A stretch of 64,000 nucleotides of DNA from NCBI GenBank assembly GCA_963969365.1, contig OZ017748.1, positions 868,001 to 932,000 on the forward strand, read 5' to 3'. The notes beneath the pieces are model-generated. The model made no database searches and was not told the DNA's origin. It saw nothing but the letters and a program-made list of their open reading frames with translations. Made by a program: the position numbers and the translations under genes. The DNA comes from Asterochloris sp. CNOR1. Taxonomy: Eukaryota > Chlorophyta > Trebouxiophyceae > Trebouxiales > Trebouxiaceae. Positions 1 to 64,000 of the stretch are shown piece by piece. Positions within the stretch are counted from its first letter, which is position 1. Each line of letters begins with the position of its first letter.

Positions 1-468
1 GACGCCTGCGTCATGACGATGTGCACGACAACTCCGCTGGGAATGGGGTTGGAAGTTCCAAAGAAAGCAGAGGGTGGGGGTCTCTTGTGTGCGAGCCTTG
101 AGCTGTTGTGCTGCGAGCCCTGGGCAGGACTGCTGGCTTCAGGGATGGCATGTGCTTCTCTCATGTGTGTGCTGGCTGCACTGGGCTCCTGCTGTCACGC
201 GCATGGCAGCCCTAGGTGAACTTGCCATGTGCTACCAGCCACATCATCCCCGCTGCCCCATCCCCAAGACTGCCCTTTACTTGGCAGTCGCATGTCCCTG
301 TGTCCCGCAGGGCATGCAAGAAGTGGTGCAAAAGTTAGTGGCTCCATCTGCCTGCCGCTCCTCACCCTGTGTAGGACAGGCATCATCATGTGCCTATTTC
401 GTTGAAAGATAAGGTTTAGGAGCCGGGAATCGTTCACACGAGCCAGACTCTCCTGTTGTGCCCTCCAG

Positions 469-1894
469 GATCTGCAAAGTTTGGCGGCTCCATCTGCCCC
501 CTGCTCCTTGAGAATTCAAAGGCTCAGGACTGCGGCCTACGGCAGTGTGCCGTGTATGGGCTGGGCATGCTGGCCCAGCACCGGCAGCACATCTTCCAGC
601 CGATTGCGGCAGAGGCTGTGCAGTGCATGGTGACCATGATTCAGAGCCCAGACGGCCGGTGGGTCCATCAGTTACAGTCTCTGCTTTGTCCTCATGAAAA
701 GGCCCTGCCCTGCACCCATCAGCCCAGCTACTGGAGGAGGTGCATCATTTCTTGCAGACTGCTGCACAACCACTGCTCAGATGTGCACAAGCACTGCCCT
801 GCTGTTGCTCGTATGCAGCCTGCTCAGGCAGGCAGAGTGCTGCAGTTGCACCGACTCTGCCGTACAATCACAGCCCACACCATGCTCTGCCCCAAACAAC
901 TTTGCCGGCGCTGTCTGCCAATCTGCTCCCGGAATCTGCGCCAGGTCTGACAGGCAGCCAACATGGCGCCGCCCTGCTTGCTACAGGTCTGAGCCTAATG
1001 CGGCGGCCACAGAGAATGCCGTTGCCGCGCTGGGCCGCGTGCTGGCCTACTCAGCAGGCACCCTGCCCGACCAGGGGGCCCAGCTGGCCGAGCTCTGGCT
1101 GCATGCCCTGCCCCTAACGGAGGACAAGCAGGAGGCCGAAGGGCAGCATGCTCTGCTGGTGGAATTCCTTGATAGATCAGACGTCAGGTGGGGAACCTTG
1201 AGCTTGCTACACCTGGTGCTATGCTGGTAGACTTCCTTGAGAGATCAGACGTCAGGTGGGAAACCTTGAGCTTGCGAGACCTGGTGCCGATGCTGGTGCT
1301 CGGCATGGCCGCGGGCTTGAGCTGGGGAGCGCAGCCTGACGTGTCTGTGTGCCGAGTAGGAGTTGGTGCCTCTGTGCCGTCAGTGTCAGATGATGTCTGG
1401 CCAGACTGCCATGCTCGAGGGTGTCAGAAGCCTGGCGGGCTGCTTGAGGCGTCACCCTGAGCCAGAGTCCTGCTGGAGGCCCTGACACAAGGCAATTTGT
1501 GCGGCGCTGGGGCGGCAGGCAGATTGAACTTCTGTCTGGGTCCGCAGGATCTTGGGTCCCGGCAATAAAAACCTGGGGAAGCTAGTGGAGGTGATGGTGC
1601 TGGTGTTGGCGGGCGGTAACGATCTGTCCACTCACGACACCCGCCAGCGCATGGCTCTCCTACTGAAGCAGATGCAGGTCTCCGTGCCACCTCAGGTGAG
1701 ACCTCTGAAGTTGCTTTCTGCAGTGCCGATAACCACTCTTGGGTCCAAGCCGCCCTGTGGCGCACTTTGCTGCAGGGACAAGCCACCTCTGAGAGTGCAG
1801 ACAAGTCTTGTGCTGCCTGCAGATCTTTCAGGATATTGTGGGGAAGCTCAAGCCCAGGGAGCGCAAGCAGTTGGACTCCGCATTGTCAGCTTGA
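469..1894 (+). CDS. IPO5: Importin-5 (karyopherin beta-3), C-terminal exons, cut by window edge
   Basis: Nuclear import receptor of the importin-beta family, built of HEAT repeats; it carries ribosomal proteins and histones through the nuclear pore. Visible exons are 469-658, 987-1187, 1548-1695 and 1823-1894 (stop TGA 1892-1894). They give about 200 residues matching the end of IPO5: a YGLGMLAQ HEAT helix, then ATENAVAALGRVL, then ILGPGNKNLGKLVEV (family ILGPNNTNLPKI), ending KPRERKQLDSALSA. The N-terminal four fifths lies off the left edge. The end of exon 987-1187 is tandemly duplicated into the next intron (see repeats). Identification is by family resemblance; the exon starting at 469 is the least certain border. 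I see no coding signal in 1-468. Confidence 0.85.
1164..1290 (+). repeat. Tandem copy of exon end plus 5' splice site (importin-5)
   Basis: About 63 bp occurs twice in direct tandem. Copy 1 holds the end of the exon (FLDRSDVR) and the donor at 1188. Copy 2, roughly 1227-1290, encodes FLERSDVR in another frame and keeps an intact-looking donor, but lies inside the intron beyond a TAG at 1228-1230. Confidence 0.85.
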
Positions 1895-2136
1895 TGCCAC
1901 CTGAGAGGCTCTCAGAAGCATGCGCTGCAACTCCCTGCTGGGAATGAGTCCCTTTCCAACGGTTTCATTCATTTACTGCTCCCATCAGTCTCAAAATAAA
2001 GTGGCAGGTCGCATTTTGTACGTAGCCCTTGCTCAGGACCCTCAAATTTTCAAATCTCGCGTATACAGTGACTGTTTAACGTATACTACAAGGGTTCAGG
2101 AGAGCTTCCTCTCAAGCAAGCCGCAGCAAGAGCAAC

Positions 2137-3627
2137 ATGCAGCGTTCTCAGGCCTTGCTTCGAGCAGCCAGGTAAGGTGTCCTCTCTCCCCCAATCTGGA
2201 ATGCAGGAGCGAGAGGTCTGATGGCTGCAGCACAGGCCAGTGCCACAACTGTGCAGGATGTGTGGCGGGGGAGACTTGTCCAGTATGGACCAGATGCTGC
2301 AGAGGCTGGTGCAGCCTGCTGCAGAGCGCAGCCTAAGCTCGAGTGCAGCCAGGCCGGGGCAGACGTCTCCTGATGCTGCTGCTGAGGCAGGCAGCCCAGA
2401 GGGACTGGGGGCCTCACCGCCAGATGCTGGGGAGGCAGCACCCCAACAGCAAAGCTTGGGACGCCTGCCGCGGTGCGCTGGCCTCCTGCCTCTAAGGTGC
2501 ATTGCAGAGAAGCTGTGCATCCACACGGAGGCAGCCTTGCGTGCACAGCATGGTAAGCTAATGCTGCCTGGTGCATGCTTTCTGTCAGGTAGTTGGCAGC
2601 CCCAGCTCTGGCTCAAGGGCTGCACCTTGCCAGCCCTTCAAGTCTTGCTGCTCCAGCCAGGACACACTGCCAGACAGGATGGACCGGCTTGTCAATTTTA
2701 ACATGGGCCCTGCCGGGATGCCAGTCCCGCCATTGCTGCTAATGTGAATTGCTGCCTCTAACTTTAAGCGGCTTGCCTTTGTGCCAGGAGGGTCGCATGA
2801 GGAGGGGAGCAACAAGGTGATACCTTGCACAGGGCAAGGGATAGCAAGATGCTTCGGCTGCAGGTGCACCTTTGACATTGCGCTGGAGCGGCTTCCCGCT
2901 TCTGCAGGGGGCGCGATGTCAAAGACAAGATGGCCATTTTCACCTGCAACCAGTGCACCACGCGCAGCATGAAGGTGTTCAGCCGGGAGTCTTACGAGAG
3001 GGGCATCGTGCTCGTCACCTGCCCGCAGTGCCAGGCGCGGCACCTGCTGGCAGACCGCCTGGGCTGGTTTGGGGAGCCTGGCAGCGTTGACGACTTCCTG
3101 GCAGATCATGGGCAAGGTGTGCCAGCTCCCTCTCTGTCCACAGCTTCTGTTTGGGGTGGTGGGGGCAGGGCGGAGCGCGGTCAAGGTGCACTGCCTGTGC
3201 TTATGTCCATGTTGGACCCCACATGCTGAATAGGTTGCGGGCCTTCCTGGCAACGTGGGCATGGTGCAGATTGCTGCACAATGTGGAAACTTGGCTGCAT
3301 TCCTGGGTCCAGGACCAGGTGCTTGTTTGTGCCTAGGCCATGGCATCTGGATCAAGTATCTCTGGTCTTGCTGGAAAGCATGTCAGGGGCCAGGCACATC
3401 AAAGTGCTGCCTGCGTGCAGCAGCAGTCAGCTGCCTGAATGGTGTCTCAGCGATGGCCCAGCAAAGCCACATACCACACAGAATCCAGATGCCCTTCTGC
3501 AGTGGCTGTGCACAAGTCCATGGGCGAGGATGGCACTATGGAGATCACACCTGAGGATGTCATTGGTCCCACAAAGGCCAGGCAGCTGGCCAGCGAGGCC
3601 CATAAAGTGGGTGCCCTTGTCTGCTGA
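2137..3627 (+). CDS. DNL-type zinc ribbon protein (mitochondrial Hsp70 escort, Zim17/HEP1 type)
   Basis: Proteins of this family keep organellar Hsp70 soluble. Four exons are proposed: 2137-2171 (start MQRSQALLRAAR, a short basic Ser/Ala-rich presequence typical of mitochondrial or plastid import), 2257-2472 or 2257-2496 (low-complexity linker; both donors keep the frame), 2908-3116 (zinc ribbon) and 3503-3627. The ribbon has the two cysteine pairs CNQC and CPQC with RSYERG-like and HLLADRLGWF segments, which are diagnostic of the DNL domain. The last join (HGQ then VAVHKSMGEDG) closes in phase and the protein ends at TGA 3625-3627. The gene is convergent with PSMD4, whose stop lies 243 bp further on. 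Which organelle it serves cannot be told from sequence. Confidence 0.82.
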
Positions 3628-3869
3628 ACCTGGTGTTGAGCATGTGCTGATGTTACCGCCAGTCAAGTGCACTGCAGCGTGCTGAGGGCTCAACCTTCAT
3701 ATTGCAGGAAGTACCACCAGCTGCAAGCCAGTCATAGATGGCAAACTCCTGTGGCTCAGCATGAGGCTCATCTTGCTGGCAGCATGGTGTGGCTGCTCCC
3801 CCTCCTCCCACTGACACTACTGCTGAAATGTACAAACTGACACATGAAAGATTCATGTCATGAATGAGC

Positions 3870-6800
3870 TCATTTGCTGTCGTCCTTCTTCTCTGACTTG
3901 CTCTTATCCTCAGCACCCTTGTGGCTGCCGTGGAGATTTTGCAAAGCACTTTGCAGTGCTGGGTCATTGGGGTTCACCCCGGGCAAGGACCCTAGGACAG
4001 AGTTGAGGTACTCGGGGTCCCTCAGCATCTGTAGAGCAGGCAGCACATCTGGGCTCTGCCAGTTTGCCATTGCTGTATGCACACCTGTACATGCAGCAGG
4101 CATTCCACACCATGCAGCCAAACAGGATGCTTGCGGCGCTTCCAAGCATGAAATCTCAGCATGCAGGGCACTAGTTTCCTTGTGGGCCTGCTGGTTACTG
4201 AGGGTACTGCAGACTGCACACAGGGTGGCTCACCTCCTCGCTGTCCCTGAGTGGCTGCTCTGAGGGGCCATGGTCCTGCATAGACATGGCCAGAGCGCGC
4301 TGCAGCTCATCGTCAGCATCCATCATGGCATCGTCGTGGCCCCTCTCAGCTGCAGGCAGCAGAGTCAGAGGTCGGCTGAGCAGGCTAGGCCAGCCTGAAG
4401 TATTATGCTGGGCGGCAGCTGATCAAGGGGTGATGACCGGCCGATGTGTGTGACTTGATCTTCACTTGATTTTCAAAGGCCAGGCAGGCTGCAGCAGCCT
4501 GCCTGCTCCAGACTGCGGTGCATGATGTGATGCAAGGCCTCAGCCAGCAGCTTGGCACACACTAAAACTGCAGGCTGGAGCGTGAGCAGCAAGCATTGCA
4601 TGAAGGCACGTGTAGCCATGCCCACTTACTGGCACCTCTGGCATAGCTTGACTGGGCCCTGGTGGCATGGCTGCTGGACAGTGGAGGAGCAACACGGTAG
4701 ACCCAGCAGTCAGACATCCACTTGCAGCCATGCACTTGGGTGCCTACCTGCAGGCACCTCCAGCGCAGTGGAGCTGGACCCTGGTGGCGTGGCTGCAGCA
4801 GCTGCAGGCTCGGGGTGGTCCACGTGCATCGACATGGCCAGAGCCTGCTGCAGCAGCTCATCCTCGTCCATGGGCTGGGCCTCACCCTCCCCACCACCAC
4901 CAGCAGCTGGTGTCACGCCTACACAGCAGGCTATGTGAGGTGGCCCTTGCTGCAGCAGGTCAGATGGCGGCCAGAGCACGACATCCCATCCAGACCGGGC
5001 ATGGAAAGCGTGATTGGGCTGCGCTGAGCGATGATGGCCCCATGAACTAAAGACAGCTTTTTCAGCCCCAGCTTTGAGGCAGGCTGCCATCTTGTTGAAG
5101 CCCAAGTACCCATCCCATGGCCATGCAGCTGATACTGCATGTGCCTCGGCCGGTGCCAGCACAGGCTGTCACCCCGCAAAACCTCAGCAGAGTCTGCCTC
5201 AGAAGCCCTTTTCCGCAGCCTGCATGGCCATTGGCTGCTGGCATTCTCTCAAACCCACCCCCACCATGAATTGCTTGAATCCATTAGCATTCAAAACGCT
5301 GTGCCAACCCTACCTGCAGCAGCCTCCCCGTCATCGGTGGCCGGCGTCCCGCTGGTCCCCGCGCCCTCCGTGGAGGCAGCGTTGACAGCGGTCTGGCGGG
5401 CACGCTCCTCCTCCATGGACACTCGCAAAGCCAGAGCCAGCTCAGGGTCCAGGTTGGGGTCCACGCCAAACTCATAGGGGTCACTGCCGCCTGCAGAGGG
5501 GAAATGGACTCACAAAAAGAGCTCTTGGGATGGACAGGCCTTGACAATACCCTCTGTTGCCTGTGCGCTGTGCAAGACTGGCAGGCAACAGGCAGCATGG
5601 GGATCTGTCAGCCCTGCTGTGCAGCGCCTCTGCAGGAAGCGGCCGGACCATTCCTGAGGCCCATGCTGTCCTGAAATTGAATCTCTGGGGCAGCAGACCA
5701 CACAACATGTTTGTTCTCGCAGACATCGATTCTGCACCCACCTGCGGCAGGTGCGCCCTCCCCTCCACCTCCAGCTGCAAACCCGGTGGCATTATCGCCC
5801 TGGAAGATGGCAGTCCCAAACAGCGAGTCAGACAGGATCATCCCTGGCTGCACAGTCACCTGCAGCCAGGAGACCAGGGATATGTGGCATGTACATGGCT
5901 CAACCTGACCACTTCTGTCACCACGGGGAAGCCTGCTAATCAACATCACTGCAGCTGGCACACAATGTGCACCAATACAATGCTGGCATGCATGTCGGGC
6001 AGCAGAGCAGACTGGGTTCTCCCTCACGCAGCAGCGCTCAAGTGGAGTTGGTGAGCTGTGCATCATTGCTGGCCCTGCAGTCACGCCTCACTGGCGCACT
6101 CGATGCAGCGACAGGCGAGGCATATCAAGCGAGAGGCAACCCTCACTTCACCAGCTGCTTAGTTCTGGCAGTATTCCCAGCCTGCAGTGATTTGTGGGGC
6201 ATGGAGAGGGCGCGAAGGACCAGCATTGGATCTCTAGGCGTATCCAATGGCTGTCATCACCACCAGGTGGACATTTGAGGGCCAGGCTGGCTCTGGCATG
6301 CTCTAGCGTCAACATCAGAGACTTATGTTGCTGACGGCCACCAGGTGACGAAGTCTGTCAAGCTAAGTGGCATTGCTGGGAGCTGAATGCACTGGATCTG
6401 GGTCAGCACGAGTGGCTGCTGACCCTGCCGCAAGCATCCTTCTGAGGGCCAGCCAAACAGTGGCGTCTCCTGTCGACATCAATGGCGATATGCTGTGGCC
6501 CCCACAGAAGGCAGACGCTGGTGCTGTCAATCCCTCTGAGTGTGCCCGCTTCTTGTCAAGCCCTACATTACAGCTCACCAAATGGGCTGCTGACCCCACT
6601 GACAGTGGCACTCCCTGGTGACGACAACACAGACAAAGAGCTGTGCCATGCCACATGGCCAAGCCCGGCAACCTGATCTGCAGGCCAAGCACACTGATTG
6701 GACTTTACCAGGTGACTGTTGTCCCCGCTGTTGACTGCCTCCAGGAATGCATCCAACTTCTCTGTGTTCTCCTCCTCGCTACCAAAACTGACAATGTCGA

Positions 6801-8160
6801 CAGCCACATTGTTCTTCTTGAGCTTCTTAGCAATCTTGACCAGGGACTCCTGCAAGCACAGCAGCAGAGCAAGGGTCAGGCAATCATTCGAGTAGCCAGC
6901 CCTATTATTTCGTAAAGCTTAGTGGGTAGGGAGCACAGCTGCCCCGATATGTATGGAGGTGTTGGCTATAAGGTGCTGCAGCGGCCCAACAGGTCCCTGG
7001 TTACGGCAGGCAGATGCCCTCCCTGGGGTTCAGCAAGAGGCTGTGTGCAGGAGGCAGGCCGATTACACACCGACTCTGCTGAAGTTGACAGGCGACCTCA
7101 CCAACTCAGTAATGGCGCTGCAGCACCACGAAGTCTGGGGGCTGTGCTGACAGAATGCATTCTGCTCCTTGCAGATTGCCAATGAGCACAAGGCAGATCC
7201 AGCACTGTGCAGGGTGGCCCACCTTGGTCTCGGCGACAGGACTGCCGATGAAGATGACAACGCGCTGGCGCTGGTTCTTGTTCTGGCGGTGCTTGAGGGC
7301 CAGCTGGGCAATCTGAACTGCGCTGGCCAGGTTATTAGCGCCATCAATGTCCAGGTCGTGCATGGAGTTGAGCACCTGCAAGTCACTGCCTGATAGCTGC
7401 GAGAACAGTCTGTTGCTAAAGACCCTGTGTCTGTTGTGCATGGAGCGCTGGTCAAGCAACTGGGCAGCAGTGCATCTCAGCTCTTGAAGCCCCATTCACA
7501 GCTCTGCACATTGCGCAATGTTGAGGTGTCTCTCTGCCAGGCGGCAGCGCATCACAGCTCATCAGGCACCACAGGCAGTGGCTTGAGCACCTTGCATGTG
7601 CGGCCACGCAATGCAAAGACAAGCAGGGCTGCAGGGTGCGGCTGCCCTTGATGCGCTTGCCAGTGCCGATCAGGGATTGTGTGCACTCAGGGCCACAGGT
7701 CCCAAACAGGCACCCTGCCTGCAGAAAATGCTGTCCAGCCATACCTTGCCCAGGTCTGGCGTGGGGGTGACCAGCACCTGTGGCGCCTTGCCCGCCATGG
7801 TGATCACTCCTACAGTGTTCTCAGGGTTGGCCTGCGTCTTGGCCCCCGCCAGCAGGTTGACACAGTCTGCCTGGGCCTGGAAGCGTGTGGGAGCATAGTC
7901 ACTGTTCCTGGTCCATTCCGAGTTGTCCACCTGCGAGGCATTGTTGCCAGCGCTTAGCTCTAAGTGCCTAGCGCTGGTGGTGCAGCAGCCGCACCATGGC
8001 TTCACGCTATGGTCAGGGGCATGCTGATGGACAGCTCCCATTGATCAGAGGTGGACAAGATGTCTTTGATGCTCATGCCACCGGGGCAGGCGCAGGGTAG
8101 GCACAGCCATCAGGCAGGGATCTGGCTGGGGCCACCCACCAGCACCATGCAGCTCTCCAT
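3870..8160 (-). CDS. RPN10: 26S proteasome regulatory subunit Rpn10/PSMD4 (ubiquitin receptor)
   Basis: Subunit of the 19S proteasome cap that binds polyubiquitin chains. Nine exons, all phase-checked: 8140-8160, 7745-7930, 7223-7375, 6709-6849, 5742-5859, 5314-5490, 4748-4918, 4234-4349, 3870-4028; 413 aa. Exon 1 codes only MESCMVL and joins directly to [12 protein letters not shown], the conserved start. Residues 1 to about 190 form the VWA domain ([27 protein letters not shown]). Three ubiquitin-interacting motifs follow: [28 protein letters not shown] and [13 protein letters not shown]. Three UIMs match plant Rpn10; human has two. The end is [15 protein letters not shown] plus a lysine-rich tail. 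The start codon faces the transporter gene across 194 bp. Confidence 0.95.
4625..4815 (-). repeat. Decayed copy of PSMD4 exon 7 end and donor inside intron 7
   Basis: On the minus strand exon 7 ends near 4748 with a segment reading [16 protein letters not shown]. About 60 to 130 bp downstream, at 4625-4690, the intron reads [16 protein letters not shown] followed by a GTAAG-like donor. The two stretches align base by base over about 60 positions, with roughly one third changed. Confidence 0.75.
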
Positions 8161-8354
8161 ACTTGTCCTGCCTGGGAAAACGGGTCCTGAGGGTCTACCT
8201 GGCACCGCTCAAGCTGCCTAGCAACCACGCGGGAGGCTGCAGACAGCCCTAGCGATAGTATCAAGGCAAACGAACGCAAAACAGAAAGCTGAATCAGAAT
8301 AGGAACTTGAAAGCAGGCTGCTGCAAGAGTCTCTAGATCTGAAGGCTGCCTGCC
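8161..8354. promoter_or_regulatory. Shared divergent promoter region, PSMD4 and transporter
   Basis: Only 194 bp separate the PSMD4 ATG (minus strand, 8160) from the transporter ATG (8355). Both 5' UTRs and both core promoters must fit here unless a 5' UTR intron exists. No clear TATA box is visible. Confidence 0.5.
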
Positions 8355-11300
8355 ATGCCACGAGGCAACGGGGAGCCAGCTGTGTCCCACGCTGGGCAGC
8401 AATCAACCTCTGAGTCTGCCAGTCCCAAGTCCTATGCCATTGCCCTGGGGTCCAGCATGGACCTGGACTCCGTGGCCAGTGGGGACTTCGATCGCGCCCT
8501 GAGGGCACCCCTGCTGCCTTCGAGGTTTGCCAAGGAGGACGCTCAGCAGGACGCACAGCAGGATGCGCACCCAGCAGAGGCTGCTGAAGCATCTGAGCAG
8601 CCCACAGGCAATGGTGCAGCAGATGCAGGGCACCTAGGTAACGGAGCAGCAGATGCAGGGCACATAGGCAAGTCCTCTGCCACAGCCATGATTAGGCTGC
8701 GTTTCTCTATGGCAAGGTCCGTTGCATGCTGAGGCTGTCACTGCTGACTGCCTGCAGACCCAGAATCAGGGCATGACCACAGCAAGCATCTAGCAAATTC
8801 CGGCTGGATGCTGACAGCCTGTGTCATGCTTGGAGAGATGTTCGGCCTGGTGAGAGGCTGCACGACTTGCTGCACTGCTCAGGCTCGGCTGTTGGAGCGC
8901 ACAATGCCCTGAATCGCCTTTCTGGTGGAGAATGCACAAAACGCCCTGCCTGCAATGACTGGTCTGATGCGCAAATGCCCAATGCATCGCCATTGCTCAT
9001 GGGTCCTCAGCCGAGCCCAAAACTGGTGAACCCTGCCCACAAAAGCACACCCATCGAGAACTGTCGCTGCAGGGTGTCCTGACGCTGCCAGCAGACTTTG
9101 CACGGTTAGGGTGGGGGGTTGCGCTGGCCCTGGTGCTGGTAATTGCAGTGGGCACAGTCTACTCGGGAGCCCTCTTTGGCAAGCTCAGCCAGCTGCTGCC
9201 TGGCTCAGCCTCCTTCGAGGACATGGCACGGGCGGCCCTGGGGAAGCATGGCAGATGGCTCGTGTACTGCACGGTGAGGCGCATCACCTCAGCAGGTTGC
9301 GGCAGGCAGCAGGTCAGCAGCGAACAACAACCCAGAGAGCAGCCTTCTCCGCACTTGGAGCGGCTGGCTCTGCAAGCTGGGCAGTGGCTGTCAGCGATGC
9401 CCCACATGAGACATCTCCCGCCCACGGCGCCACACACCAGCACAGCAAAGCAAGACAGCCAGCCCTCCCTGTCTCTGCCTCTGCCTGGGCCCCTCCCAGT
9501 CCACCGTGACCTGCATCCCCCCTGCCTGCTGTCCTCTGTTGCACTGCAGCGGACCTGCATGCTGTCCTGCCTGCCTCAGGTGTCTGCACCTGACTGCTGT
9601 CCTCTACGCCTGTGAGACTGACTCGAGTGCCCTGCTCCCCTCAGGTGTACGTGGCCATCTTCTTGGACCCTGTGATCTTCCACCTGACCAGCGCCAAGAG
9701 CCTGCAGCAGATCTTCTGGTGGAAGCCCATGCCGCTGTGGGTGGCGGGCGTGATTGTGGCGGCCATCATGGTTCCCCTGGGGCAGGTGAGTGTTAGGGAG
9801 GTTGGTGAAAGGAGTGAACAGGTGCACAAGGCATGCATGCAGCTCCCTGACCATAGGCGTGATGGTGGCGGTCAGCATGGTTCCCATGGATTAGGTCAGT
9901 GCTGGGCAGGCCGCTGAAATGGTTGAACAGTGCGCAGGGCATGCATGTGGCGCTAGGCAGGCTGCTGAGCCCCTCTTCAGGGGGTCTGCTGCATGTGCCG
10001 TGCGCGCCGCCTTTGAAACCAGCTGCACAGCGCTGACGAGGGGCTGGCCCGCAGAAGCAACGCAAGCTGTGATTCCGGACTGAATCCTTCAAGGGGCTGC
10101 ACCACTTTCACCCTCTGCATGTGGCCCTCATCTTACCGCCACAAGGCCCCACAGCGGCCCTCTTTCCAGGAGAGGGCCTGTTGTGACCAGGCTGACAGCT
10201 TCAAGTTGGGCTGCTGCCTTGCCATTATGGGATCCACGCCGCCCCGTCCACACCTGGTCTGTGCAAGCTCTGCTCTCAAGGATGATGCAGCTGCGCCGCT
10301 GCACGCTGCCCTTCCCTCTCATGGGAGTGCCATCACGCTGGCCAGAGCTGACCTCAGCACCTGCTGTTACGGGAGCTGCACTTTGCACCCTGCCTCAGCC
10401 TTTGCCCGAGTGCAAAAAGCCCCTGGCCTGTGCCCCTGCAGGTGCAGGAACTGTGGTGTGCTGCTGAATGGGCCTTGGCTGAGAGCGCAGCCTGACCAGC
10501 CTTCTTTGCGCCCCTGCAGATACAGGAGCTGGACAGCGTGAGCTCCATCTCCATTGTTGGGACAGTGGGCATGGTCACGGCAGTGGGAATTGCCCTTGTC
10601 AAGCTGCTGCTGCTGAAGAGGCCTGAGGGGGACCACAGGGTTGTCAACACGGGGCAGGACTTTAAGATTGCGATGGTGGCGCTCTTCGACATTGTGAGTC
10701 CATGTCTGTCATTGTGAGCAATTTTCATGTTTGTGACTGCTGGGTCTCAGCTGTGCATGCTTTGCTCAGACATTGCGCCCACACATGCACCCCGGGAATT
10801 AGCTGCAGCCTGGCAGGGTCCAACCACGCATCTCAACGGTGCCCAGCACTCCTGCTGGTAGCCACAACAGAGCATGAAGCACAACAGGTGGTCTCGGTGC
10901 GCTCGCTGTCGGCATCAAAACATGTTACGTAAAAACAATTTTCAGTACATTACTTAATCCATCTGTGTTGGCGTTGCCTGAGGCCCCCGCACTGCCTGCA
11001 GGTGTTCTGCTACGGCGGCGCCCAGAACTGGCCCTCCTACATCAAGGGCATGCGCCGGCGCAGCGACTTCAGGAAGAGCTGCACCTTTGTCACAGTCTTC
11101 ATGACCGTGCTGTACGTGCTCACTGGGGGTGTGGGCTACTGGAAGCTAGGCGACCACAATGCCAGCTGGGACAAGAGCCAGCCCATCACCAGCGTGCTCA
11201 GCTCAGACACTTGGACCAGCATCATGAATCTGGGCCTGCTGCTGCACTGCCTCATCGCCTATCAGATCGACCTGTACGTGTGGACGGACCTCCTGCTTAC

Positions 11301-12024
11301 GGCCCTCACGCCTGCCAGCAAGAAGGAGAGCCGCACCAGCGTGGCCGCCCAGAAAGCGCAGTGGTTTGTGCTGAGCACTGTGGGCATTGCATTCTCCTTC
11401 GCAGTCAGCTACCTGGTGCCCCACTTTGATACAGGTGAGGGTCTCTTTCTTAAGCTCAGAGCTGTGCTTAAGGGATGGCTCTGTGCCGCTGTGTGCTGGT
11501 TCTGCACTTAGTCATGGTTGGCAGCCCTTGCCTCTGGGGGCAGGCTCAATGCTTGAAGGCACGGTCTGGAGTGTCTCCCGTGCACTCGCCTGGAGGTTGC
11601 TGGTTCCCCACCTTGCTGCATGGTAGCCTTGCAGCAGCTCTGTCTGAGCTGCCTCAACTGAATTGTTCTGCCCTCCTGTGCCTGAGCTGTGGCTGCAACA
11701 AGCTAGCATCTTCTGCTGCAGTCATGGGATTCATTGCAGCTGTTGGCGACCTCAGTGCCCTCTTCCTGATCCCAAGTAAGCTCTGCGCCGTCAGTCGCCT
11801 GCCTTTGGAGACATACTTGCAGTCATGTTGTGTTGCTGGCCTAGTTCGAATGGTGCTGCTGACCTTACATGGTGCGTGCTGCAGGCCTGTTCAGCCTGTG
11901 CCTGCTCCGGCCATACCTGGGCGGGCTTGCCAGGCTTCTATGTTACCTGCTCATCCCCCTGTCTGCTGCCCTTTCTGGGCTCGGAGTGTACTCTACAGTC
12001 GTCAAGCTTATAGAAGGCGTGTAG
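8355..12024 (+). CDS. Amino acid/auxin permease family (AAAP) transporter
   Basis: Integral membrane transporter, probably proton-coupled; the substrate cannot be told. Eight phase-checked exons: 8355-8637, 8758-8849, 9073-9273, 9645-9785, 10520-10693, 11002-11434, 11722-11775, 11885-12024; 505 aa. A hydrophilic N-terminal tail of about 100 residues (two 10-residue repeats GNGAADAGH, DAQQ repeats) precedes the first helix, WMLTACVMLGEMFGLGVLTL, a signature of this clade. Later helices include YVAIFLDPVIFHLTSAKS, WVAGVIVAAIMVPLG, FVTVFMTVLYVLTGGVGYWK and GFIAAVGDLSALFLIPS. It ends STVVKLIEGV. Donor choice at exon 1 is ambiguous: GT at 8638 or a consensus GC donor at 8668, 30 bases later and in frame. 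A TGTAA poly(A)-like signal lies 50 bases past the stop. Confidence 0.9.
8607..8667 (+). repeat. 30-bp tandem duplication carrying the exon 1 donor site
   Basis: Two 30-bp copies (8607-8636 and 8637-8666) encode GNGAADAGHL and GNGAADAGHI. Copy 1 ends on a GT donor (8638). Copy 2 ends on AG then GCAAGT, a consensus GC donor (8668). Both donors have the same phase. Confidence 0.9.
9747..9950 (+). repeat. 109-bp tandem copy of transporter exon 4 end plus donor
   Basis: Copy 1 (9747-9855) spans the exon 4 end (GVIVAAIMVPLGQ), the donor at 9786 and intron sequence. Copy 2 (about 9856-9950) reads GVMVAVSMVPMD then TAG, with the donor changed to GTCAGT, and shares the downstream GAACAG and GCATGCATG blocks. 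Confidence 0.88.
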
Positions 12025-12073
12025 AGCGTATTCCCTTAGTTGACAGCCCCCTTTAGTGATGCAGCACTTGATT

Positions 12074-12078
12074 TGTAA
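12074..12078 (+). terminator. Possible TGTAA poly(A) signal of the transporter gene
   Basis: TGTAA occurs 50 bases after the transporter stop. TGTAA is the usual poly(A) signal of chlorophyte green algae; five bases can also occur by chance. Confidence 0.4.
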
Positions 12079-12273
12079 CAGTGGCCACATTGGCTTAAAA
12101 GTGACCCCCATGATGAATTGGATGCTCACATGTTCTGCTGCCTTATGATACAGACTATCATAGCTGAAAAATGCAGTGTCTGTCCACTGAATGAGAACAT
12201 TCAAGCAGCTGCAGCACTGCGTTAGATCTGGTGTTACCCTGGCTGAGAGGATGCATGCATCCTGATGGACAAC

Positions 12274-15200
12274 TCATTGCCCTAATGGCCGCACCAAGCC
12301 GCCACGCTTGCCAGTGGTGAATGCTGCACCATCATAGCCACCGCCATCATTGCCACTGCTTCTGGCTTTCGCCCTCTTGGGCTTTTTATTAAATTTGTAA
12401 TCTGGGCGCTGCGGCTTGTTGCGATTGCCTCCTGCGCAGGAGAGACTGTCTTTCAGCAGGGGGAGCTTGAGGGTCTGCAAGATGCCACCACAATCCTTTT
12501 CTGGTGAATTGCCGACTGCGGCTGCCGACTGCGGCACACTGTGCCACAAACTTTGAGCAGTAGCGGCCATTGAGCCACTGGCCTGGCAGCAGAGCGCAAC
12601 AGGCAGACTCCGAGGACAGCACAGCCCTGGCAACTCTTCACGCGAAGCCCAGCTACAAGCAGACCGGAGGCAACACCACAGCCCTGGCAGCTATTGTACA
12701 AAGCGTGTCAAAACACGCTGGCATAACCTGGTCGTGACCTGCTCGTCCCTGTAGCCAAATGCAGGATGTACCCTGACAACCAGTTAACAACCAACTCACT
12801 GACCCTGCCGGCCCATGGACTGCATGAGCTCCAGATCAGCGGCTGACAGAACTTGAGACGTGGGCGGCCCCGCTGCTGCTGCTTCTTCCTGAGTCCCATC
12901 TGCCTCCTCGCCCTCACTGCCCTCCGAGGAGGCACCACTCTCACTGCTGCCCAAAGCTGCTGCTGCTGCAGCTTCAGAAGCTGTAGGCTGAAGGGGCTCC
13001 GCTGCCTCAGCTGGGGCACTGCTCCGATCCGCTGGCGCCTCCGCACCGGCCTCGTGGAGCAGCCCCACAGCCGAATGTGCTTCTGCTTCTGAGGTGCCAG
13101 ACGTCCCAGCAGGAACGGCCTGCACAGCACGAAAGGCTAATGGGTGCAGCATGACAGGGTTCCTGCAGGCCTGGCCACACCAATCCCGCTCAGGGGTAGC
13201 AGTAGTGCAGTCCTTGAGGCTGTTTGGAGAAGCCTGAAGACCAGCCATGAGGCACCGCCACTGCTTGTCCAGCAGCACCAACGCTGCAATTTGTGCAGCA
13301 GTGAGAGTCACACATAGGGAATAGCTGCACATGAACATCCCAACCACTTGATAGCATTCTGATGATGCTCATCATGATCAGTGCAGGGGAGTTTCCGCAA
13401 TCAGGTCTGCAGCATTCAGAAAACCCACCTGCGCAGGAGCCACCTGACCAGGCAGGCCTAGATCGGCAGAGCTGGTGCTGCACCCTGGCGGGGGGCAGCA
13501 GTGCAGCAGCTTGCCCGCCACAAAGTCCTTCAGGATCTGGCGCCCACTGCGCGTCTCGTCTGGCAGGCCGCTGCCCACCACCCAGCCCTTGGACAGGGCG
13601 TGGGACCTCAACACCTCGGCTGCGGTCGGCGCCCTGCACAGGCAGGCAGGCACTGCTTACTTGTTTGAATGACTGCGCCTTGAGGTGTGGAGTGAGTAGG
13701 GCTAGTGGGCTGCAGCCCACCTCACAAAAAGCAAGCAACCTCAAGAGCACAGCTGCGTGTGATGCCTGCACGGCAGGCAGGCACCAAGTAGTCCATAAAT
13801 GGCTGTGTCTTGAGGTGTAGGGTGAGTGTCGACATGATGGCGAGTGGGCAGCAGCCGCCTGACAGGGAGTGCTCCTGCAGGACCTGGGCAGCACGGCGCA
13901 TGCTGACTGGACAGGCAGGCCCTCGACGTAAAGTTATGGGTGTGCCGCTCTCACCCAGGCCCACATCACCAGGCATGCACCGCCAGGACCTGGGCAGGGA
14001 CAGGCACTCAGCAGAAGGGCATGCCGCGACCACCCTCTGGCATGTACTCCTGCTGCGTGCCCCTGCCCTGCGGTTGGCAACCCAGCCCTTCAGCATCCAG
14101 CAGGAGGAACCTCAGCGAATGCAATGAGCAGCCAGAAACTGACTGCTTCGTTGCGCCTGCTGAAGCCGCAGGCACAAGTCCAGCACAATCAGGTACGGGC
14201 GGGCAACGAATCGAGTGGTCAGAGATGTTGATGGACCCACTGCTGCTGACCTCTGTCGTACCGAGTGAGTGTTTGTGGCACAAGGAAATACATGGGCAAA
14301 ACGAGCAGCTGCATCATGATGGTGCCCTGCAGTGCCAGGCACAGCCAATGATGCTGCTGACCCTGCCTGCACGGTGCATCATCCTCTGCCTGCAGCTTGG
14401 GCAGTCCGAAGAAGTCATGTCTCCTCTCCATGGCGCCAGCTTATCTCCCAACTCCAGCTCATTTGTGCACTCCCTGGCTGCCCAACCTGCCCAGGACTGT
14501 CATCCTCTGCCTGCGGCACGGGCACCCCACAGGAGTCGTGTCCCCTATACCTGCGTAACCCCTGACTTCAGGTGAATGTGTGCGGTCACTAGCGGCCCCC
14601 ACCTGCCCGGCGCATCGTCCTCTGCCTCAGGCTTGGGCAGCCTGAAGCCATACACCCTCTCCAGCTGCTCCCGCGAGACGCGCTGGGTCACCACCTCAAC
14701 AGGAGCGCGCACGTCTGTCAGCCTATCAATGGGGATAACGCCTGCAGGGGGAAGACACTCTCCCCTAGCAGGCTGAGCCAGCATCAACAATGGCACACAG
14801 CTCCAGCAGCCAATTGATGTGGATGACGCCTGCAGGGGGACGGCAGAGCCCTCGAGGTAGGCTGAAGCACCACTTTGGCAGGAGCGGGAGCGTGCACATC
14901 TGCTGGCAATGGCGGTGACATTGGCAGGATGGCAGCCAGCACCTCAGCAGTTGAGCATGTGCATGCACGGTATTTTGATGGCAAGGCACTACCCCACACA
15001 TTATGTGACACTAGGAAAAGTATTCAACCATTTGCAGCCCAGTTGGGGGCTGCAACCAACCACAACACTGAACTCATCAAGGTTCACATGCTGCCCCTGT
15101 CTCAGCCTTGGAGGCACATGCTGACTTGGCTCAGCACGGTCCACCTCTAACGGAAGCCCACACTTGCCTACACTTCCCCTCTTGACAGTGATTTACAGGT

Positions 15201-18200
15201 TCTGTTTTGTTTGCCTGGTGAGGTTCACCTGCTGCCTCCAACGCAGCCACAAATGCTGCACACCAGCTTGGCTTTGCAAAAGCAGCCCTGCAACACAGTG
15301 AGGCACACCACGGCCAGCAAAGCCGCAGACTGATTGTAGGGCTCACCTGCTGCCACCATCTCAGCCTTGGAGGCTGCGTACCGCGGCAGCACCAGCCCGG
15401 GACAGTCACACAGGGTCAGGCGCTCTGTGACGTTGAGCGTCTGAAAGTGCTTGGTCTTGCCGGGGGTGGGCGCAACTGCCGTCTTCTTAGACCCAAAGAG
15501 GGCATTGATGGTGGAGGACTTGCCCACATTGGGGTAGCCTGTCAAGCCCACCATCAGGCGCCGCGGGCCTGCCTCGCTCTGCAGGGCAATAATAATCATG
15601 AAGATGCGAGGGGTTGTGTGATGTCAATCATGGGCAGAATTGCTGATTCGCCAACAAGGGCTGGCTCCCACACGTTATCACATCCATGGGGGCGACTGCC
15701 ACAGCAGCGCTTGCAGCTCCCCATGCTCAAGGCCTGACCTCCCTGTGCAGCATCACAGTGCACCTGACTGCCGACCCCTTGAGGGGTACCTAGGCCAAGG
15801 AGCTCCCTGAAAAACAGCCCTGGGGGCACTCGGCCCACAACCCTGTTGCACAACCTGGACGCCGGTGTTCCAGTTGACAGGCTGCCCCTCCCGAGGGTCC
15901 CAGAGGAGTAAGATCCTGTGCAACTCCCAGCGCGGCAGCTCCCAGCAAATCTTAAGTGCGCAGCCTGGCAGCTGCATGGCCCCAGCAATCCCTGCACCTG
16001 TGCAATGGCAATTGCCGCTCAAGCCCTACCCAGGCCTTGAACACAACAAGAGGTGCCCCCAGCCAGCTGACTGCACCTGCACAGCACAGTCCGCTGACCC
16101 ATCTCGGCCCAGCCGGGCTTCCACCGCTGCCTGTGCCCGCGCCTTAAAGACCGCCAACAGCTGGTCAATGCTGAGCACGCGCGCTCGCTCATCACGCTCC
16201 ATATGACCTGCCACGCTCTGCGCAGGCCCAGCCAGCCCATCTATGGCTGTCTTGGCAGACCAGAACACATAGTCTATCCCCGCAGCGTCAAAGTGGTCGG
16301 CCCAGGCTGAGCGCGGGAACAAACGAGTAGTCAGTGCACTGCAAAGTGTGGCTTGCGCTTCTCAAGGCAGCGTTATGAGCCACAGCGGCGATGCAGAGGT
16401 CAGCCCAGGCCAACCATAGCAACAACGAGGGGGTGGGGGGCACACATCGGGGGTTTGCATTTGCACTTCACAGGCCAGCAGCAGCCAACCAGCTGAGCTC
16501 AGGGTGGAGTCAGCAGCCGATACAAATTGGCACTCTCAGGCATGCAGGAGTGCTTGTCAGCTCACTCCTACTGCATTCTGTCAGCCAGGAAGCAACCCTG
16601 TCAGAAGCCAGACTGGACTCACTGAGGCAGCCTCACCGGAGCGCAAGGGTGCTGGAAGCAGGTCGGCCTTGTTGAGCAGCATGAGGGAGGCCTTGCTGGG
16701 GTGCAGCTCGCGGGCATAGGCCTCCAGGTCCTCTGAGCGGTAGCGCAGAGGGTCCCGCGCGTCCAACACCTGCAGGGGTCAGACTGCTGCTCAACATGGC
16801 GCAGCTGCTGGCAGAGGGAGTGCGAGTGAGCCAGCAGGCTCATCGACCCAGGCATCATGCATGGAGGGCTCACAGCAAAGCATGCAGCACCTGCACCTGC
16901 TGCTGTCAACCTGTCACATGGGGTCACCTGTACCACGATGTCGCTGCGCTCCAGCACGCGCCACAGCTGGCGCCACACCTCCAAGTTCTTCTCAAAGGGG
17001 GTCAACACCAGACCCTCATCCTCTTCCAGTCTGCACATGTGCAAGAAAGGAAGCGTGGGTGCCGTCATCATGGCCAAAACGACAAGAGGCAGGCAGCTGT
17101 CAGCTCCCCCTTGCCCCCGTACAGATGGTTGACCCTCCAGGCCCAGCAACGCCTCTCTAAGAGGTGCGGGGTCGCAGTCTGAGTGGGTTTGCCGATGTCA
17201 CACCTGGGGAGCCAGCAGAGCAGCAGACCAACAAACTCAATATATACACTGAAGTGTGGGCCATACCTGGCCAGGTCTCTGCGCCACTCGAGGAAGGCTG
17301 CCCGCTCCTGCTTGTCCAGGATGTCAGGCGCCATCCTCGAGTCCCAGTCAGGTCGCCTGGGAACCCGCAGCCTGCAGACCACAGGTCTGCTCAGAGGTGT
17401 CGGTGCGGCCGCAGCTGGAAGTTCGGGAGCGCAGCTGCCCGCCGGCACCTGAGCTGAAGCTGAAGTGTGGATGGCTGTGGAGCATCGCAGAAAGTCTGCA
17501 GCAAGGGCACGCAGGGGCCGGCCTCAGTCCCAATGAATGCTGCCCAGATCCACTGTGGGCAGAAGCACCTGCTGCAGACAGGCGTTGTGGCGAGCGCTCT
17601 CTGACAGGATGCGCACTGGTGCTGGGCCGAGCCCTGTGTGGCCAAGCGCTGCAGACTGACAGCTTTGAGCACAGGGCAACACCTCACAAGGATGCCAGCT
17701 GGGTTTCTGAATCAACGTTGGGAAGGTACCTGTGCTGGTGCTTGGCCTGGGTGGCCACCCGCTGCACTGCATCCCTCTCGCGGTCCTTGGCAGTGGCTGC
17801 GCTGGGGCCTGTGCTGATCACAATGACCTGATGCCCACGTTCAGCAGCAAAGTCCTTGTCAGCCAGCTCTGCCTGCAAGGACCAGCAGGGCAACATGACA
17901 GGAATGGACACGTAGTGCTGCACGTGCTGTCTGAGCACAGAAGAGAGGCTGCTCACAGTCGTGCAGGCTTCACTGCTGTGCAACGCACAAGCTGCTTGTT
18001 GTCAGTGCTCAGTGCCTAGGTGTACAGGAGCGCTGTGATGGGTGCACGAGACGCGATGTGCTTTCACCAAATCCTAGCAGGCTCACCATGGACATCAGCT
18101 CTGTGAGGTCGTTATTCTCAAGGACACTCTGTGTGTTGACTGCAGTGCTATCAGGGTCTGTGGTATGGATGAATGCATTGGACACCATGGCCTTGCCTCC

Positions 18201-18393
18201 TTTACCCTCCTGCATTGTGATGCATGTGGAGTGAGCCAGGAGCCTGCTTGACTGCTAGCAGGAGCTGTGATGGCAGGACTAACATGCATATGATGCCTAT
18301 GCAGCTGAGGCCTCTCACCCTCCTAGCCTGCTTTGTGAGAGCAGCTCCCACACGCACCCCTGAGGTACGAGCCTTTCCATTGTGCTTGCCCAT
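12274..18393 (-). CDS. LSG1: Large subunit GTPase 1 (60S ribosome export/recycling GTPase)
   Basis: Cytoplasmic circularly permuted GTPase that releases the export adaptor NMD3 from pre-60S subunits. Twelve phase-checked exons: 18319-18393, 18087-18209, 17730-17872, 17267-17371, 16928-17030, 16637-16769, 16077-16306, 15347-15578, 14603-14741, 13484-13633, 12804-13162, 12274-12431; 649 aa. It starts MGKHNGKAR, contains LRVPRRPDWDSRM and ERSDIVVQVLDARDPLRYRS. The G4 motif NKAD (about residue 216) comes before G1 GYPNVGKSS (about 317) and G3 DCPGLVLPRY, the permuted order expected for LSG1. Also seen are GLPDETRSGRQILKDFVAGK and a basic tail KFNKKPKRAKARSS. An acidic Ala/Glu-rich insert fills exon 11. 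Introns 8 and 9 hold several exon-edge copies. Confidence 0.95.
14368..14660 (-). repeat. Two decayed copies of LSG1 exon 9 end in intron 9
   Basis: Exon 9 ends (minus strand, near 14603) with VYGFRLPKPEAEDDAPGR. Intron copy at about 14368-14430 reads HDFFGLPKLQAEDDAPCR. A second at about 14480-14550 reads HDSCGVPVPQAEDDSPGQ. Each ends at a position matching the donor. Confidence 0.88.
14720..14860 (-). repeat. Decayed copy of the 3' splice site and start of LSG1 exon 9
   Basis: The working acceptor and exon start (CTGCAG, then GVIPIDRLTDV) lie at 14741. About 90 bp upstream, near 14809-14860, the intron reads PPAGVIHINWLLEL across an identical CCCCCTGCAG acceptor. Confidence 0.82.
15075..15380 (-). 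repeat. Two decayed copies of LSG1 exon 8 end and donor in intron 8
   Basis: The exon 8 end (SKAEMVAAG and donor at 15346) is echoed at about 15215-15265 (VAALEAAGEP frame) and about 15075-15130. The latter retains an almost unchanged 14-base stretch, CTCAGCCTTGGAGG. Confidence 0.82.
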
Positions 18394-18940
18394 TGGGCAC
18401 CTCCTACGAGTGACACTGCCTGACGGCAAAGCCTGTGCAGCCTTTGGAGTTGTACCTATCGCACGATCTGTGGCTCGGCTGTTTGGCTCTGCTGGCCTGA
18501 CGTGATGGCCAGGAAGCACAAGTGTCTGGAAAGAAGGCAGGAGAATCCTAAAGTTCCACTGTGCCAGCTATGACAGGCCAGTCACAACATGGCTGGCAAA
18601 CGAGCAGCTCTGGCATAGAGCCCAGATCTTCTCAGCATTTGAGTATCAGAGAGGAGCTTTGGCAGAGACTAAGCCTGTTGTGCATGCACTGCAGTCGGCA
18701 TGCTACGCAGACAGCCACTCCAATTCCATCAGGGGCTGCTCCTAGCATGTAGAAGCCTGGCAGCTAAGGCTAGAACACCTCCAACCATTGATTGGCCACC
18801 TCAGGTGGTTCTCCACTTCAGGGTGGGTCGGACGCCTTGATCGTCCTGTACGCATGTACTTCCCTGTTTCCCCATCAAAGCCTCATGTATAGCTCAGCTT
18901 GCGCAGCCCTGCCGGTTTCTAACATGCTGCACTGCTGCAG
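18394..18940. promoter_or_regulatory. Divergent region between LSG1 and the PPR-SMR gene
   Basis: Holds the LSG1 promoter (minus strand) and the promoter and unresolved 5' exon(s) of the PPR-SMR gene. A reading frame at 18561-18752 could be part of its targeting peptide but has no strong start or donor, so it is not called. Confidence 0.4.
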
Positions 18941-21900
18941 AAAGCCTGCGCGGCAGAGGATGTACGCGAAGTCAGAGCTCTGCTGCAACATCACCAGCGT
19001 TTGGGAAGGCACCCCACGCTGTGGATGCAAAACTCACGCATCATCATGTATGGCAAAGGGAGGATGCTGGACGAAGCCTTCGCTGTTGGTGAAGAGGTCC
19101 GGAAAGCTGTGGGCGCCCTGCCGCGGAACACTGTGTTACAGCTGCTGCGAGCTTGTCGGGAGGTGGGTTGCTGCATGTGTTCCTGGCCTGCAGGCCTCCA
19201 AAGGCACCCTGCTGCACTCAGGGCTTGCCGTTTCGGGCAGCAGTGGTAGGCCTGGCGGCAGGTAGGTGCTGCCTGCAGCCCATGACGCAGTCTGCAGTCG
19301 ACACAGGGTGGGCAGCTGCTGTGTGGGCCTGCCAGCAGGTCGGGCGCTGCTTGTCCTCGTGGCCTGCAACCCTTGCAGAGTGCAGCCTGCTGCACTCGGG
19401 AGTTCACCTCCTGAGCAGATGCGATGGCCTGCCAGCAGGTGGCATACTGCCTGCACCTCCTGAAGTAGCCTGCTCAGGTGGTGCTGTCCTCGACAGCTCC
19501 TGTAGGCCTGCCTGCCAGTGGTGGGCTGCCCCTTCAGGTGGTCAGGAGCCTTGGCACAGTCATCTGCTGCTTTGCTGAAGTTGCAGGTTATGGGGTGAGT
19601 GCTGCAGCCTGCTCCTGGGCAGCACCTGCTGTCCAGGCTTCATTGCTTTGCCAGCAGGGAGGCCATGACTCGGACACCATGCAACCAGCTCATTGGGCAG
19701 TCCTGCACTGCTCAGCCGGGGCACAGCAAACACCAGGACGCCCTGACATGGTGCTGCCGCCCTGCTGCGTCTCTGTCGCTGCACTTCTGCCACCCTCGGT
19801 GCGTCCTCCCTCCAGCCAAGTTGCCATCACGCGTGTCACCCTGCTGGGCCCCTGGCCACCTGCTGCAGGTCTTCACTCCGCCCTATGATTTGTCACTCGA
19901 AGTAGCACAGCGCGCAGAGGGGCTCATGCATGAGTTCTTGAAGAATGTAGCCAAGACATCAGCCCTCGGGCCACCCAGTGAGCACATGTTTCACGTGCTG
20001 CTGGACTGTCAGGTGCGCTCCATTCACTGCCACAAGGCAATGCCTCGTACCTGGACCTGATGCCCTCACAAACCTTTGATGTGCCAGTGACTCCCTGCCC
20101 AGCCAGCATGCCCTAGGCAGTCTCACCTGGCGTGCAAATGCTTGTCAGGGAAAGTACTCACCTGCATGATCGACAAGAAAACAAAGGAGCCTCCACTCAG
20201 CACCCTCTCGCACCATCACGCATAGCATGCGGCACACCCCTGCCCTGTCCCCACTTCCTGTCCTGCCGATGAGGACGCTGCTGGTCTGAGAGAGACTTGT
20301 GGGCCTCCAGATAACAACCCGCAGGCGCCGCCATCAGGCCGCACCTGAGTGACTTCCAGACCCAAAGGTGGTTGGGCGTACAAAGAGCATGCAGCTAATC
20401 TCAGCCTACCTGACCAGCGCAGGGCAGCGCATCTGAGGCCATCAGGGTCGTTGTGCCACCCGCACACAAGGCAGGCCAGTCACCATCATGCAGACCCCTG
20501 TCTGCAGGCCAAGGCGGGGAGGGTGGACGCTGCGTTTGCGGCAGCAGCGCTCATGCAGCGGCACGGCTTCAAGCTTGGTGTGCGCCATCACACCATGCTG
20601 ATCAATGCCTGCGCGCGGGCGAAGCCGCCACAGGTGGAGCGGGCAGAGGCGCAATTCGAGGAGCTGCTGCTGCTGAGTGAGCATGCCTCAAGACATTGGC
20701 TGCACCTGGGGGGTTGCTGCAGATGCAGCCAGGAGAGGCGCTGTTCGAGATGCTGCTGGGTGGGCGTGCCTGACATAAACTTTTGGGGACACAGCCTGTG
20801 CCGTGGGGCGGACTCTGACAGAATGCTGGGCTTCCAGAGCGGCCGCAGGTGCAGTGGGTTGTGGCGCAGGTCAAGAAGCTGCTGCTCCTGGGCATGTCTG
20901 ACCCACGCTTGATGACAAGGGCAGTGTCCTGAGAGTAAACTGCGGAAGCAACTTCGCTTCCAAGTGTCACCAGCCTCATCAGACTGCTGCATTCCCATTG
21001 CTGCTGGACAGCCTCTTGCTGCTGAGCAAGCACCCTACTTGGAAATGTGCCCACCAACAGGGGCCCAGGCAAGGCCCTGCCACCATCAGTGTTGCTGCTG
21101 CTGTTTGCTGGCAGCGCCTCGCGTCTTACATGCCTTCCCCGTTGCCGCCCCCCTGTGTCATCGCATGTTGCAGTCGCACATGTCCAGGGGCGCGAACTAT
21201 GCGTGCCTCCTACATCTGCGCCGTTGCTGAGCCTTCGTGTGCTGCGGGTGCAGAGGACCACGACCCATCAAACCCTGTGCCCTGGAATTCCATGCTGACC
21301 TTGTATGCCAGGGCCAAACACAAGGATGGCGGGTATGCACTGTGGCAGCGCATGGTGGGTAGTGGTGTCACCATTGACGTGTTCACCGAGCGCCTCCTGG
21401 CAGACCTCTTTGGGGACTTCCCACGGATGGCAAGCAGCATGCTGAAGGAGGCCAGGAGGCAGCGCCTCAAGCAGAGCGTGAGTGCCCTTGGGGTTGCGAC
21501 AGAGCCTGGGGCTTAGCGGCATTCTGTGCAGCCTGAACACCTGCGTCTGGCAAGCAGCATGCTGGGGAAGAGGCGGCAGCGGCGCTGCCTTGGCTCCCCT
21601 TCTGGGTCCAAGCAAGGCGTAGGCTTGACTGTGTGCTGTGCTGCATGTGGCTGTGAGGTGGCAGTCTCAGATGTTCAAGGCGGTGGCACCTGCCTGAGAA
21701 AGGACTCGAGTAAAGCCAGTGCCTGGGCATTGATCGCTGCTCCCTGCAGCCTAGCTGCAAACACGCATTGCACAGAGTGCTGGCCGCAGCAGTGTTTGCA
21801 GCTGGTGGTGCAATGCCAATGTTTTGTGCCTGTGCCCCTGGACCTGTGCACCGTATGCTGACACATCCCCAACCCCCGCCCCCCCCCCCCCCCCCCCAAA

Positions 21901-22940
21901 ACCCCTCCCTCCTGCGCTGGGGCCTGCAGCGGACCTCCTTGGCGCTCACTAGCAGCGTTGTACATGTTTGAAGAGGCTCTGCCGGCCATGTTTTGCTCAA
22001 CACCCTTTACCTCCAGTCTGCAGGAAGCATTGAGGCCTCAGGAGGTTGCAGCGGCCCACCTGCCACGCCAGCCACCCTTGGTCGGTGCTTGCTCTGAAGG
22101 TTGATATGCCAAGGACCCTCCCTGCTGTGCCCTGCAGGGGACTGTAAGCCCTGAGGATGCTGCAGGCGTTCGCCAGCTGACCTGGGTCAACAACTGCTGG
22201 CAGAGTTGCTGTTCTCAACCCGCCCCCACCCCCCGTTCTGCAGGGTTCGGTCGGCCCTGAGGAGACAGGAGAGGCTCGCCTGCAGCGGCAGCTTGCCTGG
22301 GTGGACGACTCTGCTTCTGGGCGCACCAGGCAGTGGCAACTGCTGGACCTGCACCGCCAGAGTGCCAACTCGGCACGCCTGACTGTGCATGAGGTGATCA
22401 GCAGCTCCTGTGGCACCGCCTGCCTCTGCTTGTGCAGCATCTGCCGCCTCGCAGCAAGGCGGCGCTTTTCTCTGTTTCGGGGGGCCACGCTGGCAGCAAT
22501 GTGACCCTGCACTTTGCTGGGTGAAGCAGAGGACATTCAGACCTGCTTGTTGACCCCACCAAGCAGTGCTGTCTCCTGTGCAGCACTTGGAGTGGGTGTT
22601 GGCCAACTGGAATCACCTGCAAGCTCAACAGTATCAGCGGCCCCTTGCCATAGAGATCAATGTGGGGCGTGGCAGGCACAGCTTTAGTCACCCAGTCCTG
22701 CATGACGCCATTACGGAGCAGCTGGCACTGATTCAGTTGCCGTGCAAGCCTGGTTCCAATCCTGGCAGGCTGCTCATTGGTGAGGATGACCTGCAGCAGT
22801 GGATACAGCAGCGCAGGCAATCAGAGGAACAGACTAGCCTGCTGCACTCGGCCACTTGGCGCTACCTTGCCATCTTTGGCGGCTTGACGAGCCTTGTTTT
22901 GGCTATCAGCACAGTCCCACGCATCTTGATGCATACATGA
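18941..22940 (+). CDS. PPR-SMR protein with C-terminal hydrophobic tail, 5' end unresolved
   Basis: Pentatricopeptide repeat proteins bind organelle RNA; the SMR domain may add nuclease or binding activity. Exons: 18941-19162, 19869-20012, 20508-20676, 21254-21477, 22244-22393, 22584-22940 (stop 22938-22940), all joining in phase, about 420 residues. PPR-like helix pairs include RIIMYGKGRMLDEAFAVGEE, AKAGRVDAAFAAAALMQRHG, HTMLINACARAKPPQVERAE and WNSMLTLYARAKHKDGGYAL. The SMR domain runs from LLDLHRQSANSARLTVHEHL to INVGRGRHSFSHPVLHDAI and GSNPGRLLI. After it comes WRYLAIFGGLTSLVLAIS, a likely membrane helix at the very end, which is unusual for this family. The 5' exon with start codon and transit peptide was not found. 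Introns are rich in exon-edge copies. Confidence 0.8.
20630..21040 (+). repeat. Three decayed copies of a PPR exon end in the following intron
   Basis: The exon ending at 20676 (PPQVERAEAQFEELLLL then GTGAGC) is echoed at about 20707-20775 (QMQPGEALFEMLLGG), 20840-20905 (PQVQWVVAQVKKLLLL) and, shorter, 20995-21040. Spacing is not constant. Confidence 0.8.
21420..21600 (+). repeat. Decayed copy of PPR exon end (MASSMLKEARRQR)
   Basis: The exon end at 21420-21477 reads RMASSMLKEARRQRLKQS. About 115 bp downstream, at 21543-21600, the intron reads RLASSMLGKRRQRR. TGGCAAGCAGCATGCTG is shared without change. Confidence 0.88.
21877..21897. repeat. Poly(C) tract in a PPR-SMR intron
   Basis: A run of about 19 C residues lies within a C-rich stretch. 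Such tracts slip in replication and in sequencing, so the exact length is unreliable. Confidence 0.9.
22127..22300 (+). repeat. Decayed copy of SMR exon acceptor and exon start
   Basis: The exon from 22244 starts GSVGPEETGEARLQRQLAWV after a TGCAG acceptor. Upstream, the intron at about 22127-22205 reads CCTGCAG, then GTVSPEDAAGVRQLTWVNN, open in frame. Confidence 0.85.
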
Positions 22941-23067
22941 CAGCAGCACATTTGCCTTTCATGCCATAGTGGCACACACTTCAGTTTTATGCCTCGCGCA
23001 TGGCCTCCCCTCACAGTTGCTCTCTGGCATGCATGCCTGACAGCCCAATGTTGCAACGCAAGCTTCT

Positions 23068-24790
23068 TCAAGCAGCCATCGTTTGCGTTTCACGCACAGC
23101 CTGGATGAAGGCCTGAAGCTTTTCAGAGTCCTTTGCAATGCCATCAGGTCCACAAACACCACTTGCGACGTCAACTGCTGTGGGCCTTGCTGCTCTGATG
23201 GCTTCCGCCACATTGCCTGCGGTGAGGCCTCCAGCAAGCAACCATCCACTGCCAGCAATATTCTTTGGGGGTCTGAGTGCACACCAATCTAGCTGCTCGC
23301 CACTCCCTCCAGTCATGCCATCCAGAAGCAGCCACTGGATGTGCCTGCAACGGACAGGAGGCTCAAGATTGACCAGCAAGCAGAGGAGTTTCAGAGCAGT
23401 GAAATGGATCATGCTGCTCAGGCACACAGAGCTTGATCATGCATTGTGCAGGAACACAGCATTCCAAAGTGCACACTGTCAAGAGAACTTTATAACAGGC
23501 ATGCCAGCAGCCCGCAGTATCAGCACAGCCCCCTCAGACACAGCTGACAAGGGTCATCCTTGCTGCCGCGCATACCCAGGCAGCTGACAAAGCTGATTGA
23601 GGTCAAGTCGCACATGCATCTGCTGAGGCGAGGTAGGCTTTGCACCTGGCAGCTGGCCATTCGTGCTGCTCAGGCAGCATGGCAGGTATGCAGGTCATGC
23701 AGCTCTGCTAAAAAAGGGTCACCCGGCCAGCGACCAGTGCAACCACTGAGACCCATCTGTATGGGTGTCCGTTCTGCTCCTCGGTGAGCATGGCAGGCGT
23801 CAGGGTCAATCAGCTGTTTGAGATCCAGATGCAGCAGGCACCAGACAACACACACCAGGCTCGCACAGACATGATTTCCTCGTGCTCCCCAGCTAGCATG
23901 GCAGGCGTCAGGGTGGAACTGTCTCCAAGCCAGGTGCAGCAGGCAGCAGACAGACCTGTGTCGCAGGCTGACCTGGCCAGCATTCTGTTTCTGCAGCTTT
24001 GGCACGTGGCTGTGCTGGCTGCTGCCAAGGCCAGAAGGACTGCCAAAGGGAGCATGCATACTTGGGCAGTGTCTCAGAGCCAGAATGGAAAGCGCAATTC
24101 TGCCAAATGCCAAAGGTGGCAGGTAAGCAACCAGTGTACCTGGACAGGGTCTCCTCATGTTCCTCAGCCAACATGGCAGGCATGGGGGTCATGCAGCGCC
24201 CATCCGGCTGGCAGTTCATGACATAGATCAGGTGCAGATCTTCGTGCAGCTGTGTAACAGCCCGCCGCGCTGCTTTGCCGTGCAGCTGGGCAGTCTGGAT
24301 GCCAGCCTCTGCACAGCGGCTGGCTATCTCCTTGGCTGACTCGTCCACAAAGACTCCGACTGGCTGCACGCCTGCAGCACAGCTCTGTGCATCAGCAGCA
24401 TATCTTGGCAACGCCAGACGACACCAATTTAACCACACCCTGGCAGCCTCTACGGGCAGTGCAGCACTGCCAAGCCTATACAAGACTGTGCAGCACTCCA
24501 AAAACCAATGGCAGAGCGGCAATAATACAGTGTGCATGCCACATCTGTGGGCCTTACTGACCTGCATCATTGGCAATGGTGGCAATTTGCTTGGCAGTGG
24601 CAGCGCTGACAGCACGCTTTGCCTTCTGCCACATTATCATGCCAATGAAATCAGCGCCTGCCTCCACAGCTATCTCTGCATCTCTTGCACTGGTGATGCC
24701 GCAAATTTTGACAAGGGTCTCCATGGAGGCTTGTGCCTGACAGGCCCAGGTTTGTCGAAAGCAGAGCCTGCAGCATGCAGCTGATTGCAA
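23068..24790 (-). CDS. PAI: Phosphoribosylanthranilate isomerase (tryptophan biosynthesis)
   Basis: Third step of tryptophan synthesis from anthranilate: converts N-(5-phosphoribosyl)anthranilate to CdRP, in plants in the plastid. Three phase-checked exons: 24562-24790, 24140-24371, 23068-23344; 245 aa from the first in-frame ATG. METLVKICGITSARDAEIAVEAG gives strand 1 with the catalytic Cys; QPVGVFVDE, QLHG and LLLDGMTGGSG (catalytic Asp) follow, then GWLLAGGLTAGNV and AVDVASGV (phosphate site). It is monofunctional. About 22 residues before METLVK (MQSAACCRLCFRQ...) could be a short plastid transit peptide, or an upstream exon may supply one. It is convergent with the PPR-SMR gene, with 127 bp between stops. 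Intron 2 carries two copies of the exon 2 end. Confidence 0.93.
23770..24205 (-). repeat. Two decayed copies of PAI exon 2 end in intron 2
   Basis: On the minus strand exon 2 ends with MPAMLAEEHEETLSR. Copies lie in the intron at about 23872-23925 (TPAMLAGEHEE) and 23772-23830 (CCATGCTCACCGAGGA). The two intron copies resemble each other more than either resembles the exon, so the second may be a copy of the first. Confidence 0.82.
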
Positions 24791-25289
24791 TTGAAGCTAC
24801 TGTTCAGCAATCTGCTTGGACTTGACACCTCAGCATCACCTGTGTCGGCCAGGCAATCTCAAATTGATGCGGCAGTGATGCAAGCGCAAAGCTGCAGGCA
24901 TGACTCTGTCAGCAAGCTGTGAATGTTTCAGAGTCTGGATTTAGTGTCACATCAGGTCCTCACGAAGCCGCCGCGCAGGATGAGTCCTTACACCATGAGA
25001 CCTGTCTAGCCTGAGGCAGCTTTAAGAGAGAGCCATGGATATGCTGCTGGCTCATGAGAACAGCAAATTATGCTATCATCAGAAGCTTTGCCTTGTGACG
25101 GGACTCATTAGTCGTGTGCTGAGAAAGTCCTGCTGGTAATTTTCGGACATTGACATACAGCCGTGCTGATGAGCTTTCAAACAGCAGCAAACTGGTCCCA
25201 GGTCAAGCACTGCCAACAGCACAATCAGATGCATGGTATGCTGAGGCCCAATGAACTTATCAAATCCTGTCTGTGATGGGCACAGACCA
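24791..25289. other. Intergenic region, PAI promoter and cyclin H 3' end
   Basis: Both flanking genes run leftward. I see no coding exon with family resemblance here; it should hold the PAI promoter and the cyclin H 3' UTR, and possibly a short upstream PAI exon. Confidence 0.4.
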
Positions 25290-28219
25290 TCAGGCCTTGA
25301 CGTCGACCCGCTGCCTCTTGGCAGGGGCAGCACCTTTCTCCCCTAGCAACTGGGCTTCTTTAGCTTGCTGAGCTGCCATGAGGGCATCAGCCTGCAGCAG
25401 CGATGCATACTGAAGCGTGTGACAGCTGACACAAGCATGCAAGGCACCACATACCTTGGCCTGCCGCTGCTCCTGCGCTTGCTGCTTTCTAAGAGCCTCT
25501 TGCTGCTCAAAAGCAGCAGAATCTGGGTCCAGCAACAGGTTGTGACACAGCTTCAGCTTACGGTCAATCTTGGCTGCCTGCAAGGAGCGATACTCAGATC
25601 AAGCTCAAATGTTTAAAGCACCTGATGGCTCCAGCAGCCCTGGCAGCCTCTGGACAGTGGCGTTTGCTGACATGACAGCGAAATTAGTGGCTGCAGGCAG
25701 CAGACAGGGGAACAGCACACAGGGCGACTATGCGCAAGGACACATGCGCTTTACGCTCACATCCTTTTCGTCGACTGACTGAGCTCCTTGCGTCCCGTGC
25801 TGGTCTATGGCGCTCAGGGCGATCTCCAGCTCGGCAGCGCTGCCTGCACCTGTGCGCCGAGAGGCCTGCTCAGCGGCCCTTGCAACATAGCCTGCAGACG
25901 ATATCTGTGCCTGCAGCACTGAGAGGCTTCCTCGACAAGCAGTGCACTCTCTGTACCGTACTGCAGTACACTGGCTGGTGGGAACTGCAGCACAGCATAT
26001 GAGGGGCATAGAGGGGCTGGGCCCATGTGCTCAGTGCAGCAGCTTGAAGACTCAAGTGCACCAAGCAGCACCAGCACCAACCAGAACTGCACCTTTCGTA
26101 GGCCAGACCTGACAGCTGCCAGGGCCAGCTGCCCAGGCGGGAACAGCAGGGGAGCATCGCTCAGCATGAGGGCCTCTGCAGCTGTCATTGCACTGGATCT
26201 GGCCTTGGCCAGGGCTTCACTGCTGGCCTGCTGGAGATGTTCATCCAGGCCAGCCCCTGCTGCTCTACTCTGATCAATATCCTGATAGGCAGGCAGGGAG
26301 AAGTCTCGGCCAGCAGCTTATTCATAGTGTGACTGAGTCAACAAGCAGAGGATCTCAATTGCTTTCTGCACAGGGACCAAGTGACAGCGCAAGGGACACA
26401 GGGTGCAATCATTGAGGCATCATTGGATCCCGCATCTCTGAGCAGCATGGGTCCGTTCAGTAGCAGGACCACCACAGCTTACTGAGAAAGGCAACAACAG
26501 CATGCCTTTTGTGAAGGCGCCATTAGAGGCCCTGAGCTACACCAGACAGGCAGCAGCATAATCCTCCCAAGTACCTGGTGACTGCTGTAAAACCCGCTGA
26601 AACTGAGCAGGTCAAGAAGAAGAGGGTTGTGGCCACAGGCGTGAGTCAGCTGAAGGTGAGCAGAAGCAAAGGAGCAGTTTCTGACAGAGCAGGACTGGCT
26701 GGATGGTCATCTGGAGCTAGCCCGGCACCCCAACCCCCTATGCATCACATAGCTCACTCTGAAGAGGCCATCGATGGCTCTCAATGGCGGGTGGGTGATG
26801 AGATCAAAGCCTAGCCCCTGTAGGACGGTCAACTCGTGGCGCAGCACGGTCTGGGGGCTCTGCTTGACCACCCTGCAGAACTCATCAGCGCCGATGTAGG
26901 ACTCCTCAATCTGCACAAGGACGGATCTGTGCTGAGCAGCTTTGAGGGGTCTTCGTGGTGTGGCTTTCAGCAGGCACCAGGTGCAACTCAGTGCAGGGGC
27001 TACAGAGAAAGGAGAAGGAGCCTGAATAGTACTTCATGGTGGGGCTGTCAGCAGGTGCAAAGTGCAAGCCACAATGGCAGGAGTCGGCTGTGGATCAAGC
27101 AGCCTGGAGGTCTGATTTGGAAGGCTCAGCAAATGATCGCCATGAGTGAGAAGTACTTTCGAAGAGTACTCTAGTTCCTACAACACAAAAGGTCTGAAGA
27201 CAGGCCGCCTGCATGAGAACGCATATTGGCAGCCTCTGCAAAGGCAGGCAGAGGCCTTGTGCCCAGCTGAGGGTCGATGTGCATTCACTGGCTCAAGCAG
27301 CCCTGAACACTGCTCACCCTGCAGGCCAGGCAGATGCAGGTGACCACAACCACCTTGGCAGGCAGAGGTGTGGCAGCGCGTGCCCAGGCCCTGCTCACTT
27401 GAACGGCCGTGCCACAGCATGCCTCACCTTGCAGGCCAGGTAGATGCAGGTGAGCATAATGTTCTTGGGGTCGTGGTCCATGGCGCTGCTGCTGAGGTAG
27501 AAGCGCTTGAAGAGCAGCACGGCAGCCGCTGCAACCTTGGGTGGGAACCCGAACCCCTTGCAAACTGCCTGCATCTTGGCCTGGTAGTGCTTGCACAGGC
27601 GCTGCTCCTCATCAAGGCGAAGGGGTTTGAGCTTGCCTGCAGGCAGCGCCTTTGAAAGCTTGCACGCCTGCATGTTTGGCTGGCAGTCCCTGTGCAGCTG
27701 CTCGACTGTGAGCTGCAGGGATCAAGGTTGCCTGCAGGCAGTGGCTTGAGATCAAGATCGTTGAGGATGGTCGAGGTCAGCTTGGCTCAACTCAGACATG
27801 AGGGCTGTGGCCTGCGCTGCAGGTATGAATAGGCTGGGCGGCTATCTGGACAGACACGCTTACAGCAGCCCGCTTCAATGTGTGCGCTGTGGCTGCCACC
27901 TGAGCAAAGCTCCCCAAAGGACGGTCCAGGGCACGTTGATCTTATTGATCCTGCAAGGATGGCAGGGTGGAGCCAGGCTGGCCAGGCTCGCCTGTGGGGG
28001 CCTGGCCGGCTGCCTGCGCATCTGCATCCTCCGCCTCCTTGTGCTGCCTAATGGCCTCAATGCTGTGCGTCCTGTTGGCTTTGCGCTTCTCTTCCTGTGT
28101 GTTACCAGACTGCATGATGTTCAATGCTGGCCGCATGGAGTTTCAGAAAATACTGGGCTCACCAGCTGCTCTGGGGTGAATAGCCATCGCTTCCTGTGAG
28201 AAGATTCAGAGAAGTTCAT
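25290..28219 (-). CDS. CYCH: Cyclin H (CDK-activating kinase and TFIIH subunit)
   Basis: Regulatory partner of CDK7/CDKD in CAK and TFIIH. Exons: 28163-28219 (MNFSESSHRKRWLFTPEQL, the conserved N-terminus), a second from 28109 (SGNTQEEKRKANRTHSIEAI; donor not resolved), a third ending at 27428 (KPLRLDEEQRLCKHYQAK, FPPKVAAAAVLLFKRFYL, IMLTCIYLACK), 26758-26910 (IEESYIGADEFCRVV, LTVLQGLGFDLI), 26093-26281 (LSDAPLLFPPGQLALAAVR), 25761-25904, 25455-25577 (KIDRKLKLCHNLLLDP) and 25290-25391. Two cyclin folds are complete from exon 3 to exon 6. The open point is the exon 2 to 3 junction, where the frame meets a TAA before any GT donor, so a GC donor or an extra exon is possible. Divergent from RRS1 across 180 bp. 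Confidence 0.9.
27307..27477 (-). repeat. Decayed copy of cyclin H exon 3 end and donor
   Basis: The exon end reads NIMLTCIYLACK, then the donor at 27427. Further into the intron (27307-27365) the same strand reads VVVTCICLACR with a matching donor. The two stretches are about 111 bp apart and largely collinear. Confidence 0.88.
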
Positions 28220-28399
28220 GCTGCCCAGCCTGAGCCACACTGAACAATCTCACGTGACAGACTGGAAAGACATCTTCAAGCAACACACAAAGACAGTGGG
28301 GCTGGGGGCAGAGGACCCGAATCAGGTGCTTCTCCTACTTCTGGGGTACATGCTTCTGGGGGCATTGTGGAACTGTCGGCGTGCCAGTGATTGGCAGGT
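28220..28399. promoter_or_regulatory. Shared divergent promoter region, cyclin H and RRS1
   Basis: 180 bp separate the cyclin H ATG (28219, minus) from the proposed RRS1 ATG (28400, plus). No TATA box recognised. Confidence 0.45.
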
Positions 28400-31315
28400 A
28401 TGGAGCCAGCACCTGTGGAAACCGTGAAGGTCACCGCTGAGGAGCTGGGCCTGACGGCAGCGTGAGCTCAGTGTCTGCTCTGGCTGCAAAGATGCTGAAG
28501 ATACTTGCACTTGCCTAGAGGGCTTGCTGAGAGATCTTTTTCTGTTCTACAGGGATAGCAGAACTGACACTGGAGGACTGGAGCTCGACCTTGGAAACTT
28601 GGCCACCACAGACAATGCACCAATTGATGCTGCTCACTTCGAGCTTGACCCCTCAGCAGCATGCCTGGAGGCCGCCACAAGAGCCAGTCAGGTGATGGCC
28701 GGCAGCATGCGTAGTCTGGACCATCCGCTGCTATGCCTGTCTTGCCTGAGGGTTGACCGCACAGCAGCTCTATGTGTCACATGCCTGGCAGCTGTGGTAT
28801 AACGGGTCAAGGCCTGCCTCCAGACGGCCAGACAGCGCAGGTTTTCTGCCAGAGAGCCTCGTCTGGCCCTGCGGGTGCTGCTAACTCCGCTGTATGGCCT
28901 GCCCTGCAATCGTAAGCACAGCCGCCGTCGTTTGACAATGCAAAGCGGCCTGATGTTTTTAGCCTGTTTTGCACCTGCAGGTGCTCCTGCCAGCGGCCTC
29001 CCCTGCGCTCATACGCTTGATCCAACCAATGTCCCGCCATTTCTGTGTGCTGGTCACTAAAACCATGGCTGCGCCCTGCAAGCGCTGCTGATGGCGCTGT
29101 CCACCCTGCCACCAGGCTCACCCTCACGGACATACCCTTGTGTGCCTGCTCGCTGTGGCCCTGCCTGTGCCCTGCAAGTGCTGGAAAAGGTGCCGCACGC
29201 CATGCCCATCGTGTCCAACCCCCTGCCCCAGGCCCTACTGTCCTGGTCACTATGGCCCTGTGCGCCCTGCAGGTGCCGCTGACAGCTCTGCATGCCCTGC
29301 CCAGATTTATGTCTTCAGGCAACGGGTACTGAGGCCCTTGTGTGCTCTGCAGGTGCTGCTGACGGCTCTGTATGCCCTGCCTTTCGAGTCCACACCCCTT
29401 GGGCGGATGGCCCAGCTGCCCACGCCCGCCACAGTGCTGCCTCGCGCCAAGCCCCTGCCAAAGCCACGCGCCCCCACCAAGTGGGAGGTATTTGCACAGC
29501 GAAAAGGCATTCAGAAGCGCAAGCGCAGCAAGGAGGTGTGGGACGAGGGGGCAGGGGAACTCAAGCGGCGGCATGGGTACCAGCGGGCCAATGACCCCGA
29601 AGCAGTGCCCATCCTGGAGGCTAAGGCAACTGACCAGGTGTGCAGACTGTCTCGGCAGATCCTCAGGTGTGGCGAGCATGGAGGATTGCTAGCAGCAGCC
29701 TGTCGGGGTTGTCATAATGGCAGACTGCAAATGCTGAAAGCGAGGCAGCCTGAGCGAGCTCTGCGCTTTGGCAGCACTGCTCATGCTTCCTGCCATATCC
29801 CTCCGCACCGAAAGAGGCTGTAGCATGAAGTCAGTGTGTCACTTGGTTGCCCTTCGTGCGCTTGCCCCTGACGTTCTGGTCATCTTGCCTCTGTGTCTCC
29901 CATCATGACAACGCCATTGTCTCTGGTGCCCTGCAGCCTGGGGAGGATCCCTTTGCAGCCCTGAAGAAGGAGAAGAAGCAGAAGAAGCAGGCGCAAAGCC
30001 AGCGGCAGGCTGCCAACCTCAAGGCGACAGCCAAGCAGCGAGGGCAGGCTGGCCTGCCGCCCACGCTGAGCCTGGCGGCGGCACTGCCCGAGCACGGCAA
30101 GGGCGCTCCCGTAAAGCGCAGGGACATGAAGCCTGATGTGAGTGCTGCTGGACACCCTGCCAGACAGGGCTTGCGTGCAGCACTTGAGCAAGACAAACCT
30201 TTTGTGAGCTTGCAACTTGTGGGCAGTTGCAGCAGCCTGTCGGTGGGAAGAGTGCTGCCACCAGTTCAGAGAATTGCTGCTCTTCGGGGAGACACGTCAA
30301 TTTGGCTGACGGCAGGAAATCCATGCCGCCAAGTGCCAAGCAGATCTCCTGATTAGGCCTTGGGTCCCACAGGTTGCTCCTGCAGATGTGAGGTGGCACT
30401 CCAACATTTTGCTGCAGGTCAAGGCTGCCTCCTTCCAAGCTGGTGTGTCAACAGCCAGCATGGGCAAGTTTGACAAGCGCCTGGCTGGGGAGAAGCCCGA
30501 TGAGCGTCAGCCCGCCAACAAGCGCCGCACCTTCTTGCCAGTGGCAGACTGTAAAGGCGTGGAGCGGAAGAGCGTGTCGGCCGTGGCAGACAAGATCATG
30601 AGGGAGAAGGCGGATGACATTGTGGAGGTTGGGAAGGCAGCTGGGAGGCTGGAGGCTGTGGCCAGGGAGCAGAGGCATCAGGCCAAGGCTCCAGCTGAAG
30701 GTGAGGCGGCCTTTTGTGAAGTTTGGAGGCAGGCTGGCCAACTTTTGCTGGACGAGAGGCAAGCAGCTGGCTCGAGGCTGTGGCTTTGTTGGAGCAGCAG
30801 GTGTCCACCAAAGGTGAGGGGCTGCTGAGTGGTTCCTGGCCCAGGGCAAAGTCTCTAATGAAGTCAAGGTGGGCGGCCTGGCAGAATCTTCAAAGGCGCT
30901 CCCACCAGGCCTTGGCGGGGCATGTATATTGGGGCAGCAGCATGCCCACATCTCTCAGCACCAGCAGCCTGGACAACGTTGCCTGGACATTCTTGATTTG
31001 TTTGGTGATGTTTATTGGGGATGTTCACCCTGAACCTCCTGCTGAGTTGTGCCATGAGTGCCTGGCCGCACAGCAACCACACATTAACACAATCTCTTTC
31101 ATGCAGAAATGCCAATACGGGGCAAGGGTAGCAAGGGCAGCAAGGGCAGCAAAGGCAAGATGGGGGCCAAGGGTGGCGTGCAGAAGGGTGGCAGGATCGG
31201 GGGCTCAGGCGGCAAGTCAAAGGGAGGTGACAGGGGCAAGTCAGCTCCAGCCAAGGGCGGCAGGAAAGCAGCTCCTAAGTCAGGGCCCAGGAAGGGCTCC
31301 AAGGGAAAGCGCTAG
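28400..31315 (+). CDS. RRS1: Ribosome biogenesis regulatory protein RRS1
   Basis: Nucleolar factor that, with RPF2, brings the 5S RNP into the pre-60S subunit. Six phase-checked exons: 28400-28461, 28553-28691, 29353-29637, 29937-30137, 30418-30700, 31107-31315; 392 aa. Hallmarks: [68 protein letters not shown] and [10 protein letters not shown], then [15 protein letters not shown]. The tail, from the last exon, is a strongly basic Gly/Lys/Ser-rich stretch (repeats of KGSKGS) longer than in most relatives. A start upstream of 28400 cannot be excluded, though the chosen one gives the expected N-terminus. Intron 2 is packed with copies of the exon 3 edge. Confidence 0.93.
28850..29400 (+). repeat. 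Array of about five decayed copies of the RRS1 exon 3 acceptor and exon start
   Basis: The working acceptor at 29352 leads into [11 protein letters not shown]. Similar 40-base blocks (CCCTGCAGG-like acceptor, then a Leu/Ala-rich frame) lie at about 28865-28905 ([10 protein letters not shown]), 28970-29005, 29070-29110 ([10 protein letters not shown]), 29165-29205 and 29260-29300 ([10 protein letters not shown]). Spacing is about 90 to 100 bp. Confidence 0.9.
30630..30815 (+). repeat. Decayed copy of RRS1 exon 5 end and donor
   Basis: The exon end ([20 protein letters not shown], donor 30701) is echoed at about 30758-30815, where CAGCTGG, GAGGCTGTGG, GGAGCAG and AAGGTGAGG blocks recur in the same order. 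Confidence 0.7.
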
Positions 31316-31520
31316 GCCTTGAGTAGGAACTTTCCAATTTCAATTCATGCACGCATGCTTTTTAAAAGTCATGACTGCTGGCTCTTAGCACTCCCCTCTG
31401 ATTCACTCCATGAAGTCTTGTGCTCGCTGTCATCCTGTGCACATACTGATGGCACCAGACAAGCATGCAGTCACTGCAGCGCACAGAATCATGCCGTTTC
31501 TGCCAGACTTCTTCAACCTG

Positions 31521-32079
31521 TCAGAACCCCCGGCTCTCCAGTCCTTGATCCTGAAATGCCTGCAAAGCTCTGCGAAGGCCACCTATCGTAAGGTTGCTTT
31601 TCTGTGCCACCAGCCCTGCCTTAGCAGCTGCCTTGGCCTGAGCTGTACTGCTGGCCATAAACAGAGTTTCTGATGGTGCAATGCCAAGGCTGGACTTGAC
31701 TGCAACAAGTGAGGTGGACATGTCATCTTGGAGCCATGCCTGCAACCCACAGCAGAGGTAAGTGTTGCATCCACCTCAGGCTGCAATCGCCACCTTGCCT
31801 TGCCTCCTGGAGCTGGATGGAGCGAAGACCAGCTGTGTTCAACTGCTGGACTGTGATGGACCCAGGCTGACCAACAGCAGCCACAGGCACGTTCTTGAAG
31901 CGCAGTGCAGCGCTCATGTCCTCTACATCTGGGATAGGAGACTTGTGCCCTGCTGCATCTGTCTGAACCAAGCTCTCGATGTCGGCAATAAGCAGCCTGG
32001 GAAGGACCGTCTGCTCTTGCAGCAGTGCCACAGCCTGATCATACAGGGATTTCTGGATCGGGGGCAGAGGTTCAGCCAT
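31521..32079 (-). CDS. Degenerate MDP1-like HAD protein, probably non-catalytic
   Basis: Two reading blocks resemble magnesium-dependent phosphatase 1 (HAD superfamily). Block 1 (32079 to about 31800): LPRLLIADIESLV, PDVEDMSAALRFKNVPVAA. Block 2 (about 31735-31521): WLQDDMSTSLVAVKSSLGI, PSETLFMASSTAQAKAAAKA, then GGLRRALQAFQ. Order and spacing follow MDP1 ([48 protein letters not shown]). The catalytic motifs are altered: DxDxT has become DIESL, and the acidic FFDDE is FMASS, so phosphatase activity is unlikely. The splice junction between the blocks does not close in frame with simple GT-AG borders. Either an exon is missed or the gene is decaying. Family assignment rests on a by-eye match only. 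Confidence 0.45.
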
Positions 32080-32526
32080 CGATCAGATGAGGAATCTGAA
32101 GGGTCAAAGCTCGCATGCCATGCTATCACATTGTTCACTGAGGAGGGAAGGAGGGCCAAGGGGGAGGTGGGTTGACATCTAAACAGAATGCAAGATATCT
32201 CACATCAGCAGCTTGATGACACAACACTCAGTGTGCAGCTCAGCACCGTACTCATGCTGCGCACTGGCCGGCATCAGGAAGAAGTCATGCCGCGTCCCAT
32301 CAGCAATGCCTTGCTGCACTTGGTACTCAAGCGCCTGTACATCACGCACATGAGCATGTCAGGCGAAGCAAAGCTTCTTGGCAGCTCAGCAAATCAGCTG
32401 CATTGTCTCGTGGAGCCGGCCCTGCTGGAGCTAGAGGCAGCAGCTATGCATACTAAGTCCGCTCAGCAAGCACATCGGATTCGAAGGTAAAAGCCACATC
32501 AATGCTATGTTCTCATTCTCCAGCAG

Positions 32527-35500
32527 TCAGCTGGCCAGCGGACATACACAAGACTCAATCATCTCGCCCTGTTCCATCAGGCTCTGTGCATATTGTAATC
32601 CCAGTGCATACTGTCCTGACGCCGTCTGACACTGTCCACGCACCATGTCAGTGTCGATCCTCTCGACGTGCTCCGTCAGGCGCTGCACCAGGGTATCCTC
32701 CCGGGTCTCCTCCCTCTTTACACTGCCCAAGATGTGTTTTTCATCCTCCAGGCGTTTGCGCTTCTGCCCCCTCGCCGGCACCTGCGCAAGCAGAGGTGGT
32801 TGCCTTCTGCTGCCTGACCCGTCTATTGCTAGCCTAGGCACTGGGCTCTGGGAGGTAGACTTGAACCTGGGCAGACAGCCTCTTTTCTGACACCTGACCT
32901 CAGTGCTGCCCTCAGTGCTGCCAGAAACTCTCAAAGCGGTCTGCAGATCCACAACTTCTTCAGATTTCGTCACCTGCAGGCATAGCCATTTACTCCTACT
33001 TGAAGTGCTTTGTGCAGCGCACCTCAGACATAGTCTGGAGGACTTTGAAGACTGCTGCAGCCGCGTTTGGAATATACTTGGTCAGGTTCTTGCGGCGTAG
33101 CTTCTGCTCGCGGGCAGCCAGCTGCCGTGTGATTTTCACCTTGAGCTGCAAATGGAGGGCAAAAATCAGGATCAGCAGGCTGCAGGTGCCGCACCTGTTG
33201 TCAGCAGCAAAGCTGCATGATCTGGAGGCCTTGAGCTGCAGTGGCAGGACATGCTGGCAGCCATAGTTGAGATATGCAGGGTGCAGCAATGCAGACGCCA
33301 GCGAAGACAGGGCAACCATACTATGCTGTGCAGTGAGCAGGAACTCCTGCTGCGGCCTGAGCACCCAGCAGGGTACAAAGCCAGGAGTGCAAGGGTAAGA
33401 TGTGGATAGGAGATCACGAAGAGCGGATGCAGCGGGCATGCTGCTTTGAAGCAGTGCTGACCTGCAGGCAGCACTGCTGGATGGCGTGCTTCACAGCGCT
33501 GACCATCTCATCCATGTCATCCGCTGCAGGCAGCAGCGAAAGCTGTCGACAGCCAAGCTCGAGCTCTGCAGCTACACAGGCTGCAGAGACCTTGAAGGCT
33601 CCGGCCCCAGCTGCCAGGGTAGTTGGCAGCCTCCCTGTGTGCTCATTTGGCAGCAACAGTGTCTTTGGCCTGGTACAGTAGGGAGGCTGCAGCGGCTGCC
33701 TCTGTGCGGCAGGGTACCGTTTGCAGGCTGCACGGTGGCCATATAAAGACTCAGCCCTGATGTGCTCTCAGCAGGGGCTCACTGACGTGTCACCCCTGCA
33801 GGCAATGCAGTGTCTGCATCGAGCTGGGGGTTTCCTGCACACAGGCTGCACAATGTTCCACTAAGAGTAGCCCTGATGTGCTGAGCAGGCCCTCACCAAT
33901 GTACTCCTTCCCTGCCCCTTTGTAGGGGATACGTGTGCTGCAAATGCTGACAAAGACGCCCACTTTGTCAGTGCTCTGATTTATTTTGTAGGAGGCCCAG
34001 TTGATGCGCTTGAGGGCGGTCCTGGTGCAGACATCAGAGCCGCCCTGCAGCAGCTGGCAGTATCTGAGGGGCGCCGCACAGTTCAACCTGCACTGTACAG
34101 CACCCAAGGCAGAGCTGAGGTGCAAACAGCACAGCTGCACTGCAGCAGCCTGCAGGACTTGAGGGTTGAAAGCTGCCCAGTACAGCACCAGATGCAGCCT
34201 TCAACTGCAGACATCATAGCTGCCCTGCAGCAGACAACGAGACTTGACAAGGCTGCACTGCAGTGAGCAGCTGAGACCTGCCCCATGAGGCACTTGAGGG
34301 AGGTCCTGGTGCGCACATCAAAGCTGCCATGCAGCAGGCAGCTGAATCTGCGGCTGCCTGCAGTGCAGTCAGCAGGGCGAACATGCATCATGCAACACTT
34401 GAGGCGGCTGCGCTCAGAGCTGCATGGGGACCTGCCACAGCTGCCATCCAGCGTGGGCATGCCACAGGCGAGGTGAGGCCGAAGGACCTCAACTCATTGC
34501 TCGCTCTGTGCTGGCCCAAGGACATGAGCCAAGAATGCTTTATGGGTAGTGCAGCCGGCAGATCTGCTGCTTCACAGCAGCACCCCAGCAATGCAAAGCA
34601 GCACAGGCCAAGTGTTCAGAAGTTTTGGTGGGGCACTGACCTCAAAGAGCAGGGGAATCCGGTTGGCAAAGCGGTAGATGTTGATGCCAGGCTTGATGTC
34701 CCGCCCGCCCACGCTGACAGCTGCCTCCACCACAAATGCGTGCCCATCCAGCACTCTAGGCTCACCTACACACGCGCTATGGGCAGACATTGCAGGCAGT
34801 GCCATTCTGACTTGCAGGGCATCAGCAGCTAAGGCTTGGGGCATGGTTAACAAGCAGGGCTGTCAGGGGGGATTGTTACCAAGGCAGCCATTGCCATTGA
34901 CACCCACCAAGATGATCACTGTAGTCAAGCCTCACCCTGATGAGTGGAGACCATGTCAGGGTGCAGCTCCTTAGTGATACCCAGCCGCAGGTTGTACTCC
35001 CCTACGGCACAACAAAGAGGGACCAATCTCAGCGCTCTCACGAGGCAGCAAGGTGCAGGCAGGCCATGAGCCAAGGTGCTTGTGACTGCATCAAGCTGCA
35101 AAGCCTAAGACCCATGCCATTCCTGGCAGCCGATGGCACTGTTGCTGCACACGATACCGCAGAGTGCAGGGCGTCACTGCTTGACAGCTTTCACTGCTCA
35201 ACCAGGGGCCACAAACGTAACTTTGATCTGGCCTGGAGCTTGGCCATGCCACTTGGACTGTCAAGCTATGGCTTTCCAGCACGCATCACTGCAGCTGAAG
35301 CAGGCAAGCCTGCACAGGGGCTCACTTCCCAGGCGCTTGCCACTGGGTTTGTGAGCTCTGCAGGAGGCACGCCCAACCAGACTGAGTGGGCACCTCGGGC
35401 GCAGGCCCCGTCACCAGCACAGAGATGCTGGGCGCTCACCTGCTGGGCGCAGATGGCTGCCATCAGGGTCCCTGAACTTGGCCTCATGCAGCAGCTGGTG

Positions 35501-38500
35501 CAGGCGCACCACCTGCTTGTTGGTCAGCTCGCTGGGGTACATGTCCGGGTCTGCCCCGCTGCGCATCTCGTCGATCAGGCGCCCTGCAGCACTGGGTGGC
35601 TTGCATTCGTTGGCTTGAACAGACAGGCATGGTTGCACCTGTGAGGTCTCACATCCAGCATGAGACATCCTGCACATGAGCAGCGTGCCTCAGGCTTCAT
35701 CGGCGTCTAAATGAGACCCCTTCCCGTCGCCCGCTGCGTTGGGCTGCTTGCGACCTGCGTGCTGCCAGCCTTGCTACACTTGTCTGAAAAGTTGGTGGGA
35801 TGGCGACTAGCTGCCTGACACAGCAGCATCTGCCCTGCATGTCAGCTGCTCTCAGCCAATCAAGCTGTGCCACCATACACCTGCCCACCTGCAAAGTCCT
35901 TGGAGATGTTGGACAGGTCCTTGCTCAGAAACTGCTTGAGGGAGCCTGTCTTTGTGATGGTGATGAGGCGCTTGAGCGTTTCCAGGTCCACAGAAGCCGG
36001 ATGATGCTTCACCACCTACACACAGGAACCCCATCAGGTGCTGGTGCTGCGCAGCCTCCATGCAGCGAGCCCAGCATCATCCAAAGTATGCGCATGCAGC
36101 CGACATCTATGCTCATCAGGAGAGCAGCAAAGCAACCCAGGCAGTCAGACTGCTTTGGCTCTGACAGCGAGAATGTTCGGCAGCCGCCAGAACTTGTTTT
36201 GTACCCAGCCTCTGCCTGACGACCCCCACGCCAAGGTCACTCGTCAAATCGTAGATGTGTGTTGCGACTCGTAACACTTATGACACCCCACGCCACGGCT
36301 CTGCCATTGAATATGCCAAGAACTGCTCTCAACGGGCTACTGCTGCAGGCATCACATTGCACCCCTGACACTTGTGGTGCAAGGTCCTGCCACCGCACTG
36401 ACAAACGTGGCAGGGGCACCTTGCACCGCTCAGCAGATGTACCTCAGGCGGGCCAGGCATCTTAGTGGTGCGCCTTCTGAAAGTGGCATTGACACTGTTC
36501 TTGTCCTCCTCTGCCTTGTACTGGAAGGTGAACTCTGAGTACGGTGTGATGACCGCAATCTGGCGCAGATACTTCAGAATTTTCCCTCTGCAGGGCAAGG
36601 TTGAGACCGTCATGCAGGGAGTCACAAAGGAGTATTGCCCCACTGGGTTTGCCACATGACGTTTGCAGGGATGTGCTGCAGGAGCAGAGCCTTTTTGGTG
36701 CGCCTGCTGCTGTGATGCAAGGAGGGTTGCGGCTGGACAATGGCACAGCACCTGATGTCGTGAAAGCTGAGCACCACAACAAAGGGCTACAAATACTTAT
36801 AAGAGTGCATGCCACAGCCACCTGTAGTTTGACCAATTGCCCTGAATGGTCACGCTCAGCTCCGACCCCCTCCATTCGTCAGGATTTGCCTCAAGTGCCT
36901 CCTTGTGCACATTGGGCTCGTTCCTGCAGGCAGACGACATGAAGCTCTCAGTCAAGTGCAGCCTTGCTTACTTGAAAAACAGATGAGTTCAGATAAAAAC
37001 CATGCATCACGGTGTAGCTACGGCAAGACAAAGCTGCACATTCACCAGGGCTTGATGTAGCATATACATTCCACTCGTCATTGCTGCACAAGCTGGACGC
37101 AGAGTTCTAGCAGCAGTTGCTCATGCTGTGGCCAGCACAAGTGCTGCACGGGCGGGCAGCATGCCCTGCGGTGCAGCCCGAGATATATGCCGCAGCCAGC
37201 CTTGGCTGCTGCCGGCACTGTGGCCTGCACTTCACCCTCTGAGGTAGGCCCCCTTTCACTCACTTGTGAATGTCAATGTCCAGCTTGTAGTACGAGATGC
37301 TGCCATGCTTGGAGGTGCTGCTTCTGACCTCGATGGGCAGCCCTGTGCTCATCTTGCTCCAGATGAGGGCCATCTTGGCGCCCAGGCCAAACTTGCCCCG
37401 TGTCTGCTGCACGCCGTACTTTGTGCCTGACAGCACCCTGCCCAGCAGATTGGGGATGTCCTTGTGGGGCATGCCCATCCCATTGTCCTGCACAGACAGG
37501 GGCAGTGTGTAACAGAAAGATTCAGCAAAAGGTGCAAGTCTGCAGCACCTGGTGCAGCTGACTTGTGTCTAATGTGTGCTGTTGGCATGGGAGCCTGCTG
37601 CAGTGGGATGCAGCTGCCTGCACAGCAGGATTCCATGCAGCCAGGGCACTGTCTGCACCACCAGGCGGCAGCTGCAGACCTGGGGAGAAAGGGCTGGGGG
37701 CCAAGCAGACAGCACATAAGGCGTCCTGAAAAGGCTTCAAGAGCAACAGTGTCAGGACAGCTGACCCTGACAGTGAGCTTGTAGAAGGTCTTGCCGGCCT
37801 TGCTGGCATTGGCTGCCCGCTTGGTCTCCACCTCCTTCTTGTGCACCTCCATGGCCGCCATGTCCTCTCCTTTCTGCAGCAAGGTGAGTCATGAAGCTGT
37901 GGTGGTCAGTGCTGCCTGCTTCGCCGGGCTGGGCCCATTGAGCAAGCTAGCAGACAGAGTCTCGCTCTTTTACGCCAGCAGGCAGGGGCTGCTGCGGACA
38001 GCCTGGGGTTGCTCAGCCATTGTTGCAGGGGCTGGCTGCCACAGTGCTGCATCTGTAACAGCAGCATCAGGTCCCCACTACCAGCAAGCTCCACTCTCCA
38101 TGATAGCGGTCGCTGCAGCAACCAGCCGCGCTCTCCCAGAAGTGTGCTGCAGGCTGAGGCTGACCTTGGCCAGGGATTTCCCCAGTCTCTCCAGGTCCTT
38201 GGCCTCCTTTGCCAGCCGTCTCTGCAGCAGGGGACTATCACAGCATCAAGGCGTGGGTGTGTTGGGGCAAGCTCTTATGCTTTGCATGTTGTGCACGCAA
38301 TGCTGGCCTTGTGGGCAGCTGCTCCTGCGGCAGGCGTCATCAAGACACCTGAAGCTGGGCTGCTGCAGAGCTTGTTGCGACGCATGAGCGTATGCGAGCC
38401 CTGGCAAGCCTGCAGTGGAGAAGCCTTTGCAGCAATCGGGGCTTGGCTGCAGCAGTGAACAAGGCAGCGCTGCAGGTTGCTGTGCCTGCAAGCATGAGCT

Positions 38501-39486
38501 GCCAAAGTGCAAACCTCTGAGCTGCCCAACTGCAGCAATAAGGGTGCACACAGCAAAAGAAGCTGGACTTGAGCACCGGCAAGGAGCCACCACAGTGCCT
38601 GAGGCTTGGTAGCAACAGGGTTGAACAAGCCAGGCTGTAGATTGCATCATGCATCAGCAGCATGCCTGCCCCAAGCAGGGCCAGGCTGCTGCTCAGTGCT
38701 CAGCAGAGAGGGCATACCTTGTCCCCGTCGCCTTTCACAGAGTTCTAGCACAGCGCTCAGGCTAGGCTGCTTCAAGCAAGCACCAAGCTGTCCAAGATCT
38801 GGCTGGAGCCCCTTGACCATGGAGGCGCCTGTCGCCTGAGCACCATCTGCTGCCCTGAGCTGCTCCACTGACAGCTGTGCCCATGGACCTGCCTTCTTGG
38901 CGTCGCCTGTCTCAAAGTCCTGGTACAGCTCCTCGTCCACGCGCTCATGGTTCACGATGCCGCGGACCTTGTTGAGCCGCTTGTGGCTGATCTCTTCACT
39001 GCAGGCACAGGCACAGGCACAGGCTACTTACAGAGATCAAGTCAGAGATGACAACCAATGGAGGCGCCAGCCATCGTCATCGAGATTGGCAGCCTCCTCC
39101 TCTGTCAGGGCCCTGCCTCGCTAGAGGCACAAAGGAAGATCCCTCGTGCTGCATGTGCAGTCTGGATGGCACACAGGGCAGGACAACCTCAGCATAGAGG
39201 AAGAATCAAATCCTCACATGGTGACCTGGATGTCCGGCAGCTGGTTGATGCTCTCTGCTGCATCCAGGGAGTTCTCTACGAGCTCCCGCATGCTGGTGTA
39301 CAGGCTCTTGCCAGGCTGCAGCAGTGGAGGGACTGCATCTTGAGCATATGGGATGCGGCAAGCTAGATGAGCATTCGAGCTGTGCATGACAGCACCCACA
39401 TTGTCAAAGCCTGCAATGTTCTTGTTGTCTGCAAAGAACTCGGCTGGGCTCTTCTGCACCAAAGCCTCCCCTGCCTTCTTACCCAT
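32527..39486 (-). CDS. TOP6B: DNA topoisomerase VI subunit B
   Basis: ATPase subunit of the archaeal-type topoisomerase VI kept by plants and algae, where it serves endoreduplication; a related protein acts in meiosis. Sixteen exons, phase-checked: 39400-39486, 39218-39315, 38893-38998, 38165-38221, 37766-37873, 37264-37487, 36822-36923, 36443-36587, 35889-36015, 35440-35583, 34936-35001, 34641-34765, 33897-34044, 33462-33523, 33023-33145, 32527-32973; 722 aa. GHKL motifs: ELVENSLDAAESI (N box), DNGMGMPHKDIPNLLGRVLS (G1) and TRGKFGLGAKMALIWSKM (G2). Later: GNWSNYRGKILKYLRQIAVI, SPAGEYNLRLG-like, TALKRINWASYKINQS and HAIQQCCLQLKVKI. The exon 3 donor is GC (38892). The last exon is long and may hide an intron. 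Confidence 0.95.
34012..34440 (-). repeat. Three or four decayed copies of TOP6B exon 13 acceptor and exon start
   Basis: The exon 13 start, GGSDVCTRTALKRINW (34044 downwards), is echoed in intron 12 at about 34283-34330 (GSFDVRTRTSLKCLM), 34186-34240 and 34388-34430, with a weaker one near 34100-34150. Each has a CTGC(A/T)G-like acceptor at the matching place. Confidence 0.85.
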
Positions 39487-40552
39487 GGCTCCTCGATCAG
39501 GGTCACCCTGGGCTGTCAATCGCCGGCATGCAGAGCGCTTTCGGCCTCAGCATAGCATGACATAATTGAATGGGATTTTCCTAACATTAGTGACATCCTG
39601 TTGTGCGCTGAAGTTAAAGTTTCTGCCTCTGCAGCCCTTGCTGGTGCCCACAGCTTGCGAGCTGAGCTCCAGGTGCTATATACCCAGCATTTGTAAGGGC
39701 CTGCATGAGGTGCATCTGCCTGACGATTGTCTGCACAGGGGTTGGCCTGCATCCTTTGGTGAGGCCCTCAAAGATCCTTGCTGCTGACCTGCATGTCAGC
39801 AACATACCCTCATTCGCCTGTCCGACCACAGAAGCATGCATCAACCTACCTTCCAGTTGTTATTTGCCACAGCTCTCAATGATGTCTTTGCCATCTGGAG
39901 GTAGTGTGGAGGATACAGCGGGTTGAGGTGACCAAAATCTGACTGCAATCAGCCAGAAGCTCTGCCAACCTGCAGTCAAGCAAAGAGCAACAGGAAGGGT
40001 TGTGCTTGACCACCGCACCTGATGTGCTAGGAACAGTACCAATGGGGTGACCAGCAACAATGCCAACAAACCTGCAGGGGGGGCACAGGTCGTCTGACAA
40101 ACTATGTCGATTGACTAGAGATTCCAGCATAGAGCTCATAGGCCTGCCTGTGGCTGGGAACAACAGGATCATGTGGGGACTCCTGTGAATGTGCGACTGC
40201 CAGTAGTGCACTGTCTGCCAGAAGCTGACTGCAATGATGACTCTGCAGAGAGCAACAAACTCCCGATGAGAGCCTAGAGTTGAGAAGGAGGCAGAGCAGG
40301 TCCTGGAGTCGGAAGCGGAGTGATTGGAGCAGGTCAGCAGCCAGGAAACAATCTGCATGGCTTGCATGAGAACTAAGGCTGCTCCCGCTCTGGCGTTGGC
40401 AGAGTTGGGCCTCTTGCCAGACCTGCTGGCCAGGATGGGCTTCGCCATGCTGCAGGTCAACGCGATCAGGGGTCCAGATTCCCCGCCTTTCTCCCTGTAT
40501 CGTGAACGATCCTGTGAAGTAACAGTGACCATGATCCGTTTTTGAGCTGAAC
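39487..40552. other. Gap between TOP6B and the SnoaL-like gene
   Basis: This should hold the TOP6B promoter and the promoter of the next gene. Open frames exist on both strands (minus 39876-40532, plus 40324-40545), but neither resembles a known family or shows clear codon bias, so none is called. Confidence 0.4.
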
Positions 40553-41393
40553 ATGCCTCATGCTGTTGACCCGTTGAAGATTGTCGAGCATTTCGGGGAG
40601 CTATTGTTCAGGGGAGACCCTCAGCTGGCTCATGGCTTGATAGACTGTTTTGCTCAGGAATGCCAGATCATCATGCCAGGGAAGGGGGGCGTGGCAGGTG
40701 ATGCATGGCATGCTGACCACTGCGCAGCATGACCCGCAGAGTCTATGCAGCATGCCTTGCCAGGTGCACAATATGCCTTAGTCTGCCCAGACAGACTCCT
40801 GTCCCTGGCTGCTGCATGCAGGGAGATATGAGGGCAGGAAGGGTGCTTCTCGTTTCCTGATCGCATTGGCCACCCAAATCCACGTCGAGTCTCACGCAGT
40901 TCACTGGAGGGCGGTTGCAGGTGTGTGGGATTGAGCAGATCCTGTGGGTGATGTTCACATACAGATTGCCTCGTTACTCATTGCCTTCCTTGCAGGGCTC
41001 AATGTCTTCATTGCAGGCAGCTCCACATTTGGTGAGGAAAGCGGTGGTGCCCACACCAAAGCCAAAGACAGTTGCACTGGCTTCTCTTTGTTCTGTAAGC
41101 AGCCGACTGTGCATGCCTGCAGAGGCCACCAGCACAGGGCGCAAGATGTCTCACGACTGGTGGGGAGGTTTTTCAGCAGACAATGCTACCCTCAATCGCT
41201 TCTCAAGCTTGCAGTACGTTTCACCTTTCCTGATTGCAGGGTGGAGCAGTTTGTTGTGTCCAGGGAGGGCAAGATCAGCAAGCTTGAATTCTTCTATGAT
41301 GCTGACCAGTACAGTGACGCATTTCAAGCAGACCTCGGGTCTGAAACGGATGGGGAAGCCCATTCAGGCAGGAGCGAGAAGTCCCTGTCGTAA
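40553..41393 (+). CDS. SnoaL/NTF2-like domain protein
   Basis: Small cone-shaped alpha+beta fold found in enzymes and binding proteins; the substrate is unknown. Exon 1 is 40553-40697 (start MPHAVDPLKIVEHFGELLFR, then QLAHGLIDCFAQECQIIMPG, the typical first helices and strand). Further coding blocks: about 40911-40965 (VCGIEQILWV), 40996-41095 (LNVFIAGSSTFGEESGG) and a last exon starting at about 41241 (VEQFVVSREGKISKLEFFYD, then ADQYSDAF, Ser/Glu-rich tail, stop 41391-41393). REGKISKLEFFYDAD matches the last strands of SnoaL domains. Middle exon borders are not settled: the acceptor at 40910 keeps the frame while the one at 40920 does not. Confidence 0.6.
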
Positions 41394-41809
41394 GATCCCT
41401 GCAGCAATCTTGACATTAACATGCAGCTGGGAGGCGGCCCTGAGGTGGGAGCTGCATGAGGGGCCCCTGGCTTGGCGCACCCCAGACCTCAGCACTGAAA
41501 GTTTGGCCTGATTGGTGTGGATGGCACCCAGGATCCATCCCCTTCCCTTTTCCCATGTGCCATTGCCTTCCACGAACTTGTGATGTACATTGATCATCTG
41601 GTGACACATTACCATGCTGTTGCCGGCTGGCCTGTGTATGGTGGCGATGCAGTGGTCAATGGCCTACACATTTTGTTTTTGTGAGTAGTGTGAGGCTCAA
41701 CGTGGCCAGCCTCGAAACGCAGGTTCTCTTTTGACCAGGAACAGAATCGAGAGACTTGTCAATCGCACAAACATAACCAGCTGCGCTTCCTGAACCAATC
41801 GTGATATAC

Positions 41810-43180
41810 ATGATGTCGCGCATCAATACGTTTTTGGTCCTCGCAGCCCTGATCCTGGCAGGCACAGCTCAGAGCATCAGGCTGACTGACATCCAGGATG
41901 AGCTGACAGAGCTCTGGAGCTCTGGTCACTCAGAGGTGAGTCCTACACACTGTTGAAGCAGGCAGTGAAGTAAAAGATCTGCCTATTCAGCGACCTGCTG
42001 CCACTTCAAGTCATGCATTGCTCTGCCAATGGATGTAGTCATGTGATTGCATTGATCTGCCTGTGTTGGTGCTGTGCGGCGTTTCTGATCACTCACAGGC
42101 CCTTGTGATTGTCAGAATGATCTGGATGCAGGTGACGTCACGAATGCACAACGCCTTCTCTGCTCTGGCAGAGTCCGATGGCCCTGCTGAGGTACAAACT
42201 GTGACTGTGGCTGTCCATTGTATGGCTAGCAGTGGCCAGCGCACATGCATGCATGCTTGAAGCATCTGTGTGCCACATCATGCATTGATTGTGCACCCAT
42301 GTCACTGCCCTCTGCTGCAGATCCTTGTGAAGTACATCGTCAAGCCCTCAGAGGAGGAGGACTTTGTGAAGGTAGGAGGTCCTTGCACACTGTGCATTAC
42401 CCTGCCTGACAAGCTCGTTTTTGTTTCAATGCAAAAGCATTGGTCATGAACTGCAGGAATTCAGCAAGGCTGCTAAGGCAGTTGCAGATGAGGAGAAGGG
42501 CAGCAAGATCTTCACCCTGAGCAAGACTGCCACAGACAATTTCCAGCTGTGGGAGTATGGTGAGGCAGCGGCTCCTCTCAGAGGGTCAGTTTGAAGAAAC
42601 ACAACACCATCACATCACTAATTCATACTTGCACATGCAGCCGCGTGGGAGACAGCTGAGGACCTGAAGGAGCACATCAAGTCAGACCACGTAAAGGACC
42701 TGGCCAAATACATCTTTGAGCATGTGAGTACCGGGAGGTATTGGCTTGGCAGCATGCTTGCCATCTTTTGCATGCACCTATTGCATACAACAGTGCTACT
42801 GCTTTCCTTGAGGACTTGCTTTGACACCACAGCACAGCATGCAGCCATCAACAGATCACTGCATCATTGTGTTTGCGGCACTGTGTCTTTGGAGGTCATG
42901 CAGTGCTGACTTGTTTGGAGTAGTTGTGTTGGTGCTGCCTTATTGTGTGGTGTTTAGTTGGTGTTTAGTTGCTGTGGCAGTTGGCCTCCAGTGCTGCCAG
43001 TTACTTACAGTGCGTGGCAGTGCCGACTGAGGTCAATAGAGCCTCTGCTGTGTGCTGCCCCATATGGTGAGGGAGGGTTAGTATGGCAGTGTGCCAGAGA
43101 TTTGATGTTACATTTGCAATGACATGCAGGACATCATCATTGAAGCCAGCCCTCTCATCAAGCTTGTTGAGGAGAAGTAG
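41810..43180 (+). CDS. Secreted ABM-like (antibiotic biosynthesis monooxygenase fold) protein
   Basis: Six short phase-checked exons: 41810-41935, 42132-42191, 42321-42371, 42457-42559, 42641-42723, 43130-43180; 157 aa. MSRINTFLVLAALILAGTAQS is a clear signal peptide, so the protein probably enters the secretory path. The body, ILVKYIVKPSEEEDFVKEFS to SKIFTLSKTATDNFQLWEYG, AAWETAEDLKEHIKSDHVKD and IIEASPLIKL, has the spacing of a ferredoxin-like ABM domain (xVKPGKExxFxxA, xxxExWxSxEAxxxHxxS). Such folds cover heme-degrading and quinone-oxidising enzymes as well as non-enzymatic proteins; the function here is unknown. A second ATG follows at once (41813). A TGTAA signal lies about 138 bases after the stop. 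Confidence 0.7.
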
Positions 43181-43317
43181 AGAGCATTGGCCAACACGCC
43201 CTGATTGCAATGCTCCCAAGATTTCCTTATCTGCATCCCTGAGCAGCGCTATATGCTGCCTCTTTATGTCCTGCCTCAAATATGAATGGCAACTGCAGTC
43301 TGGCAGCAGCCTCTTGT

Positions 43318-43322
43318 TGTAA
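43318..43322 (+). terminator. Possible TGTAA poly(A) signal of the ABM-like gene
   Basis: TGTAA lies about 138 bases after the stop codon at 43178-43180, at a distance usual for algal 3' UTRs. Confidence 0.4.
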
Positions 43323-44607
43323 CCCATCCATCAACGCTCCTGATGGCGGCTAGAGCCTTCTTTATGAGCTGAATAGCAGCAAGTCAGATCGACCAGCAGA
43401 CGCTGTGTTCCTACATACACTACAGCCAATCAATGCAACCAATGCAGCAGGCACACTGGTGGTCCAAGAAAGCAAGTGGCTTATCTGCCTGGAGCAGGAG
43501 CTCCAATGTGTTGATGGTCCCTGTGCGGCAATGTCTTGTCAGATGCAGTCCTGCCCGCAGCCCACCTGGTCACGTAGAGAGCCTAACTGTTGCCTGTCCT
43601 GCCTGCTCTAGAGCTGTACATCTTCCTCAGCCCTCTAAGTCTGAATGTGGGCATGCTGTACACAGGGAAGCATAGGCTGGAGGGCAAACCTACCACTGAG
43701 ACAAAAGTGGTGCCCAGCAAGGGCACCAATTGCAGTGTGCCGCAGAGAGAGATTCATGACCAGCAAGTCCTCTGACGCCTTGTCAGCAAGGACTTGAGCC
43801 TCATGAGGCAGTTGATCAGCTGAGCAACACATTGCATGGTAAAGCGCCTCTCCTGCTTGTTGTGCAGTGTGTACACGTTGTCTGAGCAGGAGCTGAAATG
43901 ATCATTATTCCTCCACTGATTCGGGCATTTCTTTCATGACACTACAGGATGTTACATTGAGCAATGTTTTCATGCACATGCATCCCAGCGACTTGGTGTG
44001 CAGGTAGAGAGTGTCAACAAGCAGTGGCAGCCTTCATTGGCTGCCCAGCTACACAATGTCCTTGTCATGGAATCCCTCAGTATGTTTTGCTTGATTGCAT
44101 GACAGGCCCACATGGGAGATCTCAGGTGCACCTGAGACAGCGGGGAGCAGACAAGGAGCAATTGTAGGCTGGCTGGAGTGCCTCATGTGCTGCTGGAGCC
44201 TGACATGCACTGCCGCCAAACAGGCATTGCTCAGTAATGAACATCCTCCATTGCTGCTCGGTGTATGCAAACCTCCAGTCAGAGGGAGACCCTGGGCGAA
44301 CACAACTGAAGTGGCTGCTACTGCGTTGTGGTTTTGGAGGAGAAGTTAGTGAGGTCCAGGATGATGGTGCACTTGTCTCTCATCAGCAGACCAGCGTGGG
44401 AGCCAGCCAGGTCTAGGGTTGCTGCACCTGGTTGACAACTCTGTGCCATGCACACTCTTGACTCGATGTAGAATGCAGCTCAGGCTTCCAAGAGAGCAGG
44501 CAGAAGTGAAGTTTGCAAAGTGTGACAACAGAGTACAGGTTTCAGCCAGATCTGGCTGCGCAGCCTGTAGTGTCATGTAAGGATGCGTCTTTTCACTATG
44601 TCAACAT
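43323..44607. other. Gene-poor stretch upstream of tRNA-Asp
   Basis: About 1.3 kb with only short open frames on both strands. I see no family resemblance, no terminal repeats and no strong tandem repeat. Confidence 0.5.
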
Positions 44608-44679
44608 GTCGAATTAGTATAGTGGTTAGTATGGCCCCTTGTCACGGGGCAGACCCGGGTTCAATTCCCGGATTCGGCG
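44608..44679 (+). tRNA. trnD-GUC: tRNA-Asp (anticodon GTC)
   Basis: A 72-base cloverleaf without intron. The acceptor stem pairs GTCGAAT with ATTCGGC (one G-T pair), with discriminator base G. The D arm carries A-box-like TAGTATAGTGG. The anticodon loop is TTGTCAC between GCCCC and GGGGC. The T arm holds the B box GGTTCAATTCC. The gene is followed by a T run. CCA is not encoded, as expected for a nuclear gene. Confidence 0.95.
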
Positions 44680-44705
44680 TCGAATCCTCATCCTGCCACA
44701 CACTC

Positions 44706-44710
44706 TTTTT
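44706..44710 (+). terminator. RNA polymerase III terminator of tRNA-Asp
   Basis: Five T residues on the coding strand lie 26 bases after the tRNA, a standard Pol III stop. Confidence 0.75.
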
Positions 44711-45458
44711 GTCACCCGCAAGTTCTGCCTTTCGGCTGCGCGGCAGATCCCTTGATCACCACAGACATGTGCCCTGGATGAGGGAGCTGTTGTTGCTTTA
44801 GCAGATCTGCTCCACCAGAAAAGTGGAGGGGTTTGGGGTGGCACACTTCTGTCATGCAGCCGATCTTCAGACCTGGGTGCAAAGATGGGGTGGCAGTGCT
44901 TGCTATTTTGTATATAGGCAGATCACCCCCACAGGAAACACCCGTCCCAGCTTCCTCTTTGCCACTAGACTAAGCATCATGCACGTACCACCCAGGACTC
45001 CTCATCGATCAGTCTGAATTGAGTGTAGAGGAAGGAAAGTGCATCATGAGGGGAAGTGCATGACCTAATCCGCCTCTGGGGAGGCCTATGGCATTGTCAG
45101 CTACCAACATGCCCAGCACTAGACAAAGGGACATGTGAAGCAGATGGTGCTCCATGCAGCTGGCTGCAGAGTCCTGCAGCTCAGGGGCTTGTCAGCCTCT
45201 CAGGTGCTGAGGTGCAGTGCCCAGCATGACAGCCAGCAGGCACCTGGGGGCTCAGCTGCACCCCGAATGCAGAGGTGGGGCACATACATACTGCTGCTAC
45301 TTCCTACATGATGGACATGCAGAGGGGTTTGCCCCACCTGCAGAGCCCACCGCCGTCGCCAACCCCTCCGACAAGGGCCGCTCTCGCCGCGTAGGGCTGC
45401 TGTGACGCAGGTTTGTCAGCCATAAGCCTGCTACGCCTGTTTCATTCCTACTTCTCAG
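44711..45458. other. Region between tRNA-Asp and the first resolved RsmB-like exon
   Basis: This should contain the promoter, start codon and first exon(s) of the methyltransferase. A coding block around 45324-45406 (open frame GVCPTCRAHRRRQPL or EGFAPPAEPTAVANP) may belong to it, but phase to the next exon could not be closed. Confidence 0.35.
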
Positions 45459-48307
45459 CAACCCCTGCTGCACTGCAGCTGCTGCGCATAGCAGAGGAGG
45501 GTGCCTACGGCAGCCTGGTCAGCGGTGATGTTGGCAAATCCCTGAATGAAGACGCTGCCACCGCCAGGTGCGGAATCGATACCAATCCTTTGGCTGCTCA
45601 GATGCTCCCTTGAAGCTCAGCAGCCCTTCTTAGAGGCTACTGCCCCTCCCCAGGGAGCTGCACATGCAAGCCAGGAGCTGCATGCTGCAGGGATCGTAGG
45701 CAGACGACTGAGCTGGTGGCCGGCACCACACGGTGGCGACGGCGGCTGAACTACATCATAGACCAGGTGTCCAGGCAGCCACATGACAAGTTGGAGTTGC
45801 CCATGCTCATCGTCCTGCAGGTGGGGTGAGCTCATGCTTCAGGCACTCTTAGCTGGCCAGCGTCAGGCAAGTTGGTCTGCAGGCTTCCGACGCAGCTGGT
45901 CTGCGAGTTGCATTGCTGGACCCGGCCTGCCTGCTGCAAAGTGTGGGGACTGTTGTGCTTGCCTAAAGTCATGATGGCGCAACCTGTCATCACTGTGCTG
46001 TACTGGCCAGCACACTTCATAGCTGCGAGCCCTGCCTGCAGGTGGCAGTCTATGACATCACAGAGGGCAGGCTGCCAGACTACGCCATTAGCAGTTACGT
46101 GGATGTCATCAAAGCCATCCTGCGCCACGAAGCAGGGGGCTATGTCAACCGTGAGCTCTGTCCTAAGATTCACCATGCATCTTCATCACAGGCTGCACCT
46201 TCATCCATGGCAGGCAGTGCAGGTGCAGAAGTGCAGATGCAACCTGGTGGCCTCTGCCTCCCCATGAGAGGTCTCACGTGACGGCTGACCAGCTGGGCCG
46301 GCTTGCTAAGCAGGCAGTGCTTTGGAGCTTCAGTCACTGTCTCATCTCTGCTGCAAACTCTGCCCTGGCAATGCTGCAGGTGTATTGCGCGACCTGCTGA
46401 GGCTGCGTGCGGCCGGCAGCGTGCCCTGTCCTCCCCCGCCTGGGCCTGGCAGCCCCACTGCAGAGGTGGCAGATCGCCTGGCCATCGCTGCCTCCCACCC
46501 CACGTGGATGGTGGAGCGCTGGCTGCAGCGCTTTCCAGCAGAGGCAGTCGTTGCGCTGCTGGCGCACAATAATAAGTGGGTCTGCCCTGTGGCTGAGTCA
46601 GTGCTCGATTAGAGCTCCCTGAAAGTCATGTCATGCTGTCAACTGCAACCAACACCCTGCAATCGTCGACTCCAAGCTGAGCACGGAGCACCCAGCTGCT
46701 TTGACCATCCTGCCATCAATCTCTCGACTCTGCAGGCGACCATTCCACGGCATCAGATGCCCGCCCGGTCAAGACCCACAGTTTGTCAGAGAGCAGCTGA
46801 ACAGCCAGGGCATTGACTCACAGGTGTCCCCCTATCTGCCACGCCACTTCATTCGCGTGCGGGAGGGGCTGCAGCAGGTTCTGAAGACAGAGGTTGTTGG
46901 AGCACAAAGCCAGGTGCAGACTGCAATGGCACGGAACACGTTTGTCCGACTCAAGCCTCCTCCTGCAGGCCTGTGCCAATGTGCTGGCAAAGCTGTGCAG
47001 CTGACAAATAGCGTGAAGCGGTCAAGATGTGCGTCACGCCGGCTCCTCAGCCTTGAATCGGACCCAGGCAGGGCCGCCTCTGACTTGCAGTTCTGCTTGC
47101 CTGCAGGTGCAAGATGAGGCTGCAGGGCTTGTAGTGCTGATGCTGGACCCTCAGCCTGGGGAGAGGATCCTGGACGCCTGCGCAGCGCCTGGCGGCAAGG
47201 CCATGTTTACTGCGAGCCTGATGCAGCACCAGGTGTGTTCACTACTGCTGCCCTGCACATGAATGACTGCCATTGGGAGCTGCTGCTGCATCTGTGTGGT
47301 CTGCCAGCCTGCAAAGCGCTTTATTAGTTGACTCACTGCAGGGGCACGTGCCAGTGCTGCTGACCTGCTGCCGGAGACGCCTGGCCCAGGTGTAGCAGCA
47401 TCTCCACACTGCTGACCCGCCAGTGTGTGCAGGGATTCTTGCTGGCATTGGATAAGAGTGAGCGGCGCTTGAAGGCTCTTCAGCACATGGCGGTGCAGCA
47501 GGGAGTGACTGACATCGTACACTGCCAGGCAGCAGACCTGCGCCACTTTGCCAGCCGCCAACTGGGCCATCAGGCTGCTCCAGCAGCACCAGGAACAGGC
47601 AATGGGGCCGCGCTAGGGGTATTCGACCGTGTCTTGCTGGATGCACCCTGCTCAGGGACTGGCGTGCTTGCCAAGAGGTGGGTGCACATGTGAGCTGTGT
47701 GACAAGAGCCTGCTAATGCGCAGCTTATGCTGACACCTGAAGCGGACCTTTGCTGCAGGGCTGACCTCAGGTGGCGGCGGCAGCAAGCCGAAATAATGGA
47801 GCTCTGCCAGCTGCAGGTGAGGGGGTGAGACAGTGTCACTGTGACTGCACTCTGCTGGTAAGCTATGCATGGGGCCGCAGGATTAGCTTCACTCAATTGG
47901 CTGCCCTTGCCCCTGCTCTGCCACATCAGCTGCAGGTGACAGGGTGCCCTCAGGACCAACAAACACCGTCACTCTGCTGGGAGGCAATTGAGCAGGAGTC
48001 TCACTCTGGTTCTGTGTCTGGCCCTCACAGCTGCTGTGCCTATTTGCAGGATGAGCTGCTGGACGCAGCTGCCAAGGTGGTACGACCTGGGGGTCTGCTG
48101 GTGTACAGCACTTGCAGCATAGAAGTGGAAGAAAACGAGGGCCGAGCAATGGCATTCCTGAGCAGGCATCCACAGTTTAGCATTGAGGCCCCACCCCCTA
48201 ACACTGTACCTCCTGCTCTTCTAAATGCCAGTCAGGCTCTAGAGTCCCTGCCCCATGTGCATGGCATCGATGGTGCCTATGCTGTGCGTTTGAGACACAC
48301 TCATTGA
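45459..48307 (+). CDS. RsmB/NSUN-type rRNA cytosine-C5 methyltransferase, 5' end unresolved
   Basis: SAM-dependent m5C RNA methyltransferase with an N-terminal NusB-like RNA-binding domain, as in bacterial RsmB; plant homologues are often organellar. Exons: 45459-45567, 45700-45820, 46042-46150, 46380-46575, 46736 to 46877 (or 46892 or 46913, all in frame), 47107-47232, 47433-47677, 47759-47816, 48050-48307. NusB part: LQLLRIAEEGAYGSLVSG, ELVAGTTRWRRRLNYIID, GGYVNRVLRDLLRLR. Catalytic part: DACAAPGGK (SAM site), LALDKSERRL, VLLDAPCSGTGVLAKR (motif IV Cys), WRRQQAEIMELCQLQ and LVYSTCSIEVEENEG (motif VI catalytic Cys). The C-terminus is complete. It is convergent with the MORN gene; 67 bp separate the stops. 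Confidence 0.9.
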
Positions 48308-48374
48308 AGGTGCTCCCATTTGCCTGCCTTTCAGAATCCTAATGTGTGAATTCTCATCTCAGCAGGTCTGCTGC

Positions 48375-49433
48375 TTATTGCACCATTGTCAGGCCAGGCC
48401 CACTGCCATTGAAGAATTGGCCTGCCCACTCATGCCCCTCAGCATCTCTGTAGGTCCCATCACCATGCATCTTATTGTGATCCCATGCGCCCTGCATCAG
48501 GTGGCAGTTCTGTCAGCTTCACAGACAGCAGCCTCAGAAGCACCAAGGCCTTGGTGATGCTGACACAGCTAGCACCAGATGCCGGTTTTGCGAGCTGCCT
48601 GCTGGTGGGCAGGGGCAGATCTGCAGAGGGCAGTCAGAGGAATGCTGCAGGCATGCCAAACCTTCCACAGCAGCTCAGCACCCTATACACACCCCAGGAC
48701 CCACCTGATACCGGCGGCCATCAGGCCAGGAGAATGTGCCGCTGCCATGATAGATGCCGTTGTCCCATTGTCCCTCATAGCTGGCGCCGCTGGCAAAGCT
48801 GAACCTGCCGTTGCCATGCATCTTGTCCAGGACCCACTCCCCTGTGTAGGAGTAGGTGCCATCTGTATAAGTGCCTGCAGGACAGCGTGTGAGGTCTGTC
48901 GTCGCTGGATTGGGCTAGCTCTTCTGTACAGGAAGCTTGGCTGCACAGGCTGCCTGAGGCATGACAGTTGTGTCCTGTCAATCACTGCACAGCTGATATG
49001 TGCCTGCAGGCAAGGAATGGGATGCTGCTTCAGGTTGTTGCAGATATGTGGCCAAGGTGTTGTGCATCCAGGCCAAGCTGACCTCTGCCATGCCGCACAC
49101 GCTGCATGCTCTCCAGTGCGGCAGCGGCGGTGGCCTCTGCTGCAGCTGCCATTGCCTTGGGGTCTGCTTTTGGATCGGGCTTTGCAGGTGGGGCTGCAGG
49201 TGCAGGCTCCTCCCCAGGTGCAGGCGGCGCCTGCATCCACTCCCCTTCATAGGTTGCTCCGTTTTTGAAATGGAACTTGCCGGTGCCTGTGACAGGCGGA
49301 GGCTGCAGGCACCCAGGCATAGCATTTGCCTTTGCTGCACCTGATGGCTCACAAAAGCTCCTTGAACACAGGAGGCCCTTACAGGTGGCTCCTCCTCCTT
49401 CCCTTTGCCTTTGGCTGCTGGCTTGGGTGCCAT
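48375..49433 (-). CDS. MORN-repeat protein
   Basis: MORN repeats are short beta-hairpins (YxGxWxxGxxxGxG) found in flagellar radial-spoke and membrane-scaffold proteins. Four phase-checked exons: 49383-49433, 49083-49302, 48705-48874, 48375-48491; 185 aa. After MAPKPAAKGKGKEEEPP come repeats GKFHFKNGATYEGEW, YSYTGEWVLDKMHGNGRFSF, GASYEGQWDNGIYHGSGTFS, GAWDHNKMHGDGTYRD and HEWAGQFFNG. The first repeat is followed by a Pro/Ala/Lys-rich insert (PAPAAPPAKPDPKADPKA) ending in QRVRHGRG, an arrangement I recall from algal flagellum-associated MORN proteins. It ends GPGLTMVQ. A flagellar role is plausible but is inference. Divergent from presenilin across 235 bp. Confidence 0.88.
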
Positions 49434-49668
49434 GCCTGGTCAGCGCCCTCTCGACGTCTCTGGAACCGCTGCAGTCAACTGTGGCACGCAGGCAACACCG
49501 CTTGCTTGTCCCCAAAAGCATGTCCTGCGCTCATTGCTTTGCTTCATACTTTCTTTCTGGAAAGGCCTTGTTGCACAAGCATCCAGTCAGAGATGCCAGT
49601 TCTGAACAATTGCAGAAAGTGAGCGTCAGGCTTTCTGATCAAAGTGCACAGCAGTGGAGGTGTGAACC
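49434..49668. promoter_or_regulatory. Shared divergent promoter region, MORN gene and presenilin
   Basis: 235 bp lie between the two start codons (49433 minus, 49669 plus). No TATA box recognised. Confidence 0.45.
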
Positions 49669-52600
49669 ATGCCAGTTCATCGATCTGTGCTGGAGGACCT
49701 TGGGGAGGAGCTCACAGGCATTGTCTCACCGGTCTCCCTGTGCATGGCACTCACAGTGGCTTTGGTTCGGGTCCTGAACCCAGATGGGCTCAGCGGCGGC
49801 AGTGGAGTGGCCATCGCCTCTACCTACTACAAGGAGCAGGCAAGCTGCCCAACTGCCTGCAAGCTTGCCCTGGCATTGGCAAGGTGTGTCTGACAACGTT
49901 GACAGCATGGAATGCTGCAGTTTCTGCGGCCAAGTCCTTCTGAATGTTATTGTGCAGGCAGACGATTCTGCTGGCACTAAACTGACAGGCTCAGTGATCA
50001 ATGCCCTCATCTTTGTGGCCATCGTTGCTGCCATGACCTGCGTGCTCGTCCTGTTATTCAAGTATGGGGTGAGAGCTGCTGTACCTTCAGAACAGATTGT
50101 ATGTGATGCCAGGCACCCAAAGTTGCCCCACTCTGTGCAGCTCACCCAGCCTGTTCTCTGCTGTAGTGCACCAAATTCATCTATGCCTACATGAGCTTCT
50201 CAGGCTTCAGGTGAGCCATGCTGCATGACGCTCTTTGGCGAATGCAAGCAGCAGGATTCTGCCTTGGTCCTGCTGCTCTGAAATGAAGTGAGTCAGCCAA
50301 TCATCATGCCGCCATGCCTGCAGCATCTATTTCATGCTGTCTGGCATCATCATTCTGCAGCTGCTGCACAAGTTTCAGATCCATGTGGACTGGATAACTT
50401 TCTCCTTTGTCTTATACAATTTTTCGGTGAGGCGTGACAAGTTTACTGGTGCAGCAGCATGCTTCGAGTGCCATCATGTCCTGACAAGCCGTCGGCAGCG
50501 CTGCACACACACACACCTCACTCTGCAACCCCAGATGTGCTTTGCATCACGACAATACAGGCCCTGAACCAGAGGGGGTCAGCAGTCAGATCCACATGCC
50601 CGAGCAGCATGCTGCTGCACTTCAGCCCCGCGAGCAAGCCGGACAGAATCCTCAACTGGTACTTGAAAAGCCCCCACACCCCAGTGTACCCTGTTCTGCC
50701 ACTGCAGGTGGTGGGTGTGCTGTGCGTGTTCTACTGGCCAGCCCCCATCCTGCTGAAGCAGGGCTACTTGGTGCTGACGGGGGTGGTGGTTGCCTATGTC
50801 TTCACCTTCATTCCTGAGTGGACCACCTGGGTGCTGCTGCTGGCCATGGCGCTGTACGACCTGTGGGCCGTGCTCACGCCGCATGGGCCGCTTAAGGTGA
50901 GGGTGCCCTGCTTGGATGGCAAGCAGCAGGCCTGATGGCAGTGGCAATGCCATGCCACCTGGCTGTGTTTCGGGTGGGGCGTCCTTGCAGGAAGAGTGCA
51001 GGCTAGAGTGCTCTTTGCTGGAGGACAGCTGTGCTGCAACACCAGCTGGCTGAGGTCCGGCAGCCTCAGGTGCACAGAGCAAGTTGTGGTCTTTGGTAGC
51101 CAGCCTGACGGCTGAACAGCATGAGCTCAGTCCATGCTCAGCCTTTGGTGCTGGGCATTTACCAACGAACTGTTTGGAGCTCCCTCAAAACAAGTCTCTT
51201 TCCATTCAGATCATGCTGTCCATGGCCCCCACTGAAGTGAGGGCAATGGATCTTGTCGTGCTGCAGGTGTTGGTGGAGCTGGCTCAGGAGCGCGACGAAG
51301 ACATTCCAGCGCTGGTGTATGAGGCGCGCCCCGCCGGCAGAGTTGCTGCCCGGCAGCGCCAGCAGCAGAGCCCTGCGGAGCTGCAGGGCGTCACTGTGGA
51401 GGGCCACACACCGGGGTGCCCCACTGAAGGTGCCAACCATCTGTGTTTGGGCAGTGCAAAGCATCTGGTGTTCCTCTGCCTGCTCGGGAGTGGCACTCCG
51501 AACATGCAAATCGATTGTTGCAGGATGACGCAGTACATGCAGCTGTCCCTATCCACATGGAGCACAGTGATGGAGTGGGGTCCGGCCTCACACTTGATGC
51601 AGCGCCCAGGATGGCTTCACTGCCGCACACTGACGATGCAGGTGGCAGGAGTGGTGGAGAGGCCCGCCCACCGGCCCTGCTGCAGCAGCAGCTCCACCCC
51701 AGCCACCACCTTGCAGCTGCCAGGCCTGCTGGGGACCCTGCCGGGGTGGCAGTGGACTCCCCTGGGCTGGCCTCCCTGGGAGTGAGCGGCGCTGCCGCCC
51801 CTGAGGCAGCCGCCGCCCTGCTGGGTGAGCCTCTACGTCCCTGCAGCACCTGCCAGATCGTCTGCCAGTCTCCTGTTGAGCAGCACTGAGAGTCTCTGCT
51901 GTCCGCTGGCCTCCCGTCTGGCATCCAGACGACATGGGGCCTAGCCTGAGGGTGTCTTTCAGTGCTGCTGGCAGCAGCCTCTGCCCTACTGTCAAGCGGC
52001 AGTCTGTCCCTGCCTTCCACAGGACTCGAGGCTACCGAGCAGCCCGCCCTGTCAGGTGATGCGGCCAGCGCCCCAGCAAGTGAGCCTGAGGAGCAGCCAG
52101 CACAGCCTGCCAGGCAGGCGCCTGGCAGTGCTTCTGTCTCATACAGCTGGCAGCAGCCAGCACAGAGCTCAGGACGGCATCCAGATGGCTCACAACAACA
52201 AGCAGCCAGGCAGCAGGAGGGACAACGCTCAGCTGATCCAGGCTCGCAACAACAGGCAGCGGCGCGGCGAGATCAGCAGCTGCGGCATCGAGAACGCTCA
52301 GATGCAGGGGAAGGGGATGAGGAGAGCGAGTGGGGCCTCCCAGAGGCCATCAAGCTTGGCCTGGGTGAGCAGCGTCTTCTGCCCTTATATCTTGATGCTG
52401 CTCATTTGGCCCACAATGTCTAATGCCCTAGGTGTGCGGTCCACCATGCCAACTTGCCCTCTTCAATGCTTGGTCAAGCACTCTGATGTTTATCGCAGGA
52501 GACCTCATCTTCTACTCTGTACTGGTGGGCAGAGCCGCAATGTATGACATGCTGTCTGCGTTTGCTGCTTACCTGGCGATCATAGCAGGCTTGGGAATGA

Positions 52601-52743
52601 CGCTCATTCTACTGGCACTGGCGCGCAAGGCGCTGCCAGCCCTGCCCATCAGCATCGTTCTTGGAGTGTCCTTCTATTTCCTGGCCCGCTTCCTTCTTGA
52701 ACCGTTTGTGCTCAATCTTAGTTTGAACCTGCTGTACTTTTGA
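49669..52743 (+). CDS. PSN: Presenilin (GxGD intramembrane aspartyl protease)
   Basis: Catalytic subunit of gamma-secretase; plant and algal presenilins also act without cleavage. Exons: 49669-49839, 49958-50068, 50167-50210, 50324-50426, 50708-50896, 51267 to about 51389 (end uncertain), 51524-51824, 52023-52364, 52499-52743. Membrane helices include VSPVSLCMALTVALVRVL, VINALIFVAIVAAMTCVLVL, FMLSGIIILQLL, GVLCVFYWPAP and AYVFTFIPEWTTWVLLLAMA. Catalytic Asp 1 is in ALYDLWAVL, Asp 2 in KLGLGDLIFYS (split by an intron), and the PALP motif is in KALPALPISI. Between the aspartates lies a long Gln/Ala/Pro-rich cytosolic loop over exons 6 to 8. Exon 1 ends AAGGAGCAG before GCAAGC, so intron 1 is GC-AG: the protein join YYKEQ to ADDSAGTKL is in phase and no GT serves. 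Confidence 0.93.
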
Positions 52744-52833
52744 GGCCATCTGCCATGTTACCCTTCACTGCTTGACATCACTCAGACCGCTCTCGCGAGA
52801 TCTCTGAAGGGAAGTGGCACTTGCTAAACCACA

Positions 52834-53759
52834 ATGCTTTTTGCTTCACATAAGGCAGCTCAGCTCCATGGCAGACTGCACAGACCAGTCAGCAAATTAG
52901 TGAACAGGCAACACATCCAGGCTGCTTCAAAGTCAGATAGCAAGATCATGCAGCTGGACGTCTGGTCAGACTATGCATGCCCCTACTGCTTCCTTGCGGA
53001 GGGGCCTCTGCAGCAGGCCCTAGAAAGCGCCAAAGTCACAGTCAGATGGAGGGACTTTGAGCTGCGGTCAATGAGCACATACATATGCATCCAAAGGCAT
53101 GATGCACATCTGTTCAAAATGGTCTGACAGGGGGACAGTTTGTATGCAGGCCTAGCCCCACTCCAACATTGAAGCCTGAAGGGGAATACCTGCAGAGCGC
53201 ATGGCAGACTGGAGTGTACCCTGCAGCTAAGAGGATGGGCACAGACATTAAGCTGCCCACCATCTCCCCGCAGCCCTACACTGCCAAAGCCTTTGAAGGG
53301 TACCACTTTGCAGCGGAGCACGGGAAGGGGGCCGAGTGGACAGACGCAGTTTTCAAGCCCTTCTTCCAGCAGGACCGGTGAGCAATTTGTCAAGCCAAGT
53401 TTTAAAGACGAGCACAGTGCAGCACTAATGCATCTTCCAAGCCTTGCTTTGCTTCCTGTTGTTGCACAGGCAAGGTGGGTGTGGACAGCATCACATTGGC
53501 ACCTGACCCTTGCAGGGACATCGGGCAGCAAGAGGTGCTCTCTGACATTGCTGGCAGCATTGAGCTTGACAGGGCAGCCTTTGAGCAGGCGCTGAAGGAT
53601 GGCAAGTATAGTGCCGCCCATGAGGCAGATCTGCGGGAGGCGCAGCGGCTGGGGATCAGCTCAGTGCCCACATTTGTGGCCACAGGGAGCCGCAAGGTGG
53701 CAGCCAGCGGCATGCTGCCCAAGGAGGCGATTCTGGACCTCATCACGCAGGCCAGCTGA
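52834..53759 (+). CDS. DsbA-family (FrnE-like) thiol oxidoreductase
   Basis: Thioredoxin-fold protein with a helical insert. Three phase-checked exons: 52834-53066, 53150-53377, 53516-53759; 234 aa. The first 38 residues (MLFASHKAAQLHGRLHRPVS...) are basic and lack acids until the domain starts, so organelle targeting is likely. The active site CPYC lies in VWSDYACPYCFLAEGPLQQA. The insert has YLQSAWQTGVYPAAKRMG and AFEGYHFAAEHGKGAEW. The cis-Pro loop is SSVPTFVATGSRKV (VPTF is diagnostic). It ends DLITQAS. FrnE-type proteins act in redox and cadmium responses in bacteria; the algal role is unknown. It follows presenilin on the same strand with 90 bp between. Confidence 0.92.
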
Positions 53760-53958
53760 TAGGCCGGCAGCAGTGGTCAACAGATGGAGAGCTGTGAGGC
53801 CGTGCTGGCAAGAGTGCTGAGCTGATGGCCTGCCAGCCCTGAGGGTCGTTAGCAGCTACTGAGAGACTGCCTGGGTGTCATTGTGCATGCCCTGCCTCAT
53901 CACATCTGAGAAGCATGCCTGAGGGCTGCTGCCGTGTCTGGTCATCATGCTTACCACT

Positions 53959-56900
53959 TCAAAGCTTTTGTTTCTTACAAAGCGGTTCGTTACCATTTGA
54001 TTGAAGAGCTGGCTTTGTCTGGAAGGCAACATCTTCAGGCACACGAAATGTGAGACACAGCATGTGTTTGTTTGGTGCCACATTCCGGACAATGTGAATG
54101 TTAAGTGCACCCTCCGGGAGCCTGGCCCCAAGAGCCGCCTCAACGCGCTGCTGGGTGCCTACAGATGTCACAGCCAGCTGAAAACTGAATCAGCAGCAAC
54201 AGTAATCCCATTGAGAAATCATCGAAACGATAAACGTTGCTTACCTGCATCAGTCTCAGGTGCCTTCTGAAATGTGTAGCAGTGTATCTGAGGCAGCTTC
54301 CCTGACCAGAATGTGGGGTCAAATGCTCCAGGGAGGGCATCCAGAAATTCTACTGCAGAGGCAGGCAGATTCATGATGGCATGCTGGAACAGCACTGGTC
54401 CTGATGGCAGACTCTCCTCTAGGCCATTGCTGCTGGTCTGGTGATGAGCGGCTGCCTGACTCTCTGGCTGGCCTGCAGTTGTCAGTAGGACACACTAGTC
54501 ACTTAGGCCAAAGGAGTGCACACCTCTTGGGCAGTGATTGGCAAGGAATCCATGCAGTGAGCTTGGCAGCAGACTTGCCTTGCAGCTGGCCAGGGTGGGT
54601 TGCAGCTGATGGTCCGGCAGGCTGAGAGGCTGCCTCAGCAGCTGGGCTGCTGATGCAGCCCCCACAGAGGCGGCGCAGAAAGGCGCGGCCGTCCATGTTG
54701 GAGGCTTGGACTTTGCCCTGCACCCTGTTCAGCTTGATGTTGCGCTGAAGGTACTCAAAGCTGTCAGGGTTCAGGTCATTTGCAAACACCTGCAGGGTCA
54801 GAGCCTCTTGCTGAGAGCTGGTCCTGGTGGATGCCCATTATACAGGCTGGCTGTGGGAGCAACAGCAGGCTGACAGGGAAGGCTAAAAGAGCTGGGGCTG
54901 ACACTTCAGCAACAATGGCAGCTGCCTTATCAAGCAGAGCCACATGAGGTTTTGTGGGCATAGCAGCTTCGCACCCCTTCTGGGCAGCCAGGAACAGGAA
55001 GGATGATCTCTCAGCAACAGTGCCCTGACAGCAGCCACAGCAGTGTGCCCACCTGGCACCCCTTCTGTGCTGCTGGGACTGCAAAGGGCCCGATGCCTGC
55101 CATGACATCTACCACAACATCACTGCGCTTGAAGGTGTCCACCAAGCGTTTGTGCTCCCGCTCCAGTCGTGAGTTCCAGTAGACCTGCAATGGGCAGGCA
55201 GTCTTCAAGCAGCCAGTCAGTGATATGCAGCATGCTGCTGCCCGGCTGCACTTGACAGTGCCCTGAAGCAGACAGACAAGGAAGGGCATACGCTGCTGCC
55301 TGACTGCACAAGCCACGTTCAGTCACTGTTCCTGCTACAGGTAGGTCATGAGGTGGCATGGAAGACCACTGCAACATGCTGTACGGCAGCAGCAATAGGC
55401 ACCAGATGCTACCCTGCTGTGTGGGAGTGCGGCTCTTTGCCGAGGCCCCCCACGACCACCGCTGCAGCAGATCAATCACGGCAGCCTTGAGCCCAGCAGC
55501 TACTGAACAGCTGGCTGTGCAGGCAAGTCTTGTCTGCTGTGATGACAGGACCCTTGAGCCCAACAGCTACTGAACAGCTGGCTGTGCAGGCAAGTCTTGT
55601 CTGCTGTGATGACAGGACCCTGACAAATCAAGGTAGGGAAAGGAGCTCAAGTCCCTGGCCCTACTCTGCTCCACCTCAGCCGATCAGACGCGTTTGCTGG
55701 CAGGATGGCAATCACCTTGGAGAAGTCAAGGCTGAAGCGCGCTTTGTGCTGTTTCACCTCAGTCTCCAAACTGGGCTCGCCGGCCAGCACCTCCATCTGA
55801 AACACTCGGAACTCGTTTTCGATATTGCCCAGCTGCAGGCCACAGCATACGCCTCTCAGTTGTCCATCAGGCAGCCATCTACCTGAGGCATGTGCAAGAC
55901 ATGAAGGCTGACAGCCACAAAGACCTTCAATGAGAGCAAGGTGCAGGCTGAGCACATCCTTGTGAAAATGGCGTGTCCTTTTTGGAGAGGCCAGGTGCAG
56001 GGCAAGGATGCAAGATGGGGGCTTTAAGATGGAAGAGAGGGAGAGGGCCTCAGGCAAACACTGCACCTTATTGACAACGGTTCTGATGGAGGGGTTTTTG
56101 TCCAGTAGCACCTGGGCAATCAGCTGCTTGTGGGGCAACAGCTCATCCCGCAGGTTCAGGTGTGCAATGTGCCCCACGCTCTCAAACGAGCTTGGCAGCT
56201 CAATCATGCCTGGCAGCGCCTTCTGCAGGCAACATGGAGTGTTGTGAGAGGAGCTGTGCAAAGATTGTGTATTTTCTGATGACCCCTACGCCATCATTTG
56301 GAGGCTGGCTGTGACAGGTCCCATGCTTGGAGCATTCTAACTCAGTGCTCTCTGGCAGCTCCCCCTGCAGAGCACATGTAACCGCTACGACAAGCACTAG
56401 AGCAGGCTCTGCAGCTAAGTCATTCCTGGCAACACTCTCTGCAGGGCCAGGTTCAGGCTCCGCAGTCAGCCCCATTCTGGCAGCGCCTTCTGCAGGACGC
56501 CTGCAGCTGCTGGCTGCAGGCGGCTGGGCCTGCTAGTCTTGCACTGCCGCCATCTGCCCGCTTCCTGCAGGTGATGTTGTGCGCGCCGGCTGATGCTGCC
56601 AACCAGCTTGCCACTGCCAGCGGACCACATGCAGCTGCTTTGGCTGCAGCCCACAGGTTCCATTCTGCAAGGCCGTCCTAGCAACCTGAGGCTGTGCAAA
56701 GCAGAGTTCCATGCGGTGCTTGTTGCTCAGAGACGTGCTGGCGCACCTTCAGGACCTGTTCCATGCTCATGTGCTGGTAGCCAATGGTCACAGTGTGCGG
56801 CACCAGCTCCAACTGATGCTGGTGCACGATGTCCAGGAGGTCTCCATTCATGCCCTGCAGATCTGCGGGACATGTGCCTCGCTTGGTTCAGACGTGCCGC

Positions 56901-57511
56901 TCAAGACAGGCAGCTGTGCACAGCGTGTGTGTTATTTCAGAGGTGGCAGCCAACCGCTCTGTCAGGACCTCCACTGCTTTGCGTTCTAGGCTCCAGACAA
57001 GGCCAGGGCTGCCATGATGCAAGTGCCTGATGTGAAGTGGTGCGGCGGTAGTCAGCAACACTGTCAGGCAGTGGCTTGCTGCCTCTCACCGCTGATATTC
57101 TCACTCAGAAGCATGAGCCTCTTCTGGGGGTGCTCAGAGTCCTCCACAATGCAGCGCATCTTGGGCCTGTCAAATGTGAACCTGCACAGTTCAGCACATT
57201 TGTCGTCAGCAAAAGGAAGTGCTTTGATGTCTTGGTGGCGACAGGCAGGCTCACCCCCGAAATTGCTGCATTAGCTGGTGACATTGCTGCTTGTCCAGCA
57301 GCAGGGCCTTGAGGTGCAGCGTCTCATCAAATGCTGCCCTGTCCAATGTACTGCTGATACGAACTGCCTGCACGGACATTGGCTGCCGCCTGGCAGGAGG
57401 AGGCAGGGGCCTGCCTCCCGAGACCAGGCCTGCGGTTAGTTTGTGAGGGTAATTGCCTGGGCCAAGGCTGCTAAAGCAAGCACAGGTCCAGGTGCTGCGT
57501 CTTAGGAGCAT
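53959..57511 (-). CDS. TRM5: tRNA (guanine37-N1)-methyltransferase
   Basis: Class I SAM methyltransferase making m1G37 next to the anticodon, which prevents frameshifting. Nine phase-checked exons: 57255-57511, 57090-57181, 56747-56862, 56067-56222, 55716-55832, 55053-55184, 54579-54789, 54245-54472, 53959-54158; 502 aa. Markers: [76 protein letters not shown] (SAM site), [16 protein letters not shown] (catalytic NLNP-type loop) and [16 protein letters not shown] 46-residue Arg/Ser/Pro-rich extension precedes a second in-frame ATG ([10 protein letters not shown]), fitting dual cytosol/nucleus and mitochondrial forms. Intron 7 appears to use a GC donor (AAG before GCAAGT at 54578). An Ala/Ser/Gln-rich insert sits around that join. 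Confidence 0.95.
54955..55085 (-). repeat. Decayed copy of TRM5 exon 6 end
   Basis: The exon end reads VPAAQKGCQ then donor at 55052. About 87 bp further into the intron the same strand reads [13 protein letters not shown] (54955-55000). Confidence 0.8.
55485..55622. repeat. 67-bp near-perfect tandem duplication in a TRM5 intron
   Basis: Two adjacent 67-bp units starting at 55485 and 55552 differ by about one base (GCCCAGCAG against GCCCAACAG). The near identity means it is recent. It lies between exon 6 (55184) and exon 5 (55716). Confidence 0.93.
56200..56510 (-). repeat. Three decayed copies of the TRM5 exon 4 acceptor and exon start
   Basis: On the plus strand the exon start and acceptor read CCTGGCAGCGCCTTCTGCAGG (56209-56229). 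Related blocks lie at about 56340-56375, 56415-56450 and 56473-56500. The last keeps CTGGCAGCGCCTTCTGCAGG unchanged. Confidence 0.85.
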
Positions 57512-57635
57512 CCGGGGCTCTCAAAATAGAAAATGATGGCTGACCTTTTTGAAGGCCATGAGACGTGCCTCATAGCATGCGCAGCATCTAGTTTCCGTCA
57601 TCTCGTTGTTAGTCCCCTGGATACTAGAGAGCAAG
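57512..57635. promoter_or_regulatory. Shared divergent promoter region, TRM5 and XRCC4-like
   Basis: Only 124 bp lie between the TRM5 ATG (57511, minus) and the next ATG (57636, plus), the tightest divergent pair here. Confidence 0.5.
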
Positions 57636-60481
57636 ATGGCCATTTCCATCGAGAATAGCTGCAGGAGCTTCAAGGACAGGGACAGCCAGCAACAGTACTA
57701 CATGCGGGTCAATTTCAGGGGAGACTCAGCGGCAAAGGACTTTGAAAGCACAGCAGACTTCACTGTGCAACTCACAGATGTTGAGAGTGCTTGGCAGGCA
57801 GGCAGGTGCCTGCTGTTGTTCTGCACTAACCCACAGTCCACCTGACAATGCGGTGCACTTCAGCTCAGAAGGATGTTGCCTGACGAACTTGTTGCTCGGC
57901 TGCAGATGTGCAGCGGCCGCCTGGTCAGCCAGAGGAGTACAAATGGATGCAGCATGCCATGACCTGTCTGGCAGGCCCTGCAAACCAGGAGCATGCCTAC
58001 AGCTTTGATGCAGACACGGTGGGCCCTCTATGATGCTTTTACGCCTGATCACCTTGCACCAGCATGCTTCAGATCTGCTGGCATATCAAGATCTGAGGCA
58101 GAACTGCTGCTGGTGCTTGTACTTGGATTGTGCCCATCCTGCACTAAATGCCTGCAGTCCCAGATGTGCAGGGCATGCTGCAGTGGCACTTTCCCACAGC
58201 CAAGACCCGGCGCAAGCAGTCAGCCCAGCTCAAGCCTGTGAAGCCTGCCACCAAGTTGATCAGGGAAATGCTGGATGCTGTGCTGTGTAACCAGGATAGG
58301 CTGCAGGCAAGCTGGCCCTCTGCTATGCATACAATAGCGGCATCACAAGCAGCCGCATTGGCCGTTGCCAAAGGGCTCACTCAAATGGCCAAAACGCATG
58401 GGCTCAGCACACTTCAAATTGCTGCACAGGCAAGATGTCGTGGCATAGCAGGCGTTTTAGTGCAGACAGGCCTGCATCTGCAAATTTTGCAGCACAAATG
58501 CCATGCAATGAGTTTATAGGGGGGTGCAACCCTGCAGGGCTGCACACAGAGGCCCATCTCTGCGCTTGCTAAAGCACGACTGCCTGCTTGGTATGGGGTC
58601 ACCACCCTGTAGGGTTGTAACACAGCCAGCGCACACCCGCTGCTGGCGCAAGACGCTTTGCTTGCCCCGCAGGCTTCAATGGAGACCCTCCAAGGCAACG
58701 TGGAGGCTGCTAGAGAGGAAGCCAACAGAGCTCAGGGCAGTGTGCAGAGATACCTTGACAATGATGAGCAGCGACTGAAGGCGCTGTACATCAAGGCAAG
58801 CTACCCCATCTGACTGCAGGCTTCTGTCAGCCAACCTCCAGGTGCTAGACTCTTGGGTGCTCACCTGGGCGGCATGATGCAGTGCTTCAGGCAGCTTGTG
58901 GGATCCCTGGCCGGGCCAGCAGGCTGTGCTGTGGTTGCACAGCAACGATGAGCAGTGACTCCAGGAGCTACGCATCAAGGTGCAGATGGCAGCTGGGCTG
59001 CAGTTCAGTTCATGGAGGATGTAATGCCCGTTGCGCATTGCTGAAGCAGGCTATCTGTGGTGACCTGGGTTCAGCTCAGGTGACTGTGCAGTGGCTGCTC
59101 GTGCAGTGTCAGAGAGTGCTTTGCAGCCCACACGACAATGCAGTGTCTGCTCACGAAGCGCTGGAAGGATGGTGTCTTTGCAAACTGAAAGCGAAGTGCA
59201 GATGTGTGCTCCTGCAGCTCAGCGACGCCCGCCTGCCATCAAAGCCCTTCGAGCAGAGAATCCTGGCACCCCTGCAGCTCTTTCATAACGAAATGCTGAA
59301 AGCAATGCCTGTCTGCACTTCTGCAGACAGCAATGTCTTTGTGAAACAGCAGCACTTGCTCAGAGCAGTATGTACCTGTGTCCCTGCAGTACTCTGATGT
59401 GCTGCTGGAGAATAACGATGACAAGGCTGCCCTCAAGAGTGACAATGCTGCCCTCAAGAGGGAGCTGAACGATGTCACACGGGAGCTGAACCAGCTGAGG
59501 GCTGCAGGAGATCATATGGTGAGTCAGTCTGGCCCCCGCTTGACGTGCACTCTGCGCTCATAATCATGAACTCACGTAAGGCAAGCATTCCATTGCACAT
59601 CTGCAGTTGGAGACGGCAGCTTGCTACATCTCCTCTTCTGCCTGGAGCCCAGGGGCTCTGACTGGGGTGTTCTGGTCCACGCACATAATTGGGAAACTAC
59701 AGCAGCAGAAGAGATCCCTGCAAACCCAGAACAGAGAGGGCTGTGCTAGGCCCAGAGCTGATACTTGTACTCTACAGATACTGCGTTTTTGATTTGTGCA
59801 GGCAGCAGCAAGTCCAGTGGGTAGACATCCTGAGGACGAAGATGGGAGTGTCTATGATGCTTATGATGTAGAGACAGACCCTGGCACTGACAACGAGCGG
59901 CAGGAAGTCACAGCAGAGCCTGCAGGTGCCTGGACCATGCTCCTGCAGTCATATTGACCTCTTCTGACCAACCGACAGCATGACATGCTTTTTGGCAACC
60001 TTTCCTGGTGCTTTGTTGCATAACCAAAGAGAAGTGGCTTGTCAGATCCTGCGCACAATGTCTGCCTCAGTGACTGTTGACGCTGAGCAGGTAGCCCTGG
60101 ATCATTTGCTGTCCTGCAGTTGGCAATCAGAGTTGATGCCCTGTTTGCAGATGAGGATGTTGACATGCAGCCAGCCGCAGAGGAGCTTGGCTCAGCAGGT
60201 GGGGCTCATGCAGGCCTGCCCGCCATCAACACACCAATCAGAGCTAACGAACAGCATACTTCTGCTTCTGCAGACACCTTTCTCACGGCAGAGACGCAGA
60301 ACTTCTCTGCTGAGCAGCAGGAGCAGCTTACAAAGCAGGCACAGCTACTCAGGCCGCCTCTTAGTCAGTCTCAGCCTCAATCTCCCAGCATGGCTCAGCC
60401 TCTACCAGCCAGTCAGCCTCTGATCCCTAGTCCAGGAGCATTGCTATCAAGAGAACCTCCCAGAGTGAGAAGGAGGCGATG
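57636..60481 (+). CDS. XRCC4: XRCC4-like DNA ligase IV partner (non-homologous end joining)
   Basis: XRCC4 scaffolds DNA ligase IV at double-strand breaks. Exons: 57636-57801, 57906-58018, 58172-58306, 58673-58795, 59390-59518, 59802-59925 and a last block about 60120-60481; joins after 59518 are unsettled. Head domain: YYMRVNFRGDSAAKDFEST, FTVQLTDVESAWQ (family LTDGxxAW), then EEYKWMQHAMTCLAGPANQE, HAYSFDADT and MLQWHFPTA. A long helix follows (MLDAVLCNQDRLQ, NVEAAREEANRAQGSVQRYL, LLENNDDKAALKSDNAALKR), the expected coiled-coil stalk, then an acidic segment (GRHPEDEDGSVYDAYD) and a Gln/Pro/Ser-rich tail ending RVRRRR. Introns 1, 3 and 4 are best closed with GC donors (57802, 58307, 58796). 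Similarity is weak, as usual for this fast-evolving family. Confidence 0.62.
58500..58665. repeat. About 77-bp diverged tandem duplication in XRCC4-like intron 3
   Basis: ACCCTGCAGGGCTG at about 58529 is matched by ACCCTGTAGGGTTG at about 58605, with similar flanks (ACACAG and GCGC blocks). Confidence 0.6.
58755..58990 (+). repeat. Decayed copy of XRCC4-like exon 4 end with a GT donor
   Basis: The exon end reads DNDEQRLKALYIK then GCAAGC (58796). About 185 bp downstream the intron reads NDEQ, TGA, LQELRIK then GTGCAG (58945-58990). Confidence 0.85.
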
Positions 60482-60696
60482 AGGAGCTTCAGTGTCAATC
60501 AATAGCTAGGGGCATGTGTTGCGTAGACATTCATGAAATGGGCCTGGATCCAGAGGTGTCTCAAACAAGCTAAGCTGGTGCAGCTGACGAATATCAACTC
60601 ACTGCACAACTCACATCACAGTGAGCCAGCATGGCGGGACAAAGTGCGGGCTGAGCACTTGCTGTAGCGAGAGGACAGCGGCCCTGCTGACAATGC
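60482..60696. other. Convergent 3' ends of XRCC4-like gene and phosphorylase
   Basis: 215 bp between two stop codons on opposite strands. No TGTAA is obvious; nothing else is seen. Confidence 0.5.
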
Positions 60697-63494
60697 TTAG
60701 TTGGGCACTGGGACGGGTTTGACATCCCAGATGTCCTTTGCATACTCATAGATGGTGCGGTCGGAGGAGAACTTGCCACTGCCAGCTGTGTACAGGATAC
60801 TGCGACGGGTCCAGGCGTCCTGATCCTTGTAAACCTGCAGCAAGGGTGGAACTGGGCAACTTCTGGGCTTCCGGCAGTTCACTGTGAGATGCAGGGCTGC
60901 CCAAAGTATACTGATGCACATTTGCCAAAGCGCAGAACCCAGCAAGCAGTGCTGCAACAGCAATTGCGCCAGTAGCAGGTGTTCCTTGCCACTCTCACAA
61001 ATTGCCCAAGCATGCCATCCTGTGAAAGCATCTGCACCCCTTGACTCACCGCGTCCACCTCGTCCTGCGCCTTCATGTAGGTCGCAAAGTCGTTAGCGAC
61101 CAGGAACCAGTCATTCCCCTTAGTCATGTCATTCACATTGTCCACCAGGTCCTGGAAGTACTTGCCATCGCCGAAGGTGCCGCTGGTGATGCTGCAGGGC
61201 AAGGTGGGGGAAGTCTCAGGGTACATGAGCTGTTCTGTCTCGTTCTACAAACAGGTCAGGATCAGTTCAGGGGGGGTACAGCAGACACCGTGACGTGTGC
61301 TGCTGCACAATGCTTGCCCTGAGTGCACTAGCACCCAAATTGCCGCTGATGATGCTGCAAGGAGGGTGGACGAGCCGATTCAGGGCTTGGCCTGCATCTG
61401 CTGCATGGCGAGATGCTGGATGCAGCAGGGCAGGGCGGCACAGTGCTTGGCTTGCATCTGCTGCATGTCAGGGTGCCGGATGCACCAGGGCAGGGCATCA
61501 AGCCACACAGCCAGTCGTAACACATGGGGCAGCCTGCCAGGAAGCGCAGCCACAAGTACTACAGTCTCCTTGAGTGACGCTCTGGAATCTGGCATGTGTA
61601 CACTTGCCGCAGGGGCTTCAGAGGGTGCGGCATTGCTGGCAGCCAGGCATGCAGACAAGCTGGAGAGCTACTCACGCTTTCATGACCCGGGTCCACCGGG
61701 GGTCATAGTCCTTGAAGTTCTTGCGCTCCTCACGCAGGCGGGGCACATCCTGCAGCCGCAGCGGGGCTGAGCTGAGGCAGTCCCCTTGGATGAACGTCAG
61801 GCAGCACTAAGTCTGGCAGTGACAATACACAACAGGAGTGCTCATGGCAGCGTGCCTGTCTGCACGGCTGCCTCCAGTGCATGGCATTGAGCAACGTGAA
61901 CAGTGCGATCTTACCCAAGAGCTGAAGCTGCTACTGCCAGCACCGTTGGCAACAAATGCAGCGGTGGTGCTCACCACGTCGGAGATGATGAAGATGCTCT
62001 CAGCAGGCCGAGCCAATGCACATGGCATTGCTGCTAGGTGGCCTAAACCAGGGTGTGCACAGGTCTCACCTCCATGTCTGCCTCCACACAGACAGTTTCT
62101 CTGTCGAGAGCTGCCCATGCCCAAGCAACAGCATAGTGTCGCACAAGCAGTCACCTGTGCGTCCACGCCGAAGATGAACAAGTTCTCCTTGCCAGTCTCC
62201 TCGGCGATCTCAATGTTGGCGCCGTCCATGGTGCCAATGATGAGGCACCCGTTCATCTGGAACTTCATGTTGGAGGTCCCCGAGGCCTCTGTGCCGGCTG
62301 TGGAGATGTGCTGGGACAGCTCTGCGCCAGGGATGATGTACTCTGCCAGTGACACATTGTAGTCTGGCATGAACACCACCTGCAGGCGTGATGGAGGCAC
62401 AAGCTGAGGCAGCCCTGCAGGGAGGGGATGCTTCGACTGCCAGGAACACATTGGACTCTGGCATGCGCATCACCCGCAGGCAGATAGGACTTGAGCTGTG
62501 GCAGCTCTACAGGACAGGGAGAAGCACCCTGGCCAAGACGTGCTTGGCAATCAGCAGGACAGGTGGCCAGCCGCACTCATGAAGCAGCCAGGCGGCATTG
62601 TAGCAGCAGCACACAGGCCACGCTAGCTCCACTGTGAGAGGACGGCTCAGGGAGGCTGGTGGCTTGGAGGCAGCACAGCTCAGCCATGCAGCAGCGCCAA
62701 TGCATTCAACAGCACAGCGTCTGCAGATGACAACAGGAGCAAAGCTTGCAAGAGTCAGGGTGGTTTGACAAGTTGGTAAGGATTCAGATAGTGCTGGCCT
62801 TGCGCAAGCTAGACTGGGTTGACCCACACCTTGAGCAAGTCACCAACATCAGGGTCATTGTTGACCGTCTCCCCCACGGCCGTGATCAGGCGAATAATCT
62901 TCTTGGCCATGTAATAGGCTGATGCAGCCTTGCCACCAAAGATGCACACACGGGGCTGCACCTGCAGGCCAGAGCAAGCGGGCTGTGCTGGAGCAGCTAG
63001 CACTGAGAGGGATGTTGTGTCCAAGTAAGTTCCTCTGAGAGGCTCTTGTGCGCAGGCTGCCTTGCTTGGAGGATGTGCGCATGGGAGCTACTGGGGACGG
63101 GTTAGCATGAGATGCCCTGTGGCGTCTGCACTAGGGACTGCAGGTGGAGCATCTTGACTGCCTCAAGCAGGGATCCCCACAGATGCCTGTTGTGCGGTGT
63201 CTGCACAATGGTGCAGACCCCAAGCTTGCATCCTTGCACACATAGAGACCAATCTTGCAGACTACTGCACCTTGTGCCCTCTGTCCTCAAGTGTAATCAT
63301 GATCCCAGGGCAGCATCCCCACGGAACATCAACAGGGGTAGAGTGCCCACTTTGCTGCTTACCTTCTTGCGCTCCTCTGGGCTCATGTTCTTGATCTCCA
63401 GGTAGCGGTGGATGATGGAGAAGAGGTTGAGGTGCTGCCGCTTGTACTCATGAATGCGCTTGATCTGGATGTCGTACAGGGCATTGGTGCTGAC
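60697..63494 (-). CDS. PHO: Alpha-glucan (starch/glycogen) phosphorylase, C-terminal exons, cut by window edge
   Basis: PLP enzyme that releases glucose 1-phosphate from alpha-1,4-glucans. Visible phase-checked exons: 63363-63494, 62830-62961, 62155-62379, 61676-61749, 61050-61191, 60697-60834. In order: [92 protein letters not shown] (the Lys binds PLP), [56 protein letters not shown] and the end VKPVPVPN. About 250 residues, the C-terminal part of a roughly 850-residue family; the rest lies off the right edge. Plastid or cytosolic form cannot be told without the N-terminus. Confidence 0.95.
61340..61510. repeat. 60-bp tandem duplication plus acceptor echo in a phosphorylase intron
   Basis: TTGGCCTGCATCTGCTGCATG at 61387 recurs as TTGGCTTGCATCTGCTGCATG at 61447 with related flanks. 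Just left, about 61340-61370, TTGCCGCTGATGATGCTGCAA echoes the exon edge at 61180-61200 (GTGCCGCTGGTGATGCTGCAG). Confidence 0.8.
62340..62490 (-). repeat. Decayed copy of phosphorylase exon start and acceptor
   Basis: The exon starts [16 protein letters not shown] at 62379. Upstream in the intron, about 62427-62490, the same strand reads CCTGCGG, then [16 protein letters not shown]. Confidence 0.88.
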
Positions 63495-63880
63495 CTGCAC
63501 GCCTGTCACCTCCTGCAGGAGCGCCGGTGCAGCACTCAGGGCAGATCATGCACTTATCCACTTGTGGCTGGTGACCTGCAGCTGATCACCTGCACGCCTG
63601 TCACCTCCTGCAGGGGTGCCAGGGCAGCACTTAGGGTGAAACATGCACTCATCTACTTGTGGCCTGCAGCTCATCACCTACACGCCTGTCACCTGCAGGG
63701 TAATGGGCCCAGTTGCCAGAACAGACCTTGGACGCAGGGCATAGGGACCTGTGACCTGAAGCTGAGGAGGTGCATGCCTGTCACCTCCTGCAGCAGTGGA
63801 GTGCCCAGGGCAGGATCTACAGAAAGTGGTGAGATGACCTGTAGCTGATCCCCTGCATGCCTGATCCCCCACCATCAGGA
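63490..63880. repeat. Array of four to five copies around the phosphorylase 3' splice site
   Basis: The block ACGCCTGTCACCTCCTGCAGG, next to the working acceptor at 63495, recurs with changes at about 63594, 63683, 63774 and 63857. Spacing is about 85 to 95 bp, with shared interior words (GGGCAGCAC, CACTTGTGGC, GACCTG). Confidence 0.88.
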
Positions 63881-64000
63881 CATGCTGTGAGCACAGAGAG
63901 GACTTGCAGATTTGGATGCGCATATGGGCTGGACGTCATGTAGGGCACCAGGGCAGACCTTGCGTGTGAAGTGGGTTTGTGACAACAACAAGTGACCAGA
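63881..64000. other. Right edge of window
   Basis: Intron or undetected exon of the phosphorylase gene; no family match could be made in the last 120 bases. Confidence 0.4.

Follow-up and report, generated by a model that had tools for sequence, protein, structure and literature searches.

Decayed tandem copies of exon edges in the introns of an alga-like genome suggest intron lengthening by small local duplications

Introduction

How introns lengthen without transposons is a poorly resolved question. Zhuo reportedly traced human introns to tandem arrays in 2007, and Gao and Lynch are said to have found in 2009 that internal gene duplication is ubiquitous.

The closest described structure is known from amphioxus as the "mirage" and duplicates the intron-exon boundary in tandem; the accessible part of the paper reports it from globin and Adh3 genes (PMC3087553). 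Published mirage units measure 10–72 and 150–160 bp and, in one globin gene, are 81–100% identical; they show concerted evolution, with copy number differing between haplotypes, and the data of that paper suggest that they leave regular splicing undisturbed (PMC3087553). In the same text, mirages are documented at a few named loci and are considered possibly more general in cephalochordates (PMC3087553). Tandem genomic duplication is also, from what is available of two further papers, a route for the gain of introns (PMC3443670, PMC2891723). As to the mutation, the portions available describe how the repair of breaks with staggered ends produces local tandem duplications, which in human are short (<100 bp; PMC8355091), and how break repair in rice leads to insertions of 10–1000 bp (reviewed in PMC7407515). 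As a reference for intron content in a green algal genome, that of Coccomyxa has 7.0 introns per gene, averaging 240 bp; the accessible text of its genome account makes no mention of such repeats (PMC3446292).

Here we analyze a window of 64 kb, that is, the whole stretch of DNA examined, for which an original prediction had claimed that introns of most genes carry decayed tandem copies of their own exon edges, and that introns grow and splice sites slide by repeated duplication across exon-intron borders.

Gene models and sequence comparisons

The window has a GC content of 51–61% and contains tightly packed, intron-rich genes on both strands. An ab initio two-strand model, curated by hand, resulted in 19 genes with 114 introns, almost all of them GT-AG, mostly with the acceptor TGCAG and with a few GC donors. 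The donor of cyclin H intron 5 is doubtful: 26092 is in frame and lacks a GT, whereas 26091 has a GT and breaks the frame; 26091 was used for the analyses of edges, pairs and clusters, and 26092 for the counts of codon positions and stops. The last introns of the TRM5-like gene and the start of the first PPR exon are also shaky, and one 5′ exon of DNLZ and the 3′ end of LSG1 were left out of the models.

Most gene identities are backed by Pfam, with matches to RPN10 (VWA, UIM), LSG1-type GTPase, PPR, PRAI, cyclin, RRS1, topoisomerase VI B, TRM5/TYW2, phosphorylase, DNL zinc finger, amino acid transporter, MORN, presenilin, DSBA and an RsmB/F-type methyltransferase, here named NSUN5. LSG1 also matches the solved LSG1; importin-5, without a Pfam match, was identified by its match to the solved importin-5 (E 9e-22). 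The identity of the XRCC4-like gene is weak (Pfam E 0.0004, under Pfam's cut-off), and for the gene originally read as PPR-SMR Pfam shows only PPR, the SMR part not being found. In protein scans of contigs from a viral collection, TOP6B had no relatives; those of the phosphorylase showed 46–51% identity among the best 80 of 197 loci, and were left out of the comparisons.

Repeats were searched in three ways. Independently of gene models, the 64 kb were compared with themselves without gaps (score of at least 18). In an edge test, the last or first 40 bases of each exon were aligned to their own intron, with a strict cut at a score of at least 26. Finally, a search allowing gaps, run over the entire window, retrieved pairs at offsets of 20–700 bp.

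Introns contain tandem copies of the adjacent exon edges

The copies found are given below, together with two duplications internal to introns.

327–508, plus strand: importin-5, start of exon 469–658, copy at 327–362, 146 bp upstream, exon side only
1149–1297, plus strand: importin-5, donor edge of exon 987–1187 (donor 1188) repeated into the intron, 68-bp unit in 2.2 copies, ~90% identical on both exon and intron sides
4619–4796, minus strand: PSMD4/RPN10, exon 4748–4918, donor edge 4741–4796, copy at 4619–4674
8606–8671, plus strand: AAAP transporter, exon 8355–8613, short repeat at a distance of 30 bp, mostly from the intron side but including 8 exon bases
9747–9947, plus strand: AAAP transporter, donor edge of exon 9645–9785, copy at 9856–9947, 109 bp further, repeat including both the exon and the intron side, copy with a TAG stop
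10429–10531, plus strand: AAAP transporter, acceptor edge of exon 10520–10693, copy at 10429–10453
13605–13827, minus strand: LSG1, acceptor edge of exon 13429–13633, copy at 13738–13827, ~132 bp upstream
14366–14647, minus strand: LSG1, donor edge of exon 14603–14741, two copies, donor-equivalents 14486 and 14366, spacing 116 and 120 bp, border consistent with the alignment to solved LSG1
14719–14840, minus strand: LSG1, acceptor edge of exon 14603–14741, copy at 14807–14840, 88 bp upstream
15081–15374, minus strand: LSG1, donor edge of exon 15347–15578, copies at 15222–15248 and 15081–15115
17619–17766, minus strand: LSG1, donor-side edge of exon 17730–17872, exon-edge copy at 17619–17653
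19141–19473, plus strand: PPR gene, exon ending at 19162, repeat of 158 columns over the donor, 177 bp apart, 70% identity
20623–20890, plus strand: PPR gene, donor edge of exon 20508–20676, copies at 20720–20758 and 20838–20890
21428–21581, plus strand: PPR gene, end of exon 21254–21477 (to 13 bp from the border), copy at 21548–21581
23654–24197, minus strand: PAI, donor-side edge of exon 24140–24371, copies at 23868–23914, 23763–23814 and 23661–23703
27313–27459, minus strand: cyclin H, donor edge of exon 27428–27636, copy at 27313–27349, 89% identity
28822–29400, plus strand: RRS1, intron 2 (28692–29352), acceptor and exon start at 29353, four well supported copies and a weak fifth (28925–29025), upstream of the acceptor and ~80–104 bp apart
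33990–34404, minus strand: TOP6B, acceptor edge of exon 33897–34044, three upstream copies, acceptor-equivalents 34139, 34224 and 34328
47808–47946, plus strand: NSUN5-like, exon 47759–47816, weak donor-edge copy at 47927–47946, 20 bp, score 30
55485–55621, minus strand: TRM5-like, tandem duplication internal to an intron, 67-bp unit, 99% identity, no exon edge touched, the youngest event among those seen
56195–56496, minus strand: TRM5-like, acceptor edge of exon 56067–56222, copies at 56411–56445 and 56477–56496
58759–58980, plus strand: XRCC4-like, donor edge of exon 58673–58795 (GC donor), copy at 58943–58980 with a GT at the matching site and an in-frame TGA
61178–61369, minus strand: phosphorylase, acceptor edge of exon 61050–61191, copy at 61341–61369
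61381–61496, minus strand: phosphorylase, tandem duplication internal to an intron, 60-bp unit, 86% identity
62310–62513, minus strand: phosphorylase, acceptor edge of exon 62155–62379, copy at 62403–62513
63480–63900, minus strand: phosphorylase, acceptor edge of exon 63363–63512 (first in the window), three upstream copies, acceptor-equivalents 63607, 63695 and 63787; a fourth unit, 63835–63863, matches the copies and not the exon

The ungapped self-comparison retrieved 37 direct segments less than 600 bp apart and none beyond; these are not 37 independent events, because arrays are shared and a few are coding repeats. In the same comparison there were no inverted segments closer than 10 kb and two beyond, and an origin by inverted repeats was rejected.

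Exon-edge copies in introns are real and occur well above chance. The edge test was positive for 17 of 228 edges, in 17 of the 114 introns and 12 of the 19 genes (13 donor and 4 acceptor edges, in a slightly different version of two models). Alignment of exon edges to their own introns, against shuffled introns and introns of other genes, had been proposed along with the original prediction; by chance, 0.40 edges would be expected from 20 dinucleotide shuffles per intron, and 0.07 from the introns of other genes. Likewise, no edge out of 228 reached a score of 26 or more in the reverse-complement control, nor did any of 127 segments of 40 bases from the middle of exons, one of which scored 24. 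The 12 positive genes are exactly those named in the prediction, which was borne out also in that most of the modeled genes in the window carry copies and that the same rule holds across unrelated genes. It does not hold for most introns: besides the 17 introns at the strict cut, any repeated pair is present in 22 of 114, a count that drops a doubtful 15-base match (29692–30243), the sole join of two more introns, which would otherwise make it 24.

The gapped search resulted in 63 pairs, grouped in 35 clusters: 24 at exon edges, 7 internal to introns (still including the match 29692–30243), 3 exon-exon and 1 intergenic. Mapping to borders assigned 35 edge copies to 23 borders (13 donor, 10 acceptor) of 13 genes; this search added the weak NSUN5 copy and two borders whose introns reach the ends of the window. 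All three exon-exon clusters represent repeated coding sequence, located at 52187, at 59419 and at 4277/4825, the last pair being read as two motifs of the UIM type; repetition at the protein level was rejected as the origin of the set, with just these 3 of 35 clusters. The sole intergenic cluster (12596–12695) would be internal to an intron if the last intron of LSG1 is real.

The same figures bear on the idea that the repeats are assembly artefacts or chance similarity among splice contexts. The pair at 55485–55621, being 99% identical, is what an artefact could look like, yet most pairs differ by 10–30%, unlike collapsed or repeated reads, and the nulls of 0.07–0.40 edges were drawn from the same contexts that yielded 17, so we give this explanation next to no weight.

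Exon-edge decoys are also a pitfall for gene finders; the ab initio predictor called a false small exon (63590–63607) from one of them.

The copies show no clear sign of coding constraint

Mismatches between exons and copies were evenly spread over codon positions (0.189, 0.170 and 0.198; p = 0.65, 37 pairs), the offsets of edge copies modulo 3 (8, 10 and 17) ignore the reading frame, and 9 of 35 copies have an in-frame stop at most 16 codons from the border. There is thus no clear sign that the copies are under coding constraint, and they look like neutral relics of tandem duplications.

It had also been predicted that the copies keep a splice site at the matching place, which was seen in 15 of 17 donor copies (GT or GC; GT in 12) and in 11 of 18 acceptor copies (AG). 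Strict dinucleotides are thus retained in 23 of 35 copies, in excess of the chance retention of 0.34–0.47 estimated from ungapped windows. This excess would be expected if the copies were functional, serving under selection as alternative sites for splicing or as alternative exon ends in tandem. However, the ungapped estimate is too low, because indels depress those windows, and chance retention derived from the identity of the aligned exon parts (0.81) is ~0.66, close to that observed; considering also the lack of codon-position signal, the frames not kept and the stops, a functional role is very improbable. Five acceptor copies have retained CTGC and lost the AG, which the neutral account does not predict.

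In fixed windows of 30 bases, identity was higher on the exon side than on the intron side (0.664 vs. 0.469, p = 1.6e-4), which fits a conserved exon copy next to a freely changing intron. Within aligned blocks, mismatch was equal in the exon (0.186) and intron (0.192) parts, whereas neutrality predicts about twice as much in the intron part, in a test that is blunted by the trimming of ends in local alignments. Similarity on the intron side was significant (p ≤ 0.01) in 9 of the 35 edge copies, and certain copies end near the border; the faint intron side of the remaining ones could be due either to decay or to a unit ending near the border.

The borders of LSG1 introns 7 and 8 align to the solved homolog with no copy-sized insert and one single-residue gap near the border of intron 8; the extra copies at both introns are therefore non-coding, and the outer sites are apparently those in use there. 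Sliding of splice sites, as had been proposed, was not demonstrated at any intron: the site used in the models is the outer copy, matching the homolog for LSG1 introns 7 and 8. Outer sites are probably those used in the other arrays too, and sliding is possible in these introns.

Intron length and placement of the duplications

Median length is 520.5 bp for the 22 introns with a repeated pair and 217 bp for the 92 without (p = 1.1e-8), and repeated pairs occur in 20 of 38 introns of at least 350 bp vs. 2 of 76 shorter ones. This association agrees with the proposal that introns grow by duplications over exon-intron borders. Longer introns offer more room for matches, yet the nulls leave few chance matches.

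The 24 edge clusters, against 7 internal to introns and 1 intergenic, could indicate that duplication is targeted to borders, with breaks, nicks or template switches favoring them, e.g., through co-transcriptional structures. We simulated uniform duplications that were kept if intronic or over one border and in which everything except the exon copy decayed; after the first run undershot the observed edge clusters, the simulation was rerun while varying the indel rate, the unit size and the introns included. This uniform process produced 56–78% of edge clusters, so border targeting is not required, with the observed fraction (24 of 31, 77%) at the top of the simulated range. The probability of 24 out of 31 was 0.01–0.08 where the simulated fraction was 0.56–0.64 (measured units, all introns), and 0.10–0.63 where it was 0.65–0.78 (shorter introns or longer units). 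The preference for edges approaches the uniform expectation because introns barely exceed a unit, duplications confined to coding sequence are eliminated and the copy in the exon stays conserved.

Other comparisons lean towards targeting. The intron side is visible in 14 of 35 edge copies, vs. 50–66% in the simulations, which used a slightly different gap cost; uniform placement would give 7 intergenic pairs, and 1 was seen; and 26 pairs contain a border vs. 15.4 under uniform placement (p = 0.001), a p value that we do not rely on since pairs are not independent. Against this, duplications of the same size exist inside introns, including the youngest (55485–55621), and geometry plus a conserved exon copy yield the 56–78% of edge clusters unaided. 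Targeting to borders is accordingly quite unlikely in our estimate, and borders, or units that end close to them, may be moderately preferred. Unlikely as well is a scheme in which duplications aimed at borders through breaks linked to transcription or splicing would be the main source of intron lengthening in this lineage, and long introns would be decayed minisatellites seeded by their own exon edges and renewed outwards step by step.

Two other origins were considered. Introns could have been newly made by tandem genomic duplication, the published route of gain; in that case a copy over the donor should match one over the acceptor at a distance of one intron length, a geometry seen in 0 of 51 pairs, so that no intron created by duplication was found in the window and this origin is highly improbable for the pairs detected. 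Introns outside the window, or those whose age has erased the match, may nonetheless have arisen by this route. The copies also begin or finish near splice sites, as they would if copied from spliced RNA or mobile elements (cDNA patches, introners), and 1 of 31 copies scores 21 against the neighboring exon, where the 99% point of a similar null is 20. Nevertheless, the other 30 score 8–19, and no direct similarity between genes reached a score of 18 in the window, which makes such copying extremely unlikely.

Spacing and identity of the copies in arrays

Offsets between pairs are most frequent at 75–125 bp (28 of 63) and, secondarily, at 175–200 bp (8 of 63); duplication units are mostly of 60–180 bp. 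The original prediction of one to five copies per edge holds at its upper end only if a weak unit is counted: RRS1 has four well supported copies and the weak fifth, phosphorylase three plus the unit that matches the copies, and TOP6B and PAI three each. Arrays are roughly even in spacing (RRS1, phosphorylase, TOP6B, PAI and the two copies in LSG1 intron 8).

Pairs are mostly ~70–90% identical within their aligned parts. With increasing distance from the exon, the identity of the RRS1 copies to it tends downward (0.66, 0.58, 0.63, 0.41 and 0.48), as if new copies started beside the exon. The closest match to the exon is the nearest copy in phosphorylase (0.75), and the farthest in TOP6B (0.64) and PAI (0.58). 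We found no evidence of concerted evolution in four out of five arrays, in which copies resemble the exon at least as closely as they resemble each other; the slight exception is TOP6B (0.625 among copies vs. 0.580 to the exon).

Discussion

The structure of these introns suggests that they lengthen by small local duplications masked by splicing. Their best read is neutral growth by frequent small tandem duplications, in a mirage-like variant; we assign a probability of roughly 0.8 to a process in which duplications are frequent and unplaced, those that are spliced out are neutral, and introns lengthen by units that cross a border.

Under this process, local tandem duplications, mostly of ~60–180 bp a step, would land frequently and anywhere. 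One entirely within coding sequence would usually be purged, and one entirely within an intron would be neutral; one over a single exon-intron border would be neutral as long as the outer donor or acceptor stays in use. Such a border-crossing event would leave the protein unchanged and the intron one unit longer, with an exon edge and its splice site stranded inside it to decay, and repeated events would lead to decayed head-to-tail arrays ending at the exon. Pairs between exon and intron would be recognizable for longer than those between introns, because selection keeps the exon copy. The events were probably duplications, due to repair or unequal exchange, and not another kind of local copying; they are presumably frequent relative to other genomes, and the process may be genome-wide.

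About one in five or six introns would then still display steps of its growth, each duplication being datable against the conserved exon edge. In such a genome, one could measure directly how often small duplications arise, how large they are and where they fall, and it would reveal splicing hiding mutations at coding borders from selection.

Among the processes described, tandem genomic duplication as a route of intron gain belongs to the same class of mutation, with a duplicate that carries splice sites; there, as given in the text available, a new intron arises within an exon, whereas here existing introns lengthen (PMC3443670, PMC2891723). The repair of staggered ends is a general source of local tandem duplications like those seen here; the accessible portions of its accounts cover the mutation itself, and are silent on exon-edge copies and on the growth of introns (PMC8355091, PMC7407515). 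No description of a genome whose genes mostly carry exon-edge copies was found, in a literature in which subscription papers were thinly covered and which is thus weak evidence of absence.

By what is available of their description, the mirages of amphioxus and the copies in this window are structures of one kind (PMC3087553). In both, an exon edge and its splice site stand in tandem within the adjacent intron (in 12 of 19 genes here), donor and acceptor borders are both affected (here 13 and 10), units are of similar size (mostly 60–180 bp here), and many copies keep the AG or GT. They differ in that the copies described here extend over 12 of 19 genes, are mostly decayed (~70–90%), show no clear homogenization among units and belong to an alga-like genome. 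The features that appear unusual in this window are the density of the copies, the spread of their ages and the lineage, and the density may be exceptional.

Splice sites in the edge copies

Among the 18 acceptor copies mapped in the window, that is, decayed tandem repeats of an exon edge and its acceptor inside the adjacent intron, five retained the CTGC of the CTGCAG motif while their AG was broken:

28874, 29081 and 29177, acceptor copies in RRS1
34328, acceptor copy in TOP6B
62473, acceptor copy in the phosphorylase gene

This pattern could reflect selection silencing decoy acceptors located 5′ of the real one, or it could have arisen by chance.

At the donor side, one exon of the XRCC4-like gene has a modelled GC donor (58796), and its decayed echo carries GT at the equivalent site (58979). 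The gene models contain further GC donors in TOP6B, presenilin, cyclin H and one earlier intron of the XRCC4-like gene.

Other features of the window

49669–52743, presenilin gene (Pfam E-value 1.3e-121; nine exons in the model)
44607–44681, tRNA-Asp (GTC), RNA-family match at the gathering threshold

The presenilin gene includes a long low-complexity loop, and comparison of its exon edges with its own introns detected no edge echo. At gathering thresholds, no RNA family other than the tRNA matched anywhere in the window. The PPR gene has a long C homopolymer in one of its introns (21875–21900). An intron of the TRM5-like gene harbors a tandem duplication of a 67-bp unit with 99% identity (55485–55621), which is very young or possibly polymorphic.
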